A stretch of DNA of 64,000 nucleotides from Mycolicibacterium sp. HK-90. GTDB lineage: Bacteria > Actinomycetota > Actinomycetes > Mycobacteriales > Mycobacteriaceae. Shown here one piece after another: positions 1 through 64,000 of this stretch. The stretch spans positions 3,968,001 through 4,032,000 of the forward strand of contig NZ_CP129613.1 in the NCBI RefSeq assembly GCF_030486405.1, given 5' to 3'. The position numbers and the translations under genes are program-made. Under the pieces are notes generated by a model, which saw only the letters and a program-made list of their open reading frames with translations, made no database searches and was not told where the DNA came from. Position 1 is the stretch's first letter, and each line of letters starts with the position of its first letter.

Positions 1-3
1 TGG

Positions 4-267
4 TCACGCGGCGCTCCTCACGGGCACGAAGCCCAGGTTCTCGGGGGTCCAGAGGTCGGCGCGCCGCCACTGGTGGCCGCACCGGTCACAGGCGTACTCA
101 CAGATCAGGCGCGTGCCGCCGCGCCAGGTGACGGCATCAGGCTCGGTCTGGGTGCACAAGCGAACGCAGCGGTCCGCGTGGTGGCCCGCCGGGTTGCACT
201 CGGGGCAGTAGTCGGGCAACCAGAAGTCATCGAACTGGCTGGATTTCGGGGCGGTCTTGGTCGTCAT
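4..267 (-). CDS. small zinc-ribbon protein of the integrated element
   Basis: Encodes about 87 residues with paired cysteines and histidines spaced as in zinc ribbons: CPEC near the N-terminus, a HxxxxC/C pair, then CDRCGH near residue 65. This suggests a structural Zn site and nucleic-acid or protein binding, but no specific family is recognised. I chose the ATG at 267 because a GGAG element lies six bases upstream; an in-frame GTG at 279 would add four residues. It is the last visible gene of the leftward operon that includes the HEAGH protease and the virion-like protein, 66 bp after the protease gene. Function unknown. Confidence 0.55.
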   Translation of the reverse strand: MTTKTAPKSSQFDDFWLPDYCPECNPAGHHADRCVRLCTQTEPDAVTWRGGTRLICEYACDRCGHQWRRADLWTPENLGFVPVRSAA

Positions 268-333
268 GTTGGGCTCCACGGGGCTCGTCGTTGGGGTTTC
301 GTCGGGGTGCCGTGGTTGTGGTGGCCGAACGGG

Positions 334-1032
334 TCAGGCGGCGGGCGCAGGCGTCTTGGTGAACGGCGGCACCTGGTGGCCACCGCTGCGGAGGCTGGCC
401 AGCTGGACGCTGGTCATGCCGCCGCCGTCGGTGACGCCCAGGGCGGCGCACACGTCATCGTGATGGGCCTCCCCGGTGAGGTGGAGCTGACGCGCGACGG
501 TCAGCACAGCGGGCCAGCACCGCTCCAGGATCGGCTGGACGTCGGCCCCGGTATGGAGGCCCCCGGCGGCGGTGAGGACTCGTTGGTCGCGGCAGCCGTG
601 GCCATCGAACGCCGCGAACAGCTGGCGCTGAGACGGCCGACGGCCAGCCAGCCACCGCGCCTCGGCCCAGGGACCGGCATACGCGAACTCGGGCGCGCGG
701 CCCTGCGGCATGGTGTCGGCGAAGTAGTAGGTCTTGCCCTTGAGGCCGTCGCGCAGCTCCCCGACGACCGTGTTGCGCAGCTCCGCGCCGAGGGCCACCG
801 CCGCCACTGAGTGGCCCGCCTCATGGACGGCCACGGCCAGGGCCTGGCGGTCAACGGTCATCGGTTCACGGCGCGGCGGCGTGCTCGGCTTGGGCGTGCT
901 CAGCGGCTTCTGGCCGGGCCGGGGCGCGGCGGCGATCGGGGTGGGGCGGGTGCCGCCAGCAGCGGCCAGGGTGGCCCTGACGGCGGCGCTGGCCACGGTG
1001 GCCACCAGCTGGGCGGTGGTCATATCGGTCAT
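334..1032 (-). CDS. HEXXH (M41-like) zinc metalloprotease-type protein
   Basis: A 232-residue protein with the motif HEAGH at about residues 70-74 followed by SVAAVALG, the zinc-binding helix pattern of FtsH-type (M41) peptidases. There is no AAA+ ATPase domain and no membrane segment. The first 60 residues are Ala/Pro-rich and probably disordered. GAGAGGAC just upstream supports the ATG at 1032. Free-standing M41-like domains are known from actinobacterial phages and mobile elements, where their role is unsettled. Its place two genes after a virion-like protein makes processing of a structural or regulatory protein possible, but that is inference. The usual third zinc ligand is not obvious. 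Confidence 0.6.
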   Translation of the reverse strand: MTDMTTAQLVATVASAAVRATLAAAGGTRPTPIAAAPRPGQKPLSTPKPSTPPRREPMTVDRQALAVAVHEAGHSVAAVALGAELRNTVVGELRDGLKGKTYYFADTMPQGRAPEFAYAGPWAEARWLAGRRPSQRQLFAAFDGHGCRDQRVLTAAGGLHTGADVQPILERCWPAVLTVARQLHLTGEAHHDDVCAALGVTDGGGMTSVQLASLRSGGHQVPPFTKTPAPAA

Positions 1033-1065
1033 GGTTTGTCCTCTCGGTTGGTCATCACCGGGTCG

Positions 1066-1353
1066 TCACGATCTCGGGCCAGCGCCGGAAACGGTGGTCG
1101 GTACAAAACTCGGAGCACCACCGTTCCGGCGCTGGCCGCTCACCCGACCTGACGAGTCGTTGTTGTGGAACGTCTTGTAGACCAGCCGCTCACGCGCCCG
1201 TCGGTCCTTCGCGTCGGCGCGGGCGGCGCTGGTGTGGAGGTAATCGTTGAGGCAGCCCGCGCAGGTGTAGCCCCACTTGCTGCCCTTCCAGCTGAAACAG
1301 GGGCCGTCGCACACCTCGCAGCGCGGACCGGTGTAGCCCTCAGCGGTGGTCAC
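1066..1353 (-). CDS. small Cys-rich zinc-ribbon-like protein
   Basis: About 95 residues starting at a GTG two bases after the stop of the upstream gene, which implies translational coupling. The N-terminal half contains CEVCDGPC and CAGC, a CxxC...CxxC arrangement typical of small zinc ribbons or HNH-like zinc knuckles. The rest is basic and polar. No catalytic motif is visible. It lies in the leftward operon between the virion-like gene and the HEAGH protease gene. Homology to a named family cannot be claimed; a DNA-binding or virion-accessory role is only a guess. Confidence 0.45.
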   Translation of the reverse strand: MTTAEGYTGPRCEVCDGPCFSWKGSKWGYTCAGCLNDYLHTSAARADAKDRRARERLVYKTFHNNDSSGRVSGQRRNGGAPSFVPTTVSGAGPRS

Positions 1354-1355
1354 GG

Positions 1356-2165
1356 TCAGCCGATCTCGACCGCACCGACCAGGCGTTCGTAGCCGACGAC
1401 CACGCTCCGCTCGGCGATGGCGATGAAGCTGTTCGCGCGCTCGTCGGTCGCGGTGCGCACCTGGACGTCCGACCGCCAGCCGAACGGCTGGCTGGTGGCC
1501 ATCAGGGTGGAGGTAAGGCCGGCGATGTAGCCGCCGCCGAACACCCAGCGGTGGCCCAGCGGCGTAGTCAACCCGGTGCCCGAACGGATCAGCAGGTTGG
1601 CCTGAGCGGCCCGCGCCGCCCACCCTGTCGACGCGTGGATGAACCCCTGGGTGTTGGTGCGCCCGAGGGCGTCCTCCAGCTGACTCACGGCGTCAACGAT
1701 GTCGTCGGCCTGGCCGGGATTATCGGAGTCGGTGAGCAACCGGGCGGCGAACTGGCGCTCGACGGCGTTCTGCTCCTCCAGCCGGAACACCTGGGCGGCG
1801 CGCTGGTGGACCTCGGTCTGAGACGGTTCGGTCAGATCGCACTCGTCAGCGGCCCAGACCGTCATCGCCTCGAACGGGGCCGGGTTCTCAGGCCGCAGCC
1901 CCGCCTTGCGGTCATCGGGCGTCAGGTCATCAAGGGAGGCGCACCAGTCGGCGTTCCACACGCCGAACGATGTCTCGCCGCCGTAGTTGCCCGCCGGGCG
2001 GATCTGAACACCGCCGTCGAGCCAGCGGGTCGGCCCGGTCTCGGGCGTCCATTGGGTGGCCCCGTAGAGGCCGTTCGGAGCCGGGTTGACCGGCGGCGGC
2101 GTAAACGGCACCGCAAGCATCGAGTCGTAGGTGCTGATGGGGAAATTGGTCAGGCCAACGGTCAC
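1356..2165 (-). CDS. phage virion-like structural protein (putative)
   Basis: A 269-residue protein whose C-terminal half resembles structural proteins of actinobacteriophages and prophage-like elements. A segment beginning IHAS... (possible surface loop) is followed by GHRWVFGGGY, and it ends with a region containing AIAERSVVVGYE, a pattern I associate with phage head proteins. The GTG start overlaps the upstream stop by four bases (GTGA). It sits mid-operon between a gene of unknown function and a zinc-ribbon gene. No portal, large terminase or tail genes are visible, so if this is a capsid-type protein the element would be a satellite rather than an autonomous phage. The family assignment is by pattern memory only. 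Confidence 0.4.
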   Translation of the reverse strand: MTVGLTNFPISTYDSMLAVPFTPPPVNPAPNGLYGATQWTPETGPTRWLDGGVQIRPAGNYGGETSFGVWNADWCASLDDLTPDDRKAGLRPENPAPFEAMTVWAADECDLTEPSQTEVHQRAAQVFRLEEQNAVERQFAARLLTDSDNPGQADDIVDAVSQLEDALGRTNTQGFIHASTGWAARAAQANLLIRSGTGLTTPLGHRWVFGGGYIAGLTSTLMATSQPFGWRSDVQVRTATDERANSFIAIAERSVVVGYERLVGAVEIG

Positions 2166-2824
2166 AGGGTCACTCCTAGTTCGGCGAGTTCGGCTCGGGC
2201 GCGGTCGGCCTCGGTGATGGCCTGGGCCGGGTTGGCGGCTCGGGTCGGCTCGTCACGGGCGAGGCGGCGTTCCAACGCCCGCGCGGCGTGGTCAACCTCG
2301 GCCAGGGCACGGAGAACACGGTCCGACACGACACTGGTCAGGGCGTTGCCTAGCAGGCGGGCCAGCTCGTCGCTGTAGGGCTCGGCCAGCTCGGCCAAGG
2401 TCTGAGCCCAGGTGCCGGAAGCTACGTCGTCGGTGCCGATCTCGGGCATGACCGGACGCTGAGCCAGGGCGCGCGCGGCGGCGAGAGCGCGCCCGCGCTG
2501 GTCGATGGGCAGGTGGCGGGTGCGGCGTTGGGCGTCGGCCTCGGCCAGCAAGGCCACCACGGTGTCAACGAGCTGGCGCACGGCGTCGGTCGCGTCCTCG
2601 ACGTATCGGAGATAGGTCCGTGGGGCGCGGCGCGCGGCCACGCGCTCGGCCAACGGTTGACAGAGTGCGGCGACCTCGGTGGTGAGGCTCCAGCCGCCAG
2701 GCAGCGTGACGCGATAGCCCTGGACCCGCCGCTCCTGCAGCTCGGCCTGGGTGTACGTCGGAACAGGGCCCCCGGCTCGGCGGGCCAGCGCGGCGGGCGT
2801 GCGGTTCTTGGCGCGGATGGTCAT
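2162..2824 (-). CDS. conserved mobile-element protein of unknown function
   Basis: A 220-residue, Ala/Arg-rich, mostly helical protein that I do not recognise. The N-terminus (about 40 residues) is basic. The centre contains long amphipathic helices (LVDTVVALLAEADAQRRTRH and around ALAEVDHAARALERRL) that suggest coiled-coil packing. The ATG overlaps the stop of the upstream gene (ATGA), and its own stop overlaps the GTG of the virion-like gene, so all are translationally coupled. In a phage-like operon, a protein of this shape directly before a virion protein could be a scaffold or head-assembly factor; that is inference from position. Confidence 0.45.
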   Translation of the reverse strand: MTIRAKNRTPAALARRAGGPVPTYTQAELQERRVQGYRVTLPGGWSLTTEVAALCQPLAERVAARRAPRTYLRYVEDATDAVRQLVDTVVALLAEADAQRRTRHLPIDQRGRALAAARALAQRPVMPEIGTDDVASGTWAQTLAELAEPYSDELARLLGNALTSVVSDRVLRALAEVDHAARALERRLARDEPTRAANPAQAITEADRARAELAELGVTL

Positions 2825-3084
2825 AGGGCCGCTGCCGCCGGTGACTCGGTGTCGGCCTCGGCTTGCTGGTCGAGCTGGTCGGCCAGATCCTCGGCGGCAG
2901 CCTCGGACACCCCGGCCTTGACGAAGGTGGCCCGGTTGCGCCACCAGTCCAGCGCCGCCGCGCATTCCTCGACGCGCGGGCCGGTGGTCTCACCACGGCT
3001 GGCGAGAACGGCCTTGCGCCCGCGCCATGACTCCATGGACCGAGTGCGTGGGTGGGCCGTGGTGGCGTTGTCGGGTGCTGTCAT
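2821..3084 (-). CDS. first gene of left operon, small helical protein
   Basis: An 87-residue acidic protein of unknown function, predicted helical, with a C-terminal run rich in Glu, Asp, Ala and Gln. It is the first gene of the leftward operon that ends at position 4. There is no good Shine-Dalgarno before the ATG at 3084, so the message may be leaderless. Sixty to ninety bases upstream lies a near-perfect dyad (3147-3171) that is repeated at 11246-11266 in front of the excisionase-like gene. This suggests the operon is controlled by the element's own regulator. Confidence 0.5.
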   Translation of the reverse strand: MTAPDNATTAHPRTRSMESWRGRKAVLASRGETTGPRVEECAAALDWWRNRATFVKAGVSEAAAEDLADQLDQQAEADTESPAAAAL

Positions 3085-3146
3085 AAACGTCAGTGTGCCA
3101 CTACCGGCGGCGTGTAACTAGGTCGAAACACGTTGCGGCACAATCA

Positions 3147-3171
3147 CTTACCCGACTAACTCGGGTAACTC
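3147..3171. promoter_or_regulatory. dyad operator, copy 1 (left operon promoter)
   Basis: Perfect inverted repeat TTACCCGA-N5-TCGGGTAA (3148-3155 and 3161-3168) upstream of the operon starting at 3084. Read on the minus strand it begins GAGTTACCCGAGT and ends GGTAAG. The same two blocks recur on the plus strand at 11246-11266, with three bases fewer between them. Two matching sites in separate intergenic regions of one element point to a shared regulator; its identity is not known. Confidence 0.55.
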
Positions 3172-3208
3172 AAAGCGCTACGCGGCTGGTCACGCGGCTG
3201 GAGACGCC

Positions 3209-3240
3209 GAGACCCCGGTCAGGAAATTGACCGGGGTCTC
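3209..3240. terminator. strong hairpin, terminator-like
   Basis: A 12-bp perfect stem (GAGACCCCGGTC / GACCGGGGTCTC) with an 8-base loop, AGGAAATT. It lies downstream of the minus-strand vsr gene and of the small reading frame at 3272-3415, and upstream of the left operon. No T-tract follows, as is usual in mycobacteria. It would insulate the vsr transcript from the operon starting at 3084. Confidence 0.6.
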
Positions 3241-3271
3241 AGGGTCCTATGCGGCGTGTCGGCGCGGTCTC

Positions 3272-3415
3272 CTAGTCGAGGCCGTTCTGGCGCGGTCGCC
3301 AGTCCTGGCCGAGGTCACGCGGCGGGGTGACGGGCGCTGGCCCGCCCTCGTCGTCACGGCGGACGTGCCAGTCGGAGACGGGCTGAGCGGTGGGGGTGCT
3401 GGTGTCGTTGGCCAT
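3272..3415 (-). CDS. possible 47-residue protein
   Basis: A short ATG-started reading frame coding for about 47 polar residues (starts MANDTSTPTAQ, ends RQNGLD), located between vsr and the hairpin at 3209-3240. The hairpin begins about 30 bases after its stop, as expected for the end of a transcript. There is no clear ribosome-binding site and no recognised domain. Without this gene, the 3085-3483 interval holds only the dyad operator and the hairpin. Confidence 0.25.
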   Translation of the reverse strand: MANDTSTPTAQPVSDWHVRRDDEGGPAPVTPPRDLGQDWRPRQNGLD

Positions 3416-3483
3416 GAGACCAGTGTGTCACCGCGCCGTGCGCCAGATCGGTTGCACCAGTTTGCGATAACCCAAAATTGCAG

Positions 3484-3924
3484 TCATGTAGGTCGCCTCG
3501 ACTCTGCCTGTCGAGCGCGAACCGTCGCGGTGACCCGCTCGGCGGCTTCGGTGATGTCGTCGTGCTCCCAGACGGTGACCACCGCCCACCCGTCGGCCTC
3601 CAGCGCGGCGCGCTTCCGTTGGTCGCGCTCGACGGTCCCGGCGATCTTGCTCGACCAGAACTCGGCGTTGCGTTGGCTCGGGCGGTGATGCTCGGGGCAT
3701 CCGTGCCAGAAGCAGCCCAACACCTCCACCGCCACGCGCGCCCTGGGAAACACCACATCGACCGTCATCCGTGAGTCGGGGATCGGGCGGGCGTTCACCC
3801 GGTACCGCAGCCCGGCGGCGTGAAGAGCCCGCCGCAGCGCCATCTCAGGCCCGGTGTCACGGCCTCGGTTGGCGCGCATTACGTTGCGCACGGCGTCGGA
3901 TGACGCCCAGGACTCCGACGGCAC
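3484..3924 (-). CDS. vsr: Vsr very-short-patch repair endonuclease
   Basis: Nicks DNA 5' of the T in T:G mismatches produced when 5-methylcytosine deaminates, and so limits C-to-T mutation at sites of the adjacent methylase. The 146-residue product has family hallmarks: NRGRDTGPEMALRRALHAAG near the N-terminus, TVDVVFPRARVAVEV (catalytic Asp strand), GCFWHGCPEH (Zn/His region) and a C-terminal VVTVWEHD. I chose the GTG at 3924 because it gives the usual family length and starts just before the conserved core. A start further upstream (to 4017) would translate the 10-bp tandem repeat and looks unlikely. Divergent from the methylase gene; together with the nuclease gene it forms a restriction-modification island. 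Confidence 0.85.
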   Translation of the reverse strand: MPSESWASSDAVRNVMRANRGRDTGPEMALRRALHAAGLRYRVNARPIPDSRMTVDVVFPRARVAVEVLGCFWHGCPEHHRPSQRNAEFWSSKIAGTVERDQRKRAALEADGWAVVTVWEHDDITEAAERVTATVRARQAESRRPT

Positions 3925-3960
3925 CCCGCCGACGGTACCGCTGATGCTGGGCGGTCCCGA

Positions 3961-4010
3961 GTGACACCGAGTGACGTCCAGTGACGTCCAGTGACGTCCA
4001 GTGACAGCGA
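3961..4010. repeat. 10-bp tandem repeat between vsr and the methylase gene
   Basis: Three exact copies of GTGACGTCCA (3971-4000), flanked by two degenerate copies (GTGACACCGA at 3961 and GTGACAGCGA at 4001). It lies in the only gap between divergent vsr and the methyltransferase gene. The unit contains the palindrome TGACGTCA-like core GACGTC and repeats with about one helical turn. This fits a binding array for an autoregulator, or simply replication slippage. Confidence 0.7.
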
Positions 4011-4051
4011 GCCTCATCCACCGCCCCGAGGCCTACGGATAGTGTTCGCGT

Positions 4052-5278
4052 GTGCGTTCGGTGGAACTGTTCGCGGGGGCGGGCGGGCTGGCCCTCGGCT
4101 GTGAGATAGCTGGGTTCGAGACCCTTCGCGTGGTCGAGTGGGACCGATGGGCCTGTGACACGGTGCGTGAGAACGCCGCCGTCGACTACCCGTTAGTGCG
4201 AAACTGGCAGGTCAACGAGGGTGACGTGCGCGCCGTGGACTGGTCAACCCTCACCGAGCCGGTGGACCTAGTGGCCGGTGGCCCGCCCTGCCAGCCGTTC
4301 AGCATGGGCGGCAAGGCTAGGGCGTCCGACGACACCCGCGACATGTTCCCGGCCACCGCCGAGGTGATCCGTCAGTTGAGGCCGCGCGCGTTCATCATTG
4401 AGAACGTCCGTGGGCTGACACGGGCGGCGTTCGCGAACTACTTCGAGTACATCAAGCTGCGCCTGGAGCACCCCGAGATGGCCAGCCGTGAGGGCGAGAC
4501 CTGGACCGACCACCTGGCCCGTCTCCAGCGCGAGCACACCTCGGCCACCTCAGAGGATCTGACCTACAAGGTGGTGCCGACGTTGGTCAACGCCGCCGAC
4601 TACGGCGTGCCTCAGCAGCGGTGGCGGGTGTTCTTCGTAGGGTTCCGTAGTGACGTCCCAGCGGAGTGGGCGTTCCCGAAGGCCGATCACTCGAAAGAGG
4701 CCCTGGCGCACTCTCAGTGGGTCACCGGCGACTATTGGGACCGTCACCGCATCGCGCGCAAACACCGCCCCGACCCGACCCCGGCGCTGATCCGCCGGGC
4801 TCAGCTATTGGCCGAGATGGAACCCGAACTGCGGCCCTGGCGCACCGTCCGTGACGCGATCAAGGGCCTTCCCGAGCCGACTCGGGCCGGTAGCTCCAAG
4901 CACCTCAACCACGTACTCCAACCGGGGGCGCGGTCATACCCCGGCCACACGGGCAGCCCGATTGATCAGCCCTCCAAGGCCCTCAAGGCGGGGGTTCATG
5001 GCGTGCCGGGTGGTGAGAACATGCTGCTGAGGCCCGATGGAAGCATCCGCTATTTCACCGTGCGTGAGGCGGCGCGACTCCAGACCTTCCCCGAACGGTA
5101 CGAACTACACGGCGCGTGGTCGGAAGCCATGCGCCAGCTCGGCAACGCGGTGCCGGTGCTGCTGGCTCAGAAGGTGGCGTCATCGGTGGCCGAGCACCTG
5201 GCCGAAGCCGCAGTCCGTGAGGAGCTGGCCCGGCGCAAGACGGCGCGTGAGACCAAACGGCGGCGGACCACCGCGTGA
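4052..5278 (+). CDS. DNA (cytosine-5)-methyltransferase of a type II R-M system
   Basis: C5-cytosine methylase, 408 residues, that protects host sites from the linked endonuclease. Motif I is FAGAGGLALG near residue 8, the catalytic motif IV is GGPPCQPFS near residue 77 (nucleophile Cys), motif VI is ENVRG, motif VIII is QQRWRVFFVGFR, and motif X is LGNAVP near the C-terminus. The start is a GTG; its stop overlaps the GTG of the endonuclease gene (GTGA), so the two are coupled. The neighbouring Eco29kI-type nuclease suggests CCGCGG as the target, but specificity cannot be read from the target-recognition domain by eye. Confidence 0.93.
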   Translation: MRSVELFAGAGGLALGCEIAGFETLRVVEWDRWACDTVRENAAVDYPLVRNWQVNEGDVRAVDWSTLTEPVDLVAGGPPCQPFSMGGKARASDDTRDMFPATAEVIRQLRPRAFIIENVRGLTRAAFANYFEYIKLRLEHPEMASREGETWTDHLARLQREHTSATSEDLTYKVVPTLVNAADYGVPQQRWRVFFVGFRSDVPAEWAFPKADHSKEALAHSQWVTGDYWDRHRIARKHRPDPTPALIRRAQLLAEMEPELRPWRTVRDAIKGLPEPTRAGSSKHLNHVLQPGARSYPGHTGSPIDQPSKALKAGVHGVPGGENMLLRPDGSIRYFTVREAARLQTFPERYELHGAWSEAMRQLGNAVPVLLAQKVASSVAEHLAEAAVREELARRKTARETKRRRTTA

Positions 5279-5886
5279 CGGAACCGTTCAACCCCCTCGA
5301 CATGGAAAACCTCGGCGAGAGCATCGCGACGAAGCTGCTCATCAGTGACCCGACGCCGCTGGGCGCGGTGCCGCAGTTCTACGGGGCGGGCGTGTACGCG
5401 ATCTACTACAACGGCCCGATGGAGTGCTACTCGGCGCTGCTTACCGCCACCGTGCACGGCGCCCAGATACCCATCTACGTCGGAAAGGCCGTTCCGGCGG
5501 GCGGTCGGCGCGGCATCGCCGTCGAACACGGCACCCGGTCACGGGCTCTGTCGGCTCGGCTGCGCACCGATCACGCTCGGAGCGTGGAGGCGGCGACCAA
5601 CCTGGATATTGCGGACTTCACCTGCCGGTGGCTGGTGGTGGAGCCGATCTGGATCCCGCTCGGTGAGAGCGTGCTGATCTCGCGGTTCACCCCGGTCTGG
5701 AATGGCCTGCTCGACGGGTTCGGCAACCACGACCCCGGCGGTGGGCGTCTGGCGGGCGTGCGCTCGCGGTGGGACACGCTCCACCCTGGCCGGTCGTGGG
5801 CGCACAAGTACCCGGCGCGAACCGAGACCGCCGAGAACGTGGCCACTGATGTGGCCGAGTACCTGGCCCAGCGGTATCAGGTCTAG
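5275..5886 (+). CDS. Eco29kI-family GIY-YIG type II restriction endonuclease
   Basis: A 203-residue endonuclease of the GIY-YIG fold. The motifs are GVYAIYYNG (first tyrosines) and IPIYVGKAVPAGGRRG (YVGK plus the following arginine), with a glutamate later (GESVLIS). This arrangement and length match R.Eco29kI, which cuts CCGCGG; the same specificity is inferred, not shown. Translationally coupled to the methylase by a four-base overlap, so methylase is made first. A hairpin at 5921-5950 ends the transcript. It would act as defence cargo of the integrated element and could also stabilise the element by post-segregational killing. Confidence 0.85.
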   Translation: MTEPFNPLDMENLGESIATKLLISDPTPLGAVPQFYGAGVYAIYYNGPMECYSALLTATVHGAQIPIYVGKAVPAGGRRGIAVEHGTRSRALSARLRTDHARSVEAATNLDIADFTCRWLVVEPIWIPLGESVLISRFTPVWNGLLDGFGNHDPGGGRLAGVRSRWDTLHPGRSWAHKYPARTETAENVATDVAEYLAQRYQV

Positions 5887-5920
5887 GGCTCGCGGGGCCG
5901 GGCTCACCCGACAACGCACA

Positions 5921-5950
5921 CCGCCCCGAGCCTGAGGGGCGTCGGGGCGG
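5921..5950. terminator. bidirectional hairpin terminator
   Basis: Nine-base perfect stem CCGCCCCGA / TCGGGGCGG with a 12-base loop, placed between the convergent restriction endonuclease gene (ends 5886) and the minus-strand gene ending at 6004. It can serve both directions. No T-run follows. Confidence 0.6.
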
Positions 5951-6003
5951 TGGCGGGAGAGATTGAGAACGTAACGCGGTCGGCGCTCAGGCGGTATTCA
6001 CCC

Positions 6004-6297
6004 TCATCGCTGGAACGTCCCGTAGCCCTCGATGGCGTAGACGGCCACGCCGCCGACCATGCCGACGGCGGGGAACACGAACCGCTCGGTGTAGGAGTCA
6101 TGGATCAGCGCCCCGTCACCCTCGATGACCGTGTGCGGCCCCATCGTCCAGTGCTCGACGTAGCGGCGGAACGCCTCGGCGGTGACCACGGGCGCGTCAC
6201 CGAGGAACCCCACGGCCAGCAGCCATGCCTCAGGATCACCCGCGATGTCTGAGCGCACGCTGTCGCCGGTCCACTCGATGCCCTCGACGCCGGTCAT
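6004..6297 (-). CDS. hypothetical protein, third gene of resolvase operon
   Basis: A 97-residue protein of unknown function with a Gly/Val-rich C-terminal half (FPAVGMVGGVAVYAIEGYG) and a WTMGPHTVIEG segment. It may fold as a small beta-sandwich but matches no family I know. The ATG at 6297 overlaps the stop of the 52-residue upstream gene (ATGA), which is itself coupled to the resolvase gene, so all three are one transcript. Confidence 0.5.
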   Translation of the reverse strand: MTGVEGIEWTGDSVRSDIAGDPEAWLLAVGFLGDAPVVTAEAFRRYVEHWTMGPHTVIEGDGALIHDSYTERFVFPAVGMVGGVAVYAIEGYGTFQR

Positions 6298-6452
6298 TCT
6301 CGCCCCGATTCCTGCATGTCCCATGTCAGCACAGCCATCGCCGCCTCGGCCAGCTCCTTGCCCGCGTACAGCGTGTCATCCTCGGTCGGGCCGCGCCCGC
6401 CCCAGCGCGCCAGGGCGGTGGACAGTTGCTCGACCAGGTGAGCCGGGATCAT
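6294..6452 (-). CDS. 52-residue hypothetical protein, resolvase operon
   Basis: A small acidic helical protein (starts MIPAHLVEQLSTALARWGG). Its ATG overlaps the resolvase stop (ATGA) and its stop overlaps the next start. Four-base overlaps on both sides argue that this short frame is real. No domain is recognised. Confidence 0.5.
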   Translation of the reverse strand: MIPAHLVEQLSTALARWGGRGPTEDDTLYAGKELAEAAMAVLTWDMQESGRE

Positions 6453-7246
6453 CGGTCGGCCACCTGGCGGTCCATCTGGGTGAAGTGCCAGCTTGTCCCC
6501 GGCCACTGGCCCGGCTCGGCGTGCGCCGCCTGAAGGTTGCGCATCCGCGCGGAGACCGCCGTCGGCGTACGCCCGAGCTGATCGGCCAGCGCCTTCACCT
6601 CGGCGTGCTGAGCGGTGAGCTTGCCGTGCTGGCGGAACAGGTCATCCACCGCGATGATGTCCGCCTCGGTCCACGGCTCAGGTGCCACCCGCTCCTTGAC
6701 GTTGTAGACGGTGGCCCGGCTGACGCCGTACTCCCGGGCCAGCGCCGAGGCCGAGTCGCCCTCGATCAGCCGCTGAGCCACCGCCTCGGCCACTTCCTCC
6801 TCCAGCGACGGCACCCGGCCCTTGTAGACGCCTTTGTCCTTCGCAATGGCGATGCCCTCACGCTGGCGCTCCAGCAGCAGGGCGCGTTCGAACTCGGCCA
6901 CCGCGCCCATCACCGACAGCATCAACACGGCGCACGGGTCGGACGTGTCTCGGGTGAAGGTCAGGCCCTCCTTGACGAACCGCACGCTGACACCGCGTGC
7001 GGTCAGCTCATCAACGGTGCGGCGCAGGTCAACCAGTGACCGGGCCAGCCGATCCATGCTGTGCACCACCAGCTCGTCGCCCTCGCGGACGTACCCCAGG
7101 CACTCGGTGAGCGCGGGCCGGTCGGTGTCTTTTCCGCTGGCGTGGTCGGTGAACACCTTGTCCAATTCGAGCCCGTCCAGTTGGCGCTCGGTGTTCTGCT
7201 CGGCGGTGCTAACCCGCACGTAGCCGACGGTTTGACCCTTACTCAT
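6449..7246 (-). CDS. serine recombinase, resolvase/invertase type
   Basis: A 265-residue small serine recombinase. The catalytic domain (residues 5-145) has YVRVSTAEQ with the nucleophile Ser13, SMDRLARS with active-site arginines, and the E-helix region AEFERALLLERQREGI. A resolvase helix-turn-helix follows (SALAREYGVSRATVYN, about residues 165-185). Unlike TnpR, it carries about 70 extra C-terminal residues with a second HTH/SANT-like segment (LADQLGRTPTAVSARMRNLQ). AAGGGG lies just before the ATG. The element already has a tyrosine integrase, so this enzyme probably resolves multimers or inverts DNA rather than integrating. A candidate recombination site lies immediately upstream. Confidence 0.88.
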   Translation of the reverse strand: MSKGQTVGYVRVSTAEQNTERQLDGLELDKVFTDHASGKDTDRPALTECLGYVREGDELVVHSMDRLARSLVDLRRTVDELTARGVSVRFVKEGLTFTRDTSDPCAVLMLSVMGAVAEFERALLLERQREGIAIAKDKGVYKGRVPSLEEEVAEAVAQRLIEGDSASALAREYGVSRATVYNVKERVAPEPWTEADIIAVDDLFRQHGKLTAQHAEVKALADQLGRTPTAVSARMRNLQAAHAEPGQWPGTSWHFTQMDRQVADR

Positions 7247-7261
7247 ACCTGCCCCTTGGTT

Positions 7262-7327
7262 GTCTAGATGATCTCTTGAGTCATCTTAGACTACCGTCTA
7301 TCAAAGTGCCACCCACCCTAGTTAGAC
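7262..7327. promoter_or_regulatory. candidate res site for the serine resolvase
   Basis: The resolvase upstream region contains a 30-bp imperfect dyad, GTCTAGATGA (7262-7271) facing TCATCTTAGAC (7281-7291). Next comes TAGAC-N4-GTCTA (7287-7300) and a further GTTAGAC (7321-7327). A crossover dyad of about 28-30 bp followed by accessory repeats of the same half-site is how TnpR-type res sites are built, and they usually sit directly upstream of the resolvase gene. Also likely autoregulatory. The 7247-7379 gap holds nothing else. Confidence 0.45.
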
Positions 7328-7379
7328 GGAAGATGTCGCCGGGCCGGGAGTCTCACATGGCTAGAGCCCAGATAGACAG

Positions 7380-7856
7380 CTACCGGCGCGTGCCGCCGGG
7401 GTTCCAGCCGCGCAGCGGGTCGTAGCCACCGCTCGGCGTGGCCAGGCGCAGAGGAACCACGGGCGCGGCCTCGGTCACCGGCTCGGCGGGGACATCGGTG
7501 ACGGCCTCGGGCTCAACAGATTCGGCGATGAGCGCCACGGTGGGCAACGAAACCGGCTCGGGCGGGGTCTGATCAGGGTCGGGCTGGCTGACGGGCTCAC
7601 CGGCCCTATGGCGGGCCACGGCCAGCCACTCGGCCAGCTCGTCGGCGGGAACGCCGCCGACGGCCAGCACGCCGCGCGCGATCTCGACCTGGAGCGCGAA
7701 CAGCGGGTCACCCTCACCGATGACGGTGCCGACCAGGGCGCGCAGCTCGGTTTGGAGTTGGGCCTCCAACGTGGCGGGGCTCAGTCGGCCCTCGGCCACG
7801 TCATCGGCGATGGACATCGCGCCGTTGATGGCGTCCCGCTTGGTGATGGTGGTCAT
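7380..7856 (-). CDS. hypothetical acidic protein with Pro/Val-rich tail
   Basis: A 158-residue protein. The N-terminal 75 residues look helical (KRDAINGAMSIADDVAEG and following). The remainder is a low-complexity Pro/Glu/Val/Ala linker ending in GGYDPLRGWNPGGTRR. The start overlaps the upstream HTH gene stop by four bases (ATGA), giving a two-gene operon. The function is unknown. In phage-like elements a helical-plus-disordered protein after a terminase-like HTH protein could be a packaging or replication accessory, but nothing in the sequence proves this. Confidence 0.5.
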   Translation of the reverse strand: MTTITKRDAINGAMSIADDVAEGRLSPATLEAQLQTELRALVGTVIGEGDPLFALQVEIARGVLAVGGVPADELAEWLAVARHRAGEPVSQPDPDQTPPEPVSLPTVALIAESVEPEAVTDVPAEPVTEAAPVVPLRLATPSGGYDPLRGWNPGGTRR

Positions 7857-8311
7857 TCCAGCTCCTTCTGTTCGATTACCTCGGCGTCGACCACGGCCAG
7901 CAGCCGCTCGCGGGCTTCGGCGATGATCTGGGTCGGGGTCTGGGTCACGTTGATGTTCAGCACCTCCGGTTCGTAGAGCCCGCCGATCTTGGCCAGCTCG
8001 GCCTCGTTGCGCAGGATCTCCCGGTTGAGGGTGACCAGGGTGTCGTCGTCGCCGTTGGCGAACGCCCGCACGAACCGCTGACTCAGGGCGCGGGTCCGCA
8101 GCTCTATCGCGGCCTTGTGGGTCTCGATGGTGGTAGGCGTGGCCTCACGCCGCTGGCGGGCCACGTGACGGCTCACGGCGGTCTGGGCCGCGCCGATGGA
8201 TCGGTACCCGAGGCGGTCGCAGACCTCACGCCAGCTGTGGCGGCTGGCGCGCAGCTTGAACGCTTCCTCGGCGCGGGCGCGGCTGGCGTACGCCGACATC
8301 TTCGGGGCCAT
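7853..8311 (-). CDS. HTH protein resembling phage terminase small subunits
   Basis: About 152 residues. An N-terminal helix-turn-helix (HSWREVCDRLGYRSIGAAQT, about residues 25-45) is followed by a helical segment, FANGDDDTLVTLNREILRNE, and a C-terminal AEARERLLAVVD region. The layout is like small terminase or homeodomain-type DNA-packaging proteins, which bind DNA near an origin or pac site. The gene starts directly beside the iteron region at 8402-8724, so a role in replication initiation or packaging recognition is attractive. An upstream ATG at 8329 would add six residues; neither start has a Shine-Dalgarno. Confidence 0.5.
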   Translation of the reverse strand: MAPKMSAYASRARAEEAFKLRASRHSWREVCDRLGYRSIGAAQTAVSRHVARQRREATPTTIETHKAAIELRTRALSQRFVRAFANGDDDTLVTLNREILRNEAELAKIGGLYEPEVLNINVTQTPTQIIAEARERLLAVVDAEVIEQKELE

Positions 8312-8401
8312 ACCGCATAAGTACCGCATGACCGTGCAGGGTCTCGGGGATGCGGGGCCGTCGGCGGGGGCGCGCAGCAGTGGGACGTTGCCTCACAACC
8401 A

Positions 8402-8724
8402 CATAACTCGAAATTCCGACCAAAACTGTTCTCTCATATAGATATTTCTCCCTCTCACCACTGACCTATTTTTCTTGGTTATGTTGGTTATGTAGTTATG
8501 AGAGCACACCCGGGAGGCCGGAATTACCCCACTGCCTGCGCTTACGCGCGTCGGGCGGAACCCCGAGCGCCGCCAACCGCGCCCGGTTATCTGCCGGTTA
8601 TATCGCCCCTGACGCCGGTTATCGGCCCCGCGCGCCGGGCCATGACGCCGCCGAGACCCCCGCGAGTGGCGTTGCCGGTTCATAACCGGCCCCCATAACC
8701 GGCTCATCACCGACAGATAACCGG
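8402..8724. other. probable replication origin: AT-rich region plus iterons
   Basis: The 400-bp gene-free gap next to the primase-helicase gene contains an AT-rich stretch (8402-8500) and a repeat array. Inside the AT-rich part are tandem TTGGTTATG copies (8475-8483, 8484-8492) and a related TAGTTATG (8493-8500). The GC-rich part has three CCGGTTAT copies at 8583, 8594 and 8615, and three inverted ATAACCGG copies at 8682, 8695 and 8717. Steps of 11 and 21 bases in one arm and 13 and 22 in the other are near whole helical turns, so the array is roughly a mirror image. An AT-rich unwinding zone plus phased iterons beside a D5-type primase is the usual make-up of a plasmid or satellite origin. 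Confidence 0.65.
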
Positions 8725-8728
8725 GCTC

Positions 8729-10807
8729 TCAGTTGAGGTTGCCGGGCATCGGGTCGCCGCCGACGGCGGTGGAAACCGTCCGCGTGATCGGCACACCGTA
8801 CTGACCCCGGTCGGTGTACGCGGTCTCAGCGCCCTTGACGCCCCAGACGACCCTGGGGCCGTTGAACTTCTGGCCCGGCTTGATCGGGTCGAGGTACAGC
8901 GCCTTGAGCGCCGACCGGAAGTTGACGTGCGATCCAGGGTTGTGGCCGTTGGTCTCGGCCCAGTGCTTCCACACCACGTACAACCGGGCCGAGTCCACCT
9001 GGTCGCACTCGCAGTTGCGGTGGGTGTGAGCCTCAGCGGCACCGACGACGCAGCACTCCGCGATGAACCGTCGAACCGGCGCGGCCTTGTCGTTGACCTC
9101 CTGGGCCAGCTCCTCGGCGCGCTGGGTCCGGGTGAACGCCCCACCCGAGCTGTCGAGCAGCGTCAAACCCTCCACGGCCCAACGCAACACCAGCCCCAGC
9201 TCATTGGCCAGGATGCGCCGCTTGAGGCCGGTGTCCTCGGTGTCGGTGTCACGGAAGCCCCGACTGGTCTCCAGCAGCAGGGCGCGGCGTTGTAGGGCGC
9301 TGCTGTTGTCGGACCACCGAGGGATCTCATTGGCCGAGGCGTGGAACCTCACCCCCAGCTTGGCCGACACCGCCGCCTTGTACTTCCGCGCCACCGACAC
9401 CACGTCCTCACCCGTGACCGCCAGCAGGTTCTCCACCGCCGTGCTGGAGTCGCGAGTGCTGAACCGAATGTCACTGAGCACGGCCAACTGAGCGCCGGTC
9501 TCATACAGGCCCTGCAGCCCAAACTGGGAGTTGAGGTCGTCCAGCTTGGTGGCGGTGACCAGCCCGGCCAGCGCACCCAGCACGTCCGCGATGATCGACT
9601 TGCCGCTTCCGCTCGGGCCGATGATCAGCAGCCACTTCTGAAGGTCGGTGCGCCCGCTGATGACGTACCCGAACCACTGTTGCAGGCAGGTGATCGCGCC
9701 GGGATCATCGGGCCACTGAGTCCGCAGCATCCGCTGCCAATCGCTGTCGGCGTCAGGGTCGGTGGCGTGGTCGTAGTCAGCCTCAATGCGCGTCAGGCTG
9801 AACCACAACGGCGTGTTCAGATCGAGAGCGCCAGTGCTGACGTCAAGCACACCATTGCGCACCAGCACCCGCGTGCCGCCGCTGTACGCGCCCTGGTGAC
9901 GGCCATAGGCGTCAGCCAACTCTCGGGCGTGGGTGCCGGTGCCGACGGCCAGGGCGTCGGCCAGCGCGTCCTCCACCATCGCCAGAGTGCGGGTGTCGGG
10001 GTTCCACGCTCTGAGCGAGTACTCGTTGCCGGCCTGGAGCTGCCGGGTCTTCACGTACCAGACATCGGCCAGCACCTCCCGCAGCAGCCCGCGCATCCAC
10101 TCGGGGTCGGTGTGGGCCACCCAACGCGGCGGATCCCCAGCGGCGGTGAGCTCGTAGCGGTACCAGGTCTGGTCGATGCGAATCAGCGTGCGCATCCACG
10201 CCTTCCGCCGCCGTCGGGTACCCGGCGCGGTCGGCAACCGCAGCCGAGCGATGAACCGATGCCGCACCAGCCAGCGGGCCACGTATGTCGACGCCTGAGG
10301 CGGCGCGATCACCCTGCCCTCCACCACCTTGGCCTGCGCCTCGGGGTCCAGCGTGTTGTAGATCGACTCGGGAACACCGTTGATGCGTTTCTCGGCGGCG
10401 CTGGCGGCGGCGTCCAGGTCGGGGTCAGTGACCCACCGCGCGCGCATCAGCTCGATCTCGGGGTCGGGGCTGCTGTCGGCCTCGGCGAAGTCGCGGACGT
10501 CCTGGCGCGTCGGCACGGCCACGCCCCGGTCAGTGAACCCCTCGGCCACCATCTCGATGGGAACGACCGGTACATCCTCAACCCAGGGGTCCAGATCGGG
10601 CTTGCCGGTGTGGTGATCGATCAGAACGCGCCCGTGGTCGAGGGTTTGGCGCTGCCAGTCCACGATGATGCGCGCGATGTCATCACCCACAACGGAACTC
10701 AGCGGATCGGTGGGGTCGGCGTTCCAGAGGGTGGCCAGGTGCGCGCCGCTGACGTAAGCGGCGGGCTCGACAGCAGCAGCGGTCCCGTTGTCGGGGGTAA
10801 GCTTCAC
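8729..10807 (-). CDS. D5/P4-type primase-helicase of the integrated element
   Basis: A 692-residue replication protein. The C-terminal half is a superfamily 3-like helicase of the phage/plasmid primase (P4) family. Walker A is GPSGSGKS (about residue 400), a Walker B-like strand is AQLAVLSDI, and the sensor/SANEIP region ASANEIPRWSD is followed by an arginine-finger segment, ALQRRALLLE. The N-terminal half is diverged and probably carries the D5 N-domain. A GTG at 10807 preceded by AAGGAAC with a short spacer is the best start; an in-frame start 42 bases upstream lacks such a signal. The stop is four bases from the last iteron, so the protein probably acts at that origin to replicate the excised element. 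Confidence 0.85.
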   Translation of the reverse strand: MKLTPDNGTAAAVEPAAYVSGAHLATLWNADPTDPLSSVVGDDIARIIVDWQRQTLDHGRVLIDHHTGKPDLDPWVEDVPVVPIEMVAEGFTDRGVAVPTRQDVRDFAEADSSPDPEIELMRARWVTDPDLDAAASAAEKRINGVPESIYNTLDPEAQAKVVEGRVIAPPQASTYVARWLVRHRFIARLRLPTAPGTRRRRKAWMRTLIRIDQTWYRYELTAAGDPPRWVAHTDPEWMRGLLREVLADVWYVKTRQLQAGNEYSLRAWNPDTRTLAMVEDALADALAVGTGTHARELADAYGRHQGAYSGGTRVLVRNGVLDVSTGALDLNTPLWFSLTRIEADYDHATDPDADSDWQRMLRTQWPDDPGAITCLQQWFGYVISGRTDLQKWLLIIGPSGSGKSIIADVLGALAGLVTATKLDDLNSQFGLQGLYETGAQLAVLSDIRFSTRDSSTAVENLLAVTGEDVVSVARKYKAAVSAKLGVRFHASANEIPRWSDNSSALQRRALLLETSRGFRDTDTEDTGLKRRILANELGLVLRWAVEGLTLLDSSGGAFTRTQRAEELAQEVNDKAAPVRRFIAECCVVGAAEAHTHRNCECDQVDSARLYVVWKHWAETNGHNPGSHVNFRSALKALYLDPIKPGQKFNGPRVVWGVKGAETAYTDRGQYGVPITRTVSTAVGGDPMPGNLN

Positions 10808-10870
10808 AGTGTTCCTTCGGATTTTGGTCGGTCTGAGGGGCTGACCCACTGGAGCGGGTCGTCGTTGGGG

Positions 10871-10928
10871 TGATGCCGCCCTGGCTCACATCGCGCCGAA
10901 GCCAACCGCGCGGAGCCGGGCGGCATCA
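10871..10928. repeat. long inverted repeat upstream of primase gene
   Basis: TGATGCCGCCC (10871-10881) pairs perfectly with GGGCGGCATCA (10918-10928). The complementarity continues into GGCTC/GAGCC with a one-base shift. It lies between the excisionase-like gene (stop at 10968) and the primase start (10807), both on the minus strand. It could be an attenuator or terminator between early genes, or a replication protein site. The 10808-10967 gap holds nothing else I can identify. Confidence 0.5.
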
Positions 10929-10967
10929 CTGCTGTCAGGGGTCAATCACGCTGTGGCCCTCCCGGTC

Positions 10968-11168
10968 TCACGCATCAGCCGGGCGGACAGGCGTCAGTAG
11001 AGCGTCGACATCGCTGACCTTGACCCGAAGATCCGACGTCGGGCTGGTCCGGTACGCGGGCAACAGGCCCTCACGGATGCGGCGCTGAATCGACCACGGC
11101 GACAGGCCGACCCGCTCCCCGGCCTCACGTAGCCCGATGAACCGGTCAGTGCTGGTGGCGTTGGTCAC
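10968..11168 (-). CDS. excisionase/AlpA-type HTH protein
   Basis: A 66-residue MerR-fold DNA-binding protein. LREAGERVGLSPWSIQRRIR forms the helix-turn-helix (residues 12-31), followed by the wing EGLLPAYRTS and VSDVDALLTP. This is the standard shape of recombination directionality factors and AlpA regulators. I chose the GTG at 11168 because AAAGGAGG lies six bases upstream. The repeated operator copy 2 (11246-11266) sits 78-98 bases upstream. It is probably the excisionase that, with the tyrosine integrase, frees the element; a regulatory role is equally possible. Confidence 0.65.
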   Translation of the reverse strand: MTNATSTDRFIGLREAGERVGLSPWSIQRRIREGLLPAYRTSPTSDLRVKVSDVDALLTPVRPADA

Positions 11169-11245
11169 GGCTGGCCTCCTTTCAGTGGCGGCATCTGAGG
11201 GCAACTAGAGCAGACGACCGTGCAGACCCTCGGTGAGCGACGGCT

Positions 11246-11266
11246 GAGTTACCCGAGTCAGGTAAG
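11246..11266. promoter_or_regulatory. dyad operator, copy 2 (excisionase-like gene)
   Basis: Begins GAGTTACCCGAGT and ends GGTAAG on the plus strand, matching the dyad at 3147-3171 read on its minus strand, except for a three-base shorter centre. It overlaps the stop of the upstream HTH gene (11258) and lies in front of the excisionase-like gene. Together with copy 1 it marks two promoters likely governed by one regulator. Confidence 0.5.
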
Positions 11267-11509
11267 CATTGTGGCCGTGGCGGTCTCGGTCTCCCCCGCC
11301 AGCAGCGTCAGCAGCTTGGCGGTCGGCACGCGCTTCCGCTTGGCGCTCAGGTGGATCACGGGCAGTCGGCCCGTCTTGGCCATCGAGTAGGCGAAAGCCC
11401 TTGACACGCCGAGGTATTCAGCGGCGGTCTCGATGCTCACGGTGGGCGGACCCTGGCGCAGGCGCTCCAGCGACGGGTAAGTCTTCGTGGTGTCGGTTGA
11501 ATCAGGCAT
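11258..11509 (-). CDS. small HTH (excisionase-family) regulator
   Basis: An 83-residue protein with a MerR/excisionase-type helix-turn-helix, VSIETAAEYLGVSRAFAYSM (about residues 24-43), then a TGRLPVIHLSAKRKRVP wing. It is divergent from the plus-strand gene preceding the integrase, across a 69-bp AT-rich gap, which is the usual place for an element's immunity repressor or switch protein. The partner HTH gene at 10968-11168 follows on the same strand. Which of the two is excisionase and which is repressor cannot be told from sequence. Confidence 0.6.
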   Translation of the reverse strand: MPDSTDTTKTYPSLERLRQGPPTVSIETAAEYLGVSRAFAYSMAKTGRLPVIHLSAKRKRVPTAKLLTLLAGETETATATMLT

Positions 11510-11578
11510 GTCTTCACAGTGGCCTGATTAGTGATAGTTGTCTAGGCGTTTTGCTATCTTTGTGGTTATCATCTTTTC
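11510..11578. promoter_or_regulatory. divergent switch promoter region
   Basis: An AT-rich 69-bp gap between the leftward HTH gene and the rightward integrase operon. TAGTGATA occurs at 11529-11536 and again at 11584-11591, just inside the plus-strand gene. TTATCA (11566-11571) is the inverse of TGATAA (11587-11592). TATCTT at 11555-11560 is a possible -10 for the plus-strand gene, whose GTG follows 18 bases later. The repeats look like operator half-sites for one of the element's HTH proteins. Confidence 0.35.
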
Positions 11579-12160
11579 GTGACTAGTGATAAGCCCGAGT
11601 TCACGCCCATCGCGGGCGACGTGATGGCTGACGACATCCGCCGTGTGAGCGGCAAGCGTGGCAGCGACAACGGTCTGATCGAGATCCCGCTGTACGGGCA
11701 CGGTTTCCGCTACCAGGTGCGGATCGACCGGAGCGGCGGAACGCCGCGCCTCACTGAGCTGCGGATGGTGTGCGCCGCAGACGGCGGTGACATAGACCCC
11801 GCCGCCGTGCGCAACGTCCCGGTGCGCCGACTGGCCAAGGCCGCTGCCAAGTTCGTCTCACTGACCGAGCACGGCATCGCGGACGCCGGTGACATGTACG
11901 ACCCGACCGGCCCGGCCCGGCCCGACCTGGAGCCAGGAAAGCGCCGCCGCAACCTCGGTGACGAGCACTACCGCCAGGTCGCCGCGCAGATCAGTTGGGC
12001 GCGGGAGATTGGCCTCGCGCCACGGGATTACGCCGCCGACTACTTCGGGGTGACTCTCCCCACCCTGGACCGCTGGATCGCCCAGGCCAAGAAGCGCGGT
12101 TTCCTTCGCCGCGACTGGAGCACCGCCACCGCTGACGCACAGGAGACCGAGCAGCCATGA
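11579..12160 (+). CDS. HTH-containing protein upstream of and coupled to the integrase
   Basis: A 193-residue protein of unknown function. The N-terminal half looks like a beta-rich domain (LIEIPLYGHGFRYQVRI), and the C-terminal third contains a helix-turn-helix (APRDYAADYFGVTLPTLDRW, about residues 145-165) and a basic tail. It starts with GTG, with a possible -10 close by. The stop overlaps the integrase ATG by four bases (ATGA), so it is made together with the integrase. It could be an integration accessory factor or a regulator of the switch region. Genes of this shape preceding integrases are common in mycobacterial integrated elements, as far as I recall. Confidence 0.55.
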   Translation: MTSDKPEFTPIAGDVMADDIRRVSGKRGSDNGLIEIPLYGHGFRYQVRIDRSGGTPRLTELRMVCAADGGDIDPAAVRNVPVRRLAKAAAKFVSLTEHGIADAGDMYDPTGPARPDLEPGKRRRNLGDEHYRQVAAQISWAREIGLAPRDYAADYFGVTLPTLDRWIAQAKKRGFLRRDWSTATADAQETEQP

Positions 12161-13542
12161 CCACCGACCCGCAGCCCGCCAAACGCACCCGCCGAGCCGA
12201 GCCGGTCACCAAGCACGTGGCCAAGAACGGCGCGGTGTCCTACCGCTTCCGCGTCGATCTGGGCATCAACCCTGACGGTTCCCGTCTACGGCAGCAGTTC
12301 ACCTATCCCACGCTGGCCGAGGCCCGCAAGGAGTACCGGCGCATCTCCACCGAGGTGGCGGCGGGCACCTTCGTGAAGCGCGACACAACCACCGTGGCTG
12401 AGTTTCTGACCGAGTGGCTGGACGCCCGGCGCGACATCCGACCGGGCACGCTCACCGGGTACCGCTACTCCCTCAAGCCGGTCATCGACCATCTCGGTGT
12501 GATCCCGCTGCAACACCTGCGGACTGCCGACCTCGACGCCCTGGTGACGTTGCGCATGGCGGGCCAGCCGGTGGCGCAGAGAGACAAGCGCGGACGCCGG
12601 TCGGCTGAGGTGCTGGCGTGGCTGCGGGCGCGCCCTGACGGTGCGAGCTACGCCGAGGTGTACGCCGAGTTCGGCAACCCCGGCGAGCGGGCGCTGGCCC
12701 GTCTCGCGGCGTCCGGTGAGGTGACCCGGCCCGCGCGCGGTCGGTATGCCGCCGCCCGGCCCGCCGATCCCGAGCGCCCCAAGGTGGCCGGTGGGACCAG
12801 CGCGCGCACGGTGGTCACGATGTTGGTGGTCTTGTCCTCGGCGCTCGATGACGCGATGGCCCAGGGCCTCGTCGCCCGCAACGTCGCCCGGCTGGTCAAG
12901 CGGCCCAAGGTGACCACCACCGAGATGGCCACCTGGTCACCGGAACAGGCGGCGGCGTTCCGCGCCCATGTGACCGATGACCGGCTGGCGGCGTGCTGGC
13001 TGCTGACGCTGGCCGGGTTGCGCCGCTCAGAGGTGCTGGGTCTGCGGTGGGCCGACGTCGACCACGACGCCGGGACCATCACCGTGGCCCAGGGCCGCGT
13101 GGTGGTCGGCGGCGGCACGGTGACCGGCGCGCCCAAGTCCACCCGCTCAGCGCGGACGCTCCCCATGCCGCGTGACGTGCTGACCGCGTTGCGGGCGTTC
13201 AAGACTCGGCAAGCCGAGGAACACCTGGCCCTCGGCGCGGGCTGGCCCGATACCGACTTGGTGGCGGTCAACGCCGATGGCTCCCCCATCCGGCCCGAGA
13301 CCTACTCCAAGGTGTTCGCCGCTCACTGCGCGGCGGCGGGCGTCCCGGTGATCCGGCTGCACGATGTTCGGCACACCGCCGCCACCATGCTGCTCGACGG
13401 TGGAACCACGCCCTCGGCCACCGCCAAGTGGCTGGGCCATGACCCGGCTATCACGCTTCGGGTCTACGGCCACGTCTACGACGACGCGCTGGCATCGGCG
13501 GGTGACGCCCTGATGGGCCGGTCACGCGCGAGCGCCGACTGA
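12157..13542 (+). CDS. int: tyrosine site-specific integrase
   Basis: A 461-residue tyrosine recombinase that inserts and excises the element at the adjacent tRNA-Val gene. The N-terminal arm-binding-like strands (YRFRVDLGIN, residues 29-75) lead into the core-binding domain from about residue 78. The catalytic domain (from about 255) has AGLRRSEVLGLRW (Arg I), a beta-hairpin lysine (PKSTRSARTLP), HDVRHTAATML (His-x-x-Arg), LGHDPAITL and the nucleophile Tyr in RVYGHV. Residues 136-210 are unusual: a winged-helix-like insert (SAEVLAWLRARPDG to ARGRYAA) splits the core-binding domain before it resumes at GGTSARTVVTMLVVLSSALD. The ATG overlaps the upstream stop. Confidence 0.92.
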   Translation: MTTDPQPAKRTRRAEPVTKHVAKNGAVSYRFRVDLGINPDGSRLRQQFTYPTLAEARKEYRRISTEVAAGTFVKRDTTTVAEFLTEWLDARRDIRPGTLTGYRYSLKPVIDHLGVIPLQHLRTADLDALVTLRMAGQPVAQRDKRGRRSAEVLAWLRARPDGASYAEVYAEFGNPGERALARLAASGEVTRPARGRYAAARPADPERPKVAGGTSARTVVTMLVVLSSALDDAMAQGLVARNVARLVKRPKVTTTEMATWSPEQAAAFRAHVTDDRLAACWLLTLAGLRRSEVLGLRWADVDHDAGTITVAQGRVVVGGGTVTGAPKSTRSARTLPMPRDVLTALRAFKTRQAEEHLALGAGWPDTDLVAVNADGSPIRPETYSKVFAAHCAAAGVPVIRLHDVRHTAATMLLDGGTTPSATAKWLGHDPAITLRVYGHVYDDALASAGDALMGRSRASAD

Positions 13543-13544
13543 CC

Positions 13545-13922
13545 TCAGGCGTACAACGCCACGACGTTGGCCACCGCTCCGAGCCCGAGACCCCCGACCA
13601 ACAGACCGACGGCGGTCCAGCGACGTCGGTCGCTCACGTCGTTCTCAGCGGTGACGTACTTATATAGCGCCTCCTGCGCGGGCTCGGGCCAGCCGATCTT
13701 GGCGGCTTGGTCCCAGTCGGCCTTGAACTGCCGCATGTTGCGCCGACCCGTCACCGCATCGCGGATCACGCCGTAGGCACCAACGGCTTGCAACAACGAA
13801 CTGGCGACGTAGAGGACCAGGGCGACGACCGTCACGGCTGCGACGTTATGCCGTGCCGCGCCGCCGCTCCGCCACGGGGCTGACCACCTTGGCCATTTCT
13901 TGGCCACTCGGGGGGTTGTCAC
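13545..13922 (-). CDS. small membrane protein at the element's attachment end
   Basis: A protein of up to 125 residues with two predicted membrane segments, AAVTVVALVLYVASSLLQAV near the N-terminus and TAVGLLVGGLGLGAVANVVA at the C-terminus. A cytosolic or external loop rich in charged residues joins them. Convergent with the integrase (2 bp between stops) and 45 bp from the tRNA 3' end, so it is the last gene of the element. The start is uncertain: GTG at 13922 gives 125 residues, while GTG at 13835 gives 96 and begins just before the first membrane segment. Function unknown; superinfection exclusion would be a typical role, but there is no evidence for it. Confidence 0.45.
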   Translation of the reverse strand: MTTPRVAKKWPRWSAPWRSGGAARHNVAAVTVVALVLYVASSLLQAVGAYGVIRDAVTGRRNMRQFKADWDQAAKIGWPEPAQEALYKYVTAENDVSDRRRWTAVGLLVGGLGLGAVANVVALYA

Positions 13923-13967
13923 AAACCGACCGCGACCCGCAGAAACGGCTGTGACCAGACTTTTTAA

Positions 13968-14042
13968 TGGTGGGCGCGGAGGGTTTCGAACCCCCGACCG
14001 CTGGTGTGTAAAACCAGAGCTCTACCACTGAGCTACGCGCCC
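13968..14042 (-). tRNA. tRNA-Val (anticodon UAC)
   Basis: A complete 75-nt cloverleaf on the minus strand. The acceptor stem is GGGCGCG/CGCGCCC, followed by A and an encoded CCA. The D-arm begins TAGCTCAG, the anticodon stem is CTGGT/ACCAG with loop TTTACAC (anticodon TAC), and the T loop is TTCGAAA. It reads GUA and other valine codons. Its 3' end faces the integrase 425 bp away, so it is the probable attachment site, with the element lying to the left. The mycobacterial prophage phiRv2 is also reported to use a tRNA-Val gene. Confidence 0.95.
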
Positions 14043-14094
14043 CGTCGCAGGCACGGTACACGCCGTGACCGCGAGACCGGAAATTCTGCCCCAC

Positions 14095-14556
14095 TCAGCC
14101 CTTCAGCGCCTCCAGCGCATTGCGCCACACCGCCTGATCGCGGACCTGGCCCGGTTCCATCATCTCGGCGAACCGGATCTGCCCGGCCTTGTCGACGACG
14201 AACGTGCCGCGGTTCGGGTACCCGGCATCGTCGTTGAACACGCCGTAGGCCTGGGTGACCGCGCCGTGCGGCCAGAAATCCGCCAGCACCGGGAAGGTGA
14301 ATCCGCTTTCGATGGACCAGATCTTGTGCGTCGGGGGCGGCCCGACGGAGATCGCCAGGGTTGCGGTGTCGTCGTTCTCGTACTGCGGCAGCTTGTCTCG
14401 GATCTCCCCGAGCTCGCCCTCACACACGCCGGTGAACGCCAATGGGAAGAACACCAGCAGCACATCCTTGGCACCGCGGAAGGCGCTGAGTGTGATCGGC
14501 CGGCCGTTCTGGTCCCGGAGCGTGAAATCGGGCGCCGGGGCACCGACAGCGAGCAC
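14095..14556 (-). CDS. ahpE: one-cysteine peroxiredoxin AhpE
   Basis: A 153-residue thioredoxin-fold peroxidase that reduces peroxides and peroxynitrite, with re-reduction by mycothiol/mycoredoxin as known for the M. tuberculosis enzyme. The peroxidatic Cys45 is in FFPLAFTGVC and is the only cysteine in the protein. SVGPPPTHKIW, FWPHGAVTQAYGVF and NRGTFVVD match Rv2238c closely. The GTG start shares a base with the stop of the DUF3052 gene upstream (TAGTG), so both are co-transcribed. It is the first core gene after the tRNA, and the synteny with Rv2238c-Rv2241 is intact. Confidence 0.95.
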   Translation of the reverse strand: MLAVGAPAPDFTLRDQNGRPITLSAFRGAKDVLLVFFPLAFTGVCEGELGEIRDKLPQYENDDTATLAISVGPPPTHKIWSIESGFTFPVLADFWPHGAVTQAYGVFNDDAGYPNRGTFVVDKAGQIRFAEMMEPGQVRDQAVWRNALEALKG

Positions 14557-14993
14557 TATCCCCTCTTTCCGGCGGCCTTCGATTTCGGCTGCACCAACCT
14601 ACTCGCCGTCCAATCCCCCAACTTGGCCGACGAGGTCTGCATCAGCCCGGCCGTCGGCGCCGATTCGGCGATCTCGGCGGGCAGCACATGCCCGGGCTTA
14701 CCGGTCTTGGGAGTCACCACCCAGATCACGCCGTCCTCGGCGAGTGGAGTGATGGCGTCCATGAGCCGGTCGACGAGATCCCCGTCGTCGTCCCGCCACC
14801 AGAGCAAAACCACGTCGACGACTTCGTCCGAATCTTCGTCGAGCAGCTCTGAGCCGCACGCTTCCTCGATGTCGGCCCGAATGTCGTCGTCGCTATCCTC
14901 GTCCCAACCCAGCTCCTGGACTATCTGATCCTTCTGGATGCCCAGTATGTGGGCGTAGTTCGGGCCTGAGTCCGTCCCCGCCGCCGCGACCAC
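14556..14993 (-). CDS. DUF3052 family protein (Rv2239c-like)
   Basis: A 145-residue actinobacterial conserved protein of unknown function. The N-terminus has NYAHILGIQKDQIVQELGWD, then a strongly acidic segment (DEDSDDDIRADIEEACG), a hydrophobic strand (VDVVLLWWRDDDGDLVDRLMDA) and VIWVVTPKTGKPGH. The C-terminal 25 residues are basic. This is the standard DUF3052 layout. Overlaps the ahpE start by one base and so probably forms a two-gene operon with it. Confidence 0.85.
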   Translation of the reverse strand: MVAAAGTDSGPNYAHILGIQKDQIVQELGWDEDSDDDIRADIEEACGSELLDEDSDEVVDVVLLWWRDDDGDLVDRLMDAITPLAEDGVIWVVTPKTGKPGHVLPAEIAESAPTAGLMQTSSAKLGDWTASRLVQPKSKAAGKRG

Positions 14994-15107
14994 CGTCGGT
15001 CCTCCTTAACCTTCCTTCGAGCCTGTCTCAAGACTGCGTGTTTTCCTATCGTCGCACGGCGGCCCACCCGTGCGGGTGTCCGCCGGGCCAGTTTGTCCGT
15101 CCGACCA

Positions 15108-15680
15108 TCAGTACGCTGCGTCGCACCGGTTCAGCGCGTTCTCCCGGGCGGCGTTCGAACGTTGCGATGCCGCATTGAACTGATCCGGCCCGGCATTGCC
15201 CGAAATGGCGGTGACGAGGGCCCGCGCCGAGTCGATCCACTCGGTCAGCGCGGCGTGCAGGTCCGGCGACAAGGCGTCGGACAGGCCAGAACTGACCAGA
15301 TCAGCACTGCGGTTCAGCCCGTCGATCGCGGGGCCGGCCTTGGCGGCGGTGTTCCCACCGCTGTTGACCGCCTCGACATAACCGTTGACCGCGTCCACGG
15401 CGTCGACGGCGGACGTGCTGAGGTCCTCGCACACGGTGTGCACGGCGCGGGTGGTCAACGAGGCCTGGCGTTCGGACTCCCGGGCCGCCGAGCTCTCCGA
15501 GGATTCCGCGATCGATGCCGACACCGACGCCCGGTACACCGGGGCCGCATCCGAATCGACTTGTGCGGTACCGCCGGTAACGGCCGAACACCCCACCACG
15601 ACCATGGCGATCACCGCCGCGCCACCCAGTGCGCACGCGGCGAGCCGCGCCTTTGCCCCAACCTGCCCATCAACCGGCAC
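15108..15680 (-). CDS. secreted or lipid-anchored protein (Rv2240c-like)
   Basis: A 190-residue protein with an N-terminal export signal (basic start, then [16 protein letters not shown]). The VVGC at its end fits a lipobox, so lipid attachment at Cys31 is likely. The mature part is helical and Ser/Ala-rich, with two further cysteines (HTVCEDL and NRCDAAY) that could form a disulphide. The position between the DUF3052 gene and divergent aceE equals Rv2240c of M. tuberculosis. No enzymatic motif. The divergent gap 15681-15825 should hold the promoters of this gene and aceE. Confidence 0.7.
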
Positions 15681-15825
15681 GATCTGCAGACGTTACCGGT
15701 TCACAAAGCAACTGATGGGTAACTTGCGCACCGCCACCCCCAGCGTCACGGAGGCGGCAAGATGGGGGGACGATAGAAGGTGCCACAAGCACTATCAGTT
15801 GTTACCGCCTGACAAGGAGCGGAAG

Positions 15826-18615
<2,790 letters not shown>

Positions 18616-18628
18616 CTGAAAGCCCGCG

Positions 18629-18658
18629 GGGCTGTCGCGCTCAAGAGTGCGACAGCCC
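18629..18658 (+). terminator. terminator after aceE
   Basis: Ten-base perfect stem GGGCTGTCGC / GCGACAGCCC with a ten-base loop, 13 bases after the aceE stop and before the mabR start at 18713. No T-run. Likely terminates aceE and separates it from mabR. Confidence 0.7.
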
Positions 18659-18712
18659 TGCGGCGGGGCCCTCTTGGAGGAATCCACCAGAAAACTGGCG
18701 TAGCTTTTAGGG

Positions 18713-19996
18713 ATGCCCGACAAGCGGTTCGTTCCGCCCAAATCGACCGTCGAGGTCCTGGCCAGCGTGCCCGACTCGACGCTGCGCCGGTTGAAGCAGT
18801 ATTCCGGCCGGTTGGCCACCGAGGCGGTGCACGCCATGGCCGAGCGGCTGGACTTCTTCTCCGATCTCGACGCGTCGCAGCGGGCCAGCGTCCAGTTGGT
18901 GGTGCAGACCGCGGTGGTCAACTTCGTCGAATGGATGCGCGACCCGGCCAGCGATGTCAGCTACACGGCCCAGGCCTTCGAGGTGGTGCCCCAGGACCTG
19001 CGCCGCCGGATCGCACTGCGGCAGTCGGTCGAGATGGTGCGCACCTCCATGGAGTTCTTCGAAGAGGTGGTGCCGATGCTGGCCCGCTCCGAGGAACAAC
19101 TCAACGCGCTCACCGCCGGGATCCTGCGCTACAGCCGGGACCTGGCCTTCGCGGCGGCCAGCGCCTATGCCGATCAGGCCGAGGCCCGTGGTGCCTGGGA
19201 TCTGCGGATGGAGGCCAACGTCGTCGACGCCGTGGTGCGCGGCGACACCGGACCCGAACTGCAGTCCCAGGCGGCCGCACTGAACTGGGACGCGACCGCG
19301 CCGGCCACGGTGATCGTCGGGTTGCCACGTCCCGATCGGCTGGATCTGGCCCGCGACGACATCCACGACGTCGTCAAGCGCAACGATCGGGCCGCACTGT
19401 CCGATGTGCACGGGACCTGGCTGGTGGCGATCGTGTCCGGCCCGCTGTCAGCAACCGACCGGTTCCTGGTCGACCTGCTGACGGTGTTCGCCGACGGCCC
19501 GGTGGTGATCGGGCCGACCTCGCCGACGCTGACGGCCGCCCACCGCAGCGCCACCGAGGCGATCTCCGGGATGAACGCCGTGGCCGGCTGGCCGGGTGCC
19601 CCCCGGCCGGTGTCGGCGCGCGAGCTGCTGCCGGAACGGGCCCTGCTGGGTGATGCGACGGCGATCGCCGCGCTGGAGACTGAGGTCATGCGCCCTTTGG
19701 CCGATGCGGGGCCGGCCCTCACCGAGACGCTCGACGCGTTCCTGGATTCTGGCGGCGCCATAGAAGCTTGCGCGCGCAAATTGTTCGTTCATCCAAACAC
19801 GGTCCGCTACCGGCTGAAGCGAATCGGCGACTTCACCGGCCGCGATCCCGCCGTGCCAAGGGACGCCTACGTACTGCGGGTGGCGTCGACGGTCGGCAGA
19901 CTGAGCAAACAGGCATACCAGCCGAGCACGCCAGATGGCGGGATTTCTGTGGTACCGGCGATTCGCCCGCCCCATCCCGGCAGGCAGCGGGCCTGA
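18713..19996 (+). CDS. mabR: MabR, PucR/CdaR-type activator of the FAS-II operon
   Basis: A 427-residue transcriptional regulator. The C-terminal PucR helix-turn-helix is CARKLFVHPNTVRYRLKRIGDFTG (about residues 355-380) inside the segment from LTETLDAFLDSGG to DAYVLRVASTVGRL. The middle is a GGDEF-like CdaR domain without catalytic motif. It is the orthologue by position of Rv2242 and MSMEG_4324, which bind the fasII promoter and activate fabD-acpM-kasA-kasB-accD6, with acyl-CoAs as ligands according to published work. The TTTTGT-N9-ACAAAA operator lies just downstream, at 20071-20091. The last 30 residues are low complexity. Confidence 0.88.
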   Translation: MPDKRFVPPKSTVEVLASVPDSTLRRLKQYSGRLATEAVHAMAERLDFFSDLDASQRASVQLVVQTAVVNFVEWMRDPASDVSYTAQAFEVVPQDLRRRIALRQSVEMVRTSMEFFEEVVPMLARSEEQLNALTAGILRYSRDLAFAAASAYADQAEARGAWDLRMEANVVDAVVRGDTGPELQSQAAALNWDATAPATVIVGLPRPDRLDLARDDIHDVVKRNDRAALSDVHGTWLVAIVSGPLSATDRFLVDLLTVFADGPVVIGPTSPTLTAAHRSATEAISGMNAVAGWPGAPRPVSARELLPERALLGDATAIAALETEVMRPLADAGPALTETLDAFLDSGGAIEACARKLFVHPNTVRYRLKRIGDFTGRDPAVPRDAYVLRVASTVGRLSKQAYQPSTPDGGISVVPAIRPPHPGRQRA

Positions 19997-20070
19997 ACGG
20001 GTGACGAACGGCGGCCGCGAATCGTGGTACAGATTTCGCTTCGGTGGAGGCACGGTCGCGTTACATGCAC

Positions 20071-20130
20071 TTTTGTGGGGAACCTACAAAAACATAAGAC
20101 AAGGTTCATAATCTCTTACACCCCACAAAA
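20071..20130. promoter_or_regulatory. fasII promoter with MabR operator
   Basis: TTTTGT (20071-20076), nine bases, then ACAAAA (20086-20091) match the inverted repeat described for MabR. A second half-site, CCCCACAAAA (20121-20130), is the exact reverse complement of TTTTGTGGGG at 20071-20080, so the region has one near and one far dyad partner. CATAAT (20107-20112) lies between them and could be the -10. The 19997-20157 gap is AT-rich relative to its neighbours and holds only this promoter. The fabD GTG has no Shine-Dalgarno. Confidence 0.75.
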
Positions 20131-20157
20131 CCATCTTCACAGTGTTCTCTTAATGAC

Positions 20158-21090
20158 GTGCCCCAACCCGTGCTCGCATTCCTTGCTCCCGGACAGGGAT
20201 CCCAGACGCCCGGCATGCTCTCGTCTTGGCTGGAGCTGCCCGGCGCCGCCGATCGCCTCGCCACGTGGTCGCAGATCAGCGGCCTGGATCTGGCGCGGCT
20301 GGGAACCACCGCCACCGCTGAGGAGATCACCGACACCGCGGTGACGCAGCCCCTGGTGGTGGCCGCCACGCTGCTGGCCTATGAGGAATTGACCAAGCGC
20401 GGCCTGCCCAACGCCGCCGAAACCGTCGTCGCCGGCCATTCGGTCGGCGAGATCGCCGCGTACGCCATCGCCGGCGTCATCTCCGCCGACGACGCGGTCA
20501 AGCTGGCCGCCACCCGTGGCGCCGAGATGGCCAAGGCCTGTGCGGTCGAGCCGACGGGCATGTCGGCTGTGCTCGGTGGCGACGAGGCCGAGGTGCTGGC
20601 CCGGCTGGAGTCGCTGGACCTGGTGCCCGCCAACCGCAACGCGGCCGGCCAGATCGTGGCCGCCGGCGCGATCGCCGCGCTGGAGAAGCTCGCTGAGGAT
20701 CCGCCGGCCAAGGCCCGCGTCCGCCAGTTGGCGACCGCAGGCGCGTTCCACACCCACTACATGGCTTCCGCGCTGGAGGGCTACGCTGCGGCCGCCGAGT
20801 CTGTAACGACCTCTGAGCCGACCGCGACACTTCTGTCGAACGCAGACGGCCGGCCGGTCGCCTCGGCCGCCGATGCGATGGAGAAGCTGGTGTCTCAGCT
20901 GACCAAGCCGGTGCGCTGGGATCTGTGCACCGCCACCATGCGGGACCGTTTCTCCGGCGCCGAGCGCGCCGGGATCGTCGAGTTCCCGCCGGCCGGCACC
21001 CTGGTGGGCATCGCCAAGCGTGAACTGAAGGGCACCCCGACCCGCGCGGTCAAGGCGCCCGCAGACCTGGACGGCTTGGACGAGCTGTAA
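20158..21090 (+). CDS. fabD: malonyl-CoA:ACP transacylase FabD
   Basis: Transfers malonyl from CoA to AcpM for FAS-II elongation of meromycolate precursors. 310 residues. FLAPGQGSQTPGM at the N-terminus and the serine nucleophile in GHSVGEIAAY (Ser95), with the catalytic His region GAFHTHYMASA. Starts with GTG, no clear ribosome-binding site. First gene of the fasII operon, 91 bp before acpM, and controlled by MabR through the operator directly upstream. Confidence 0.96.
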   Translation: MPQPVLAFLAPGQGSQTPGMLSSWLELPGAADRLATWSQISGLDLARLGTTATAEEITDTAVTQPLVVAATLLAYEELTKRGLPNAAETVVAGHSVGEIAAYAIAGVISADDAVKLAATRGAEMAKACAVEPTGMSAVLGGDEAEVLARLESLDLVPANRNAAGQIVAAGAIAALEKLAEDPPAKARVRQLATAGAFHTHYMASALEGYAAAAESVTTSEPTATLLSNADGRPVASAADAMEKLVSQLTKPVRWDLCTATMRDRFSGAERAGIVEFPPAGTLVGIAKRELKGTPTRAVKAPADLDGLDEL

Positions 21091-21181
21091 GTCCAGCGAC
21101 AACCGAATAGCGAAACAAACCGAACGTCCCGAATTGTCCTCCGCACCCGGAGGGCGCTTTCAACAACAAGAAGGAGCCATT

Positions 21182-21478
21182 GTGGCCGCCAGTCAGGAAG
21201 AAATCATCGCCGGTCTCGCCGAGATCATCGAAGAGGTCACCGGCATCGAGCCGTCTGAGGTGACCCCGGAGAAGTCGTTCGTCGACGACCTGGACATCGA
21301 CTCGCTGTCGATGGTGGAGATCGCGGTGCAGACCGAGGACAAGTACGGCGTGAAGATCCCCGACGAGGATCTGGCCGGCCTGCGCACCGTCGGTGACGTC
21401 GTCGCCTACATCCAGAAGCTCGAGGAAGAGAACCCCGAGGCCGCCGCCGCCCTGCGCGAGAAGTTTGGCTCGGAATGA
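21182..21478 (+). CDS. acpM: meromycolate extension acyl carrier protein AcpM
   Basis: Carries growing acyl chains on phosphopantetheine at Ser41 (motif [12 protein letters not shown]). 98 residues. The GTG at 21182 preceded by AAGGAGCC is the start. The protein is shorter than the 115-residue M. tuberculosis AcpM because the C-terminal extension is missing after EKFGSE, as in fast-growing species. The stop overlaps the kasA ATG by four bases (ATGA). Confidence 0.96.
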
Positions 21479-22725
21479 CCAGACCTTCCACTGCTAACGG
21501 AGGCTTCCCGAACGTCGTGGTGACCGCCGTGGAGGCAACCACGGCGCTCGCTGCTGACATCGAGAGCACGTGGAAGGGCCTCCAGGCCGGAGAAAGCGGC
21601 ATCCGTGAGCTGACCGACGACTTCGTCACCAAGTGGGACCTTCCGGTGCGTATCGGTGGTCACCTGGTCGACGACATCGACAGCCACCTGACCCGCATCG
21701 AGCTGCGCCGCAATTCCTATGTGCAGCGCATGTCTCTGGTGCTGGCCCGGCGGCTGTGGAAGACCGCGGGTGCCCCCGAGGTCGACCCCGACCGGTTCGC
21801 CGTCGTGATCGGCACCGGTCTCGGCGGTGGCGAGAAGATCGTCGAGACCTACGACGCCATGAACGAGGGCGGCATCCGCAAGGTCAGCCCGCTCGCAGTT
21901 CAGATGATCATGCCCAACGGTGCCGCGGCGGTCGCCGGCCTCGAACTGGGCGCCCGCGCCGGGGTCATCACCCCGGTGTCGGCGTGCTCGTCCGGGTCGG
22001 AGGCCATCGCACACGGTTGGCGTCAGATCGTCATGGGTGACGCGGACTTCGCCGTCGTCGGCGGTGTGGAAGGCGGCATCGAGGCACTGCCGATCGCGGC
22101 GTTCTCGATGATGCGCGCCATGTCGACCCGCAACGACGATCCCGCGGGTGCGTCCAGGCCGTTCGACAAGGATCGCGATGGATTCGTGTTCGGCGAGGCC
22201 GGCGCGATGATGATCATCGAGACCGAGGAGCACGCCCTGGCCCGTGGCGCCAAGCCACTGGCTCGCCTGATGGGTGCCGGTATCACCTCGGACGCGTTCC
22301 ACATGGTGGCCCCGGCCGACAACGGCGTCCGTGCCGGTGCCGCGATGAAGCGCGCGCTGGAGACTGCCGGGCTGGATGCCAAGGACATCGACCATGTCAA
22401 TGCCCACGGCACGGCCACTCCGATCGGTGACACCGCCGAAGCCAATGCCATCCGGGTCGCCGGATGTCAGAACGCTGCGGTCTACGCACCGAAGTCGGCT
22501 CTGGGGCACTCGATCGGTGCGGTCGGTGCGCTGGAGTCGGTGTTGACGGTCCTCGCGTTGCGGGACGGGGTCATCCCCCCGACCCTGAACTACGAGACAC
22601 CGGATCCGGAGATCAATCTCGATGTGGTTGCGGGCGAGCCTCGTTATGGCGACTACAAGTACGCCATCAACAACTCGTTCGGTTTCGGCGGCCACAATGT
22701 GGCTCTGGCCTTCGGCAAGTACTGA
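21475..22725 (+). CDS. kasA: beta-ketoacyl-ACP synthase KasA
   Basis: Condensing enzyme that elongates acyl-AcpM with malonyl-AcpM in FAS-II; target of thiolactomycin and related inhibitors. 416 residues. The catalytic Cys is in SACSSGSEA, with histidines in [13 protein letters not shown] and [22 protein letters not shown] is near the C-terminus. Same length as the M. tuberculosis enzyme. Coupled to acpM by overlap; kasB follows 78 bp downstream. Confidence 0.96.
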
Positions 22726-22803
22726 GGCTGACGGTCCGATCCGATAGATAACCCCGGAAGGTAAATCACCGAGGGCAAGCACGGAAGGAAGAACTCCGTA
22801 AAT

Positions 22804-24057
22804 ATGGCGGGATTGTCCACTGGGAATGGTCTTCCCAATGTGGTTGTCACCGGCGTAGCCATGTCGACGGCGCTGGCAACTGATGCTGAAAGCACCTGGA
22901 AGAAGCTGCTCGACGGCCAGAGCGGCATCCGCAAGCTCACTGATTCGTTCGTCGAGGAGTACGACCTGCCGGTCCGTATCGGTGGTCATCTCCTGGAGGA
23001 TTTCGAATCGGAGCTGACGCGGGTCGAACTGCGCCGGTTGTCATATTTGCAGAAGATGTCGACGGTCATCGGCCGTCGGGTGTGGGCCAATGCCGGTTCC
23101 CCCGAGGTCGATGCCCGCCGTCTGATGGTGTCGATCGGCACCGGTCTGGGTTCGACCGAAGAACTCGTGTTCGCCTACGACGGCATGCGGACCAAGGGTC
23201 TGCGTGCCGTGTCGCCGCTCGTGGTGCAGATGTACATGCCCAACGGTGCGGCGGCGGCCATCGGACTCGAGCGCAAGGCCAAGGCCGGGGTGTCCACCTC
23301 GATCTCGGCCTGCGCCTCGGGGTCGGAGGCCATTGCCAACGCCTGGCGTCAGATCGTGCTCGGCGAGGCCGACATCGCGATCTGCGGCGGCGTGGAAACC
23401 AAGATCGAGGCAGTGCCGATCGCCGGCTTCGCGCAGATGCGCATCGTGCTGTCCAACTCCAACGACGATCCGGAAGGCGCCTGCAAGCCCTTCGACAAGG
23501 ACCGTAACGGCTTCGTGTTCGGCGAGGCCGGTGCCCTCATGGTCATCGAGACCGAGGAGCACGCCAAGGCTCGCGGCGCCAACATCCTGGCCCGCATCAT
23601 GGGTGCCAGCGTGACGTCCGACGGCTACCACATCGTGGCCCCGGACCCCAACGGCGAGCAGGCCGGTTACGCCATGACCCGCGCCGTCCAGCTGGCGGGT
23701 CTGCAGCCCACCGACATCGACCATGTCAACGCCCATGCCACCGGCACCAATGTCGGCGACGTGGCGGAGAGCAAGGCGATCAACAACGCGATGCTCGGCC
23801 ACAAGCCCGCCGTCTATGCACCCAAGGCCGCGCTCGGCCATTCGGTCGGTGCAGTCGGCGCGGTCGAGTCCATCCTGACCGTGCTGGCGCTGCGCGACGG
23901 CGTCATCCCCGCGACACGCAACCTGCACAACCTCGACCCGGAGATCGACCTGGACGTCGTCGCCGGCGAGCCGCGGCAGGGCGATTTCAAGTACGCCATC
24001 AACAACTCGTTCGGATTCGGTGGGCACAACGTCGCGCTCGCCTTCGGGAAGTACTGA
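22804..24057 (+). CDS. kasB: beta-ketoacyl-ACP synthase KasB
   Basis: Second condensing enzyme of FAS-II, needed for the last elongations giving full-length mycolates. 417 residues, clearly a paralogue of the preceding kasA. Cys in SACASGSEA, His in [13 protein letters not shown] and [13 protein letters not shown] purine-rich GGAAGGAAGAAC element lies about ten bases before the ATG. Loss of kasB in other species weakens acid-fastness. Lies between kasA and accD6 in the conserved operon order. Confidence 0.95.
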
Positions 24058-24103
24058 GACCCCGAACTACGGCGACCCGGCGCTTCCATCAAAGGAGACC
24101 TAT

Positions 24104-25525
24104 ATGACGATCATGGCCCCCGAGGCGGCTGCCGAGTCGCTCGACCCGCGCGACCCGCTGCTGCGCCTGCAGACGTTCTTTGACGACGGGAGCGTCGAAC
24201 TGCTGCACGAGCGCGACCGCTCCGGTGTGCTGGCCGCGGCCGGGACCGTCAACGGTGTTCGTACGGTGGCGTTCTGCACCGACGGCACCGTCATGGGCGG
24301 CGCCATGGGCATCGAGGGCTGCGCCCACATCGTCAATGCCTACGACACCGCGATCGAGGAGCAGAGCCCGATCGTCGGGATCTGGCATTCGGGCGGTGCG
24401 CGGCTGGCCGAGGGCGTCAAGGCGCTGCACGCGGTCGGTCTGGTCTTCGAGGCGATGATCCGGGCTTCGGGTTACATCCCGCAGATCTCCGTGGTGGTCG
24501 GATTCGCCGCCGGTGGTGCGGCTTACGGGCCGGCCCTGACCGACGTCATCATCATGGCCCCCGACAGCAAGGTGTTCGTCACCGGTCCGGATGTGGTGCG
24601 CAGCGTCACGGGTGAGGACGTCGACATGGTGTCGCTCGGCGGCCCCGACGCCCACCACAAGAAGTCCGGTGTCTGCCACATCGTCGCCGACGACGAGCTC
24701 GACGCCTACGAGCGCGGCCGTCGCCTGGTCGGATTGTTCAGCCAGCAGGGCCATTTCGACCGCAGCAAGGCCGAGGCCGGCGATACCGACCTGGCCGCGC
24801 TGATGCCCGAATCGGCCCGTCGCGCCTACGACGTGCACCCGATCATCGAGGCGCTGCTCGACGAGGGCGTGCCGTTCGAGGAGTTCCAGGCCAAGTGGGC
24901 CCCGTCGATCGTGGTCGGCCTCGGCCGGCTGGCCGGCCGGTCCGTCGGCGTGATCGCCAACAACCCGCTGCGCCTCGGCGGCTGCCTGAACTCCGAAAGT
25001 GCCGAGAAGTCGGCGCGTTTCGTGCGCCTGTGCGACGCGTTCGGCATCCCGCTGGTGGTCGTCGTCGACGTCCCGGGTTACCTGCCCGGCGTCGATCAGG
25101 AATGGGGCGGCGTGGTCCGCCGCGGCGCCAAGCTGCTGCACGCCTTCGGTGAGTCCTCGGTCCCCCGTGTCACGCTGGTGACCCGCAAGATCTACGGCGG
25201 CGCCTACATCGCGATGAACTCGCGTTCGCTCAACGCCACCAAGGTGTTTGCCTGGCCCGATGCCGAGGTCGCCGTGATGGGTGCCAAGGCTGCCGTCGGC
25301 ATCCTGCACAAGCGCAAGCTGGCCGCCGCCCCGGATCATGAGCGTGAGGCGCTGCACGAGGAACTGGCCCTCGAGCACGAGCGCATCGCCGGCGGCGTGG
25401 ATTCCGCCATCGAGATCGGCGTGGTGGACGAGAAGATCGATCCGGCGCACACCCGCAGCAAGCTGACGCAGGCGCTGGCCGAGGCTCCGCACCGGCGCGG
25501 CCGCCACAAGAACATCCCGCTGTAG
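24104..25525 (+). CDS. accD6: acyl-CoA carboxylase beta subunit AccD6
   Basis: Carboxyltransferase subunit that, with the biotin-carrying AccA3, makes malonyl-CoA for fatty and mycolic acid synthesis. 473 residues, the same as M. tuberculosis AccD6. Crotonase-type N domain with GIWHSGGARLAEGV and GFAAGGAAYGPAL; C domain with VVDVPGYLPGVDQE and GGAYIAMNSR. AAAGGAGACCTAT directly before the ATG at 24104 sets the start. Last gene of the fasII operon, ended by the hairpin at 25543-25570. Confidence 0.95.
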   Translation: MTIMAPEAAAESLDPRDPLLRLQTFFDDGSVELLHERDRSGVLAAAGTVNGVRTVAFCTDGTVMGGAMGIEGCAHIVNAYDTAIEEQSPIVGIWHSGGARLAEGVKALHAVGLVFEAMIRASGYIPQISVVVGFAAGGAAYGPALTDVIIMAPDSKVFVTGPDVVRSVTGEDVDMVSLGGPDAHHKKSGVCHIVADDELDAYERGRRLVGLFSQQGHFDRSKAEAGDTDLAALMPESARRAYDVHPIIEALLDEGVPFEEFQAKWAPSIVVGLGRLAGRSVGVIANNPLRLGGCLNSESAEKSARFVRLCDAFGIPLVVVVDVPGYLPGVDQEWGGVVRRGAKLLHAFGESSVPRVTLVTRKIYGGAYIAMNSRSLNATKVFAWPDAEVAVMGAKAAVGILHKRKLAAAPDHEREALHEELALEHERIAGGVDSAIEIGVVDEKIDPAHTRSKLTQALAEAPHRRGRHKNIPL

Positions 25526-25542
25526 GGTTCCTTTCTCCCGCG

Positions 25543-25570
25543 AGCAGTCCCCCGCAAGCGGGGGACTGCT
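25543..25570. terminator. bidirectional terminator after accD6
   Basis: Twelve-base perfect stem AGCAGTCCCCCG / CGGGGGACTGCT with a four-base loop. It lies between the convergent accD6 (ends 25525) and SDR gene (stop at 25578). Strong and symmetrical, so usable by both transcripts. Confidence 0.8.
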
Positions 25571-25577
25571 CGGCGTA

Positions 25578-26327
25578 CTAGCGGGTGGTGTAGCCGCCGT
25601 TGGCGAAGATGGTCTGCCCGTTGATCCAGTGCCCCTCACCCGCGAGGAACACCACGAGCGGGGCGATGTCGGTGATCTCGGTCAGCCGGTTGCCCATCGC
25701 CTGCGACTTGTGGAACTCGACCCGCTCCGGCGTTTCCTGCGGGTAGAAGAACGGGGTGTCCATGGGTCCGGGAGCCACGTTGTTGACGTTGATGCCGCGG
25801 ACCCCGAACTCCTTGGAGGCGGCTCGGGTGAAGTGTTCGACGGGGCTCTTCGAGCCCGCGTAGGTCGAGTAGCCGTCGGTGTAGGCGGCCAGCAAGGCGG
25901 TGACGATGGTGACCACCGAGCCGTTGTCGGCCAGGCGCTTGCCCGCCTGCTGCAGGAAGAAGTAGGCGGCCTTGGCGTTGATGTCGAACATCGAGTCGTA
26001 CTCGGCCTCGGTGGTTTCGACGAACGGCTTGCGCAACACCTTGCCGACGGTGTTGACCGCGATGTCGACGCTGCCGAAGGCGTCGATGGCCGTGTCGAAG
26101 AGCTTTTCGACGTTGGCCGGCACCGTCAGATCTCCCTGCACCTTGACGGCTTTGACGCCGGCGGCCTGCACGGCGGCCACGGTCTTGTCGGCATCGGCCT
26201 CGGTCGCGGCACTGTTGTAGTGGACCGCGACGTTGACACCCCTCGAAGCCAACGTCGTACTGATCAGACCGCCAAGGTTCTTTGCCCCGGCAGCAACAAC
26301 AGCTGATTTACCTTCCAGTTTGCTCAT
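25578..26327 (-). CDS. short-chain dehydrogenase/reductase
   Basis: A 249-residue SDR, probably an NAD(P)H-dependent oxidoreductase. The cofactor loop is AAGAKNLGG instead of the canonical TGxxxGxG. The catalytic Tyr and Lys are present in YSTYAGSK, but the position before them, usually Ser, lies in VTALLAAY, so the active site may be altered. C-terminal ITDIAPLVVFLAGEGHWINGQTIFANGG is standard. I started at the ATG at 26327; earlier starts would overlap the divergent LysR promoter. Divergent from the LysR gene, which probably controls it. Confidence 0.82.
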   Translation of the reverse strand: MSKLEGKSAVVAAGAKNLGGLISTTLASRGVNVAVHYNSAATEADADKTVAAVQAAGVKAVKVQGDLTVPANVEKLFDTAIDAFGSVDIAVNTVGKVLRKPFVETTEAEYDSMFDINAKAAYFFLQQAGKRLADNGSVVTIVTALLAAYTDGYSTYAGSKSPVEHFTRAASKEFGVRGINVNNVAPGPMDTPFFYPQETPERVEFHKSQAMGNRLTEITDIAPLVVFLAGEGHWINGQTIFANGGYTTR

Positions 26328-26384
26328 AGCTGGCAGCGTAGTTTCGGAATCCACAGATGAATAACGCAACTTTCCGAAGTATCC

Positions 26385-26399
26385 ACAACCAGTAGTTGT
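26385..26399. promoter_or_regulatory. candidate LysR-type operator
   Basis: ACAAC-N5-GTTGT (26385-26399) is a short dyad of the length bound by LysR-type regulators. It lies ten bases before the LysR ATG (26409) and 58 bases before the divergent SDR start. Control of both genes by the LysR protein is inferred. Confidence 0.4.
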
Positions 26400-26408
26400 A
26401 GTTAGACT

Positions 26409-27293
26409 ATGCACGTGGCGGCCAACATCCCTGATCTGCGGCGTTTACGTCAATTCCTCGCCATCGGCGAGGCCGGCAGTCTCACCGCCGCCGCGATTGC
26501 GCTGCATGTTAGCCAACAAGCACTCAGCAGCTCGATGCAGCAATTGGAGAAAGAGCTCGATGCCAGGCTGTTCCGGCGCGAGGGGCGCCGGCTGATCCTC
26601 ACGAGCGCCGGCGAGTTGCTGCTCGCCGAAGGCAGAACGCTGCTCGCGGCGGCGCAGACCGTGGTCGAGCGGGTGGCACATGCCGCCGGCGATGCTGCCG
26701 AGGTCTTCGTCGTCGGCCACACCCCGGCGCTGAGCGGAACCGAGGTCTACACCCGGATCGAACCGGCCATCACCGCGTTCCCCGAGACCTCCTTCACCTT
26801 CCGGCAGCTCTACCCCGATCAGCTCGCCGCTGCGGTGCTCGAGGGCATGGTGCACCTCGGCCTACGTCGCGGCGTGGTCCCGACGAACCAATTGGCCACG
26901 GCCGTCGTGGGTTACGACCGGGTTCGGTTGGCCGTGCCGCGCGAACACCGGCTGGCAGACCGGCCGTTCGTCAACATCGACGAACTTGCCGGAGACCGCG
27001 TCGCACTGTGGGCTCCCCCGGGCACGTCGTACTACAGCGACTTCCTGATGGCCGCATGCCGGCGTGCCGGGTTCGAACCTGACTATGTCGTGAGCCGGGT
27101 GCAGGGTTCGGCCACCGTCGCCGCCCCACTCACCACCGGGGGCGTCGCCTTCGTCACCACCGCGGCCGGTGCGGCCATGGGAGGCCGTGTGGTGGTCACC
27201 GAACTCGAGCCGCCCCTGCTGGTGGGGGTACAGGCAATCTGGCAGCGCCACACCAGTTCCGCGGTGCGCGACACACTGCTGCGTCAGGACTGA
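26409..27293 (+). CDS. LysR-family transcriptional regulator
   Basis: A 294-residue regulator. The N-terminal winged HTH is LRQFLAIGEAGSLTAAAIALHVSQQALSSSMQQLE in order (residues about 13-47), followed by the linker helix and a periplasmic-binding-like effector domain from about residue 95 (VFVVGHTPALSG). No specific ligand can be read. Divergent from the SDR gene across an 81-bp promoter region; convergent with glpD with only 8 bp between stops. Confidence 0.88.
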   Translation: MHVAANIPDLRRLRQFLAIGEAGSLTAAAIALHVSQQALSSSMQQLEKELDARLFRREGRRLILTSAGELLLAEGRTLLAAAQTVVERVAHAAGDAAEVFVVGHTPALSGTEVYTRIEPAITAFPETSFTFRQLYPDQLAAAVLEGMVHLGLRRGVVPTNQLATAVVGYDRVRLAVPREHRLADRPFVNIDELAGDRVALWAPPGTSYYSDFLMAACRRAGFEPDYVVSRVQGSATVAAPLTTGGVAFVTTAAGAAMGGRVVVTELEPPLLVGVQAIWQRHTSSAVRDTLLRQD

Positions 27294-27301
27294 ACGCCCG
27301 G

Positions 27302-28849
27302 TTACTCGACGCGCCCGAACTCTGCGACCATCTCGGCGGCGGTCTCCGCGGCACGCTCCCGATCGGTATCCACCAGCCCGATGCGGGTACGCCGGTCCAG
27401 GATGTCGTCGGCGCACAGGGCACCTTCGTGGGTGACGGCGTACTCGAATTCGGCGCGGACGACGTCGATTCCATCGGCCACGGGCTCGGTGGGGCGATCA
27501 CATCGTGCCCGGGCGATCACGTTGGGCGCTTCGGCCCCGTACCGGGCGACCAATGAGGATGGCAATGGATGCTCGGATCGCAAGGTGGACACGGGGTTGG
27601 CCGGTGCGCCGACGAGCGGCAGGTTGGCTGTGCGGCAGCTCGTGGCAGAGAGCCCGCGTAGGGCGATGGCGCGGTCGAGGACATCCTGGGCCATGTACCG
27701 GTATTCGGTGAGCTTCCCGCCGATGACGCTGATCACCCCGCTCGCCGACTCCACGACCGCGTGGTCGCGAGACACGTCGGCCGTGTTGCCCGCTCCGGTG
27801 TCGATCAGCGGCCGCAGCCCGGCATAGCTACCCCGCACGTCGGCGGTGGTCAGGTCGGTGGCCAAGGCGGTGTTGACGGTGTCCAGCAGGAAGTCGATCT
27901 CCGCCGGAGTCGGTTGTGGCACATCGGGAATCGGCCCCGGCGCGTCCTCGTCGGTCAGTCCGAGATAGATCCGGCCCAGCTGCTCGGGCATGGCGAAGAC
28001 GAACCGGTTCAACTCCCCCGGTATCGGAATCGTCAGTGCGGCGGTGGGATTGCCGAACGCGGCGGCATCGAACACCAGATGCGTTCCGCGGCTGGGTCGT
28101 AGCTTGATCGCGGGGTCCAGGTCGCCGGCCCACACCCCGGCGGCGTTGATGACCACCCGCGCGGCGGCATCGAAGGAGTGCCCGGTGAGTTGGTCGGTCA
28201 GACGGACCGAGGTGGCGTCGGCGGCATCGGCCGAGACACGGGTCAGGATGCGTGCCCCGTGCTGGGCGGCGGTACGGGCGACGGCCGTCACCAGCCGGGC
28301 GTCGTCGATGAGCTGTCCGTCGTAGGCGAGGTAGGCACCGTCCAGTCCCTCGGTGCGGACGGTGGGCGCCAGTTCGAGTGCGCGCTTCGCATCCACCCGG
28401 CGTGACCGCGGCAGGGTCGACGCGCTGGTCCCCGCCAACCGGCGCAGACCGTCCCCGGCCACGAACCCCGTCCGCACCAGGGCGCGCGATGCGCGACCCA
28501 TCGAGGGCAGCAGCGGCACCAGTTGCGGCATGGCCTTGGCGAGATGGGGTGCGTTGCGGGTCATCAGGATTCCGCGTTCGATCGCGCTGCGGCGGGCGAT
28601 GCCGACGTTGCCGGTGGCCAGATAACGCAGTCCGCCGTGCACCAGCTTCGAGCTCCACCGGCTTGTGCCGAAGGCGAGGTCGTGCTTTTCCACCAATGCC
28701 ACGCTGAGGCCTCGCGTCGCGGCATCGAGCGCGATGCCCGCACCGGTGATGCCGCCGCCGATGACGATCACGTCCAGCTGCCCACCCTCGGCCAACAAGG
28801 TCAATTCGGTTGTGCGCCTGGCACGGTCGAGTGCGGTCGGGCCGGTCAT
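27302..28849 (-). CDS. glpD: FAD-dependent glycerol-3-phosphate dehydrogenase
   Basis: Oxidises glycerol-3-phosphate to dihydroxyacetone phosphate and passes electrons to menaquinone at the membrane. 515 residues. The Rossmann motif is VIGGGITGAGIALDAATRG near residue 28, then GTSRWSSKLVHGGLRYL and NAAGVWAGDLD. The C-terminal cap has DDILDRRTRIGL. Corresponds to GlpD1 (Rv2249c). The ATG overlaps the stop of the TetR gene by four bases, so regulator and enzyme are one transcript. Confidence 0.92.
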   Translation of the reverse strand: MTGPTALDRARRTTELTLLAEGGQLDVIVIGGGITGAGIALDAATRGLSVALVEKHDLAFGTSRWSSKLVHGGLRYLATGNVGIARRSAIERGILMTRNAPHLAKAMPQLVPLLPSMGRASRALVRTGFVAGDGLRRLAGTSASTLPRSRRVDAKRALELAPTVRTEGLDGAYLAYDGQLIDDARLVTAVARTAAQHGARILTRVSADAADATSVRLTDQLTGHSFDAAARVVINAAGVWAGDLDPAIKLRPSRGTHLVFDAAAFGNPTAALTIPIPGELNRFVFAMPEQLGRIYLGLTDEDAPGPIPDVPQPTPAEIDFLLDTVNTALATDLTTADVRGSYAGLRPLIDTGAGNTADVSRDHAVVESASGVISVIGGKLTEYRYMAQDVLDRAIALRGLSATSCRTANLPLVGAPANPVSTLRSEHPLPSSLVARYGAEAPNVIARARCDRPTEPVADGIDVVRAEFEYAVTHEGALCADDILDRRTRIGLVDTDRERAAETAAEMVAEFGRVE

Positions 28850-29439
28850 GAGGCAAGGTATCCGTTCAGCGCGTGGGTGAGTTCGGCGGCCAGGGCTTCG
28901 GCATCGAGGATGGGCTCCACCATCTGCGCGGACTGGATGGCCGACTGGGTGATCAGCAGGCACATGGTGGCCAGCCGGCGGGGATCCCCGGCTCGGACGC
29001 GGTCACCCTTCTGCCGCACCTCTTGGGCGAGCTTGAGCTCGCCGGCCAGTGCGTCGATCAAGATCTGCTGGCTGGTGCCCAGCCGCTCGGCGATGTAGAC
29101 CATCGCCAGCTCCGGCGCGGAGTGCAGGACGGCCATGATCACGTCGTCGCGGCCCAGCCGGACGGCCACCGTGACGATGCGGGTCACGAGGGCCGAGCGC
29201 CCGACGCCGCGGCTCTCGGTTTCGTCGAGCACGCGCACCACCCGCGCGGTGAGCAGCGCGGCGAGGATCGATTGGGTATCGGGGAACCGCCGGTACACCG
29301 TCGGACGGCTGACCCCGGCCCGGCGGGCGATCTCAGCCAGCGTCACCCGATCGACGCCGAAGGCCAGCACGCAGCTGGCGGCCGCGTCCAGGATCCGGTC
29401 AGCCAGCGTCTCCCCGGCATCGTCGTTACTGATTGACAT
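28846..29439 (-). CDS. TetR-family regulator co-transcribed with glpD
   Basis: A 197-residue TetR protein (Rv2250c-like). HTH in VTLAEIARRAGVSRPTVYRRFPD (about residues 30-52), with an all-helical ligand domain. An adjacent ATG at 29442 is an alternative start. The start codon is only about 20 bases from the divergent FAD-oxidase ATG at 29460, so both promoters overlap both genes' 5' ends and messages may be leaderless. It probably represses both transcripts. Confidence 0.85.
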   Translation of the reverse strand: MSISNDDAGETLADRILDAAASCVLAFGVDRVTLAEIARRAGVSRPTVYRRFPDTQSILAALLTARVVRVLDETESRGVGRSALVTRIVTVAVRLGRDDVIMAVLHSAPELAMVYIAERLGTSQQILIDALAGELKLAQEVRQKGDRVRAGDPRRLATMCLLITQSAIQSAQMVEPILDAEALAAELTHALNGYLAS

Positions 29440-29459
29440 CATGTGTAATACTGTAACGC

Positions 29460-31073
29460 ATGACGCGACCGGACGCACCGTTGTTACCCCCGATGAAGTG
29501 GGATGCCTGGGGTGACCCGCAGGCAGCCAAGCCGCTTTCCGACGGGATCCGCACCCTGCTGCATCAGGCGCTGGGCGTCGAGGCCGCGTCCGCCACGGAG
29601 TTGGCACCCGAGCAGGTACAACTACGCCCCTCGGCGCTGTCCGACGACGACCGCCGGGCGCTTGCCGAGATCGTCGGCGACCCGTACTGCGGAGACGACG
29701 GCATGTCGCGGCTACTGCATGCCGGCGGGAAGTCCACGCTGGACCTGTTGCGTCGCAGGGATTCCGGTGTTCAGGATGCGCCCGACGCGGTGCTGCTCCC
29801 GGGTTCCGACGATGAGGTGGCCGCCATCCTGGCCTATTGCACGGAGCACCGGATCGCGGTGGTGCCGTTCGGCGGCGGCACCAGCGTGGTGGGCGGGCTC
29901 GATCCGCTGCGCGGCGATTTCGCCGCCGTCGTCGCGCTCGACCTGCGTCGGTTCGACGCTCTGTTCAGCCTCGACGAGGTGGCCGGTGAGGCCGAACTCG
30001 GTGCGGGCGTCACGGGCCCGCAGGCCGAGGCACTGCTCGGCGCACGGGGTTTCTCGCTCGGCCACTTTCCGCAGAGCTTCCAGTTCGCCACCATCGGCGG
30101 ATTCGCCGCCACCCGATCGTCGGGGCAGGATTCCGCCGGGTACGGACGGTTCGACGACATGGTCCGCGGCCTGCGCGCGGTGACGCCCGCCGGCGTGCTC
30201 GACCTCGGCCGCGCCCCAGCCTCGGCGGCCGGACCGGACCTGCGCCAACTGCTCCTCGGTTCCGAAGGTGTGTTCGGTGTCATCACCCGCGTTCGGGTTC
30301 GCGTGCACCGGGCCCCGGAGACCACGCGCTACGAGGCCTGGTCGTTCCCCGATTTCGCCACCGGAGCCGAAGCGCTGCGTGCCGTAACCCAGACCGGCAC
30401 CGGTCCGACCGTGATCCGGTTGTCCGACGAGGCCGAGACGGGAGTCAACCTGGCCACGACGGAGAGCATCGGCGAACAGAGCATCACCGGTGGCTGCCTG
30501 GCCATCACGCTGTTCGAGGGCAGCGCTGCCCACACCGCGAGCCGCCACGCCGAAACCCGCGCCCTGCTCGAACAACACGGCGGCACGTCCCTCGGCGAGA
30601 CGGCGGCCCGGGCCTGGGAGCATGGCCGGTTCGGTGCACCGTATCTTCGCGATTCGCTGCTGGCGGCGGGTGCGCTGTGCGAGACCCTGGAGACCGCCAC
30701 CACGTGGTCCAATCTCACCACGCTCAAGGCCGCGGTCACCGAGGCATTGACCACCTCGCTCGCCGAATCCGGCACGCCGGCCCTCGTGATGTGCCACATT
30801 TCGCATGTGTATCCCACCGGAGCCTCGCTGTACTTCACCGTGGTCGCCGGTCAGCGTGGCAACCCGATCGAACAGTGGCGCAAGGCCAAGATCGCGGCGT
30901 CTGACGCGATGGTGGGTGCCGGCGGAACCATCACCCATCACCACGCGGTCGGTGCGGACCACCGCCCCTGGATGCGGGACGAAGTCGGCGACCTCGGTGT
31001 CGAGATCCTCCGCGCGGTCAAGGCCACCCTCGACCCGGCCGGAATCCTCAACCCGGGCAAGCTGATTCCGTGA
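29460..31073 (+). CDS. FAD-linked oxidase, alkyl-DHAP-synthase-like
   Basis: A 537-residue flavoprotein of the vanillyl-alcohol-oxidase/PCMH type (Rv2251-like). FAD-binding part: VVPFGGGTSVVGGLD and FPQSFQFATIGGFAATRSSGQDSAGYG. Substrate domain ends ILNPGKLIP. Resembles alkyldihydroxyacetonephosphate synthase, which fits its pairing with glycerol-3-phosphate dehydrogenase and a diacylglycerol kinase-like gene, but the reaction in mycobacteria is not established. Its stop overlaps the GTG of the lipid kinase gene. Confidence 0.85.
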   Translation: MTRPDAPLLPPMKWDAWGDPQAAKPLSDGIRTLLHQALGVEAASATELAPEQVQLRPSALSDDDRRALAEIVGDPYCGDDGMSRLLHAGGKSTLDLLRRRDSGVQDAPDAVLLPGSDDEVAAILAYCTEHRIAVVPFGGGTSVVGGLDPLRGDFAAVVALDLRRFDALFSLDEVAGEAELGAGVTGPQAEALLGARGFSLGHFPQSFQFATIGGFAATRSSGQDSAGYGRFDDMVRGLRAVTPAGVLDLGRAPASAAGPDLRQLLLGSEGVFGVITRVRVRVHRAPETTRYEAWSFPDFATGAEALRAVTQTGTGPTVIRLSDEAETGVNLATTESIGEQSITGGCLAITLFEGSAAHTASRHAETRALLEQHGGTSLGETAARAWEHGRFGAPYLRDSLLAAGALCETLETATTWSNLTTLKAAVTEALTTSLAESGTPALVMCHISHVYPTGASLYFTVVAGQRGNPIEQWRKAKIAASDAMVGAGGTITHHHAVGADHRPWMRDEVGDLGVEILRAVKATLDPAGILNPGKLIP

Positions 31074-31969
31074 ACCAGGTCACCGTCCTGACCAATCCCC
31101 TGTCCGGACACGGCAATGCGCCGCATGCGGCCGAGCGGGCGGTCGCACAGCTCCAGCGTCGGGGCATCGACGTGTGCGCGATCGTCGGGACCGACGCGGC
31201 GCATGCCCGCCGGCTCGTCGACGACGCCCTCGACCGTGGCACCGACGCGCTCGTGGTGGTCGGTGGCGACGGCGTGATCTCGCTGGCGCTGCAGGCCCTG
31301 GCCACCGGCGATGTGCCGCTGGGCATCGTGCCGGCGGGCACCGGCAATGACCATGCGCGCGAATACCGTTTGCCGACAGGTGATCCCGAAGCCGCGGCCG
31401 ATGTCATCGCCGACGGCCACACCGAGACCGTGGACCTCGGCCGCATCGAGGATGCCTCGGGTGCGGTCAAGTGGTTCGGCACCGTGATGGCCGCCGGGTT
31501 CGATTCACTGGTCAGCGACCGGACAAACCGGATGCGCTGGCCGCACGGCCGGATGCGTTACAACGTCGCGATGCTGGCCGAGATCTCGAAGCTGCGGCTG
31601 TTGCCGTTCCGGCTCACGTTCGACGACGAACCCGAGATCCGCACCGACCTGACGTTGGCCGCCTTCGGCAACACCCGCAGCTACGGCGGCGGCATGCTGA
31701 TCTGCCCCGGCGCCGATCACGCCGACGGCCTGCTGGACGTCACGATGATCACGTCGGCTTCGCGCACCAGGCTGATCCGGTTGTTCCCCACCGTTTTCAA
31801 GGGCACGCACGTCCATCTCGACGAGGTGACCACCAAACGTGCCCGCACGGTTCACGTCGAGTGCCCTGGCATCAATGCCTACGCCGACGGGGATTTCGCG
31901 CTTCCGTTGCCGGTGACGGTATCCGCGGTGCCCGATGCGCTGCGCATGCTCGTGCCGAGGCAGTCCTGA
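31070..31969 (+). CDS. diacylglycerol kinase-like lipid kinase
   Basis: A 299-residue lipid kinase (Rv2252-like). The nucleotide-binding GGDGVISLAL follows DALVVV near residue 65, then GIVPAGTGNDHARE near residue 85, and later FGNTRSYGGGMLICPGA. M. tuberculosis Rv2252 phosphorylates diacylglycerol and feeds phosphatidylinositol mannoside synthesis. GTG start overlaps the upstream stop (GTGA). The last 91 bp overlap the 3' end of the opposite-strand esterase gene. Confidence 0.9.
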   Translation: MNQVTVLTNPLSGHGNAPHAAERAVAQLQRRGIDVCAIVGTDAAHARRLVDDALDRGTDALVVVGGDGVISLALQALATGDVPLGIVPAGTGNDHAREYRLPTGDPEAAADVIADGHTETVDLGRIEDASGAVKWFGTVMAAGFDSLVSDRTNRMRWPHGRMRYNVAMLAEISKLRLLPFRLTFDDEPEIRTDLTLAAFGNTRSYGGGMLICPGADHADGLLDVTMITSASRTRLIRLFPTVFKGTHVHLDEVTTKRARTVHVECPGINAYADGDFALPLPVTVSAVPDALRMLVPRQS

Positions 31970-32928
31970 ACGAACTCCACGATGCAGTCTCGCGCCTCGC
32001 GGCTCTCCGGTAAGAACGGCAGGAACGCCGGAAACGCGTGCAGCTGACCCGGCCAGAGCTTGAGGGTGCATGGCCGGCCCAGACCGGTCAGCAGTTCGTG
32101 CATTCGTTCGGCATCGCAACGGAGCACCTCGGATTCGGCCGCCACGATCAGGCTCGGCGGGAACCGGTCGAGCATTCCGTCCACGGGGGACAGCGCACGG
32201 CCATCCGGGGTCCGCGGGCTGACGCAGTCGACGACCATCGGCAGCACCAGTCCGATACCCATCCGGTCGGCGGAGAAGTTGGGGTGCCCGGCCCGGCGGT
32301 CGCAGTCCAGCTCGAGCAACGGGCTGATGCCCACGACGCCGGCCGGGTCGCCAAGCCCCTGCTCCTGGGCGGCGAGAACCGTTGCGAACGCCAGGAATCC
32401 ACCCGCCGAGTCCCCCGCCACCACCGTCTTGGCCGGATCGGCACCCTGATCCAGCAGCCAGCGATAGGCGCTCAGGCAGTCCGCGACGGACTCGTCGACG
32501 GTCACGTCAGGATGCTGTCGATATTCGACGTGCACCACCGGCAACCCGGTGCGGCGGGCGAGGGCGACCACCACGTGGATGTGGGTATCGAAGCCCCCGA
32601 GCACGAATCCCCCGCCGTGCAGATAGAGGATGGCGCCATCGGCGAGCGGACGGTGGGCCGACTCGACCGTGCGTACGGTCTCGACGGTGACGCCCCCGAA
32701 GCCGACCCGGCTGACCCGCAATCCCCGCCGCGGGCGCAGACGCTGGAGCCGCGCGACCGTGTTGATGCGACGGCCGATCGCGGTGAGGCGGTCCTCGGCG
32801 GTTCGATTGCCTTGGTAGGCAGCCGATCTGCGCATCTGCACGAGCAGGGTCCGGCGCGCGATCGCATAGCACGCTCGGGATCTCCGGCTGGGACGTCGTG
32901 CCGACAACGCAACAGCTGGTGATCCCAT
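31879..32928 (-). CDS. HSL-family alpha/beta-hydrolase (lipase/esterase)
   Basis: A 349-residue carboxylesterase of the hormone-sensitive-lipase group. Oxyanion motif LYLHGGGFVLGG and nucleophile elbow GDSAGG, then a late His in GQLHAFPAF. Typical of mycobacterial Lip proteins (LipR/LipN type). AAGGAG lies six bases before the ATG. The last 25 residues after QDCLGTS are low complexity and coded in DNA shared antisense with the diacylglycerol kinase gene, suggesting loss of an earlier stop. The palindrome at 32976-32999 and a TetR gene lie upstream. Confidence 0.88.
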   Translation of the reverse strand: MGSPAVALSARRPSRRSRACYAIARRTLLVQMRRSAAYQGNRTAEDRLTAIGRRINTVARLQRLRPRRGLRVSRVGFGGVTVETVRTVESAHRPLADGAILYLHGGGFVLGGFDTHIHVVVALARRTGLPVVHVEYRQHPDVTVDESVADCLSAYRWLLDQGADPAKTVVAGDSAGGFLAFATVLAAQEQGLGDPAGVVGISPLLELDCDRRAGHPNFSADRMGIGLVLPMVVDCVSPRTPDGRALSPVDGMLDRFPPSLIVAAESEVLRCDAERMHELLTGLGRPCTLKLWPGQLHAFPAFLPFLPESREARDCIVEFVQDCLGTSMRSASGTADTVTGNGSAKSPSA

Positions 32929-32975
32929 CCCCGACTCCTTAGGCCATACGGGTAAGTCGATCCGACCGTCGGATA

Positions 32976-32999
32976 ATACACAAAACGTCGATTGTGTAT
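32976..32999. promoter_or_regulatory. palindromic operator upstream of esterase gene
   Basis: ATACACAA (32976-32983), eight bases, TTGTGTAT (32992-32999): a perfect 8-bp dyad between the TetR stop (33015) and the esterase ATG (32928). A shorter dyad, TCCGA-N3-TCGGA, lies at 32961-32973. Size and place fit the operator of the neighbouring TetR protein; it differs from the repeats at 33684-33715, so a second regulator is also possible. Confidence 0.55.
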
Positions 33000-33014
33000 A
33001 TAAAAATGGGGAGA

Positions 33015-33659
33015 TCAGTCGATCGGTTGCGGCGCCCCAAGGGCGGCAAGCAGTTTCACCAGATGCGCGAACGCGTCGGTGAACGGGCGCGCCGGCACCG
33101 ACGGGTCGATGGCCCGCTGGATGCCCAGACCGATCCCGGCGCTGAGCAGCAGATTGGCCAGGTCGTCCAGGCTGGCCGCCACCGCGCTGTTCTCCAATTG
33201 CATTTCGGTGAGGCCGAGTTCCGCGGACATGGATTGCAGGACTTCGGTGACCATGCCGGCGGCGTCGTTGCGCAGCGTCGTGATCATGGCGGCGAGTTCG
33301 GGGTTGTTCCGGGACAACACGGCGAATTCGAGTTCGAGCATTGTCCAGCCGACATCGCCCGCAGTGCGCTCGAGCCAGGCGCTCACCGCCGCGACGCGGC
33401 TGTCCAGCTCCGCGTCGGACGTCGCGAGCTCGGCCATCTCGGCGAACTTCTCGCGATGGATCAGCTCCAGCACGTCGCGGCACAGGTTGGGCTTGCTGCC
33501 GAAGTTGGAATACACGGCGCCCTTCGAGAAGCCCGCGTCATCGGCGATGTCCTCGAGGCTGGTGCCGGCGTAACCGTGGCGCAGGAAGCGCTGCCGGGCC
33601 GCCTCCAACAGTTCGGCGCGGGTCTGTTCCTGGCGTTGCGCCCTGGTCAGCCGCGGCAT
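33015..33659 (-). CDS. TetR-family regulator of the SDR-patatin-monooxygenase operon
   Basis: A 214-residue TetR protein. HTH at residues about 25-50 (SLEDIADDAGFSKGAVYSNFGSK). The ligand domain is all-helical with a TetR_C type end (AGIGLGIQRAIDP). It starts 109 bp from the divergent SDR gene, across a region with two direct repeats ACTCAGxGTATT. Likely controls that operon and perhaps the downstream esterase gene. Confidence 0.88.
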   Translation of the reverse strand: MPRLTRAQRQEQTRAELLEAARQRFLRHGYAGTSLEDIADDAGFSKGAVYSNFGSKPNLCRDVLELIHREKFAEMAELATSDAELDSRVAAVSAWLERTAGDVGWTMLELEFAVLSRNNPELAAMITTLRNDAAGMVTEVLQSMSAELGLTEMQLENSAVAASLDDLANLLLSAGIGLGIQRAIDPSVPARPFTDAFAHLVKLLAALGAPQPID

Positions 33660-33683
33660 GCACCGAATGATAGTTCCCGCTGA

Positions 33684-33715
33684 ACTCAGGGTATTGAATT
33701 TACTCAGAGTATTCA
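33684..33715. promoter_or_regulatory. direct-repeat operator between TetR and SDR genes
   Basis: ACTCAGGGTATTGA (33684-33697) and ACTCAGAGTATTCA (33702-33715) are 18 bp apart. The second copy contains the palindrome TACTCAGAGTA (33701-33711). A third partial copy, GTCAGTATTCGA, follows near 33722. In the divergent promoter, so probably bound by the TetR protein encoded next door. Confidence 0.5.
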
Positions 33716-33767
33716 GATACCGTCAGTATTCGAATGATGGCCAGCTGATTTCCGGGGAGGGCATGAC

Positions 33768-34652
33768 GTGCGGTTTTCACGACGACGGGTAGCGGTCGAC
33801 GGGGCGGTGGTGATCGTCACCGGCGGGGCGCGCGGCATCGGAGCGCGGACTGCCGAGCTGTTCTCCACCCGTGGCGCCACGGTCTGGATCGGCGATGTCG
33901 ACGCCGACGTCGCCGCCGCCACGGCGGCCGCCATGCCGCGCTGCCGATCGGCACGTCTGGACGTCACACAGCGCGCATCGTGGGACCGATTCGTCGCCGA
34001 GGTCGTCGCCGAATCGGGCCCGGTAGACGTCCTGGTCAACAACGCGGGAGTCATGCCGCTCGGCGCGTTCGACACCGAATCCGAGGCCACCACCGACCTG
34101 ATCCTCGACGTCAATGTGCGCGGCGTGCTCAACGGGATGCGCGCCGTGGTCCCATCGATGGTGTCCCGGGGCCGCGGGCACGTGGTGAACGTGGCCTCGA
34201 TGGCGGGCATGATTCCGATTCCCGGCATGGTGACCTACAACGCGAGCAAGTTCGCCGCGTTGGGCGCCTCGCTCGCGGCGCGGCGCGAATACGCCGACAG
34301 CGGCGTCACGGTCTCGGCCGTCCTGCCATCGGCGGTGCGCACCGAGCTCGCCTCCGGCGTACCGCTCGGGGGTGGGCTTCCCACCGTTGACCCCGACGAC
34401 GTCGCGCGCGCGATTCTCAAGACGCTTCGCACCCGATCGGCCCGCACGTCGGTCCCGGGTTGGGTCGCTCCGGGATGGGCACTCGTCGACGCCCTGGTCC
34501 CGGAGGCACTCGAACGCGCGGTCCGAGGCCGCATCAACGACCGTCGCGCGCTGACGGCGTTGGATCCCCAGGGCCGCTCGGCCTATCTGGAACGGCTCGA
34601 ACGACAGTCGAAAGACCATGCCGCCCAGTTGGATTCCAAGGTGACCCCATGA
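33768..34652 (+). CDS. short-chain dehydrogenase (SDR)
   Basis: A 294-residue SDR. Cofactor motif VTGGARGIGARTAELF, NNAG in VDVLVNNAGVMPLG, active Ser in VNVASMAGMIPIPG and YxxxK in YNASKFAALG. Classical NAD(P)-dependent alcohol or ketone oxidoreductase with a C-terminal extension. Starts with GTG after GGGGAGGG. First gene of a three-gene operon with a patatin-like lipase and a Baeyer-Villiger monooxygenase; the ATG of the next gene overlaps its stop. Confidence 0.9.
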   Translation: MRFSRRRVAVDGAVVIVTGGARGIGARTAELFSTRGATVWIGDVDADVAAATAAAMPRCRSARLDVTQRASWDRFVAEVVAESGPVDVLVNNAGVMPLGAFDTESEATTDLILDVNVRGVLNGMRAVVPSMVSRGRGHVVNVASMAGMIPIPGMVTYNASKFAALGASLAARREYADSGVTVSAVLPSAVRTELASGVPLGGGLPTVDPDDVARAILKTLRTRSARTSVPGWVAPGWALVDALVPEALERAVRGRINDRRALTALDPQGRSAYLERLERQSKDHAAQLDSKVTP

Positions 34653-35578
34653 CGACGGCACTGGTGATCGGCTGCGGTGGCACGATCGGCGGAGCCTGGA
34701 CCGTCGCCGCACTGCACGCCCTGGCCGAACAGACTGGCTGGGATCCCCGCGACGCCGCCGTGCTGCAGGGCACCTCGGCAGGAGCTGAGCTGGTCACCAT
34801 GCTGGGCGGCGGCGCCACGGTGACCGATCTGGTCGCGATGCAGCGCGATACCTCCGATGACGAGCGCCTGCGCCGACACATCGCGGACACCCCGCCGAGT
34901 CTGCCGCCGTTACCCTCGCCGCGCCTGCTCAATCCCCGGCTGCTCGGCAGCCATCGTGGGCTCGCCGCCGCGACCGGCATCGCCCCCGTCGGCCGCGGCA
35001 ACGCGGATTGGCTGCAGCGGCTGGCCGACGGATTCGCCGGTCCCACGGGATGGTTGGCGCATCCCGGCGTCCGGATGGTCGCCTTCGACTATCGACGCGG
35101 CGAGCGCGTCGCATTCGGTGCACCAGGCGCTCCGGCCGCGACCGCCGGTGAGGCGCTCCGCGCGTCGTGGGCCGTTCCGGGCTGGATGCCCCCGGTCACG
35201 ATCGGCGACCGGCAGTTCGTCGACGGCGGTGCCGCATCCACCGCCTCGGTCGACCTGATCGCCCGCGACGAGGCCGACACCATCTACCTGATCACTCCCA
35301 TGGCCTCTGAACGCGGCACGCGGGCACCGGGTTTCGGCGGAGTGCTGGAGAACCTGTTGTTGCGCCGGGCCATGTCGGCCGGGCTGGACCGAGAAGTAGC
35401 CGGGGTACGGGCCCGCGGCACGCAGGTGGTCGTCATCCGGCCCGCCGCGGCCGACCTCGCCGGCCTAGGTGCCCATTTCATGCGGCGGGGCCGACGGCGA
35501 GAAGCATTCGACGCATCGATGCGCACCGCACCAGCCACTGTGCGTCGGGCCCTGACCGCAGGCGAGGGGGCTCGATGA
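34649..35578 (+). CDS. patatin-like phospholipase
   Basis: A 309-residue patatin-family acyl hydrolase. Glycine-rich oxyanion loop GCGGTIGGAW at the N-terminus, nucleophile in LQGTSAGAEL (GxSxG form GTSAG, about Ser48) and the catalytic Asp in FVDGGAAS. Would release fatty acids from a lipid or ester. Translationally coupled on both sides (ATGA overlaps) with the SDR and the monooxygenase, so probably acts in the same oxidative lipid or ketone pathway. Confidence 0.88.
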   Translation: MTTALVIGCGGTIGGAWTVAALHALAEQTGWDPRDAAVLQGTSAGAELVTMLGGGATVTDLVAMQRDTSDDERLRRHIADTPPSLPPLPSPRLLNPRLLGSHRGLAAATGIAPVGRGNADWLQRLADGFAGPTGWLAHPGVRMVAFDYRRGERVAFGAPGAPAATAGEALRASWAVPGWMPPVTIGDRQFVDGGAASTASVDLIARDEADTIYLITPMASERGTRAPGFGGVLENLLLRRAMSAGLDREVAGVRARGTQVVVIRPAAADLAGLGAHFMRRGRRREAFDASMRTAPATVRRALTAGEGAR

Positions 35579-37029
35579 GCCGCGAGGTACGCGTCGTCAT
35601 CATCGGCGCCGGCATGGCGGGCATTGCGACCGCCTACACGCTCAAGCAGGCCGGTCTCACGAATTTCACGATCCTGGAAAAGGGTTCGGACGTCGGCGGT
35701 GTCTGGCACTGGAACCGTTACCCCGGGCTCACCTGCGATGTCCCGTCGCAGATCTATCAGTTCTCCTTCGCCCCCAAGCCGGACTGGAGCCACATCTGGG
35801 CCGGCGGCGACGAGATTCAGCGCTATCACCGCGATGTGATCGAGCAATTCGGACTCGACGCACATCTGCGGTGCAACACCGAGGTCACCGAGGCCCGCTA
35901 CGACAGTACGGCCATGGCATGGATGTTGACGACCGCCGACGGCGACACCCTGACCGCCGACTTCGTCATCTGCGCGACCGGAGTGCTCCACCACCCGTTC
36001 GTGCCCGAGATCCCCGGCATGGAATCCTTCACCGGCCAGATCGTGCACACCGCCCGGTGGGATCGCGACCTGGAGACGACCGACCGGCGCATCGCGGTGA
36101 TCGGCACGGGATCAACCGGCGTCCAGGTGGTTTCGGCACTACAACCGCACGCCCGGTCGGTGCTGCATTTCGCCCGCTCGCCGCAGTGGATCCTGTGGGC
36201 GCCGATGTCGATCCGGCAGTCGGCTGTGGTCGCCAATATCCTGGACCGCCGCCCGGGCTGGCATGACTTCCTCTTCCAGCGGCTCCAGTGGGCGGCCGGG
36301 ATCCTTGCCGACGTGGTCACCACACCGTCGTGGCGCCGGCGGCTCGTGCAGTCATACGCCAGGTGGAGCCTGAAGGTCCAGGTTCGCGACCCGGCGCTGC
36401 GTGCGAAACTCACCCCGGACTATCAGCCGCTGTGTAAGCGGCAGGTGGTCTCCGGCACGTACTACCGCGCCATCAAGCGGCCCAACACCAGCCTGATCGA
36501 CACCCCCATCCAGGAGTTCACCCCGACCGGGATCCGCACGGCCGACGGCACCCACCACGACGTCGATGTGGTGGTGCTGGCCACCGGATTCCATGCACAC
36601 AACTACATGCGGCCGATCAACGTCGTTGGCCGCGACGGCATCACCCTCGACGACGCCTGGGTGAAAGGTCCACGCGCGTATCGCATGACGGCGATCCCCG
36701 GCTTCCCCAACCTGTTCACGGTGCTGGGGCCGAATTCCCCGACCGGCTCGATCCCGCTGCAGTATTCGGCCGAGCTCACCGCGCGCTACATCGTGCAGTG
36801 GCTCAAGCGTTTCGAGAACGCCGAACTGTCTGAGGTCGAGGTCACCGAGGAGGCCACCGACGAATTCAACGCCGCGGTCGCCGACGCGCTCGGACCGACG
36901 GTGTGGAACACCGGGTGCAACTCGTGGTACCTCACCGACAACGGCACCATCGACCTGTGGCCGTTCGACCGGGCCACCCTCACCCGCATGTTGTCGGCCC
37001 CGGATCCCGCGCACTACCAGGTCAGGTGA
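35575..37029 (+). CDS. Baeyer-Villiger-type flavin monooxygenase
   Basis: A 484-residue class B flavoprotein monooxygenase. FAD Rossmann motif IIGAGMAGIATAYTL, the fingerprint FTGQIVHTARWD (FxGxxxHxxxW), and the NADPH Rossmann motif VIGTGSTGVQ. Typically converts ketones to esters, or hydroxylates; with the SDR (alcohol to ketone) and patatin/esterase (ester cleavage) it forms a complete route for breaking down an alcohol or ketone. Last gene of the operon. Confidence 0.9.
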   Translation: MSREVRVVIIGAGMAGIATAYTLKQAGLTNFTILEKGSDVGGVWHWNRYPGLTCDVPSQIYQFSFAPKPDWSHIWAGGDEIQRYHRDVIEQFGLDAHLRCNTEVTEARYDSTAMAWMLTTADGDTLTADFVICATGVLHHPFVPEIPGMESFTGQIVHTARWDRDLETTDRRIAVIGTGSTGVQVVSALQPHARSVLHFARSPQWILWAPMSIRQSAVVANILDRRPGWHDFLFQRLQWAAGILADVVTTPSWRRRLVQSYARWSLKVQVRDPALRAKLTPDYQPLCKRQVVSGTYYRAIKRPNTSLIDTPIQEFTPTGIRTADGTHHDVDVVVLATGFHAHNYMRPINVVGRDGITLDDAWVKGPRAYRMTAIPGFPNLFTVLGPNSPTGSIPLQYSAELTARYIVQWLKRFENAELSEVEVTEEATDEFNAAVADALGPTVWNTGCNSWYLTDNGTIDLWPFDRATLTRMLSAPDPAHYQVR

Positions 37030-37150
37030 CGCACCGGCTGCCCCAGTTCAGGCCCCGTTTCCGACGATTCGGCGTGTTTGCCCGACGCCCCGAACGGCGC
37101 ACGGTACTTTTCAATGGGGCCGGGGTTTGTGGATTGAGACACGGAGCGTC

Positions 37151-39355
37151 ATGGATTCAACCAAATACATCGGCCGCGTCGGTGCCCTGGCTGTTGCCCT
37201 GGGCATCGGCACCGCACTGACGTCGGGCACCGGCGTGGCGTGGGCTGACGAGACAGGCGGCGATTCCGGCAAGACCGAATCGTCGGAGGCGAGCTCACCG
37301 GGCCCCAAGAAGCCGGGCACGTCCACGACGCCGAACCGCAAAGACCCCTTGTCGAAGCTCTCGGAACGGGTCCGCAAGGACATCGAGACCGGGCTCGACA
37401 ATGTCGGAGATGCGTTGAAGCGCACCCAGAATCGGGTGGACGAGTCACGCACCCAGCTCAGCGGCAAGACCACCAAGGCGCCACGCAAGCGAAGCGCGGT
37501 GAGCACCGGCAAGTCCGATTTCAAGCGGCCCATCCCGTCCGCCCCGTCTACTGGCGAAGCCACACCTTTGCCTGAGCCGAAGAGCGACGACGCGCAGCGG
37601 GCGCCGCGGCCCAACCCGGTGGCCACCGCGATCAAGGAAGCGACCGAGAACGTCACGCGGCGTGGCCGTGACGCGGTCACCACCGTGGCCACCGCGGTCC
37701 CCACCGTCGACCTGCCGGAGCGCAGCGTCATTCCGACCGCCGCGATCACCGCACCCGAACCACCCGAGGTACCGAAGATTGCCGCGCCGCCGGTCGTGTC
37801 GGCACTGCTGGGTGCGGCGGGCCTTGCCCCGTTCGGTGCGGGCACCACCCCGGTGGCGCCCGGCCAGTCCCCGGCGTTGTGGGCCATGATGGCCTGGACC
37901 CGAAGGGAATTCGAGCGCTCGATCAACACCACCACCAAACTGGTGTCGGTCAACGATGCCGCGTCGGTGGTGGCCGAGGGCGACATCCAGCCGATAGCGG
38001 CGACCCCGAACTCCGCGGTCCAGACCGACGATCTCACCCCCAAGCCTCAGGTTCCGAAGTCGCTCGCGGAATTCACCGACAAGCTCGGGCCGGTCACCGG
38101 GCCCGGCGTCACCGACCACTGGTACGTCGCAGGCACGGACCTCGGAATCATGTGGAACAGCGGTTACGTCGATCCCACCACGGGCAAGGCGATCATCTAC
38201 ACGATGTTCGGCGACACCTACAGCGGGCGCGGCATGACCGGTGACTGGCGCAACAACGTGCTGTTCCGCACCAGCGACACCGACCTGTCCGACGGTCTGC
38301 AGTTCAGCGGTGCGGTCGTCAGTGTCGGGGCGAAGTACCCCGGCGATCCCGCCGGGGTTCACGATTGGTACGGCACCGGCGGCCCGGCGGCGGGCGCCAC
38401 CCAGATCATCTACGACCCCGGCTATGACGGGTTGTTCGGCCGGACGTACACCATGATCCCGACCTCGGCGATCGCGATCAGGAACGACGACGGCAGTTAC
38501 ACGCAGTACGCCACCGTGATGTCCGTGCGCACCTGGGACAACCCCGGCAGCTGGACCACCAATTACTCGGGCATCGCCTACTCCACCGACGGCGGCAAGA
38601 CCTGGACGGTCGATCCCGACACCGTGCGCTCGTCGGGCTGGTTCCGCGCGGGCCCGGCCTACGTGCCCGGCGACGAGCATTTCCAGCAGAACGCCCTGGT
38701 GATGTCGGACGATCCGGAAGACCCCTACGTCTACGTGTACGGGACACCGTCGGGCCGCCAGGGTTCGGCCTACGTGGCTCGGGTGGAGCGGGATCAACTC
38801 ACCAACCTGGACGCCTACGAGTACTGGGCGGGTGAGGATGCCGGCGTCGGGCAGTGGGTTGCCGGCGACCCGTCCGCCGCGGTTCCGGTATTCGGTTCCA
38901 GCAGCACCGATCTGCTGCCCACCCTGTACAAGGTGGCCGACTTCTTCACCTTCGGGTTGTTCACCAAGATCGCCAACGGCATCTGGGTCGGCGGGCTGCC
39001 CACCAACGGCAACGTCAGCGAGATGTCGGTCCAGTACAACGAATACCTCGGAAAGTACGTGGTGCTCTACACCGATGGCGGCAACAACGTCGTGATGCGG
39101 GTGTCGGACTCACCGCAGGGCGAATGGTCGGACACCACGACGCTGGTGAACAACAACCTGACCACCAACAGCGGCATGTACGCACCGATGGTCCACCCGA
39201 TGTCGGGCACCGACTACTTCAACAAGGTCGACGCCAACGGCAATGTCGTCGAGGACAATTCGCAGTACCTGTACTACAACCTGTCCTACTGGGGCGATTA
39301 CAACGTCCAGCTGATGCGCACCGACCTGGGATCGATGAAGACGGTGTCGGTGTAG
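37151..39355 (+). CDS. secreted DUF4185 (GH183-like) protein
   Basis: A 734-residue exported protein. The signal peptide has the mycobacterial pattern KYIGRVGALAVALGIG with likely cleavage after GVAWA (about residue 32). Residues 35-300 are a Ser/Pro/Ala-rich linker. From about residue 300 comes a beta-propeller-like domain with GIMWNSGYVD, IYTMFGDTYSG and DWRNNVLFRTSDTD, which I assign to DUF4185. Some DUF4185 members were recently shown to be endo-D-arabinanases (GH183) that cut arabinogalactan, so a cell-wall arabinan hydrolase is plausible. The in-frame ATG at 37151 sets the signal peptide. Confidence 0.75.
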   Translation: MDSTKYIGRVGALAVALGIGTALTSGTGVAWADETGGDSGKTESSEASSPGPKKPGTSTTPNRKDPLSKLSERVRKDIETGLDNVGDALKRTQNRVDESRTQLSGKTTKAPRKRSAVSTGKSDFKRPIPSAPSTGEATPLPEPKSDDAQRAPRPNPVATAIKEATENVTRRGRDAVTTVATAVPTVDLPERSVIPTAAITAPEPPEVPKIAAPPVVSALLGAAGLAPFGAGTTPVAPGQSPALWAMMAWTRREFERSINTTTKLVSVNDAASVVAEGDIQPIAATPNSAVQTDDLTPKPQVPKSLAEFTDKLGPVTGPGVTDHWYVAGTDLGIMWNSGYVDPTTGKAIIYTMFGDTYSGRGMTGDWRNNVLFRTSDTDLSDGLQFSGAVVSVGAKYPGDPAGVHDWYGTGGPAAGATQIIYDPGYDGLFGRTYTMIPTSAIAIRNDDGSYTQYATVMSVRTWDNPGSWTTNYSGIAYSTDGGKTWTVDPDTVRSSGWFRAGPAYVPGDEHFQQNALVMSDDPEDPYVYVYGTPSGRQGSAYVARVERDQLTNLDAYEYWAGEDAGVGQWVAGDPSAAVPVFGSSSTDLLPTLYKVADFFTFGLFTKIANGIWVGGLPTNGNVSEMSVQYNEYLGKYVVLYTDGGNNVVMRVSDSPQGEWSDTTTLVNNNLTTNSGMYAPMVHPMSGTDYFNKVDANGNVVEDNSQYLYYNLSYWGDYNVQLMRTDLGSMKTVSV

Positions 39356-39358
39356 GCC

Positions 39359-39883
39359 ATGCACCCGATGTCGGTGTTGAGCGCGGCGGCCCTGACCGTG
39401 GCCGCCGCCCTCGCCACGAGTGCCTGCGCGCACGCCGAACCCGAGCCGGTGCCGCCCGGTCCCCCGGAGACCACGGCGCCCCGGGCCGACGCCTCGTGCG
39501 CCGAAAGTCTCTCCGGCGCCCTCACTCTCATGGGTGACGGTCCAACCGGCAACAATCGGCGACTGTTGCAGTGCAGCGGTGGGGCCTGGCAGCCGTCCGG
39601 CGATCCCTATCCGTCGTCGGATCGGTGGCTGACCACCGGTCCGCTGCTGATCCTGCACGGACAGGGCCGACGGAACCCGGAAGCCAAGGCGGGCACCTGG
39701 ACCGGCAGTCCGCAGACCACCGAAGCCCGGTGCGGTGTCGAAGTTGTCGATGTCCTGGGTGCCGGGAAGACATCTGAGCCCGAGACGTTCAGCGCCGAAC
39801 CGGGCCGGTCGCTGACCTTCGAGGTGAGCGACCACATGTTCACGGCGAAGCTCAGCGGCTACTGCCTGTGGCAGCGCGGCTGA
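39359..39883 (+). CDS. secreted lipoprotein-like partner
   Basis: A 174-residue protein with a lipoprotein signal (AALTVAAALATSAC; Cys is the first mature residue). The mature part begins with a Pro/Glu/Thr-rich stretch, then a small domain with two cysteine pairs (ASCAESL, LLQCSGG, EARCGVE and GYCLWQ). Starts 3 bp after the DUF4185 gene stop, so it is translated with it and may help anchor or regulate it. No family recognised. Confidence 0.65.
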   Translation: MHPMSVLSAAALTVAAALATSACAHAEPEPVPPGPPETTAPRADASCAESLSGALTLMGDGPTGNNRRLLQCSGGAWQPSGDPYPSSDRWLTTGPLLILHGQGRRNPEAKAGTWTGSPQTTEARCGVEVVDVLGAGKTSEPETFSAEPGRSLTFEVSDHMFTAKLSGYCLWQRG

Positions 39884-39899
39884 GCGGTAGGCGTCCGGG

Positions 39900-40412
39900 T
39901 CAGCCGACGCCCCGGCTCAGCCAGGACACCTCGGCGCCGTCACCACCGTTGCGGTAGGGCTCGAGGGACTCGTCCCACGCGGTGCCCAGCACGGTGTCCA
40001 ATTCGGCGGCGAGCATGTCGGCGCCGCCGGTCATCAGGGAACGCAGCCGCATCTCGCCGACCATCACGTCGCCGTTGGCGCTCATCGCGCCGCTCCACAA
40101 ACCGAGTTGGGGGGTATGGCACCAGCGGTGCCCGTCCACTCCGGCGCTGGGATCCTCGGTCACTTCGAAGCGCAGCACTGACCAGGAGCGCAGGGCATTG
40201 GCCAACTGCGCCCCGGTGCCGACGGGCCCAACCCAGTTGGTCACCGCGCGCAACTGGCCAGGCATGGCCGGTTGCGGGGTCCACTTCAGGTTCGCCCGCG
40301 CCGACAGGGTCGACGACAACGCCCACTCCACATGCGGGCATACCGCCGCGGGTGAGGCGTGGACATAGACCACGCCCGTCGCCGCGTCGGCGAACTGGTT
40401 CGACGCACGCAT
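39900..40412 (-). CDS. DUF3145 family protein (Rv2256c-like)
   Basis: A 170-residue actinobacterial conserved protein. N-terminal GVVYVHASPAAVCPHVEWALS, then LKWTPQPAMPGQLRAVTNW and FEVTEDPSAGVDGHRWCHTP are family signatures. Function unknown. Position beside the serine hydrolase gene equals Rv2256c-Rv2257c. The 40413-40527 gap holds its promoter only. Confidence 0.9.
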   Translation of the reverse strand: MRASNQFADAATGVVYVHASPAAVCPHVEWALSSTLSARANLKWTPQPAMPGQLRAVTNWVGPVGTGAQLANALRSWSVLRFEVTEDPSAGVDGHRWCHTPQLGLWSGAMSANGDVMVGEMRLRSLMTGGADMLAAELDTVLGTAWDESLEPYRNGGDGAEVSWLSRGVG

Positions 40413-40527
40413 CTGCTACTCCTTCGGCTCACGAGGGACGTCTTCCCCAACGACCTGGTGATTCCGATCGAGCATGCAGTTGTGTGTGCCGCGCGTGTCT
40501 ATTGTGCCCTGTGAGGCAGGTGTTGCG

Positions 40528-41361
40528 CTAGTCTGTCCCGTTTTCTCTCAGCACTCCATCAGATATGGCCGGCCACAGCGAGTACGTCCAGTCACCGAAG
40601 TCCCGGTCGGTGAGGACCACCAATGCCAGGTCAGCGGCCGGATCGACCCACAAGAACGTCCCCGATTGGCCGAAGTGGCCGAAGGTGCGCGGCGAGTTTG
40701 CCAACCCGGTCCAGTGCGGCGATTTGCCGTCGCGCAACTCGAACCCGAGCCCCCAGTCATTGGGGCGTTGCGCACCGAACCCCGGCAAAACGCCGTTCAG
40801 CCCCGGAAATTGCACCGCCACCGCATCGGTGTGCAGCTCCTGCGAGACCAGCGCGGGCCGTAACAGCTCACCGGCGAACACCGCCAGATCGGCAACCGTC
40901 GATACCCCACCGAACCCCGCCGCCTGCGCCCCGCCCGACAACGAGGATGACGACATCTGCAGGGGCTCGAACACGGCTTGGGAGAGATAGCTGCCGAACT
41001 CGATATCTGCGGCGCCCTCGACGGCGCGCGCCAACAGTTCGAATCCGTAGTTGGAATAGATGCGACGCTGCCCCGGCCGCGCGAGGACATCGGCCGACCG
41101 CATCGCCACACCCGAAGCATGCGCCAGCAGGTGACGGATCGTGGAGCCGGGCGGACCCGCCGGGGTGTCGAGTTCGACGGCACCCTCCTCGATGGCGACC
41201 TGCACGGCCCGGGCCACGAGTGGTTTGGTGACCGAGGCCAACGCGAACGCCTTGCCGGTGTCGCCGTGCGCCGCCAGTACGCCGGACGAACCGACCAGCG
41301 CCGCGGCAGCGGACTTCACCGGCCAGTCGTCGATTACCTTGAGGACATCCGCAGCGCTCAT
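40528..41361 (-). CDS. serine beta-lactamase-fold hydrolase (Rv2257c-like)
   Basis: A 277-residue penicillin-binding-protein-fold hydrolase (esterase or D-aminopeptidase type). The SxxK nucleophile is in ALASVTKPLVA (about Ser45), the second motif is YSNYGFE and the third is in FGHFGQSGTFLW. No signal peptide, so cytosolic. The ATG at 41361 is preferred to a TTG nine bases upstream. Same position as Rv2257c. Confidence 0.88.
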   Translation of the reverse strand: MSAADVLKVIDDWPVKSAAAALVGSSGVLAAHGDTGKAFALASVTKPLVARAVQVAIEEGAVELDTPAGPPGSTIRHLLAHASGVAMRSADVLARPGQRRIYSNYGFELLARAVEGAADIEFGSYLSQAVFEPLQMSSSSLSGGAQAAGFGGVSTVADLAVFAGELLRPALVSQELHTDAVAVQFPGLNGVLPGFGAQRPNDWGLGFELRDGKSPHWTGLANSPRTFGHFGQSGTFLWVDPAADLALVVLTDRDFGDWTYSLWPAISDGVLRENGTD

Positions 41362-41372
41362 CGGGCCCAAAT

Positions 41373-42257
41373 CTAGCGGGCCCGCCCCAGACTCCGGGAG
41401 AGCAAGTCTTCGACCATGGCGGCTGCCACCGCATCCACGTCAGCAACCAGGCGACGCAATCCGACCACCCGGCTGACGAGATCGGCACGACCGGTGTCCA
41501 CGCCTCCCGCGAGCCGGTGCACGTCGCAGACGGCCCGGTAGGCCGATTGGGTGGATTCCGGTTCGGTGGCATCGCACCACCGCTGCATGGACTGCGTCCA
41601 CGACGCCACCCGAGCGCCGGCATCGTGATGCCGCGCAAGAGCCAACGCCCGGCGGTACACATCGCCGGCCCATTCCACCGGCACCGGCTCATCCAGTACG
41701 GGCAGCAGCACCCGATCCAAGGTCTCGAACCCGGCCGGATCGCCCGCGGCGACGGCAGCCATGCCGTCCAGTGCCCAGGCCAACGTCGTCAGCGCCGAAT
41801 CATCCAGGCGCCGGGCAAGCGTCGCCAATTGTCCTGCGGCCTCCGCGAATTGTGCGTCGTCGCCGGAATCGGCCGCGGTCACCGCAACCAGGTATGCCAG
41901 ATACCCGTACGCGGACGTTTCCGGAACCCCGTCGAGCAGTGTCCGGGCGCGCTGCGCCCAACTGACGGCGAGCGGCACATGGCCGCGGGCCAGCCAGGCC
42001 AAGCCGAGTTCGGCGGCCTTCGTCGCCGCCAGCACCGGATCGGTGCGCAACAGGCGGGTGTGCACCTGCTCGTTGATCCGTACGGATTCGCGGCCATGCC
42101 CCTGCCGCCAGGCGACCGAGGCGTATACGGCAAGATCGTCGGTGTCGAGGGTCTGTACGCTGTCGACACGGCTGAAGGATTCGTAGCTGGTACGCCAGTC
42201 ATTTCGCCGATATGCCGAGCGTGCGACCGCCAGCAGCTGGATTCGATCGTCGACCAC
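41373..42257 (-). CDS. TPR-like helical protein (LuxR-associated type)
   Basis: A 294-residue all-helical protein with repeated pairs of helices (for example DDRIQLLAVARSAYRRNDWR and DDLAVYASVAWRQGHGRES), like the tetratricopeptide part of mycobacterial LuxR-type regulators, but no HTH follows. The GTG at 42257 has a GGTGGG element upstream; an ATG at 42347 would add 30 residues but lies only 13 bases from the divergent mscR start. Function unknown; may be a signalling or protein-binding module. Confidence 0.55.
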   Translation of the reverse strand: MVDDRIQLLAVARSAYRRNDWRTSYESFSRVDSVQTLDTDDLAVYASVAWRQGHGRESVRINEQVHTRLLRTDPVLAATKAAELGLAWLARGHVPLAVSWAQRARTLLDGVPETSAYGYLAYLVAVTAADSGDDAQFAEAAGQLATLARRLDDSALTTLAWALDGMAAVAAGDPAGFETLDRVLLPVLDEPVPVEWAGDVYRRALALARHHDAGARVASWTQSMQRWCDATEPESTQSAYRAVCDVHRLAGGVDTGRADLVSRVVGLRRLVADVDAVAAAMVEDLLSRSLGRAR

Positions 42258-42359
42258 AACCCACCGTAGCGCGGGCAGGCGCGACCGGTCCGGGATTCGG
42301 CGCACGGCACCCGACGCCCACTCAGTGGACACCTGTCCGGTTTGCATTAGGTTATAGGC

Positions 42360-43448
42360 ATGAGCCAGACGGTGCGTGGTGTGATTTCTCGGTCCAAAGG
42401 TCAGCCGGTCGAGCTGGTCGACATTGTCATCCCCGATCCGGGTCCCGGCGAGGTGGTGGTCGACATCATCGCCTGCGGCGTGTGCCACACGGATCTGACC
42501 TACCGCGAGGGCGGCATCAACGACGAGTATCCGTTCCTGCTGGGCCATGAGGCGGCCGGCACCGTCGAGGCCGTCGGTGAGGGCGTCACGCATGTCGAAC
42601 CCGGCGACTTTGTGATCCTCAACTGGCGTGCGGTGTGTGGCGAGTGCCGTGCCTGCAAGCGGGGCCGCCCACACCTGTGCTTCGACACCCACAATGCGAC
42701 CCAGAAGATGACGCTGACCGACGGCACCGAGCTGACCCCGGCCCTGGGTATCGGCGCCTTCGCCGACAAGACACTGGTGCACGAAGGTCAGTGCACCAAG
42801 GTGGATTCCGCCGCCGACCCGGCAGTAGCCGGGCTGCTGGGCTGCGGCGTGATGGCCGGCATCGGCGCGGCGATCAACACCGGTGCGGTGACCCGTGACG
42901 ACACGGTCGCGGTGATCGGTTGCGGCGGCGTGGGTGATGCGGCGATCGCCGGGGCGGCACTGGTCGGCGCGAAGAAGATCATCGCCGTGGACACCGACAA
43001 CAAGAAGCTCGACTGGGCCCGTGACTTCGGCGCCACCCATACGATCAACGCCCGCGAACTCGATGCGGTCGAGACCATCGCCGATCTCACCGACGGCTTC
43101 GGCGCCGACGTGGTGATCGATGCGGTCGGGCGGCCGGAAACCTGGAAGCAGGCGTTCTACGCACGCGACCTGGCCGGCACCGTGGTGCTGGTCGGGGTGC
43201 CGACCCCGGACATGACGCTGGAGATGCCGCTGGTCGACTTCTTCTCCCGCGGTGGATCTTTGAAGTCCTCGTGGTACGGCGACTGCCTGCCCGAGCGTGA
43301 CTTCCCCACGCTGATCTCGCTGTACCTGCAGGGGCGGCTGCCGTTGGAGAAGTTCGTCTCCGAGCGCATCGGACTGGACGCGATCGAGGACGCGTTCCAC
43401 AAGATGCACTCGGGCGAGGTCCTGCGTTCGGTGGTGGTGTTGAAGTGA
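42360..43448 (+). CDS. mscR: mycothiol-dependent S-nitrosomycothiol reductase / formaldehyde dehydrogenase
   Basis: A 362-residue zinc alcohol dehydrogenase family protein. Catalytic Zn ligands CGVCHTDL and LGHEAAG; structural Zn cysteines in [18 protein letters not shown](H) Rossmann motif [14 protein letters not shown]. Orthologue by position and sequence of Rv2259. Detoxifies formaldehyde and nitric oxide adducts of mycothiol. Coupled by GTGA overlap to the MBL-fold gene, as in Rv2259-Rv2260. Confidence 0.93.
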
Positions 43449-44077
43449 CCGGGCCTGCCGAGATCCAGAGAGTCGTCACCAGCGGCAAGTTCGAACTCGA
43501 CGGCGGCAGTTGGGATGTCGACAACAACATCTGGATTGTCGGTGACGACAAAGATGTCGTGGTGTTCGACGCCGCCCACACCGCCGGCCCGATCGTCGAC
43601 GCCGTGGGCGGCCGCAACGTCGTCGCGGTGGTCTGCACCCACGGCCACAACGACCACATCACCGTCGCCCCTGAACTCGGCGCGGCACTCGACGCCCCGG
43701 TGCTGCTGCATCCGGCCGACGAGATGCTGTGGCGAACCGTCCACCCGGACAATAACTTTCGCACCGTCGAGGACGGACAGGTGCTGCGCGCGGGCGGCAT
43801 CGAGCTGCATGCGTTGCACACCCCGGGTCACTCCCCCGGGTCGGTCTGCTGGTCGATCCCCGAACTGGGCGCGGTGATCTCGGGCGACACCCTGTTCCAG
43901 GGTGGGCCCGGAGCCACCGGACGGTCGTTCTCCGACTTCCCGACGATCCTGGATTCCATCTCGAAGCGGCTCGGCATGCTGCCCGGCGAGACCGTGGTCT
44001 ACACCGGTCACGGTGACACCACCACGATCGGTGACGAGATCGTGCATTACGACGAATGGGTGGCCCGCGGGCACTGA
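43445..44077 (+). CDS. metallo-beta-lactamase-fold hydrolase
   Basis: A 210-residue MBL-fold hydrolase of the glyoxalase II-like group. Metal motif CTHGHNDHI (HxHxDH), His in [10 protein letters not shown], Asp in ISGDTLFQG and the final His in YTGHGDTT. Translationally coupled to mscR, so probably hydrolyses the thioester (such as S-formylmycothiol) made by it; that step is inferred. Confidence 0.9.
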
Positions 44078-44087
44078 GACGCGCCGC

Positions 44088-44148
44088 GCGAGCGTGCGTG
44101 TCTGCCGCCCGACACGCCGCATTTCCTCGGCAGTCTGCGCACGCTCGC
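44088..44148. repeat. intergenic inverted repeat GCGAGCGTGCG
   Basis: GCGAGCGTGCG (44088-44098) and its perfect complement CGCACGCTCGC (44138-44148), with TGTCTGCC and GGCAGTCTG matching further in. It follows the MBL gene stop by ten bases. The arms match a sequence I remember from many mycobacterial intergenic regions, so it may be a dispersed element and a terminator. Confidence 0.5.
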
Positions 44149-44213
44149 CGGCATTGCGATCACGCTGAGCCAGTTCCTTAACGGATTTCCGTGGCGCACC
44201 CATAGTGGCAGCC

Positions 44214-45587
44214 ATGACGAGATCGAGTGGGCGCACCGCGGCAGTGATCGGTGCCGGGCAGACAGGCGTGACGGCGGCGCTCGGGCTGTTGGACAACGGT
44301 TTCGATGTCACCCTGTACAGCGACCGGGATCAGCGCGGGTTGCGCGATGACGTCCCGGCGACCGGCACGGCGCTGATCTTCGGGGAGGCGCAGCGGGCCG
44401 AGGAGAGCCTGGGCCTGAACACCTATCTGGCCACCGCCCCGACCTCGACCGGTGAGAGTGTGCGCGTGGTCGACGGTTCGGTTCCGGATCGCGCCGAGGA
44501 GATCGCCTTCGACGCCCAGTTCGAGGGGTTCGTCGGGATCGCGGTGGATACCCGGCTCAAGGCCGACGACCGGCTCACCCTGTTCCGGCAGCGCGGTGGG
44601 CGGTTCGTGGTCGAATCCGTCGATCCGGTGCGACTGGACGCCATCGCGGCGGATGTCGATCTGACCCTGGTGGCCACCGGCCGCGGCGGGTTGTCCACCC
44701 TCTTTCCGGTCGACGCCGAGCGCTCTGCCTACGACCGGCCCCAGCGCAGTCTGCTGACCGTGACCACCACCGGATTGCCGTTCGGCCCGGAGGTTTTCGC
44801 CCACCGCGGCACGTCCGGCGGCCGACACAGTGCCTTGACCGTGGTCACCGATCAGGGCGAATCGTGGTGGGGCGGTTACCTGCACAAGGATGCCGGGCCC
44901 ACGTGGGCGTTCCTGGGCTGGGCCCGCCCCGGCAGCGACTGGGAACGCCGCTTTGCCGACGCCGACAGCGCACAGTCCGCCCTCGACATCGTCACCGCAC
45001 TGCACCGGGACTACATCGACTGGGACCTGCCGGAGGTGAGTGAGCTCAGGACCATAGACGCGGATCCGCACTCCTGGCTCAAAGGCGCGGTGACCCAGGT
45101 GGTGCGGGACGGGGTGGGTCGGACCGCGAGCGGGCATCCGGTGGCCGCCCTGGGCGATACCGCGATCTCTTACGATCCGATCGCCGGGCAAGGTGCTCAG
45201 GGTGGACTGGTGCAAGCCGCCGCCCTGGTCCGCAAGGCGGCCACTCACGACGGCCCGTTCGACGAGGCTTGGCTGCGCAACACCTTCGAGGAGTTCTACG
45301 CGCACCGGGCGCGGGCCGCGCAGCTGGTCACCCGATTGTTCTTGTCTGACCCCGAACTGGCCGAATACGGCAACCTGTTCTTCGCCGCCGCGCAGGGCAG
45401 CCCCCGATTCGCCGCGAAACTCTATGGCCTGCTCGATGATCCCCGGCCGGTCGAGTCACTCACCTCCGAGGCCGCCGCCAGGCAACTGATCACCGACTTC
45501 GCCGGTGAACCGGCCGACGCGCTGTTGCAGCGATTCGTCCCGGCGGGCTCGTTCGAGCGGTCCCGGTTGGCGCCGCAGCCGGCGTAG
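44214..45587 (+). CDS. StyA-like FAD monooxygenase (styrene/indole type)
   Basis: A 457-residue flavoprotein of the styrene monooxygenase oxygenase-component group. FAD-binding VIGAGQTGVTAALGLLDNGF at the N-terminus; later GDTAISYDPIAGQGAQGG. Family members epoxidise styrene or indole with reduced FAD supplied by StyB. No StyB-like reductase is encoded in the window, so it must use a reductase elsewhere. The ATG at 44214 is preferred to a GTG nine bases upstream. Substrate unknown. Confidence 0.75.
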   Translation: MTRSSGRTAAVIGAGQTGVTAALGLLDNGFDVTLYSDRDQRGLRDDVPATGTALIFGEAQRAEESLGLNTYLATAPTSTGESVRVVDGSVPDRAEEIAFDAQFEGFVGIAVDTRLKADDRLTLFRQRGGRFVVESVDPVRLDAIAADVDLTLVATGRGGLSTLFPVDAERSAYDRPQRSLLTVTTTGLPFGPEVFAHRGTSGGRHSALTVVTDQGESWWGGYLHKDAGPTWAFLGWARPGSDWERRFADADSAQSALDIVTALHRDYIDWDLPEVSELRTIDADPHSWLKGAVTQVVRDGVGRTASGHPVAALGDTAISYDPIAGQGAQGGLVQAAALVRKAATHDGPFDEAWLRNTFEEFYAHRARAAQLVTRLFLSDPELAEYGNLFFAAAQGSPRFAAKLYGLLDDPRPVESLTSEAAARQLITDFAGEPADALLQRFVPAGSFERSRLAPQPA

Positions 45588-45592
45588 TCGCG

Positions 45593-46303
45593 TCAGCTCT
45601 CCATGATGCGACGCTTCTCGGCCTCGAACTCCGCCTCGGTCAGCGCGCCGGAGTCACGGAGGGCAGCAATCGTTTTGAGCTGTTCGAGTCGTACCGCCTG
45701 GTCTGTGAGCTGGTAACCAGTGGGCTGGTGGACGTTCGGTCCCACGGTTGGGATGGGGCGAGCCCGTCTGCTCTCCCGCGCCGACCACACCACGCTGGCA
45801 ATCAACTCCAGCACACCCAATGCGGCGAGTCCGCCGAACAACCAGGGCAGCCAGCCGTACTCACTGCCGTGCCCGAAGGCCAGCCGTGGATTGATATAGC
45901 CCTGGACCTGGCCGTCGACGCTGATCTCGTAGACGCCTGCGGTGGATACCTGCATGACCCACACCCGCACCCGGGCGTCGTTGTTCACCGTGGTTGTCGC
46001 GCCGATGCTTTCGGTCACCACCGGATCCGCGGCCCCGTCGGGCGCGGACACACGCAATCGCAGTGGCGGCACCGGAAGACCGCTTCCCGATCCGGTGACC
46101 ATGGTGTGCAGGCTGACGGTCACCTCCCCCTGCGGCAAATCGAGACTGGCTCTCCCAGGGATCGGCACCTCACCGTAGGCGTCGTACTCGTCCAGGACGA
46201 ACGCGTTGAGGAACACCATCACGAACAGGCCGACCGCGCCGATCACGAGGGTGCAGATGGAAGTGGCGACTGCGAGGCGCGGAGCAGACCATCGGCTGTT
46301 CAT
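45593..46303 (-). CDS. membrane protein with C-terminal SHOCT domain
   Basis: A 236-residue protein with a membrane segment at residues about 12-35 (VIGAVGLFVMVFLNAFV), an extracytoplasmic beta-rich domain to about residue 140, and a second segment, LPWLFGGLAALGVLELIASV. The C-terminal 30 residues, EQLKTIAALRDSGALTEAEF, are a SHOCT helical hairpin, which mediates oligomerisation in many membrane proteins. Convergent with the monooxygenase gene, 5 bp apart. Confidence 0.75.
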   Translation of the reverse strand: MNSRWSAPRLAVATSICTLVIGAVGLFVMVFLNAFVLDEYDAYGEVPIPGRASLDLPQGEVTVSLHTMVTGSGSGLPVPPLRLRVSAPDGAADPVVTESIGATTTVNNDARVRVWVMQVSTAGVYEISVDGQVQGYINPRLAFGHGSEYGWLPWLFGGLAALGVLELIASVVWSARESRRARPIPTVGPNVHQPTGYQLTDQAVRLEQLKTIAALRDSGALTEAEFEAEKRRIMES

Positions 46304-46349
46304 GGCCGAAGTTTGTCATGGCCGACGACTCACGAGCTACCGTCGGAGT

Positions 46350-46592
46350 ATGCCTCGCGACGAGACCGACACCCCCGCCACCACCGGCCCGGTACGGCGG
46401 TTCGCCCTGCGCTACTGGGTTGCCCTGATCCTGGTCGCCCTCGCCGCCATCTTCGTCGCGCAGAACCGGGATCGGGTGCGCGTACATGTCCTGTGGGTGA
46501 CCGTCGAGTCGCCGATGTGGTTCATCTTGGTCATTATTTTCGTCATGGGTCTTCTCATCGGACTGTTGCTGCGCCGTCGGCGGCGAACATAG
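46350..46592 (+). CDS. LapA-domain small membrane protein
   Basis: An 80-residue protein with two hydrophobic helices (YWVALILVALAAIFVAQN and MWFILVIIFVMGLLIGLLLR) around RDRVRVHVLW, the DUF1049/LapA_dom pattern. Ends in a run of arginines. Two bases before a downstream methyltransferase start, so they may be co-translated. Role in actinobacteria unknown. Confidence 0.75.
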   Translation: MPRDETDTPATTGPVRRFALRYWVALILVALAAIFVAQNRDRVRVHVLWVTVESPMWFILVIIFVMGLLIGLLLRRRRRT

Positions 46593-46594
46593 CC

Positions 46595-47638
46595 ATGCCC
46601 GGGCCGCGCCGAACCACACCCCGCCCGCATACCGCCGGAATGAGTTCGGCGATCAAGCTTCTCGAGCTCGCGGCGCACACGGTGCCGATCCCGGCGGCGC
46701 CTCAACCCGTCGTCATCGCCGACTACGGGGCCGGCACCGCGCACAATTCGATGCAACCGATCAACGCCGCCATCGCGGCGGTGCGCAGCCGCACCCGACC
46801 CGAGCACTCGATTCTGGTGACGCACACCGATGTCGCCGACAACGACTTCTGCACGATGTTCCGGATCTTGGAGGAGGATCCGGAGTCCTATCGGCACAGG
46901 GATTCGGCCACGTTCAGTTCGGCGATCGGCCGGTCGTTCTACAGCCAGATCCTGCCGTCGAACAGCGTGCACCTGGGCTGGTCGGCCTGGGCGGTAGCGC
47001 GACTGAGCACGGTGCCCATGCCGGTCGCCGACCATGTCGTCGCGGCCTACAGCAACGACGAGCGGGTGCGCGCTGCCTATGCCAGGCAGGCAGCTCACGA
47101 TTGGCACGAGTTCGTCGCTTTCCGGGGCCGCGAACTGTGCCCGGGTGGCCGGCTGGTGGTGTTGACCACCGCAGTGGACCATGACGGTGATTTGGGCTAT
47201 CGCCCGTTGTTCCGCGCCGCCGTCGGCGCGCTGACCGAGCTGATTGCCGCCGGTGTGGTGAGCGCCGAGGAGGCGACGCGGATGTCGTTGCCGATCGCGG
47301 GACGTCGTGCCGCGGATTTCACCGCACCGTTCGCCCCGTCGGGACGGTTCGAGCGGCTGGAGATCCAGCACGTCGAACTGATCGACGCGGAGGACCGGAT
47401 CTTCAACGCCTACCGCAGCGACAAGGACGCAGGCGCTTTCGGCACCCGCTGGGCCGATTTCCTCAGGTTCACGGCATTCGCCGATCTCGGGGCGACGCTC
47501 GAAGGGGGCCCCGATCGGTTGACGGTGTTCTACGACCGCCTGCATGCGGGCATCGCGGCACGGTTGTCCGCCGAGCCCGAGGAGATGCGTATTCCGATCG
47601 CCGCGGTGGTGTTGGAGCGGCGCCGGCCGAGCCAGTGA
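46595..47638 (+). CDS. SABATH-type carboxyl methyltransferase (fatty-acid O-methyltransferase-like)
   Basis: A protein of up to 347 residues resembling plant salicylate/jasmonate carboxyl methyltransferases. The SAM site has VIADYGAGTAHNSM, then THTDVADNDFCTMF, and FYSQILPSNSVHLGWSAWAVA matches the family motif before the substrate pocket. A mycobacterial relative, MmFAMT of M. marinum, methylates free fatty acids; that reaction is the most likely here. An ATG at 46640 (MSSAIKLLE) is an alternative start that drops 15 basic residues. Its stop abuts the stop of the opposite-strand IlvX-like gene. Confidence 0.75.
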   Translation: MPGPRRTTPRPHTAGMSSAIKLLELAAHTVPIPAAPQPVVIADYGAGTAHNSMQPINAAIAAVRSRTRPEHSILVTHTDVADNDFCTMFRILEEDPESYRHRDSATFSSAIGRSFYSQILPSNSVHLGWSAWAVARLSTVPMPVADHVVAAYSNDERVRAAYARQAAHDWHEFVAFRGRELCPGGRLVVLTTAVDHDGDLGYRPLFRAAVGALTELIAAGVVSAEEATRMSLPIAGRRAADFTAPFAPSGRFERLEIQHVELIDAEDRIFNAYRSDKDAGAFGTRWADFLRFTAFADLGATLEGGPDRLTVFYDRLHAGIAARLSAEPEEMRIPIAAVVLERRRPSQ

Positions 47639-49195
47639 TCAAACCGGCGACCAGGCCGGCAGTGTCGCGTCGATCAGATGCGGTCCCGGCTCCGCCAGCG
47701 CCGCACGGAACTGGCCGGCAAGCTCGTCGGCGGTGGTGGCCCGGGTGGCCGGAACTCCGAATCCCTGCGCTATCGAAGCGAAGTCGATGTCCGGCCGACT
47801 CAGGTCGAGCAATGAGCGCGATCGTTCCCCATTGGCCTGGGTCCCCACCCGCAACAACTCGAGCTGCAGGATGGCATAGGCGTGGTTGTTCAGGATCACC
47901 ACGGTGACGTCGAGTTGCTCGCGGGCCATCGTCCACAGGGCCGAAATAGTGTATGCGGCACTGCCATCGGACTGCAGGGCGATGACCGGTCGGTCCGGCG
48001 CGGCGATTGCGGCTCCCACCGCGACCGGCAGGCCCTGTCCGATGGCGCCGCCGGTCAGGGTGAGGACATCGTGGCGGGGAGCGGTTGCGGTGGCCACCGG
48101 CAGAAACACGCCGCTGGTGTTAGCCTCGTCGGAGATGATCGCGTTCTCCGGCAGTAGCGCCGCGATCACCTGCGCCAGGCTCTGTGGATTGAGCGGGCCG
48201 GTGGGCAACTCAGTCGGGCCGGGCGGCGGCGGGGCGGGTAGTGCGCCACCCAATTCGTCGGCCAGTGCGGCCAATTCATCCACAGCCAGCTCACAGACCT
48301 CGGCACCTTCGGGTACCAGCACACTCGGCTTGCCCGGGTAGGCGAAGAACGACACCGGCGACTTCGCGCCGACCAACACCAGATGTGTTGCCCCGGAGAG
48401 TTGTTGGGTGGCCTGCTCGGCCAGGTAGCCGAGCCGCTCGATGGGCGGCACGCCCTGTCCGCGGGCCAGCCGGGCCGGAAAGGTCTCGCCCAGCACGCGC
48501 GCCCCGGTTGCCGCGCCGATCCGCGCCGCGGCTCGCAGACCGTCCGCGTGGGTGGCAGCACCGCCCAACAACACCACCGCACGCTTCCCCTGGATGCGCA
48601 GCAACTCGGCCGCACCGGCGACATCCATGAGGCCGGCCGGTCCGTCGCCAACCGGATGTCCGATACCTGTGTCGGGCAAGGGGTTCTGCGGCGCGCTGCC
48701 CCAGGAATAGTCGGCAGGCAGGACCAGCGTGGCGACACGTCCGGGCGTGCCAGTCGCGCTGTGCACCGCACCGTGCACGGCGGCATCGAGGTCGGCGGCC
48801 GATTCGGGCCGGTGCACGGAACCGCCCGTCCAGCGCCCGAGCGCATCGATGTCTGATTCCAGCGGCGCGTCGAGCGGTTGATGGTAGGTCGCATGATCGC
48901 CGACAACGTTGACCACCGGAGTGAACGCGCGCCGGGCGTTGTGCAGGTTGGCCAGACCGTTGGCCATCCCTGGGCCGAGGTGTAGCAGGGTGGCCGCGGG
49001 AGTGCCGGCGATGCGGGCGTATCCGTCGGCTGCTCCGGTGGCGACGCCTTCGAACAGACACAGCACCGGACGCATGGCTGGAGCGGCATCCAGCGCGGCG
49101 ACGAAGTGCATCTCCGAGGTGCCCGGGTTGGCGAAGCACACGTCGACGCCTTCGGCGAGCAGGCGGTTCACCACCACTTCGGCACCGGTGCTCAT
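47639..49195 (-). CDS. ilvX: ThDP-dependent acetolactate-synthase-like enzyme (IlvX type)
   Basis: A 518-residue thiamine-diphosphate enzyme. N domain starts GAEVVVNRLLAEGVDVCFANPGTSE in part, with the ThDP-activating Glu in LFEGVATGAADGYARI. The C-terminal ThDP/Mg motif is LQSDGSAAYTISALW ... NN (GDG replaced by SDG). Closest in memory to Rv3509c IlvX and benzoylformate decarboxylase-type proteins. Acetolactate or 2-keto acid decarboxylation likely; not the main AHAS. Divergent from the SDR gene across a region with a 17-bp palindrome. Confidence 0.75.
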   Translation of the reverse strand: MSTGAEVVVNRLLAEGVDVCFANPGTSEMHFVAALDAAPAMRPVLCLFEGVATGAADGYARIAGTPAATLLHLGPGMANGLANLHNARRAFTPVVNVVGDHATYHQPLDAPLESDIDALGRWTGGSVHRPESAADLDAAVHGAVHSATGTPGRVATLVLPADYSWGSAPQNPLPDTGIGHPVGDGPAGLMDVAGAAELLRIQGKRAVVLLGGAATHADGLRAAARIGAATGARVLGETFPARLARGQGVPPIERLGYLAEQATQQLSGATHLVLVGAKSPVSFFAYPGKPSVLVPEGAEVCELAVDELAALADELGGALPAPPPPGPTELPTGPLNPQSLAQVIAALLPENAIISDEANTSGVFLPVATATAPRHDVLTLTGGAIGQGLPVAVGAAIAAPDRPVIALQSDGSAAYTISALWTMAREQLDVTVVILNNHAYAILQLELLRVGTQANGERSRSLLDLSRPDIDFASIAQGFGVPATRATTADELAGQFRAALAEPGPHLIDATLPAWSPV

Positions 49196-49288
49196 GAGAC
49201 GCTCCCCGCGCCGTTTTCAATTTTCCGCCAGCCGTTGTGCACCCGTCCATATTGGTCGGCAGGCGCTCGGGATGCCACTACCGAATCT

Positions 49289-49305
49289 TGACTGATTATC
49301 AGTCA
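49289..49305. promoter_or_regulatory. 17-bp perfect palindrome, TetR operator
   Basis: TGACTGAT-T-ATCAGTCA, in the divergent gap between the ThDP enzyme gene (start 49195) and the SDR gene (start 49373). The SDR gene is co-translated with a TetR gene. Length and symmetry are typical of a TetR operator. TTGACT at its left edge could be a -35 element of the plus-strand promoter, so binding would block transcription. Confidence 0.7.
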
Positions 49306-49372
49306 GTCTGGCACGGTGGGTCTACATCGTCTACATCGGGTCGACATCCCCACAGGCTGAGCGGAGCCAGAC

Positions 49373-50200
49373 ATGCGACACCGCGGAATCCAGCTTTCCG
49401 GCAAGAAGGCTGTGATCACCGGCGCATCGAGCGGGATCGGACGCGAGCTCGCGCTGGCCCTGGCGCAGCGGGGAGCCACGCTGGCGCTCGCGGCCCGCCG
49501 CAAGGATCTGCTCGACGACCTCTCTGACGAGATTGCGGGCATGGGTGTGCCCCGCCCCGCCGTACTCCCCGTCGATCTGGCCATACCCGGTTCGGCAGTC
49601 GAACTCGGCCGCCGGGCCCAGGATGCACTCGGCACGGTGGACATCGCGGTCAACAATGCCGGTACCAACCTGACCGGAGCACAATCGTTGGTGACCGATT
49701 CGGCCGCCGCCCGCGCCGTCTTCGAGGTCAATGTCTGGTCCCCGCTGGCACTCACCTCCGCACTGCTTCCGGCCATGCGGGCGGTCGATTCCGGCGTGAT
49801 CGTCAACGTCACCTCTACCGTTCAGGCCGTGCCACTCCCCCTGCTCGGCTATTACTCCGCATCCAAAGCTGCTCTGGCCCAGGCGACGAAGTCGCTGCGG
49901 CTGGAGCTGGCCGGAACCGGCATCCGGGTGTTGGAGGTGGTGCCCGGTGCGACCGACACAGCGCTGCGCGACATCGATGAGCTGCCGTGGAAGACCACCC
50001 CGCCACCGACGTTGCCGCCGGTGGCGCCTGCGTCCACCGCCGCGGCCATCGTCCGCGGGCTCGAGCGCGGCGCCCGGCGGGTCGTCCATCCACGCTATTC
50101 GCTTCTCCCCCTGGAAGTTCCAGCCTTGGGCCGGATACTCGCCACAGTAGGCGGCCGGCGGGTCGACACCAGCGGCGCACTGGCTGGGCCAATTCGGTGA
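49373..50200 (+). CDS. short-chain dehydrogenase (SDR), TetR-linked
   Basis: A 275-residue classical SDR. Cofactor motif VITGASSGIGRELALALAQRG, NNAG in VDIAVNNAGTNLTG, active Ser in VNVTSTVQAV and YxxxK in YYSASKAALAQ. C-terminal part has no membrane anchor. Its stop overlaps the TetR GTG (GTGA). Likely controlled by that TetR through the 49289-49305 palindrome. Substrate unknown. Confidence 0.9.
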   Translation: MRHRGIQLSGKKAVITGASSGIGRELALALAQRGATLALAARRKDLLDDLSDEIAGMGVPRPAVLPVDLAIPGSAVELGRRAQDALGTVDIAVNNAGTNLTGAQSLVTDSAAARAVFEVNVWSPLALTSALLPAMRAVDSGVIVNVTSTVQAVPLPLLGYYSASKAALAQATKSLRLELAGTGIRVLEVVPGATDTALRDIDELPWKTTPPPTLPPVAPASTAAAIVRGLERGARRVVHPRYSLLPLEVPALGRILATVGGRRVDTSGALAGPIR

Positions 50201-50841
50201 ACGCGCAAGCCAAGTCGACGGATCGGCGTCAGCTCATCATCGACGCGGCCCGCAGACTTTTCGCGACACAGCCCTACGATCAGGTCACCACGGCAGAGGT
50301 CGCCAAGGATGCCGGGGTGGCCTACGGCTTGATCGCCCACCACTTCACCAACAAGCGTGGCCTGTATCTGGCGGTGATGAACGAGATCGCCGAGGAGATC
50401 GCCGCGGTTCAGACCGCCGCCGCACCGCCGGAGGCGAGCCTGGCAGACCAATTACGCCACGCCCTGCGCAGCCACATCGCCCACATCGATTCGTACTCGG
50501 GCAGTTTCGTCGCGCTGCTGCGCGGCGCGCTGGGCGCCGATCCCGAACATCAGTCGGCCGTCGAACACCTCCGATGGTTGGGCGCCCAGAGAATTCTGTC
50601 GGCCCTGGGCATCGCCGAGCCCATCGCGCCCACCCTGCGCACCGCCATGCACGGTTGGATCGGTTTCCTCGACGAGATGATGATCGACCGCATCACCCAC
50701 CGCGATGTGGACATCGATGCCCTCGTCGACCTCGCCGCTGCCGCGTTGGCCGTTACGTTACGCACCGCGGCCACACTTGACGATTCCATCACCTATACCT
50801 CCGAGGCGACGGCGGCCATCGACGCGATCACGCGAGGCTGA
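50197..50841 (+). CDS. TetR-family regulator
   Basis: A 214-residue TetR protein. HTH: VTTAEVAKDAGVAYGLIAHHF (residues about 30-50) preceded by LIIDAARRLFATQPYD. Helical ligand domain to the end. GTG start inside the SDR stop. Autoregulation through the palindrome at 49289-49305 is inferred from the arrangement. Confidence 0.88.
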   Translation: MNAQAKSTDRRQLIIDAARRLFATQPYDQVTTAEVAKDAGVAYGLIAHHFTNKRGLYLAVMNEIAEEIAAVQTAAAPPEASLADQLRHALRSHIAHIDSYSGSFVALLRGALGADPEHQSAVEHLRWLGAQRILSALGIAEPIAPTLRTAMHGWIGFLDEMMIDRITHRDVDIDALVDLAAAALAVTLRTAATLDDSITYTSEATAAIDAITRG

Positions 50842-50903
50842 TCCGGGCAACGGGCCAGCTCGTACACCGAAGCGGAGCGGGATGGCCGGCGGCCCAGATC
50901 CCA

Positions 50904-52715
50904 CTACGGCCCGGCGTCGGCTAGATGACGGGTGGCGACGTCGTACACCATCAACGCAGATGAAAACTCCATGGTGGTCGCCGGATCGGCAAGGTTCACC
51001 TCGCACAACTGCTCGATGCGTCGAAGTCGTTGCGCCACGGTGTTGGAATGGATCACCAGCGCCTTGGCGGTCGCGTTGCGGTCATGCCTGTTTGCGAAGT
51101 AGCTCCGCAACGTCGTCATCAACTCGGTGCGATGGTTCGCGTCATAGTCGATCACCGGCTTGAGCGTTCGAGCGGCGAACGCCGCGAGTTTGGCCGGCTC
51201 CTTCAGTTGGAGCAGCAATCCGACGAGACCGAGATCCTCGAGGGTGACCGTAGTGCCGGATCTGCCGCCCTGCAGCGCGATATCCAACGCTCCCTTGGCA
51301 ATGTGGTAGGCCTCGCCGACGCTGTCGGCGCAGGACGCAGCAACGGCGGCAGTGGCCGTGATCTCCTGTGAAACTTGGGCAATCGCTCGCTGGACTATGA
51401 CGCCGGGCGGTTCGCTGGTGTCAGACGCCTCCGGCCACAGCGTGACAAGCATGCCGCCGTGCATCGCCACCAACGGCTTAGGCCGGTAGGCCGAGCTCAA
51501 CTCCGTCACCGCCGCCAGCGCACGCTGCCACGCCAGGCGGGCGGCCACGTCGGTGGACCCGGCCAGTGTTGCCACGATTGCAACGTGAGGGATGCTGAGG
51601 TCATGACCGAGCCGGCGGGCACGGGTCAACAAGGGGTCGGACAGGGACCCGCTGCTGGACAACACATCGGTCAGCAACTCCCCGCTGAGCCGCCTTTCCA
51701 CCTCGGCCGCCGTCTGTTCCCGCAGCAGCTCGACCGACACCACGATGGACGCGTGTTCGACGGCCCGAACCTGGAGTGGGTCAAGCGTTTCGGCGTCCCC
51801 GGGGAACCAGATTCGTGCGGCCACTTCTGTTCCCAACCGCACGCGGGCAGCAAGCCACCCACTGAGGTCGCCGTCGACATCGGCGACGGCCTCGACCGTC
51901 GCCGTGGCCTCAGTACACATGCATTCGGCCGCTGCCGAACGCGCTGCGGGAGTGGGAAATTCGATACCGTCCCCAGTGCGGGCCAGCTCAGTTTGGCGCC
52001 CGTCATCGATCAGCACCGGTCGGCCGATGAGATCGCTCAGCGCGGCAGCGATCCCAGTGATCCCGCCGGAACGCAATGTGACCGCCAACAGCCGCTCGTG
52101 GATCTGTTCTGATCGCGCCAACGCGTCGCGTTGTTCACGCAATGAGCCCGTGAGCGTGCGCAACTCGTCGAGACGGCGAGCGGAAGTGACTGCGATCGCG
52201 GCATGGTTGGCCAACAGGATCAGCCGCTCGATCTCATACCGAGTGAACGTGTGCACTGAGGCGTAGTAGCCGTTGAGGGTCCCCAGTACGTCAGCGCCGG
52301 CCACCAGCGGTACCGCCACGATGGCACGGTATCCCTGTTCTTGTGCGACACCGGCCCAGAGCGCGAACTCAGGCTCGCCTCGCACGTCCCGAATGGACAC
52401 GGGTTCGCCGCGATGGAATGCCCGGCTCGAGGGTGATCCGCTGTCGAGCCGGATCGGCCTGTCGGAATTGACTCGTTGGACGTACTCCTCCGACAAGCCG
52501 CTCCATCCCTGAACCACCAGCCGATCACGATTCGAATCGGGGATGAGGACACCGCAGAAGTCGAAACCCAGCAGTGTCCGCGCTGTGTCGGCAACCAGAC
52601 AGAGCACCTCCCGCAAATCGGTATCGGCACAGGCTTGAGCGCTAAGCGTCCGTAGCGCTGCCAGCCACGTCACCAGTTCCGCACCGGGCCGCTGGTTGTC
52701 CGTCGGGGAAGCCAT
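50904..52715 (-). CDS. GAF-PucR/CdaR regulator of the catabolic cluster
   Basis: A 603-residue transcriptional regulator. An N-terminal GAF domain (about residues 20-180, with FDFCGVLIPD and AIVAVPLVAGADVLGTL) is followed by a coiled-coil linker and a CdaR region. The C-terminal PucR HTH contains LMTTLRSYFANRHDRNATAK, then ALVIHSNTVAQRLRRIEQLC. Such proteins commonly activate aromatic-catabolic operons when the GAF domain binds a small ligand. Divergent from the ALDH gene across 107 bp with an AGACATA-N13-TATGTCT dyad. Probably the specific activator of the nine-gene cluster. Confidence 0.88.
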   Translation of the reverse strand: MASPTDNQRPGAELVTWLAALRTLSAQACADTDLREVLCLVADTARTLLGFDFCGVLIPDSNRDRLVVQGWSGLSEEYVQRVNSDRPIRLDSGSPSSRAFHRGEPVSIRDVRGEPEFALWAGVAQEQGYRAIVAVPLVAGADVLGTLNGYYASVHTFTRYEIERLILLANHAAIAVTSARRLDELRTLTGSLREQRDALARSEQIHERLLAVTLRSGGITGIAAALSDLIGRPVLIDDGRQTELARTGDGIEFPTPAARSAAAECMCTEATATVEAVADVDGDLSGWLAARVRLGTEVAARIWFPGDAETLDPLQVRAVEHASIVVSVELLREQTAAEVERRLSGELLTDVLSSSGSLSDPLLTRARRLGHDLSIPHVAIVATLAGSTDVAARLAWQRALAAVTELSSAYRPKPLVAMHGGMLVTLWPEASDTSEPPGVIVQRAIAQVSQEITATAAVAASCADSVGEAYHIAKGALDIALQGGRSGTTVTLEDLGLVGLLLQLKEPAKLAAFAARTLKPVIDYDANHRTELMTTLRSYFANRHDRNATAKALVIHSNTVAQRLRRIEQLCEVNLADPATTMEFSSALMVYDVATRHLADAGP

Positions 52716-52749
52716 GCGATCAGTGTGCCGTAGCCGGAGGTGTCGCGCG

Positions 52750-52776
52750 AGACATAAAAGTAGAAGAAGTATGTCT
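52750..52776. promoter_or_regulatory. dyad in divergent promoter of catabolic cluster
   Basis: AGACATA (52750-52756) and TATGTCT (52770-52776), perfect 7-bp arms 13 bases apart, in the 107-bp gap between the PucR-type regulator and the ALDH gene. Candidate binding site of that regulator; nothing else of note in the gap. Confidence 0.5.
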
Positions 52777-52822
52777 TTCCAAACATTGAACGGCTGCGGC
52801 GGTGTGACGACACTCATGTTCC

Positions 52823-54322
52823 ATGACCCACGTCTCACTGGAGAGCACATCCCCCGCGCCGACTTCGGCCGTTCAGCCCGGCCAGTTTCGCGACATTCTC
52901 AACCCCGCCACCGGCGAGGTCATCGCCACGCTTCCAGAACAGGGCGAGCGCGAAGTGGACGCCGCAGTTTCCGCCGCGCGCAGGGCATTCGAGGTCGGGC
53001 CGTGGCCGAGTATGGTCCGCAGCGACCGCGCCAAACTCCTGCTGCGCATCGCCGATGCCATCGAGAACTCCAGTGAGACGCTCTACAGCCTCGAAACCCG
53101 CAACAATGGCCGGCCGATCACCGAGACCCGGGCGCAGCTGTCCCGAGTACCGGAATGGTTCCGGTACAACGCCGGACTGTTGGCCGCTCAGCGCCAGGCC
53201 GTACTTCCCGGGGATGGCCCCTACCTCTCCTATCAGCAGCGGCTGCCGCTCGGCGTGTGTGGCATCATCACCCCGTTCAACCATCCGATGCTCATCTTGG
53301 CGCGCAGCCTGTCAGCGGCGCTGGCCAACGGAAACACCGTGGTGGTCAAACCATCCGAGCTGACCCCGCTGACTACCCTGGCCCTCGCCGACATCCTCGC
53401 CGAGGCGGGATTGCCCGACGGTGTACTGAACGTCGTCACAGGTGCCCGCGCGGCCGGCGAGCGCCTGACCCACCATCCTGATATCGCCAAGATCACGCTC
53501 ACCGGTGGCACCGAGGCCGGCCGCTCAGCGGCGGTCGCGACGGCGTCGCGGTTCGCCCGCATCACGGCCGAACTCGGCGGCAAGACGCCGGTGCTGCTGT
53601 TCGACGACGTCGACCCCGCCATCGCCGCGGAGGGCGCGGCATTCGCGGCTTTCGTCGCGGCCGGTCAGTCGTGCGTGGCCGGCTCGCGATTCCTGGTGCA
53701 GCGCGGCATCTACGACGAATTCGTCGACGCCCTCGCCGCCCGCGCACAGGCGATTCGGCTCGGTGATCCGGCATTACCCGCCACGCAGATGGGACCACTC
53801 ATCAGCGCACGCCAGCGCGACAAGGTGGCGGCCCTGATCCAGACCGGCCTCGATGAGGGCGCCACGCTCAAGGCCGGCGGCCCGACCCCCTCTCTGCCAA
53901 GCCCGTTCGACCACGGATTCTTCCTGTCTCCGACCGTGCTCTCGGACGCCACCATGACCATGACCGTTGCGCGTGAAGAGATCTTCGGCCCGGTGGCGGT
54001 GGCCATTCCCTTCGATGATGAGCGCGACGCCGTCCACATGGCGAACGACAACCCCTACGGGCTCGGTGCGGGCCTGTGGACCACCGACGTAAGCCGGGCA
54101 CACCGGGTCGCAGCTCAGATCAACGCGGGCATGGTGTGGGTCAACGACCACCACCGCCTCGAACCGTCGCTGCCCTGGGGCGGCATCAAGGAGTCCGGAT
54201 CCGGGAAAGACGCCGGCACAGAATCATTCGAGGATTTCTCCTGGGTCAAGACGATCGTGGTGCGCACCGCGGCCGACCACGTCGATTGGTACGGCGACCA
54301 GCCCCAGCGCCGCCTCAACTGA
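52823..54322 (+). CDS. aldehyde dehydrogenase, first gene of catabolic operon
   Basis: A 499-residue NAD(P)-dependent ALDH. Rossmann region LPLGVCGIITPFNHP and ALANGNTVVVKPSE; catalytic Glu in ITAELGGKTP and Cys in AAGQSCVAGSR; EEIFGPV near residue 390. Converts an aldehyde to the acid. Starts a row of same-strand genes spaced 0-50 bp to 63281. Specificity unknown; the association with an importer, ring hydroxylase and Mo hydroxylase suggests an aromatic or heteroaromatic aldehyde intermediate. Confidence 0.92.
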   Translation: MTHVSLESTSPAPTSAVQPGQFRDILNPATGEVIATLPEQGEREVDAAVSAARRAFEVGPWPSMVRSDRAKLLLRIADAIENSSETLYSLETRNNGRPITETRAQLSRVPEWFRYNAGLLAAQRQAVLPGDGPYLSYQQRLPLGVCGIITPFNHPMLILARSLSAALANGNTVVVKPSELTPLTTLALADILAEAGLPDGVLNVVTGARAAGERLTHHPDIAKITLTGGTEAGRSAAVATASRFARITAELGGKTPVLLFDDVDPAIAAEGAAFAAFVAAGQSCVAGSRFLVQRGIYDEFVDALAARAQAIRLGDPALPATQMGPLISARQRDKVAALIQTGLDEGATLKAGGPTPSLPSPFDHGFFLSPTVLSDATMTMTVAREEIFGPVAVAIPFDDERDAVHMANDNPYGLGAGLWTTDVSRAHRVAAQINAGMVWVNDHHRLEPSLPWGGIKESGSGKDAGTESFEDFSWVKTIVVRTAADHVDWYGDQPQRRLN

Positions 54323-54352
54323 CCCTTCCCCGAAACCTCGAAAGGAACATTT

Positions 54353-55708
54353 ATGTCCACAGGACGTTGGCATCAGGACATCACCCGGACACAATGGCTC
54401 GTTCTGGCGGGCACCACCTTGGGGTGGGGACTCGACGGCTTCGCAGGCAGCCTCTACGTGCTCGTTCTCGGTCCGGCCATGAACGAACTGCTTCCCAACA
54501 GCGGGATCGGCACTGACGGAGCGGCAATCGGCTTCTACGGCGGGCTGACCGTCGCGCTGTTCCTCACCGGCTGGGCCACCGGAGGCATCCTGTTCGGTAT
54601 GCTCGCCGACTACTTTGGCCGCACCGGGGTGTTGTCGGTAGGCATCCTTACCTACGCCGTTTTCAGCGCTCTGGCCGTGTTCGCCGAAACCTGGTGGCAA
54701 CTCGGCATTCTGCGCTTCATCGCGGGCCTAGGCTCTGGCGTCGAGGCCCCGGTAGGCGCGGCACTGATCGCAGAATCCTGGCGCAACCGCTTCCGGGCCC
54801 GTGCGGGTGGGGTCATGATGGCCGGATACGCGGCTGGGTTCTTCATGGCGGCCGCCGCGTACGCACTGCTCGGCGACCACGGCTGGCGCGCCATGATGCT
54901 CCTCGCAGGCATCCCGGCCCTGGTGGTCTGGTTCATCCGGCGCTATGTACCCGAGCCGCCCGAGATCGGCGCCCATCTGCAGGCCCGAAAGGAACGGAAA
55001 GCCCTCGGCCGAAACCACGATCACGATCGATTCGTGCTGCGGCGTCTCTTCACTCCCCCGCTGCTGCACCCGATGCTGGTGTGCACCGCACTGGCCACCG
55101 GAGCACTCATCTCGTTCTGGAGCGTATCCACCTGGTACCCGCAGATCATCCGGCAGATGACCACCGCCGACGGCCTTGGCCGAGCCGTAGCCGACCACCG
55201 GGTCGCGGTGGCAGCCATGCTCTTCAATGCCGGCGGCATCATCGGTTATGCCGCATGGGGTTTCGTCGCTGACGCCATCGGGCGGAAGAAAGCCTTCCTG
55301 ATCAGCTTCGTGGTCTCGGCCGCCGCGATCGCTTGGGCATTCCCGATCGACCGCAGCTACACCGAGATGCTCGTGGCCATGCCACTCCTCGGCTTCGGCT
55401 TGTTCGGCGCGCTGTCGGGCACCTTCATCTACGGCCCAGAACTGTTCCCGCCCAGTGTGCGCGCCACCGCGCTGGCGATCTGCAACAGCGTGGGCCGCTA
55501 CATCACCGCACTGGGGCCTTTCACCGCAGGTGTGATCGCCACCTCGTGGTTCGGCGGAAACCTCGGCATCGCCACGGCATCGGTGTCTGCGATCGGCCTG
55601 ATCGCCGTCATCGGTCTTGCTTTCGCACGCGAAACCTGCGGCGAGCCAATGCCGGTCGACCACAACGCAGTCCAAGACCTTCCATTGAGCGAAAAGAGCG
55701 CGTCATGA
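54353..55708 (+). CDS. MFS transporter (aromatic acid:H+ symporter-like)
   Basis: A 451-residue major facilitator with about 12 predicted membrane helices. Between helices 2 and 3 is GMLADYFGRTGVLSVG, and the second-half repeat is GFVADAIGRKKAFL; FMLF-type helices surround. A large central loop (ARKERKALGRNHDHDRF) is cytosolic. Members of the AAHS group import benzoate-type acids. AAAGGAAC lies before the ATG. In the operon it supplies the substrate. Confidence 0.88.
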   Translation: MSTGRWHQDITRTQWLVLAGTTLGWGLDGFAGSLYVLVLGPAMNELLPNSGIGTDGAAIGFYGGLTVALFLTGWATGGILFGMLADYFGRTGVLSVGILTYAVFSALAVFAETWWQLGILRFIAGLGSGVEAPVGAALIAESWRNRFRARAGGVMMAGYAAGFFMAAAAYALLGDHGWRAMMLLAGIPALVVWFIRRYVPEPPEIGAHLQARKERKALGRNHDHDRFVLRRLFTPPLLHPMLVCTALATGALISFWSVSTWYPQIIRQMTTADGLGRAVADHRVAVAAMLFNAGGIIGYAAWGFVADAIGRKKAFLISFVVSAAAIAWAFPIDRSYTEMLVAMPLLGFGLFGALSGTFIYGPELFPPSVRATALAICNSVGRYITALGPFTAGVIATSWFGGNLGIATASVSAIGLIAVIGLAFARETCGEPMPVDHNAVQDLPLSEKSAS

Positions 55709-56895
55709 CCGAATACGCCAATGCGTCGGCGATCGTCGTCGGAGGATCCATCGGAGGGCTGACGACGGCCCTGCTGTTGCGCGACCTGGGATTCCACGTC
55801 GATGTCTACGAACGCACCCCGGTCCCCCTGGACGGCCGCGGCAGCGGCATCGTCCTGCAACCCGATACCGTGCGCTGGTTCGCCGAACGCAGCCACCAGA
55901 AACTTGCCGACCTGCACACCGCCACCGACTTCGTGCAGTACCTCGACCCCAGCGGAGCGGTCATCCACCGCGAACGCGCGGTGTGGACCTATACCTCGTG
56001 GGGCACGTTCTACCGGGCTCTGCTGGCCGACTTCGGCACCGAGCACTACCACTACGGCGAGTTCGCCTGCGGCTTCGACCAGGATGCCGACACGGTCACC
56101 GTGCGGTTCGTCAGCGGAAGAACAGCCCGCGCCGACCTCGTGGTGTTCGCCGACGGCATCAGCTCGCCGGCACGCGAATCCTTCGACCGTGACGCCAAAC
56201 TCGCCTATTCGGGATATGTCGGCTGGCGGGGCACTGTCGCGCTGTCAGAACTCAGCGCGCAGACCCGCGAAACTCTTAGCGACGCCATCACCTACACCGT
56301 AGTCCCGAATTCCCACATCACCATGTACCCGATACCCGGTGAGGACAGCCTCGACGAGGCCGACCGTCTGATGAACTACGTCTGGTACCGCAACGTTTCG
56401 GCCGGACCTGAGCTCACTGAGCTGCTCACCGACAAGCGGGGGTTCACCGGATCGGTGTCCGTGCACCCCGGACAGGTCCAGGACCGCTTCGTCACCGAAC
56501 TGCGCTCGGCGGCCGGCCGGCAGCTGGCCCCCGCGGTGGCCGAGGTGGTCGCCGCCACCGCCCAGCCCTATCTGCAGGTGTTGTCGGACGTGCGGTCCTC
56601 GCGGATGGCGCTCGGCCGGGCTGCACTGATCGGAGATGCCGCGTGTGCATCGCGGCCACACGCGGCGGCGGGAACCGCCAAGGCCGCCGCGGACGCCTGG
56701 GCCCTGGCCGACGCCTTGTCCACCTCATCGGGCGACATCACCTCAGCTCTGTCGAAGTGGGAGCCGGCCCAGCTGCAGCTCAGCGACACGCTCCTACGCC
56801 GAGTCGTCGACATGGGCGAACGCTCCCAGTTCCGCAACACCTGGACACCCGGCGACCCGGATCTGCGGTTCGGCCTGTACGGGCCCGGGCACTGA
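55705..56895 (+). CDS. FAD-dependent aromatic-ring hydroxylase (dihydroxypyridine monooxygenase-like)
   Basis: A 396-residue group A flavin monooxygenase. GxGxxG in VVGGSIGGLTTALLLRDLG, followed by VDVYERTP. The FAD motif near residue 310 is ALIGDAACASRPHAAAGTAKA, the (DG/GD) pattern seen in 2,6-dihydroxypyridine 3-monooxygenase and related enzymes. Hydroxylates an activated aromatic or pyridine ring with NADH. The ATG overlaps the MFS stop by four bases. Confidence 0.85.
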   Translation: MTEYANASAIVVGGSIGGLTTALLLRDLGFHVDVYERTPVPLDGRGSGIVLQPDTVRWFAERSHQKLADLHTATDFVQYLDPSGAVIHRERAVWTYTSWGTFYRALLADFGTEHYHYGEFACGFDQDADTVTVRFVSGRTARADLVVFADGISSPARESFDRDAKLAYSGYVGWRGTVALSELSAQTRETLSDAITYTVVPNSHITMYPIPGEDSLDEADRLMNYVWYRNVSAGPELTELLTDKRGFTGSVSVHPGQVQDRFVTELRSAAGRQLAPAVAEVVAATAQPYLQVLSDVRSSRMALGRAALIGDAACASRPHAAAGTAKAAADAWALADALSTSSGDITSALSKWEPAQLQLSDTLLRRVVDMGERSQFRNTWTPGDPDLRFGLYGPGH

Positions 56896-56923
56896 AACCC
56901 TTCACTACGAGAGGAACTAGACG

Positions 56924-57361
56924 ATGAACGACGACAACTACCTGACCGACCTGCCGCTGGCCGGTGAATTGGTGGCCACCGACTTCGAAAGCTGGCCCGA
57001 TTGGCTCAAGACGGAATTCGCCGACCATGCATTCGACGGACACGTCGGATCCCGCCTTCTCAGCGAGGATTCGCGCGTGCGGGTCTGGGAAATCCGGTTG
57101 GCGCCCGGTGAGCGCTGGCACGCACACCGCCACGTTCTCGATTACTTCTGGACCGCGATCAATGCCGGCAGCAGCCGCCAGCACACCCACGACGGCTCCG
57201 TCCGTGAGGTCTCGTACCACGCCGGCGAGACCCGCCACTTCCATTTCGGGCCAGGCGAATTCCTGCTGCACGACATCGAGAACATCGGAGACACCGAGCT
57301 GGTCTTCACCACGGTCGAGCACCTGGACAGCGACAACACCGCGTTGGACATCGCACGATGA
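56924..57361 (+). CDS. cupin-fold protein in catabolic cluster
   Basis: A 145-residue single-domain cupin. Metal-binding motif region WHAHRHVLDYFW and later ETRHFHFGPGEFLLHDIENIG. May be a small dioxygenase, isomerase or sensor. GAGAGGAAC precedes the ATG. Its stop overlaps the ACMSD-like gene start (ATGA). Catalytic role not established. Confidence 0.75.
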   Translation: MNDDNYLTDLPLAGELVATDFESWPDWLKTEFADHAFDGHVGSRLLSEDSRVRVWEIRLAPGERWHAHRHVLDYFWTAINAGSSRQHTHDGSVREVSYHAGETRHFHFGPGEFLLHDIENIGDTELVFTTVEHLDSDNTALDIAR

Positions 57362-58335
57362 GCGCCGGCACACACTCGCAGGGCGTCATCGATGTCCACG
57401 CACACTGGCTCCCGCGCGACCTGTTCGGGTTGCCGGCCGGCACACCGTACGGACCGATGAACGACCGGGAAGGCCAGCTGTATCTCGGCGACCTGCCGTT
57501 GTCGATCGCCACCGAGGCGATGAGCGACGAGGCCGCCATCATCGAGGACATGGCACGTGCCGGGGTCGCGGTGCGGGTGCTCTCAGCGCCACCGTTCGCT
57601 TTTCCGCTCACCGACGAAGCGGCCGGTGCCGTCTACGCCCAGGCCTTCAACACCGCACTGGCCGATGTCGTGCGCCGGGCGGACGGAAAGCTACTGGGCC
57701 TGGGGATCGTCAGCCTGGGCACACCGGAACTGGTGACCACCCAGCTCACCGCGCTGCGTGACACCGACGGCATCGCCGGGGTCGCCATCCCCCCGGTCGT
57801 CGACGGTGGGTCACTGCATCGCGGAATGCTGCGGCACATCGTTTCCGAGGCCGCTCGCCTCGACCTTTCCGTACTGGTTCATCCCATGCAGATCGGGCGA
57901 CCGGAATGGGCGGACTACTACCTGACCAACCTCATCGGGAACCCGGTCGAAACCGCCACCGCAGTCGCGAATCTGATCCTCAGCGGACTCAAGGATGAGC
58001 TGCCCGCGTTGCGCATCTGCTTCCTGCACGGCGGTGGCTGCGCCCCGGGATTGCTCGGCCGCTGGGATCACGGTTGGCGTGCCCGCGCCGACGTGCGAGC
58101 AGAATGCACCCGGCTGCCCTCAGAGGTGATCCGCGACCTCTACTTCGACACGGTCACCCATGATGCACCCCAGCTCGAGCTGCTCTGCGAGATTGCCGGC
58201 AAAGACAAGGTCGTGTGCGGCAGTGACTACCCGTTCGACATGGCAGAGGCCGAACCCGTACGGTTCGCGGTCAAACACGGCCCCGACGAGAACGCATTGG
58301 CGCGGGCGGCGCGAGCTTTTCTGGGAATGAACTGA
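57358..58335 (+). CDS. ACMSD-like amidohydrolase (decarboxylase)
   Basis: A 325-residue amidohydrolase-2 family protein. Metal ligands HxH in VIDVHAHWLP, His in VHPMQIG, and His in FLHGGGCAP; the catalytic Asp is in CGSDYPFDM. Related to 2-amino-3-carboxymuconate-6-semialdehyde decarboxylase and gamma-resorcylate decarboxylase; likely removes a carboxyl group from a ring or ring-cleavage product. Its last base is shared with the next ATG (TGATG). Confidence 0.85.
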   Translation: MSAGTHSQGVIDVHAHWLPRDLFGLPAGTPYGPMNDREGQLYLGDLPLSIATEAMSDEAAIIEDMARAGVAVRVLSAPPFAFPLTDEAAGAVYAQAFNTALADVVRRADGKLLGLGIVSLGTPELVTTQLTALRDTDGIAGVAIPPVVDGGSLHRGMLRHIVSEAARLDLSVLVHPMQIGRPEWADYYLTNLIGNPVETATAVANLILSGLKDELPALRICFLHGGGCAPGLLGRWDHGWRARADVRAECTRLPSEVIRDLYFDTVTHDAPQLELLCEIAGKDKVVCGSDYPFDMAEAEPVRFAVKHGPDENALARAARAFLGMN

Positions 58336-59423
58336 TGCCCGGCCTCTTCAGCCCCCTGACCCTGCGCGATGTCACGTTCGCCCACCGGGCGTGGATGTCG
58401 CCGATGATGCAGTTCGCGGCGGTCGTCGACGGACCCGAGGCCGGCACCCCCACCGATTGGCACCTGCAACATTTCGGTGCACGCGCGATCGGCGGGGTCG
58501 CGCTGGCGATGGTCGAGGCCACCGCCGTCGAGCCCGTGGGCCGCAGCAGCATCTACGACCTCGGATTGTGGAACGACGCACAGGTGCCCGGATTCCGGCG
58601 CTTGACCGGTTTCATCTCCGCGCAGGGCGCCGTCCCCGGAATCCAGATCGTGCACGCCGGCCGGAAGGGATCCACCGGCCGCCCATGGCCAGACCCGGCC
58701 CGCCAACCCGAGCCCTGGAGGACGGTGGGTCCCAGTCCGATAGCCTTCGGCCGCCACCCTGTCCCCGACGAACTGAGCCGCGCTGAGATCGGACGCATCG
58801 TGACGGCCTTCGCCGACGCGGCCCGCAGGGCGGCTGACGCGGGGTTCCGGGTGCTCGAAATCCACGGGGCGCATGGTTATCTCATTCACCAGTTTCTGTC
58901 ACCGCAAGCGAACGTGCGCACCGACGAATACGGCGGGCCGCTCGGTAATCGGATGCGATTCGCCCTGGAGGTGGCTGCCGCGGCGCGGGAGGCCTGGCCC
59001 GAGCACCTGCCGCTGTTCTTCCGAGTGTCGGCGACCGACTGGCTTGCCGGTGACACCGACGACCCGCGTCCCGGATGGACCGTCGAGGACACCGTCGCGC
59101 TGGCCACCGAGTTGAAGGCGGCAGGTGTCGACCTGGTCGATGTCTCCTCCGGAGGAGCCGTTCCCGACGCCAGGATCCCGGTGTTTCCGGGCTATCAGGT
59201 GCCGTTCGCCAAACGGGTGCGGGCCGAGGCGGACGTCCCGACGGCATCGGTCGGGTTGATCACCGAAGCCGAACAGGCCGAAGCGATCATCTCCGGCGGC
59301 GAAGCCGATGCCGTCTTCGTGGCCCGGGCCCTGCTGCGCAACCCGAACTGGGTCCGCGACGCGGCCCGGCGTACCGGCGTGATCCTGCCCTACCCGCCCC
59401 AATACAGCCGCGCCTTCACATGA
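58335..59423 (+). CDS. old-yellow-enzyme family NADH:flavin oxidoreductase
   Basis: A 362-residue TIM-barrel FMN reductase of the YqjM type. FMN and substrate residues in HRAWMSPMMQFAAV, VEATAVEPVGR and IQIVHAGRKG; GAHGYLIHQFLSPQANVRTD in part; C-terminal VGLITEAEQAEAIISGGEAD. Reduces activated C=C bonds, so could saturate a ring-derived enone. Sits between the decarboxylase and the Mo hydroxylase genes in the same operon. Confidence 0.88.
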   Translation: MPGLFSPLTLRDVTFAHRAWMSPMMQFAAVVDGPEAGTPTDWHLQHFGARAIGGVALAMVEATAVEPVGRSSIYDLGLWNDAQVPGFRRLTGFISAQGAVPGIQIVHAGRKGSTGRPWPDPARQPEPWRTVGPSPIAFGRHPVPDELSRAEIGRIVTAFADAARRAADAGFRVLEIHGAHGYLIHQFLSPQANVRTDEYGGPLGNRMRFALEVAAAAREAWPEHLPLFFRVSATDWLAGDTDDPRPGWTVEDTVALATELKAAGVDLVDVSSGGAVPDARIPVFPGYQVPFAKRVRAEADVPTASVGLITEAEQAEAIISGGEADAVFVARALLRNPNWVRDAARRTGVILPYPPQYSRAFT

Positions 59424-59473
59424 GCCCGGCGTGGCATGCGCGACATCGAGCGATGAGACATGATGGAGGCACC

Positions 59474-61705
59474 ATGAGAGAGCCGGTGAGCCGTGTCGAA
59501 GGAGTCGACAAGGTGACCGGGCAGGCTCGCTACACCGCCGATGTTGTCATCCCCGGCTTGGTGCATGCGGTGCTGGTGCAGACGCAGATCCCGCACGGGC
59601 ATGTTGTCGAGCATTCGCTGCGCCACACCACGGACCGAGTCAGCCGGGCACCTGGTGTTCTGCACGTCCTCACGCCGCTGAATTGCCCTGTGCTACAGCA
59701 GTTGCCGCGCGAGCTCACCTTTGACCTACCGTTGGAGCGGCGGCCGCCGCTGTCCGATCTGACCGTGCAGTACGTCGGTCAACACCTGGCGGTGGTGGTC
59801 GCCGACTCACTGGAGAACGCCACGGAGGCAGCATTTCAGTTCGCCGTGGACTATGACGTGTTGCCGGCACAGATGACGGCCCGCACGGTGCTCGAGCAGC
59901 CAACTGTCCCGGACGAGAAGGACGGTCAGATCCGCCACGGGAGCTACCTTCCGGACCACTTCGTGAAACTCGAAGAAGAGAAACTGCAGGACCGTCGTGG
60001 CGAGAGACCTCGCCACGACGCCCCAGGCAACCGTGTCGATGCTCGCTACACGACACCGATGAATGCGCATTACCCGATCGAGTTGTCGTCGACCATCGCC
60101 CAGTGGGACGGTGAGCACCTGACCGTGCACGACAGCACCCGATGGATCGCGGGCGAACAGGCCGCGCTGGCAGCGTATCTGGGTATGCCCGAGGACCGGA
60201 TCCGAATCCTTTCGCCATTGGTGGGTGGCGCATTCGGGTCCAAGAGCTTCCTGTGGATGCACGTCGTCCTGTGTGCTGTCGCCAGCCGGGCCGTCGGCCG
60301 GCCCGTCAAGCTGGTGCTCACCCGCGACCAGATGTTCACCTCCACCGGACATCGCCCGCGCACCGAACAAGACGTCACCCTCATCGCCGATCAGAACGCA
60401 CAGATTCTCAGCACCGAACATCACACCGTGACCGAGACGTCCACGGTGGCCCACTTCTGCGAGCCCGCAGGCATTTCCACCAGGTTCCTCTACACCTCAC
60501 CGCATCTCGTGGTGTCGCACCGCGCGGCCCGGATCAATGCACCCACTCCGTGTTTCATGCGTGGCCCCGGTGAGGCGCCGGGTTTGTTCGCCCTCGAAGT
60601 GGCCATTGACGAACTTGCCGAACGTAGCGGAGTCGATCCCCTGGAACTTCGTATCCGCAATCACGCCGACATCGACCAGGCTAGCGGGAAGCCGTGGTCG
60701 GGTAAGCATCTGCTGCAGTGTTACCGGGCCGGTGCACAACGATTCGGGTGGCACGATCGCCCGGCCGCGCCGCGGGCGATGCGGCGCCGGGGTGTCCAAA
60801 TCGGTTGGGGAATGGCCACGGCGACCTATCCCGGGCGCCGAATGCCGGCTGGGTGTCGAGTGGACACGGACGCAGACGGATTCGTGCACTTCTCGTCGGC
60901 TACCCATGAGATCGGCACTGGTGTTCGCACCGTGATGACGCAGGTGGCCGCCGACGCGACCGGCCTCGCGATGGACCGGGTGCGCTTCATGTCGGGTGAT
61001 TCGTCGTTCCCTTCAGCGCCCTACAGCGGCGCGTCACAGACGACTGCCACGGTGGGCTCCGCCGTGTTCGCCGCCGGCGTCGAATGGAAGCGCCGATTCA
61101 TCGCTGCTCTGACCGTCGACCGTGGTTCGCCGTACTTCGGCACCGATCCGGCGACCGTGGAGATCACCGCTCTGAGCCCCGCCGCCGCAGCGGCTTACCG
61201 CGACCAGTTGAGCTTCTCGGCCAGCAGTGATGACGGTGGTCAGGAAACGCACGCGGTCCAGTCGTTCGGCGCGCATTTCTGCGAGGTCGAGGTTGACGAA
61301 GACATTGGACGGGCCAGCGTCGTCCGGTGGGTGGCCGTGATGGATTGCGGTCGGGTGCTCAACCCGAAGCTGGCTCGCAGCCAGGTGATGGGCGGCATCA
61401 CGTTTGGCCTCGGCATGGCACTGATGGAACACATTCCCTACGACGAGGCGTCCGCACTGCCGATCGGCGAGTACTACCTGCCCACGCATGCCGACCGCCC
61501 CGAATTCGACATCTCCTTCCTCGACCATCCCGACTACGCGCTGGATCCGATCGGTGTGCGCGGCATCGGTGAGATCGGCACCTGCGGCGTGCCGGCTGCC
61601 ATCGCCAATGCCATTCACCACGCCACCGGCAAACGACTGCGTGACCTGCCCATCACTCTGGAGGATCTCATGGCGCCCTATCAGCCCCCGAAAGCCGGGT
61701 CGTGA
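59474..61705 (+). CDS. molybdenum hydroxylase large subunit (PaoC/YagR-like)
   Basis: A 743-residue molybdopterin-binding subunit of the xanthine-oxidase family. It starts MREPVSRVEGVDKVTGQARY, the usual opening of the chain. GGAFGSKSFLW contacts the cofactor, MRGPGEAPGLFALE is typical of the PaoC group, and the active-site Glu is in GIGEIGTCG at the C-terminus. Oxidises an aldehyde or hydroxylates an N-heteroaromatic using water. GGAGG before the ATG at 59474 sets the start; an ATG at 59453 is less likely. The GTG of the Fe-S subunit overlaps its stop. Confidence 0.9.
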   Translation: MREPVSRVEGVDKVTGQARYTADVVIPGLVHAVLVQTQIPHGHVVEHSLRHTTDRVSRAPGVLHVLTPLNCPVLQQLPRELTFDLPLERRPPLSDLTVQYVGQHLAVVVADSLENATEAAFQFAVDYDVLPAQMTARTVLEQPTVPDEKDGQIRHGSYLPDHFVKLEEEKLQDRRGERPRHDAPGNRVDARYTTPMNAHYPIELSSTIAQWDGEHLTVHDSTRWIAGEQAALAAYLGMPEDRIRILSPLVGGAFGSKSFLWMHVVLCAVASRAVGRPVKLVLTRDQMFTSTGHRPRTEQDVTLIADQNAQILSTEHHTVTETSTVAHFCEPAGISTRFLYTSPHLVVSHRAARINAPTPCFMRGPGEAPGLFALEVAIDELAERSGVDPLELRIRNHADIDQASGKPWSGKHLLQCYRAGAQRFGWHDRPAAPRAMRRRGVQIGWGMATATYPGRRMPAGCRVDTDADGFVHFSSATHEIGTGVRTVMTQVAADATGLAMDRVRFMSGDSSFPSAPYSGASQTTATVGSAVFAAGVEWKRRFIAALTVDRGSPYFGTDPATVEITALSPAAAAAYRDQLSFSASSDDGGQETHAVQSFGAHFCEVEVDEDIGRASVVRWVAVMDCGRVLNPKLARSQVMGGITFGLGMALMEHIPYDEASALPIGEYYLPTHADRPEFDISFLDHPDYALDPIGVRGIGEIGTCGVPAAIANAIHHATGKRLRDLPITLEDLMAPYQPPKAGS

Positions 61706-62283
61706 ACAACAGCGAGATCTGTTCCTCCGAAACGAAACCCAGTGTCGCCGACCGATACGATCTGCGGTTGCGCATCAACGGGACAACCCACCGCATCACG
61801 ATCGACGTGCGCTCCAGCCTGCTCGACGTGCTGCGGGAGCGTCTACATCTGACCGGCACCAAGAAGGGGTGCGACCACGGCCTGTGCGGAGCCTGCACGG
61901 TCTCGGTCAACGGCGAGCGCGTGGTCAGCTGCCTGACACTGGCCGTATCTGTCGACGGATCCGACGTCCTCACCATCGAAGGAATCGCTGACGGCGACGA
62001 CCTGCACCCGCTGCAAAAAGCGTTCCTCGACTGCGACGGATTCCAGTGCGGCTACTGCACTCCCGGACAGATCTCGTCAGCCCGCGCAATGCTGGCCGAG
62101 CACCGGCGCGGCGACCTCAGTATGGCGACCTTCGAAGGCACCAGGAACGACGTTCTGACCGGCTGCTCGCGGTTGACCAAGGCCGAAATTCGGGAACGCA
62201 TGGCAGGCAACATCTGCCGTTGCGGCGCATACGCCAACATCGTCGAGGCCATCGAAAACGCCACCCGGGGCGGGGCTACATGA
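61702..62283 (+). CDS. molybdenum hydroxylase [2Fe-2S] subunit (PaoA/YagT-like)
   Basis: A 193-residue iron-sulfur subunit. First cluster cysteines in KKGCDHGLCGACTVSV plus SCLTL; second cluster in QCGYCTPGQ and NICRCGAY. No twin-arginine signal, unlike E. coli PaoA, so the complex is cytosolic here. GTG start overlapping the large-subunit stop; its own stop overlaps the FAD subunit ATG. Carries electrons from the Mo site to FAD. Confidence 0.92.
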   Translation: MNNSEICSSETKPSVADRYDLRLRINGTTHRITIDVRSSLLDVLRERLHLTGTKKGCDHGLCGACTVSVNGERVVSCLTLAVSVDGSDVLTIEGIADGDDLHPLQKAFLDCDGFQCGYCTPGQISSARAMLAEHRRGDLSMATFEGTRNDVLTGCSRLTKAEIRERMAGNICRCGAYANIVEAIENATRGGAT

Positions 62284-63281
62284 AGACCTTCGACTTTCGA
62301 CACGCTGAATCCGTCGACGACGCCATCGACGCGGCCACGCACGGCGCCACGTACTTCGCCGGCGGAACGAACCTCTTCGATCTGATGAAGACCGGCGTTG
62401 AGCAACCCTCCGCCTTGATCGACCTTCGCCGACTCGCGTTGACGTCGATCGCCACCACCGCCACCGGTGGGGTGTTCATCGAAGCCGGCGTCACCAACAG
62501 CGCGCTGGCCAACCACCCTCTCATCCGCAGCCACTACCCGGTCGTGTCGCACGCCGTCCTCAGCGGAGCCACCACGCAGCTGCGCAACATGGCCACCGCA
62601 GGTGGAAATCTGTTGCAGCGCACCCGATGCCCCTACTTCATGCAGACCGCCTTCTCCGAGTGCAACAAGCGCAAACCAGGAAGCGGTTGCGCCGCGATCA
62701 ACGGATTCCACCGCGAACACGCGATTTTCGGCGCCAGCGACCACTGCGTGGCGATCCACCCGTCTGACCTGGCGGTGGCCCTGGCCATGCTGGACGCGGT
62801 CGTGCACGTGCAGAACTCGACGGGACGACGCCGTATCCCGATCGACCAGTTCTTCGCGCTTCCGGGCCAGACACCCGAGAACGACAACACACTGCAACCG
62901 CACGACCTGATCCTCGGGATCGAATTGCCGTCGTCGGATTTCAATGATCACTCTTGGTACTTAAAGGTCCGTGACCGGCACAGCTATGCCTTTGCGCTCG
63001 TGTCCGTCGCCGCAGGCCTGCGCATCCAGGATGGAGAGATCATCGATGCGGCCCTCGCCTTGGGCGGCGTAGCGGCCAAGCCCTGGCGGCTGCATGAGGC
63101 CGAATCAAGCCTCATCGGGCAACGGCCCGACGCAGAGGCCTTTCACACCGCCGCAGCCATCGCGATGGCTGATGCCCAACCGCTCACGCAAAACGCCTTC
63201 AAGGTCGACCTGGGCCGCCACAGCATCGTTCGAGCCCTGACCTTGGCCGCGGTCGATCGAGGAACCGATAGCAGCGTCTGA
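62280..63281 (+). CDS. molybdenum hydroxylase FAD subunit (PaoB/YagS-like)
   Basis: A 333-residue FAD-binding subunit. FAD-binding YFAGGTNLFDLMKTG and ATAGGNLLQRTRCPYF. Between residues about 125 and 160, four cysteines in RCPYF, ECNKRK, SGCAAI and DHCVAI are those that hold an extra [4Fe-4S] cluster in PaoB. It passes electrons to a final acceptor (oxygen or a quinone or ferredoxin; unknown). Last gene of the nine-gene operon. No PaoD/XdhC maturation gene is seen next to it. Confidence 0.9.
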   Translation: MKTFDFRHAESVDDAIDAATHGATYFAGGTNLFDLMKTGVEQPSALIDLRRLALTSIATTATGGVFIEAGVTNSALANHPLIRSHYPVVSHAVLSGATTQLRNMATAGGNLLQRTRCPYFMQTAFSECNKRKPGSGCAAINGFHREHAIFGASDHCVAIHPSDLAVALAMLDAVVHVQNSTGRRRIPIDQFFALPGQTPENDNTLQPHDLILGIELPSSDFNDHSWYLKVRDRHSYAFALVSVAAGLRIQDGEIIDAALALGGVAAKPWRLHEAESSLIGQRPDAEAFHTAAAIAMADAQPLTQNAFKVDLGRHSIVRALTLAAVDRGTDSSV

Positions 63282-63294
63282 CGGGTCTCCGTCA
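63279..63294 (+). terminator. short hairpin at end of catabolic operon
   Basis: TGACGG-GTCT-CCGTCA, six-base perfect arms starting at the FAD-subunit stop codon itself. Weak on its own; probable end of the operon transcript opposite the convergent membrane-protein gene. Confidence 0.4.
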
Positions 63295-63330
63295 AACAAG
63301 CTGGAGTCGGTTCCGAGCTGAGCCGAACCC

Positions 63331-64000
63331 TCAGCCCCCGCCCTGTCCTCCCCCGGGGGCCGGGACCCACGGCAGGCCCGGGATCGTCGGGTACGGCGCG
63401 GTGGGACTCCACGGCGCCTGGGTTGTGGTGGGCGCCTGGGTGGTTGTCGGCGGCGCTTGCGTTGTCGTCGGAGGCGGCGCCTCGGTCGTGGGAGTCGGTG
63501 TGGGAGTGGGTGTCTCCGCCGGCGGTGGCGGGTTCTCCGACGGCGGCGCCTGCGGGGCGGGCTGCTGCACCGTCCGCGTCACCGTCTGGGGAGCGGGCGC
63601 GTCTTCGGTGATCTGCTGCGGCGCCGGTTCCTCGACCGGCGCGGCAGGCGCGGGCTCGTCAGGTGCCGGCGTCGTCGAGGTGACCGCCCTGGTGGTGGAC
63701 GCCGGACGGGTGGGCTCATCGCTGCCGGTGACGGTCACCAGCGCGGCCACCACGGCGACCAGTACCGCCGCGGCGCCGGCGCCCAGGATCACTGGTGGAC
63801 GTCGGTACCACGGTCGCGTCGCGATCTCGTCGTGGTCGGTCAGTTCACGCTCGCCGAACTCGAGCCGGGGCCGGGCCGTGGTGCGGCCACCTGCGGGTTC
63901 GAATCCGGTGTCGAAGTCGGTCCCGTAATCGTCGCCGTAGTCCTCGGCCCGGTAGTCGTCAACCGGCGCGACGTCGGGGACATCGTGGGCGTCGGACCAG
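63331..64000 (-). CDS. membrane protein with Pro/Thr-rich extracytoplasmic tail (5' end outside window)
   Basis: At least 223 codons are open to the window edge, so the start lies beyond 64000. An acidic Asp/Tyr-rich cytosolic part (VDDYRAEDYGDDYG) leads to WYRRPP, then one membrane helix (VILGAGAAAVLVAVVAALV). An external tail rich in Pro, Thr and Ala follows, with TTTQAP repeats, ending GGGQGGG. The layout is common among mycobacterial anchored wall proteins. No enzyme domain in the visible part. Low-complexity, so codon-level repeats may reflect slippage. Confidence 0.7.
   Translation of the reverse strand, partial: WSDAHDVPDVAPVDDYRAEDYGDDYGTDFDTGFEPAGGRTTARPRLEFGERELTDHDEIATRPWYRRPPVILGAGAAAVLVAVVAALVTVTGSDEPTRPASTTRAVTSTTPAPDEPAPAAPVEEPAPQQITEDAPAPQTVTRTVQQPAPQAPPSENPPPPAETPTPTPTPTTEAPPPTTTQAPPTTTQAPTTTQAPWSPTAPYPTIPGLPWVPAPGGGQGGG

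Follow-up and report, generated by a model that had tools for sequence, protein, structure and literature searches.

What kind of mobile element occupies a tRNA-Val gene of Mycolicibacterium sp. HK-90, and how might it be packaged when it encodes a homologue of one capsid protein and no other shell or tail component? The window, that is, the whole stretch of DNA analysed, comprises 64,000 nt (NZ_CP129613.1, 3,968,001-4,032,000), and unlabelled coordinates are window positions. The element is 16,473 bp long, is flanked by direct repeats of the tRNA-Val 3' half and extends about 2.5 kb beyond the left edge of the window (Table 1). The earlier note had proposed a search to the left for such a repeat, which is indeed present. 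An unoccupied tRNA-Val integration site was found in one genome (G014), and a second satellite of the family lies at tRNA-Val in another (G034), with repeats 15.8 kb apart and an integrase 93% identical to that of the element. A 71% identical integrase is found at the same tRNA-Val in an element with a TrwC relaxase (G009), as might be expected of a conjugative or mobilizable island that carries phage genes by chance; however, Pfam scans of 22 of the element's ORFs found no relaxase, and we regard such an island as hardly credible.

Table 1. Features of the element (window positions unless marked as genome positions)
Feature	Position	Strand	Remarks
attL	genome 3965490-3965539		about 2.5 kb left of window; 92% over 50 bp
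terL, 5' end as the open frame reads	1-82	-	gene is genome 3966502-3968082, nearly all outside window
91-aa CxxC protein beside terL	4-279	-	present in many relatives
HExxH metalloprotease, M50B-like	334-1032	-	satellite hallmark 2
Capsid pentamer-protein homologue, 269 aa	1356-2165	-	phrog_779; HK97-type predicted fold
All-helical protein up267	2162-2824	-	satellite hallmark 1; directly upstream of pentamer gene
87-aa protein	2821-3084	-	present in some relatives
Vsr-type endonuclease	3484-4017	-	
C5-cytosine DNA methyltransferase	4052-5278	+	
Eco29kI-type restriction endonuclease	5275-5886	+	
Serine recombinase / invertase-like	6449-7246	-	
158-aa protein	7380-7856	-	phrog_27872
TerS-like HTH protein	7853-8329	-	PHROG 645; TerS role suggested by HTH and position
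A+T-rich stretch adjoining iterons	8400-8500		A+T 0.60-0.65
Six CCGGTTAT iterons	8583-8724		three in each orientation; presumed origin or else packaging site
D5/P4-type primase-helicase	8729-10849	-	DUF5906 1.7e-11; PHROG DNA primase 1.6e-49
Second HTH_17 excisionase-like gene	10968-11204	-	HTH_17 5.6e-4, below Pfam's own cut-off; PHROG excisionase 7e-8
HTH_17 excisionase-like gene	11258-11509	-	HTH_17 8.4e-8
193-aa protein, unassigned function	11579-12160	+	adjoins int; present in some relatives
Tyrosine integrase	12157-13542	+	Phage_integrase 9.8e-19
attR (tRNA-Val 3' half)	13963-14012		direct repeat of attL
tRNA-Val(TAC), integration target	13968-14042	-	

We consider the element very probably a phage satellite. 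It is an att-bounded integrated element with its own integrase, its primase and iterons would provide for its own replication, and genes for an independent particle are missing: profiles of the related-phage type and Pfam and PHROG scans found no portal, hexamer coat, maturation protease-MuF, connector or tail gene. The earlier note had described a phage-satellite-like element with its own replicon, listing an integrase beside the tRNA 3' end, two excisionase-type HTH genes, a D5/P4-type primase, an iteron array, a terminase-small-like HTH gene, a virion-like gene and a metalloprotease. Each of these is borne out, with the virion-like gene belonging to the family of phage major capsid pentamer proteins, and that description is the best reading. 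The CCGGTTAT repeat has no further copies in the 64 kb (expected 0.48; six copies reached in 0/100 shuffles). A second array, AGTGACGTCC (3970-4005), was rejected as a replication iteron because of its place between vsr and the methyltransferase gene; the CCGGTTAT set is the better fit. The PHROG label 'Rnase E' (phrog_645) of the TerS-like gene is doubtful, as the protein resembles an HTH-coil protein.

The earlier note had also reported that portal, tail and large terminase genes were absent. This holds for the portal and tail genes but not for the large terminase, as terL (locus L003:8502-10082) lies just outside the window with only its first codons inside. A full morphogenesis set beyond the edge, which that note would have taken as refuting it, is not there: the leftover 2.5 kb holds terL and two small ORFs (at least 80 aa). 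No hexamer homologue and no other Terminase_6N gene was found in the host genome, so there is no resident helper of the hexamer/pentamer type. An element with its own packaging motor and a penton homologue, and without other shell or tail genes, probably builds its particles from another phage's parts; helper dependence is what this gene content leads us to infer.

The same reduced gene set recurs in relatives. A genome search gave a pentamer relative in 41/297 genomes (a contig scan with the pentamer protein was insensitive and gave none). Among 40 pentamer loci in same-genus genomes, profiles separated nine full prophages from 31 satellite loci without phage structural genes; a relative on a 4.5-kb contig (G158:C87) and one with its gene in two pieces (G272) are not in this set. 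Hexamer, portal, MuF, major tail, adaptor and tape-measure genes were present in 9/9 prophage loci, in 0/31 satellite loci (scored over stretches no longer than 20 kb) and not in the studied element. The profiles found no phage-to-element intermediates among the 40 loci, although the copy in G002 is rearranged and its pentamer gene is split. Viral contigs, counted for 80 of 120 and several only in part, divide in a similar way: eight carry the satellite hallmarks and no hexamer, and of the remaining 72 the hexamer is found in 71 and the hallmarks in none. The six long satellite contigs measure 14,845-18,511 bp, and the examined parts of the eight, several of them incomplete, contain no terminal repeats that would point to a circular form.

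This recurrence bears on whether the element is what is left of a hexamer/pentamer-type phage, a defective prophage without its structural genes. Its pentamer and TerL proteins are homologous to those of such phages, and its TerL groups with Dori-type phages, three phages and a prophage being its well-supported neighbours. However, the same set is found in 31 loci and eight viral contigs, which does not look like a known phage decaying at random, and it includes two conserved hallmark genes, the helical protein and the metalloprotease, neither of which matched any of 50,697 phage records at E 0.01. Moreover, dN/dS was below 1 in every pair tested (nine pairs for the pentamer, eight each for the helical protein and protease, seven for TerL), and we judge a defective prophage very unlikely. 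TerL is present in 23/31 satellite loci as well as in the element; it was not seen in 7/31, and the remaining locus (L050) is cut off by the end of its contig. In a tree of 38/45 rows (L054, L035 and five short rows left out), satellite TerL proteins do not form one clade (p-AU 0.0085), and two phage/satellite changes are needed.

The 269-aa protein is homologous to proteins that 508 phage records carry under the annotation 'major capsid pentamer protein'. Its fold is predicted to be of the HK97 type; the structure alignment used 44/80 viral-contig pentamers, after removal of near-duplicates and then of four rows of odd length. A sequence search of solved structures with the pentamer profile gave no match, and the Rosebush structure paper, in the parts consulted (PMC7150772), makes no assignment of the pentamer-annotated gene. 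The protein might instead form a whole small capsid, with the helical protein as scaffold, the metalloprotease for maturation and the helper giving only portal, connectors and tail. Against such a self-made shell, a separate hexamer-type gene adjoins the pentamer relatives in 14/14 phage records examined, and pentamer genes are swapped with phages and sometimes missing altogether. In a tree of 53/58 rows (L067, partial; L036, a fragment; Tonitrus, a long branch; and the duplicates L035 and L055_1 being out), satellite and phage pentamers are interleaved. A single satellite clade is rejected (p-AU 6.7e-53), and there are seven phage/satellite changes, at least five of them forced by well-supported branches. 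A placement of L066 beside Saguaro and Quesadilla in a quick tree (nine changes) was not recovered in this careful tree and was dropped. Ten further satellites that have the helical protein and the metalloprotease have no pentamer gene, which therefore cannot be the core device of the family, and we rejected it as the core gene. By these trees and counts, the gene is a plug-in that is exchanged with phages and is dispensed with in those ten. Exchange and absence suit a helper-matched part better than a sole shell protein, and we hold the self-made shell to be unlikely.

The helical protein up267 is a candidate scaffold or size-determining protein; it matched no solved structure at E 0.001 (rows longer than 330 aa, for which the start is uncertain, were dropped from its tree). 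In two satellites, L057 and L058, the metalloprotease has at its start the N-terminal segment of the hexamer protein (E 2e-12 and 1e-20, respectively), perhaps for entry into a foreign procapsid; only 2/32 metalloproteases have this segment.

In addition to what the earlier note had listed, the element contains a type II restriction-modification cassette (3484-5886). Satellites are known to combine theft with interference, and restriction systems occupy a variable slot in five satellites (a PADLOC search with the putative endonucleases of L043 and L051 was negative). Both points would fit an anti-phage role, with the penton, helical protein and protease serving chiefly to disrupt the assembly of phages and with transfer either rare or left to ordinary generalized transduction. 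However, pure defence requires none of the element's own TerL, which is under purifying selection, TerS-like gene, primase or iterons, and we find this role improbable as the main one.

P4 and PLE have their own primase, origin and integrase, rely on helper structural proteins and remodel helper capsids via Sid or TcaP. The element shares the primase and integrase, has a presumed origin and probably relies on a helper likewise, but differs in its coat homologue and TerL, neither of which, to our knowledge, is found in P4 or PLE. P4 and Sid are covered in the parts consulted of PMC10690885, as are capsid-forming PICIs, which like the element have their own terminases (in the element TerL and, by HTH and position, a candidate TerS) and an HK97-fold protein. 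Those PICIs have portal, head maturation protease and connectors, whereas no portal or connector was found in the element. MulchRoom and MiniFlayer, as described there, are likewise actinobacterial satellites with their own terminase and coat gene, but they encode portal, MCP, scaffold and adaptor and lack a primase, whereas the element has a primase and no portal. In SaPIbov5, according to the sections of PMC8569155 used here, the coat homologue Ccm fills the pentamers and the helper CP the hexamers of T=4 procapsids; Ccm is 24% identical to that CP, which can form both capsomers. SaPIbov5 and other Ccm SaPIs resemble the element in having a satellite coat homologue related to the helper's coat protein. 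In contrast to Ccm, the element's protein is a homologue of a separate pentamer protein, and the element adds TerL and two unrelated hallmark genes. Candidate Mycobacterium PICIs with an integrase and a capsid gene, some at tRNA genes and some with helicase, terminase and scaffold genes, are described in the consulted parts of Abad et al. 2023 (PMC10654092), and the element may already be in that list. Like them it has an integrase in a mycobacterial setting; its one coat gene is a pentamer-type gene. The paper describes a 'major capsid protein', its main text has no occurrence of 'pentamer', and its consulted parts do not mention the absence of hexamer or portal or the hallmark genes. Mycobacterial satellites are already known, and the literature searched contained no penton-only satellite design.

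The best explanation, which we think fairly likely, is a helper-dependent satellite that would use its own terminase to package itself into shells whose hexamers come from the helper and whose pentons come from the satellite. After excision, it would replicate from its own origin. A phage with separate hexamer and pentamer capsid proteins would give hexamers, portal, connectors and tail, and the satellite itself would contribute the pentons, for which Ccm of SaPIbov5 is a precedent; this is a part of the explanation on which our confidence is evenly balanced. The helical protein and metalloprotease, as scaffold and processing factors, would direct the assembly of a small (~T=4) shell, to be filled with satellite DNA by the satellite's TerS/TerL, and the restriction-modification cassette would be cargo protecting the host from other phages.

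Satellites are known to shrink helper capsids through scaffolds or modified coat protein. For this family we tentatively suggest, with confidence short of even, a core of scaffold-like helical protein, metalloprotease and usually terminase, onto which the penton gene would be plugged, lost or swapped with phages to match the helper hexamer, so that capsid size and identity would be captured through the exchange of nothing but the twelve vertices of another phage's shell. The helical protein and metalloprotease may serve as marker genes separating such satellites from prophages. If the model is true, lysates of hexamer/pentamer-type mycobacteriophages should contain small particles, and a penton-only satellite beside penton-less sister satellites would offer a direct test of whether penton supply sets capsid size.

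The window corresponds to G000:C1:3968001-4032000. A search of the G000 genome, a single contig of 6.49 Mb, with the tRNA-Val region returned a second, 50-bp copy (92%) in the same orientation as the copy within the tRNA (see table). The two like-oriented repeats therefore delimit an element of 16,473 bp, of which the left 2.5 kb lies beyond the window. The copies agree from the acceptor end as far as the anticodon loop, where they diverge. Of 14 same-genus relatives read, 10 share the T-arm form of the left copy and 3 have the different form that the copy in the working tRNA shows, with one relative unlike both. This pattern is expected if the element imported its own tRNA 3' half and displaced the native half to the far end, although the three relatives show that the second form occurs elsewhere too. 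An element-type T-arm is also present in tRNA-Val of L182 (from genome G014, without an adjoining element) and L184 (from G003), and could be natural variation or the remnant of an earlier insertion. In G014, the left flanking gene lies ~0.36 kb from the tRNA with no element in between, and in G034 a satellite occupies tRNA-Val with a 93% identical integrase and repeats spaced 15.8 kb.

Features of the element, from the tRNA inwards, and of related loci (window coordinates unless marked; G, genome; C, contig; L, stretch fetched from such a genome)
Feature	Position	Detail
Repeat copy in tRNA-Val	13963-14012	
Integrase		
193-aa protein		
Two HTH_17 excisionase-like genes		
D5/P4-type primase		
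Six CCGGTTAT iterons		adjoining A+T-rich stretch
TerS-like HTH gene		
158-aa protein		
Serine recombinase		
Vsr/C5-methyltransferase/Eco29kI-type cassette		
Three to four tandem AGTGACGTCC copies	3960-4005	between vsr and methyltransferase gene
87-aa protein		
All-helical protein	2162..2824(-)	
Pentamer homologue	1356..2165(-)	
HExxH metalloprotease	334..1032(-)	
91-aa CxxC protein		
terL		beyond window; phrog_38, 8.3e-87
Two small ORFs		beyond window
Left repeat copy	genome 3965490-3965539	
L055	G153:C1 706000-725900	pentamer genes at 7121-7936 and 11616-12431 of L055
L206	G009:C1 2268000-2287500	13.6-kb element
L212	G579:C67:131950-132594	helical-protein relative

ARAGORN placed tRNA genes (including Val, Arg, Asn, Leu and Ala) in 15 of 36 satellite stretches searched; integration at the tRNA was examined for the tRNA-Val genes of G000, G034, G009 and G002. 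The G009 element (L206) encodes a TrwC-type relaxase, lies in the same tRNA-Val and has a 71% identical integrase; one integrase lineage is therefore common to conjugative-type islands and satellites. In G002 (L207/L208), a rearranged satellite near tRNA-Val has a reversed att repeat and a pentamer gene split into two pieces that lie on different strands, the arrangement an inversion would leave.

Counting this one, 41 of 297 genomes of the genus have a pentamer homologue. We fetched 40 stretches, each up to 20 kb, around such homologues and searched them with profiles built from named phages. The hexamer, portal, MuF, major tail, adaptor and tape measure profiles match in all nine prophage-type loci and in none of the 31 others, except for an N-terminal hexamer segment in L057 and L058. 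The 31 loci instead carry the metalloprotease (30 by tblastn, the 31st, L050, being on a cut contig), the helical protein (27 by tblastn) and TerL (23 by profile search). L041, L053, L057, L058, L059, L071 and L076 have pentamer and metalloprotease with TerL undetected in the fetched 20 kb, and such satellites may borrow the helper's terminase. Among 80 of 120 viral contigs examined, eight have the metalloprotease (seven also the helical protein) and, within the parts examined, no hexamer, portal, MuF or tape measure; six long ones span 14,845-18,511 bp. The other 72 contain neither of these two hallmark genes (metalloprotease and helical protein), and 71 of them have the hexamer, the remaining one being a 4.4-kb fragment. 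In L055, two identical pentamer genes, each with neighbours of similar size, are separated by ~4.5 kb, which probably reflects a tandem duplication within one satellite; the genome of L055, G153, has another satellite, L049.

The window contains a single set of CCGGTTAT iterons. In 18 of 30 loci, including this element, the region upstream of the TerS-like gene has an 8-mer cluster denser than all same-locus control windows (L035 and L038 among the 30 being copies of one element), and in the remaining 12 the cluster is not above controls. Sixteen different 8-mers make up the clusters; thus, position is often retained and sequence variable. The region is presumed to be an origin or packaging site. 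A second gene order occurs in L067, L068, L072, L073, L075 and L224, with terL on the opposite side of the helical protein, closer to the TerS-like gene.

Neither hallmark protein matched anything in 50,697 phage records (tblastn, E 0.01). HExxH is present in 32/32 metalloproteases examined, including those of this element and L035, and Peptidase_M50B matches 12 of 13 members with E no higher than 1; the strongest match reaches 3e-7, whereas the protease of this element reaches only 0.014 and falls short of the cut-off. In L057 and L058, about 66-71 residues of the metalloprotease N terminus match the phage hexamer N-terminal segment (E 2e-12 and 1e-20), which was not found in other metalloproteases at E 0.05. 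In phages an acidic stretch follows this segment, an arrangement from which we infer a scaffold-like delta domain; the presence of the segment on these proteases suggests that they may enter procapsids built of helper hexamer. The helical protein is predicted (mean confidence 83) as a helix bundle and a further helix at the C terminus, joined with low confidence, and has no match among solved structures at E 0.001.

According to PMC7150772, Rosebush-type capsids are T=9; the genome of Opia, a phage of this type, is 67.4 kb long. Scaled as T to the power 1.5, capacity would be 13.0 kb at T=3 and 20.0 kb at T=4; by this arithmetic, a T=4 shell would have room for a satellite of 15-18.5 kb. No resident helper of the hexamer/pentamer type was found, since G000 has no homologue of the hexamer (searched with Dori's protein as the single query) and the element's own terL is its sole Terminase_6N match.

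Restriction systems occupy the slot that separates recombinase from helical protein in this element, L045 and L050 (Eco29kI-type endonuclease and methyltransferase, 85-88% identical), L043 (methyltransferase and GIY-YIG protein) and L051 (methyltransferase and a weak EcoO109I match, 6.4e-5); in other satellites the slot has different cargo or little. With type II restriction systems differing across satellites, it is a defence hotspot. The AGTGACGTCC repeats could act as a regulatory site for this element's restriction cassette.

Abad et al. 2023 (PMC10654092) list candidate Mycobacterium PICIs, recognised by an integrase together with a major capsid protein; some lie at tRNA genes, and some have genes for terminase and scaffold. 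The present element may be one of them. The literature searched does not use the phrase 'capsid pentamer protein', nor was a penton-only satellite in titles or abstract starts (literature on satellites with mycobacteria, pentamers, pentons and helper phages). The element is therefore read as a variation on a known satellite type.

The helical-protein profile matches 40/297 genus genomes and 4/397 in a sample from the order. Three of these four belong to this genus, and the fourth, a weaker match (7.9e-32), to a different genus within the family; given this last relative, L212, the satellite type may extend past the genus. Ten of the 40 had no match in the pentamer search. In these (L216-L225), the metalloprotease comes after the helical protein in 10/10, the open frames being <=318 nt apart, and TerL is present in nine, while pentamer, hexamer, portal, MuF, adaptor and tail profiles match none. 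Ten proteins from two of these stretches matched no PHROG family named capsid; some match families of unknown function.

By a simple counting method, in which the synonymous sites of some pairs approach saturation, dN/dS spans 0.11-0.37 in nine pentamer pairs, 0.28-0.71 in eight helical-protein pairs, 0.27-0.63 in eight metalloprotease pairs and 0.16-0.59 in seven TerL pairs. On quick trees, pentamer presence requires four changes along the helical-protein tree (two forced by starred branches) and seven along the TerL tree (six forced). A single clade of satellite pentamers is rejected (p-AU 6.7e-53; seven changes, at least five forced), L069 pairing with Chah and L062 with Opia. For satellite TerL, one clade is rejected as well (p-AU 0.0085), with only two changes, and this element's TerL falls in a well-supported group of eight satellites, three phages and one prophage. 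With seven changes against two, the penton gene seems more mobile between phages and satellites than the terminase, as expected if it must match the helper's hexamers. This pattern tells against a core role for the pentamer in the family and in favour of the helical protein and metalloprotease as its core device.
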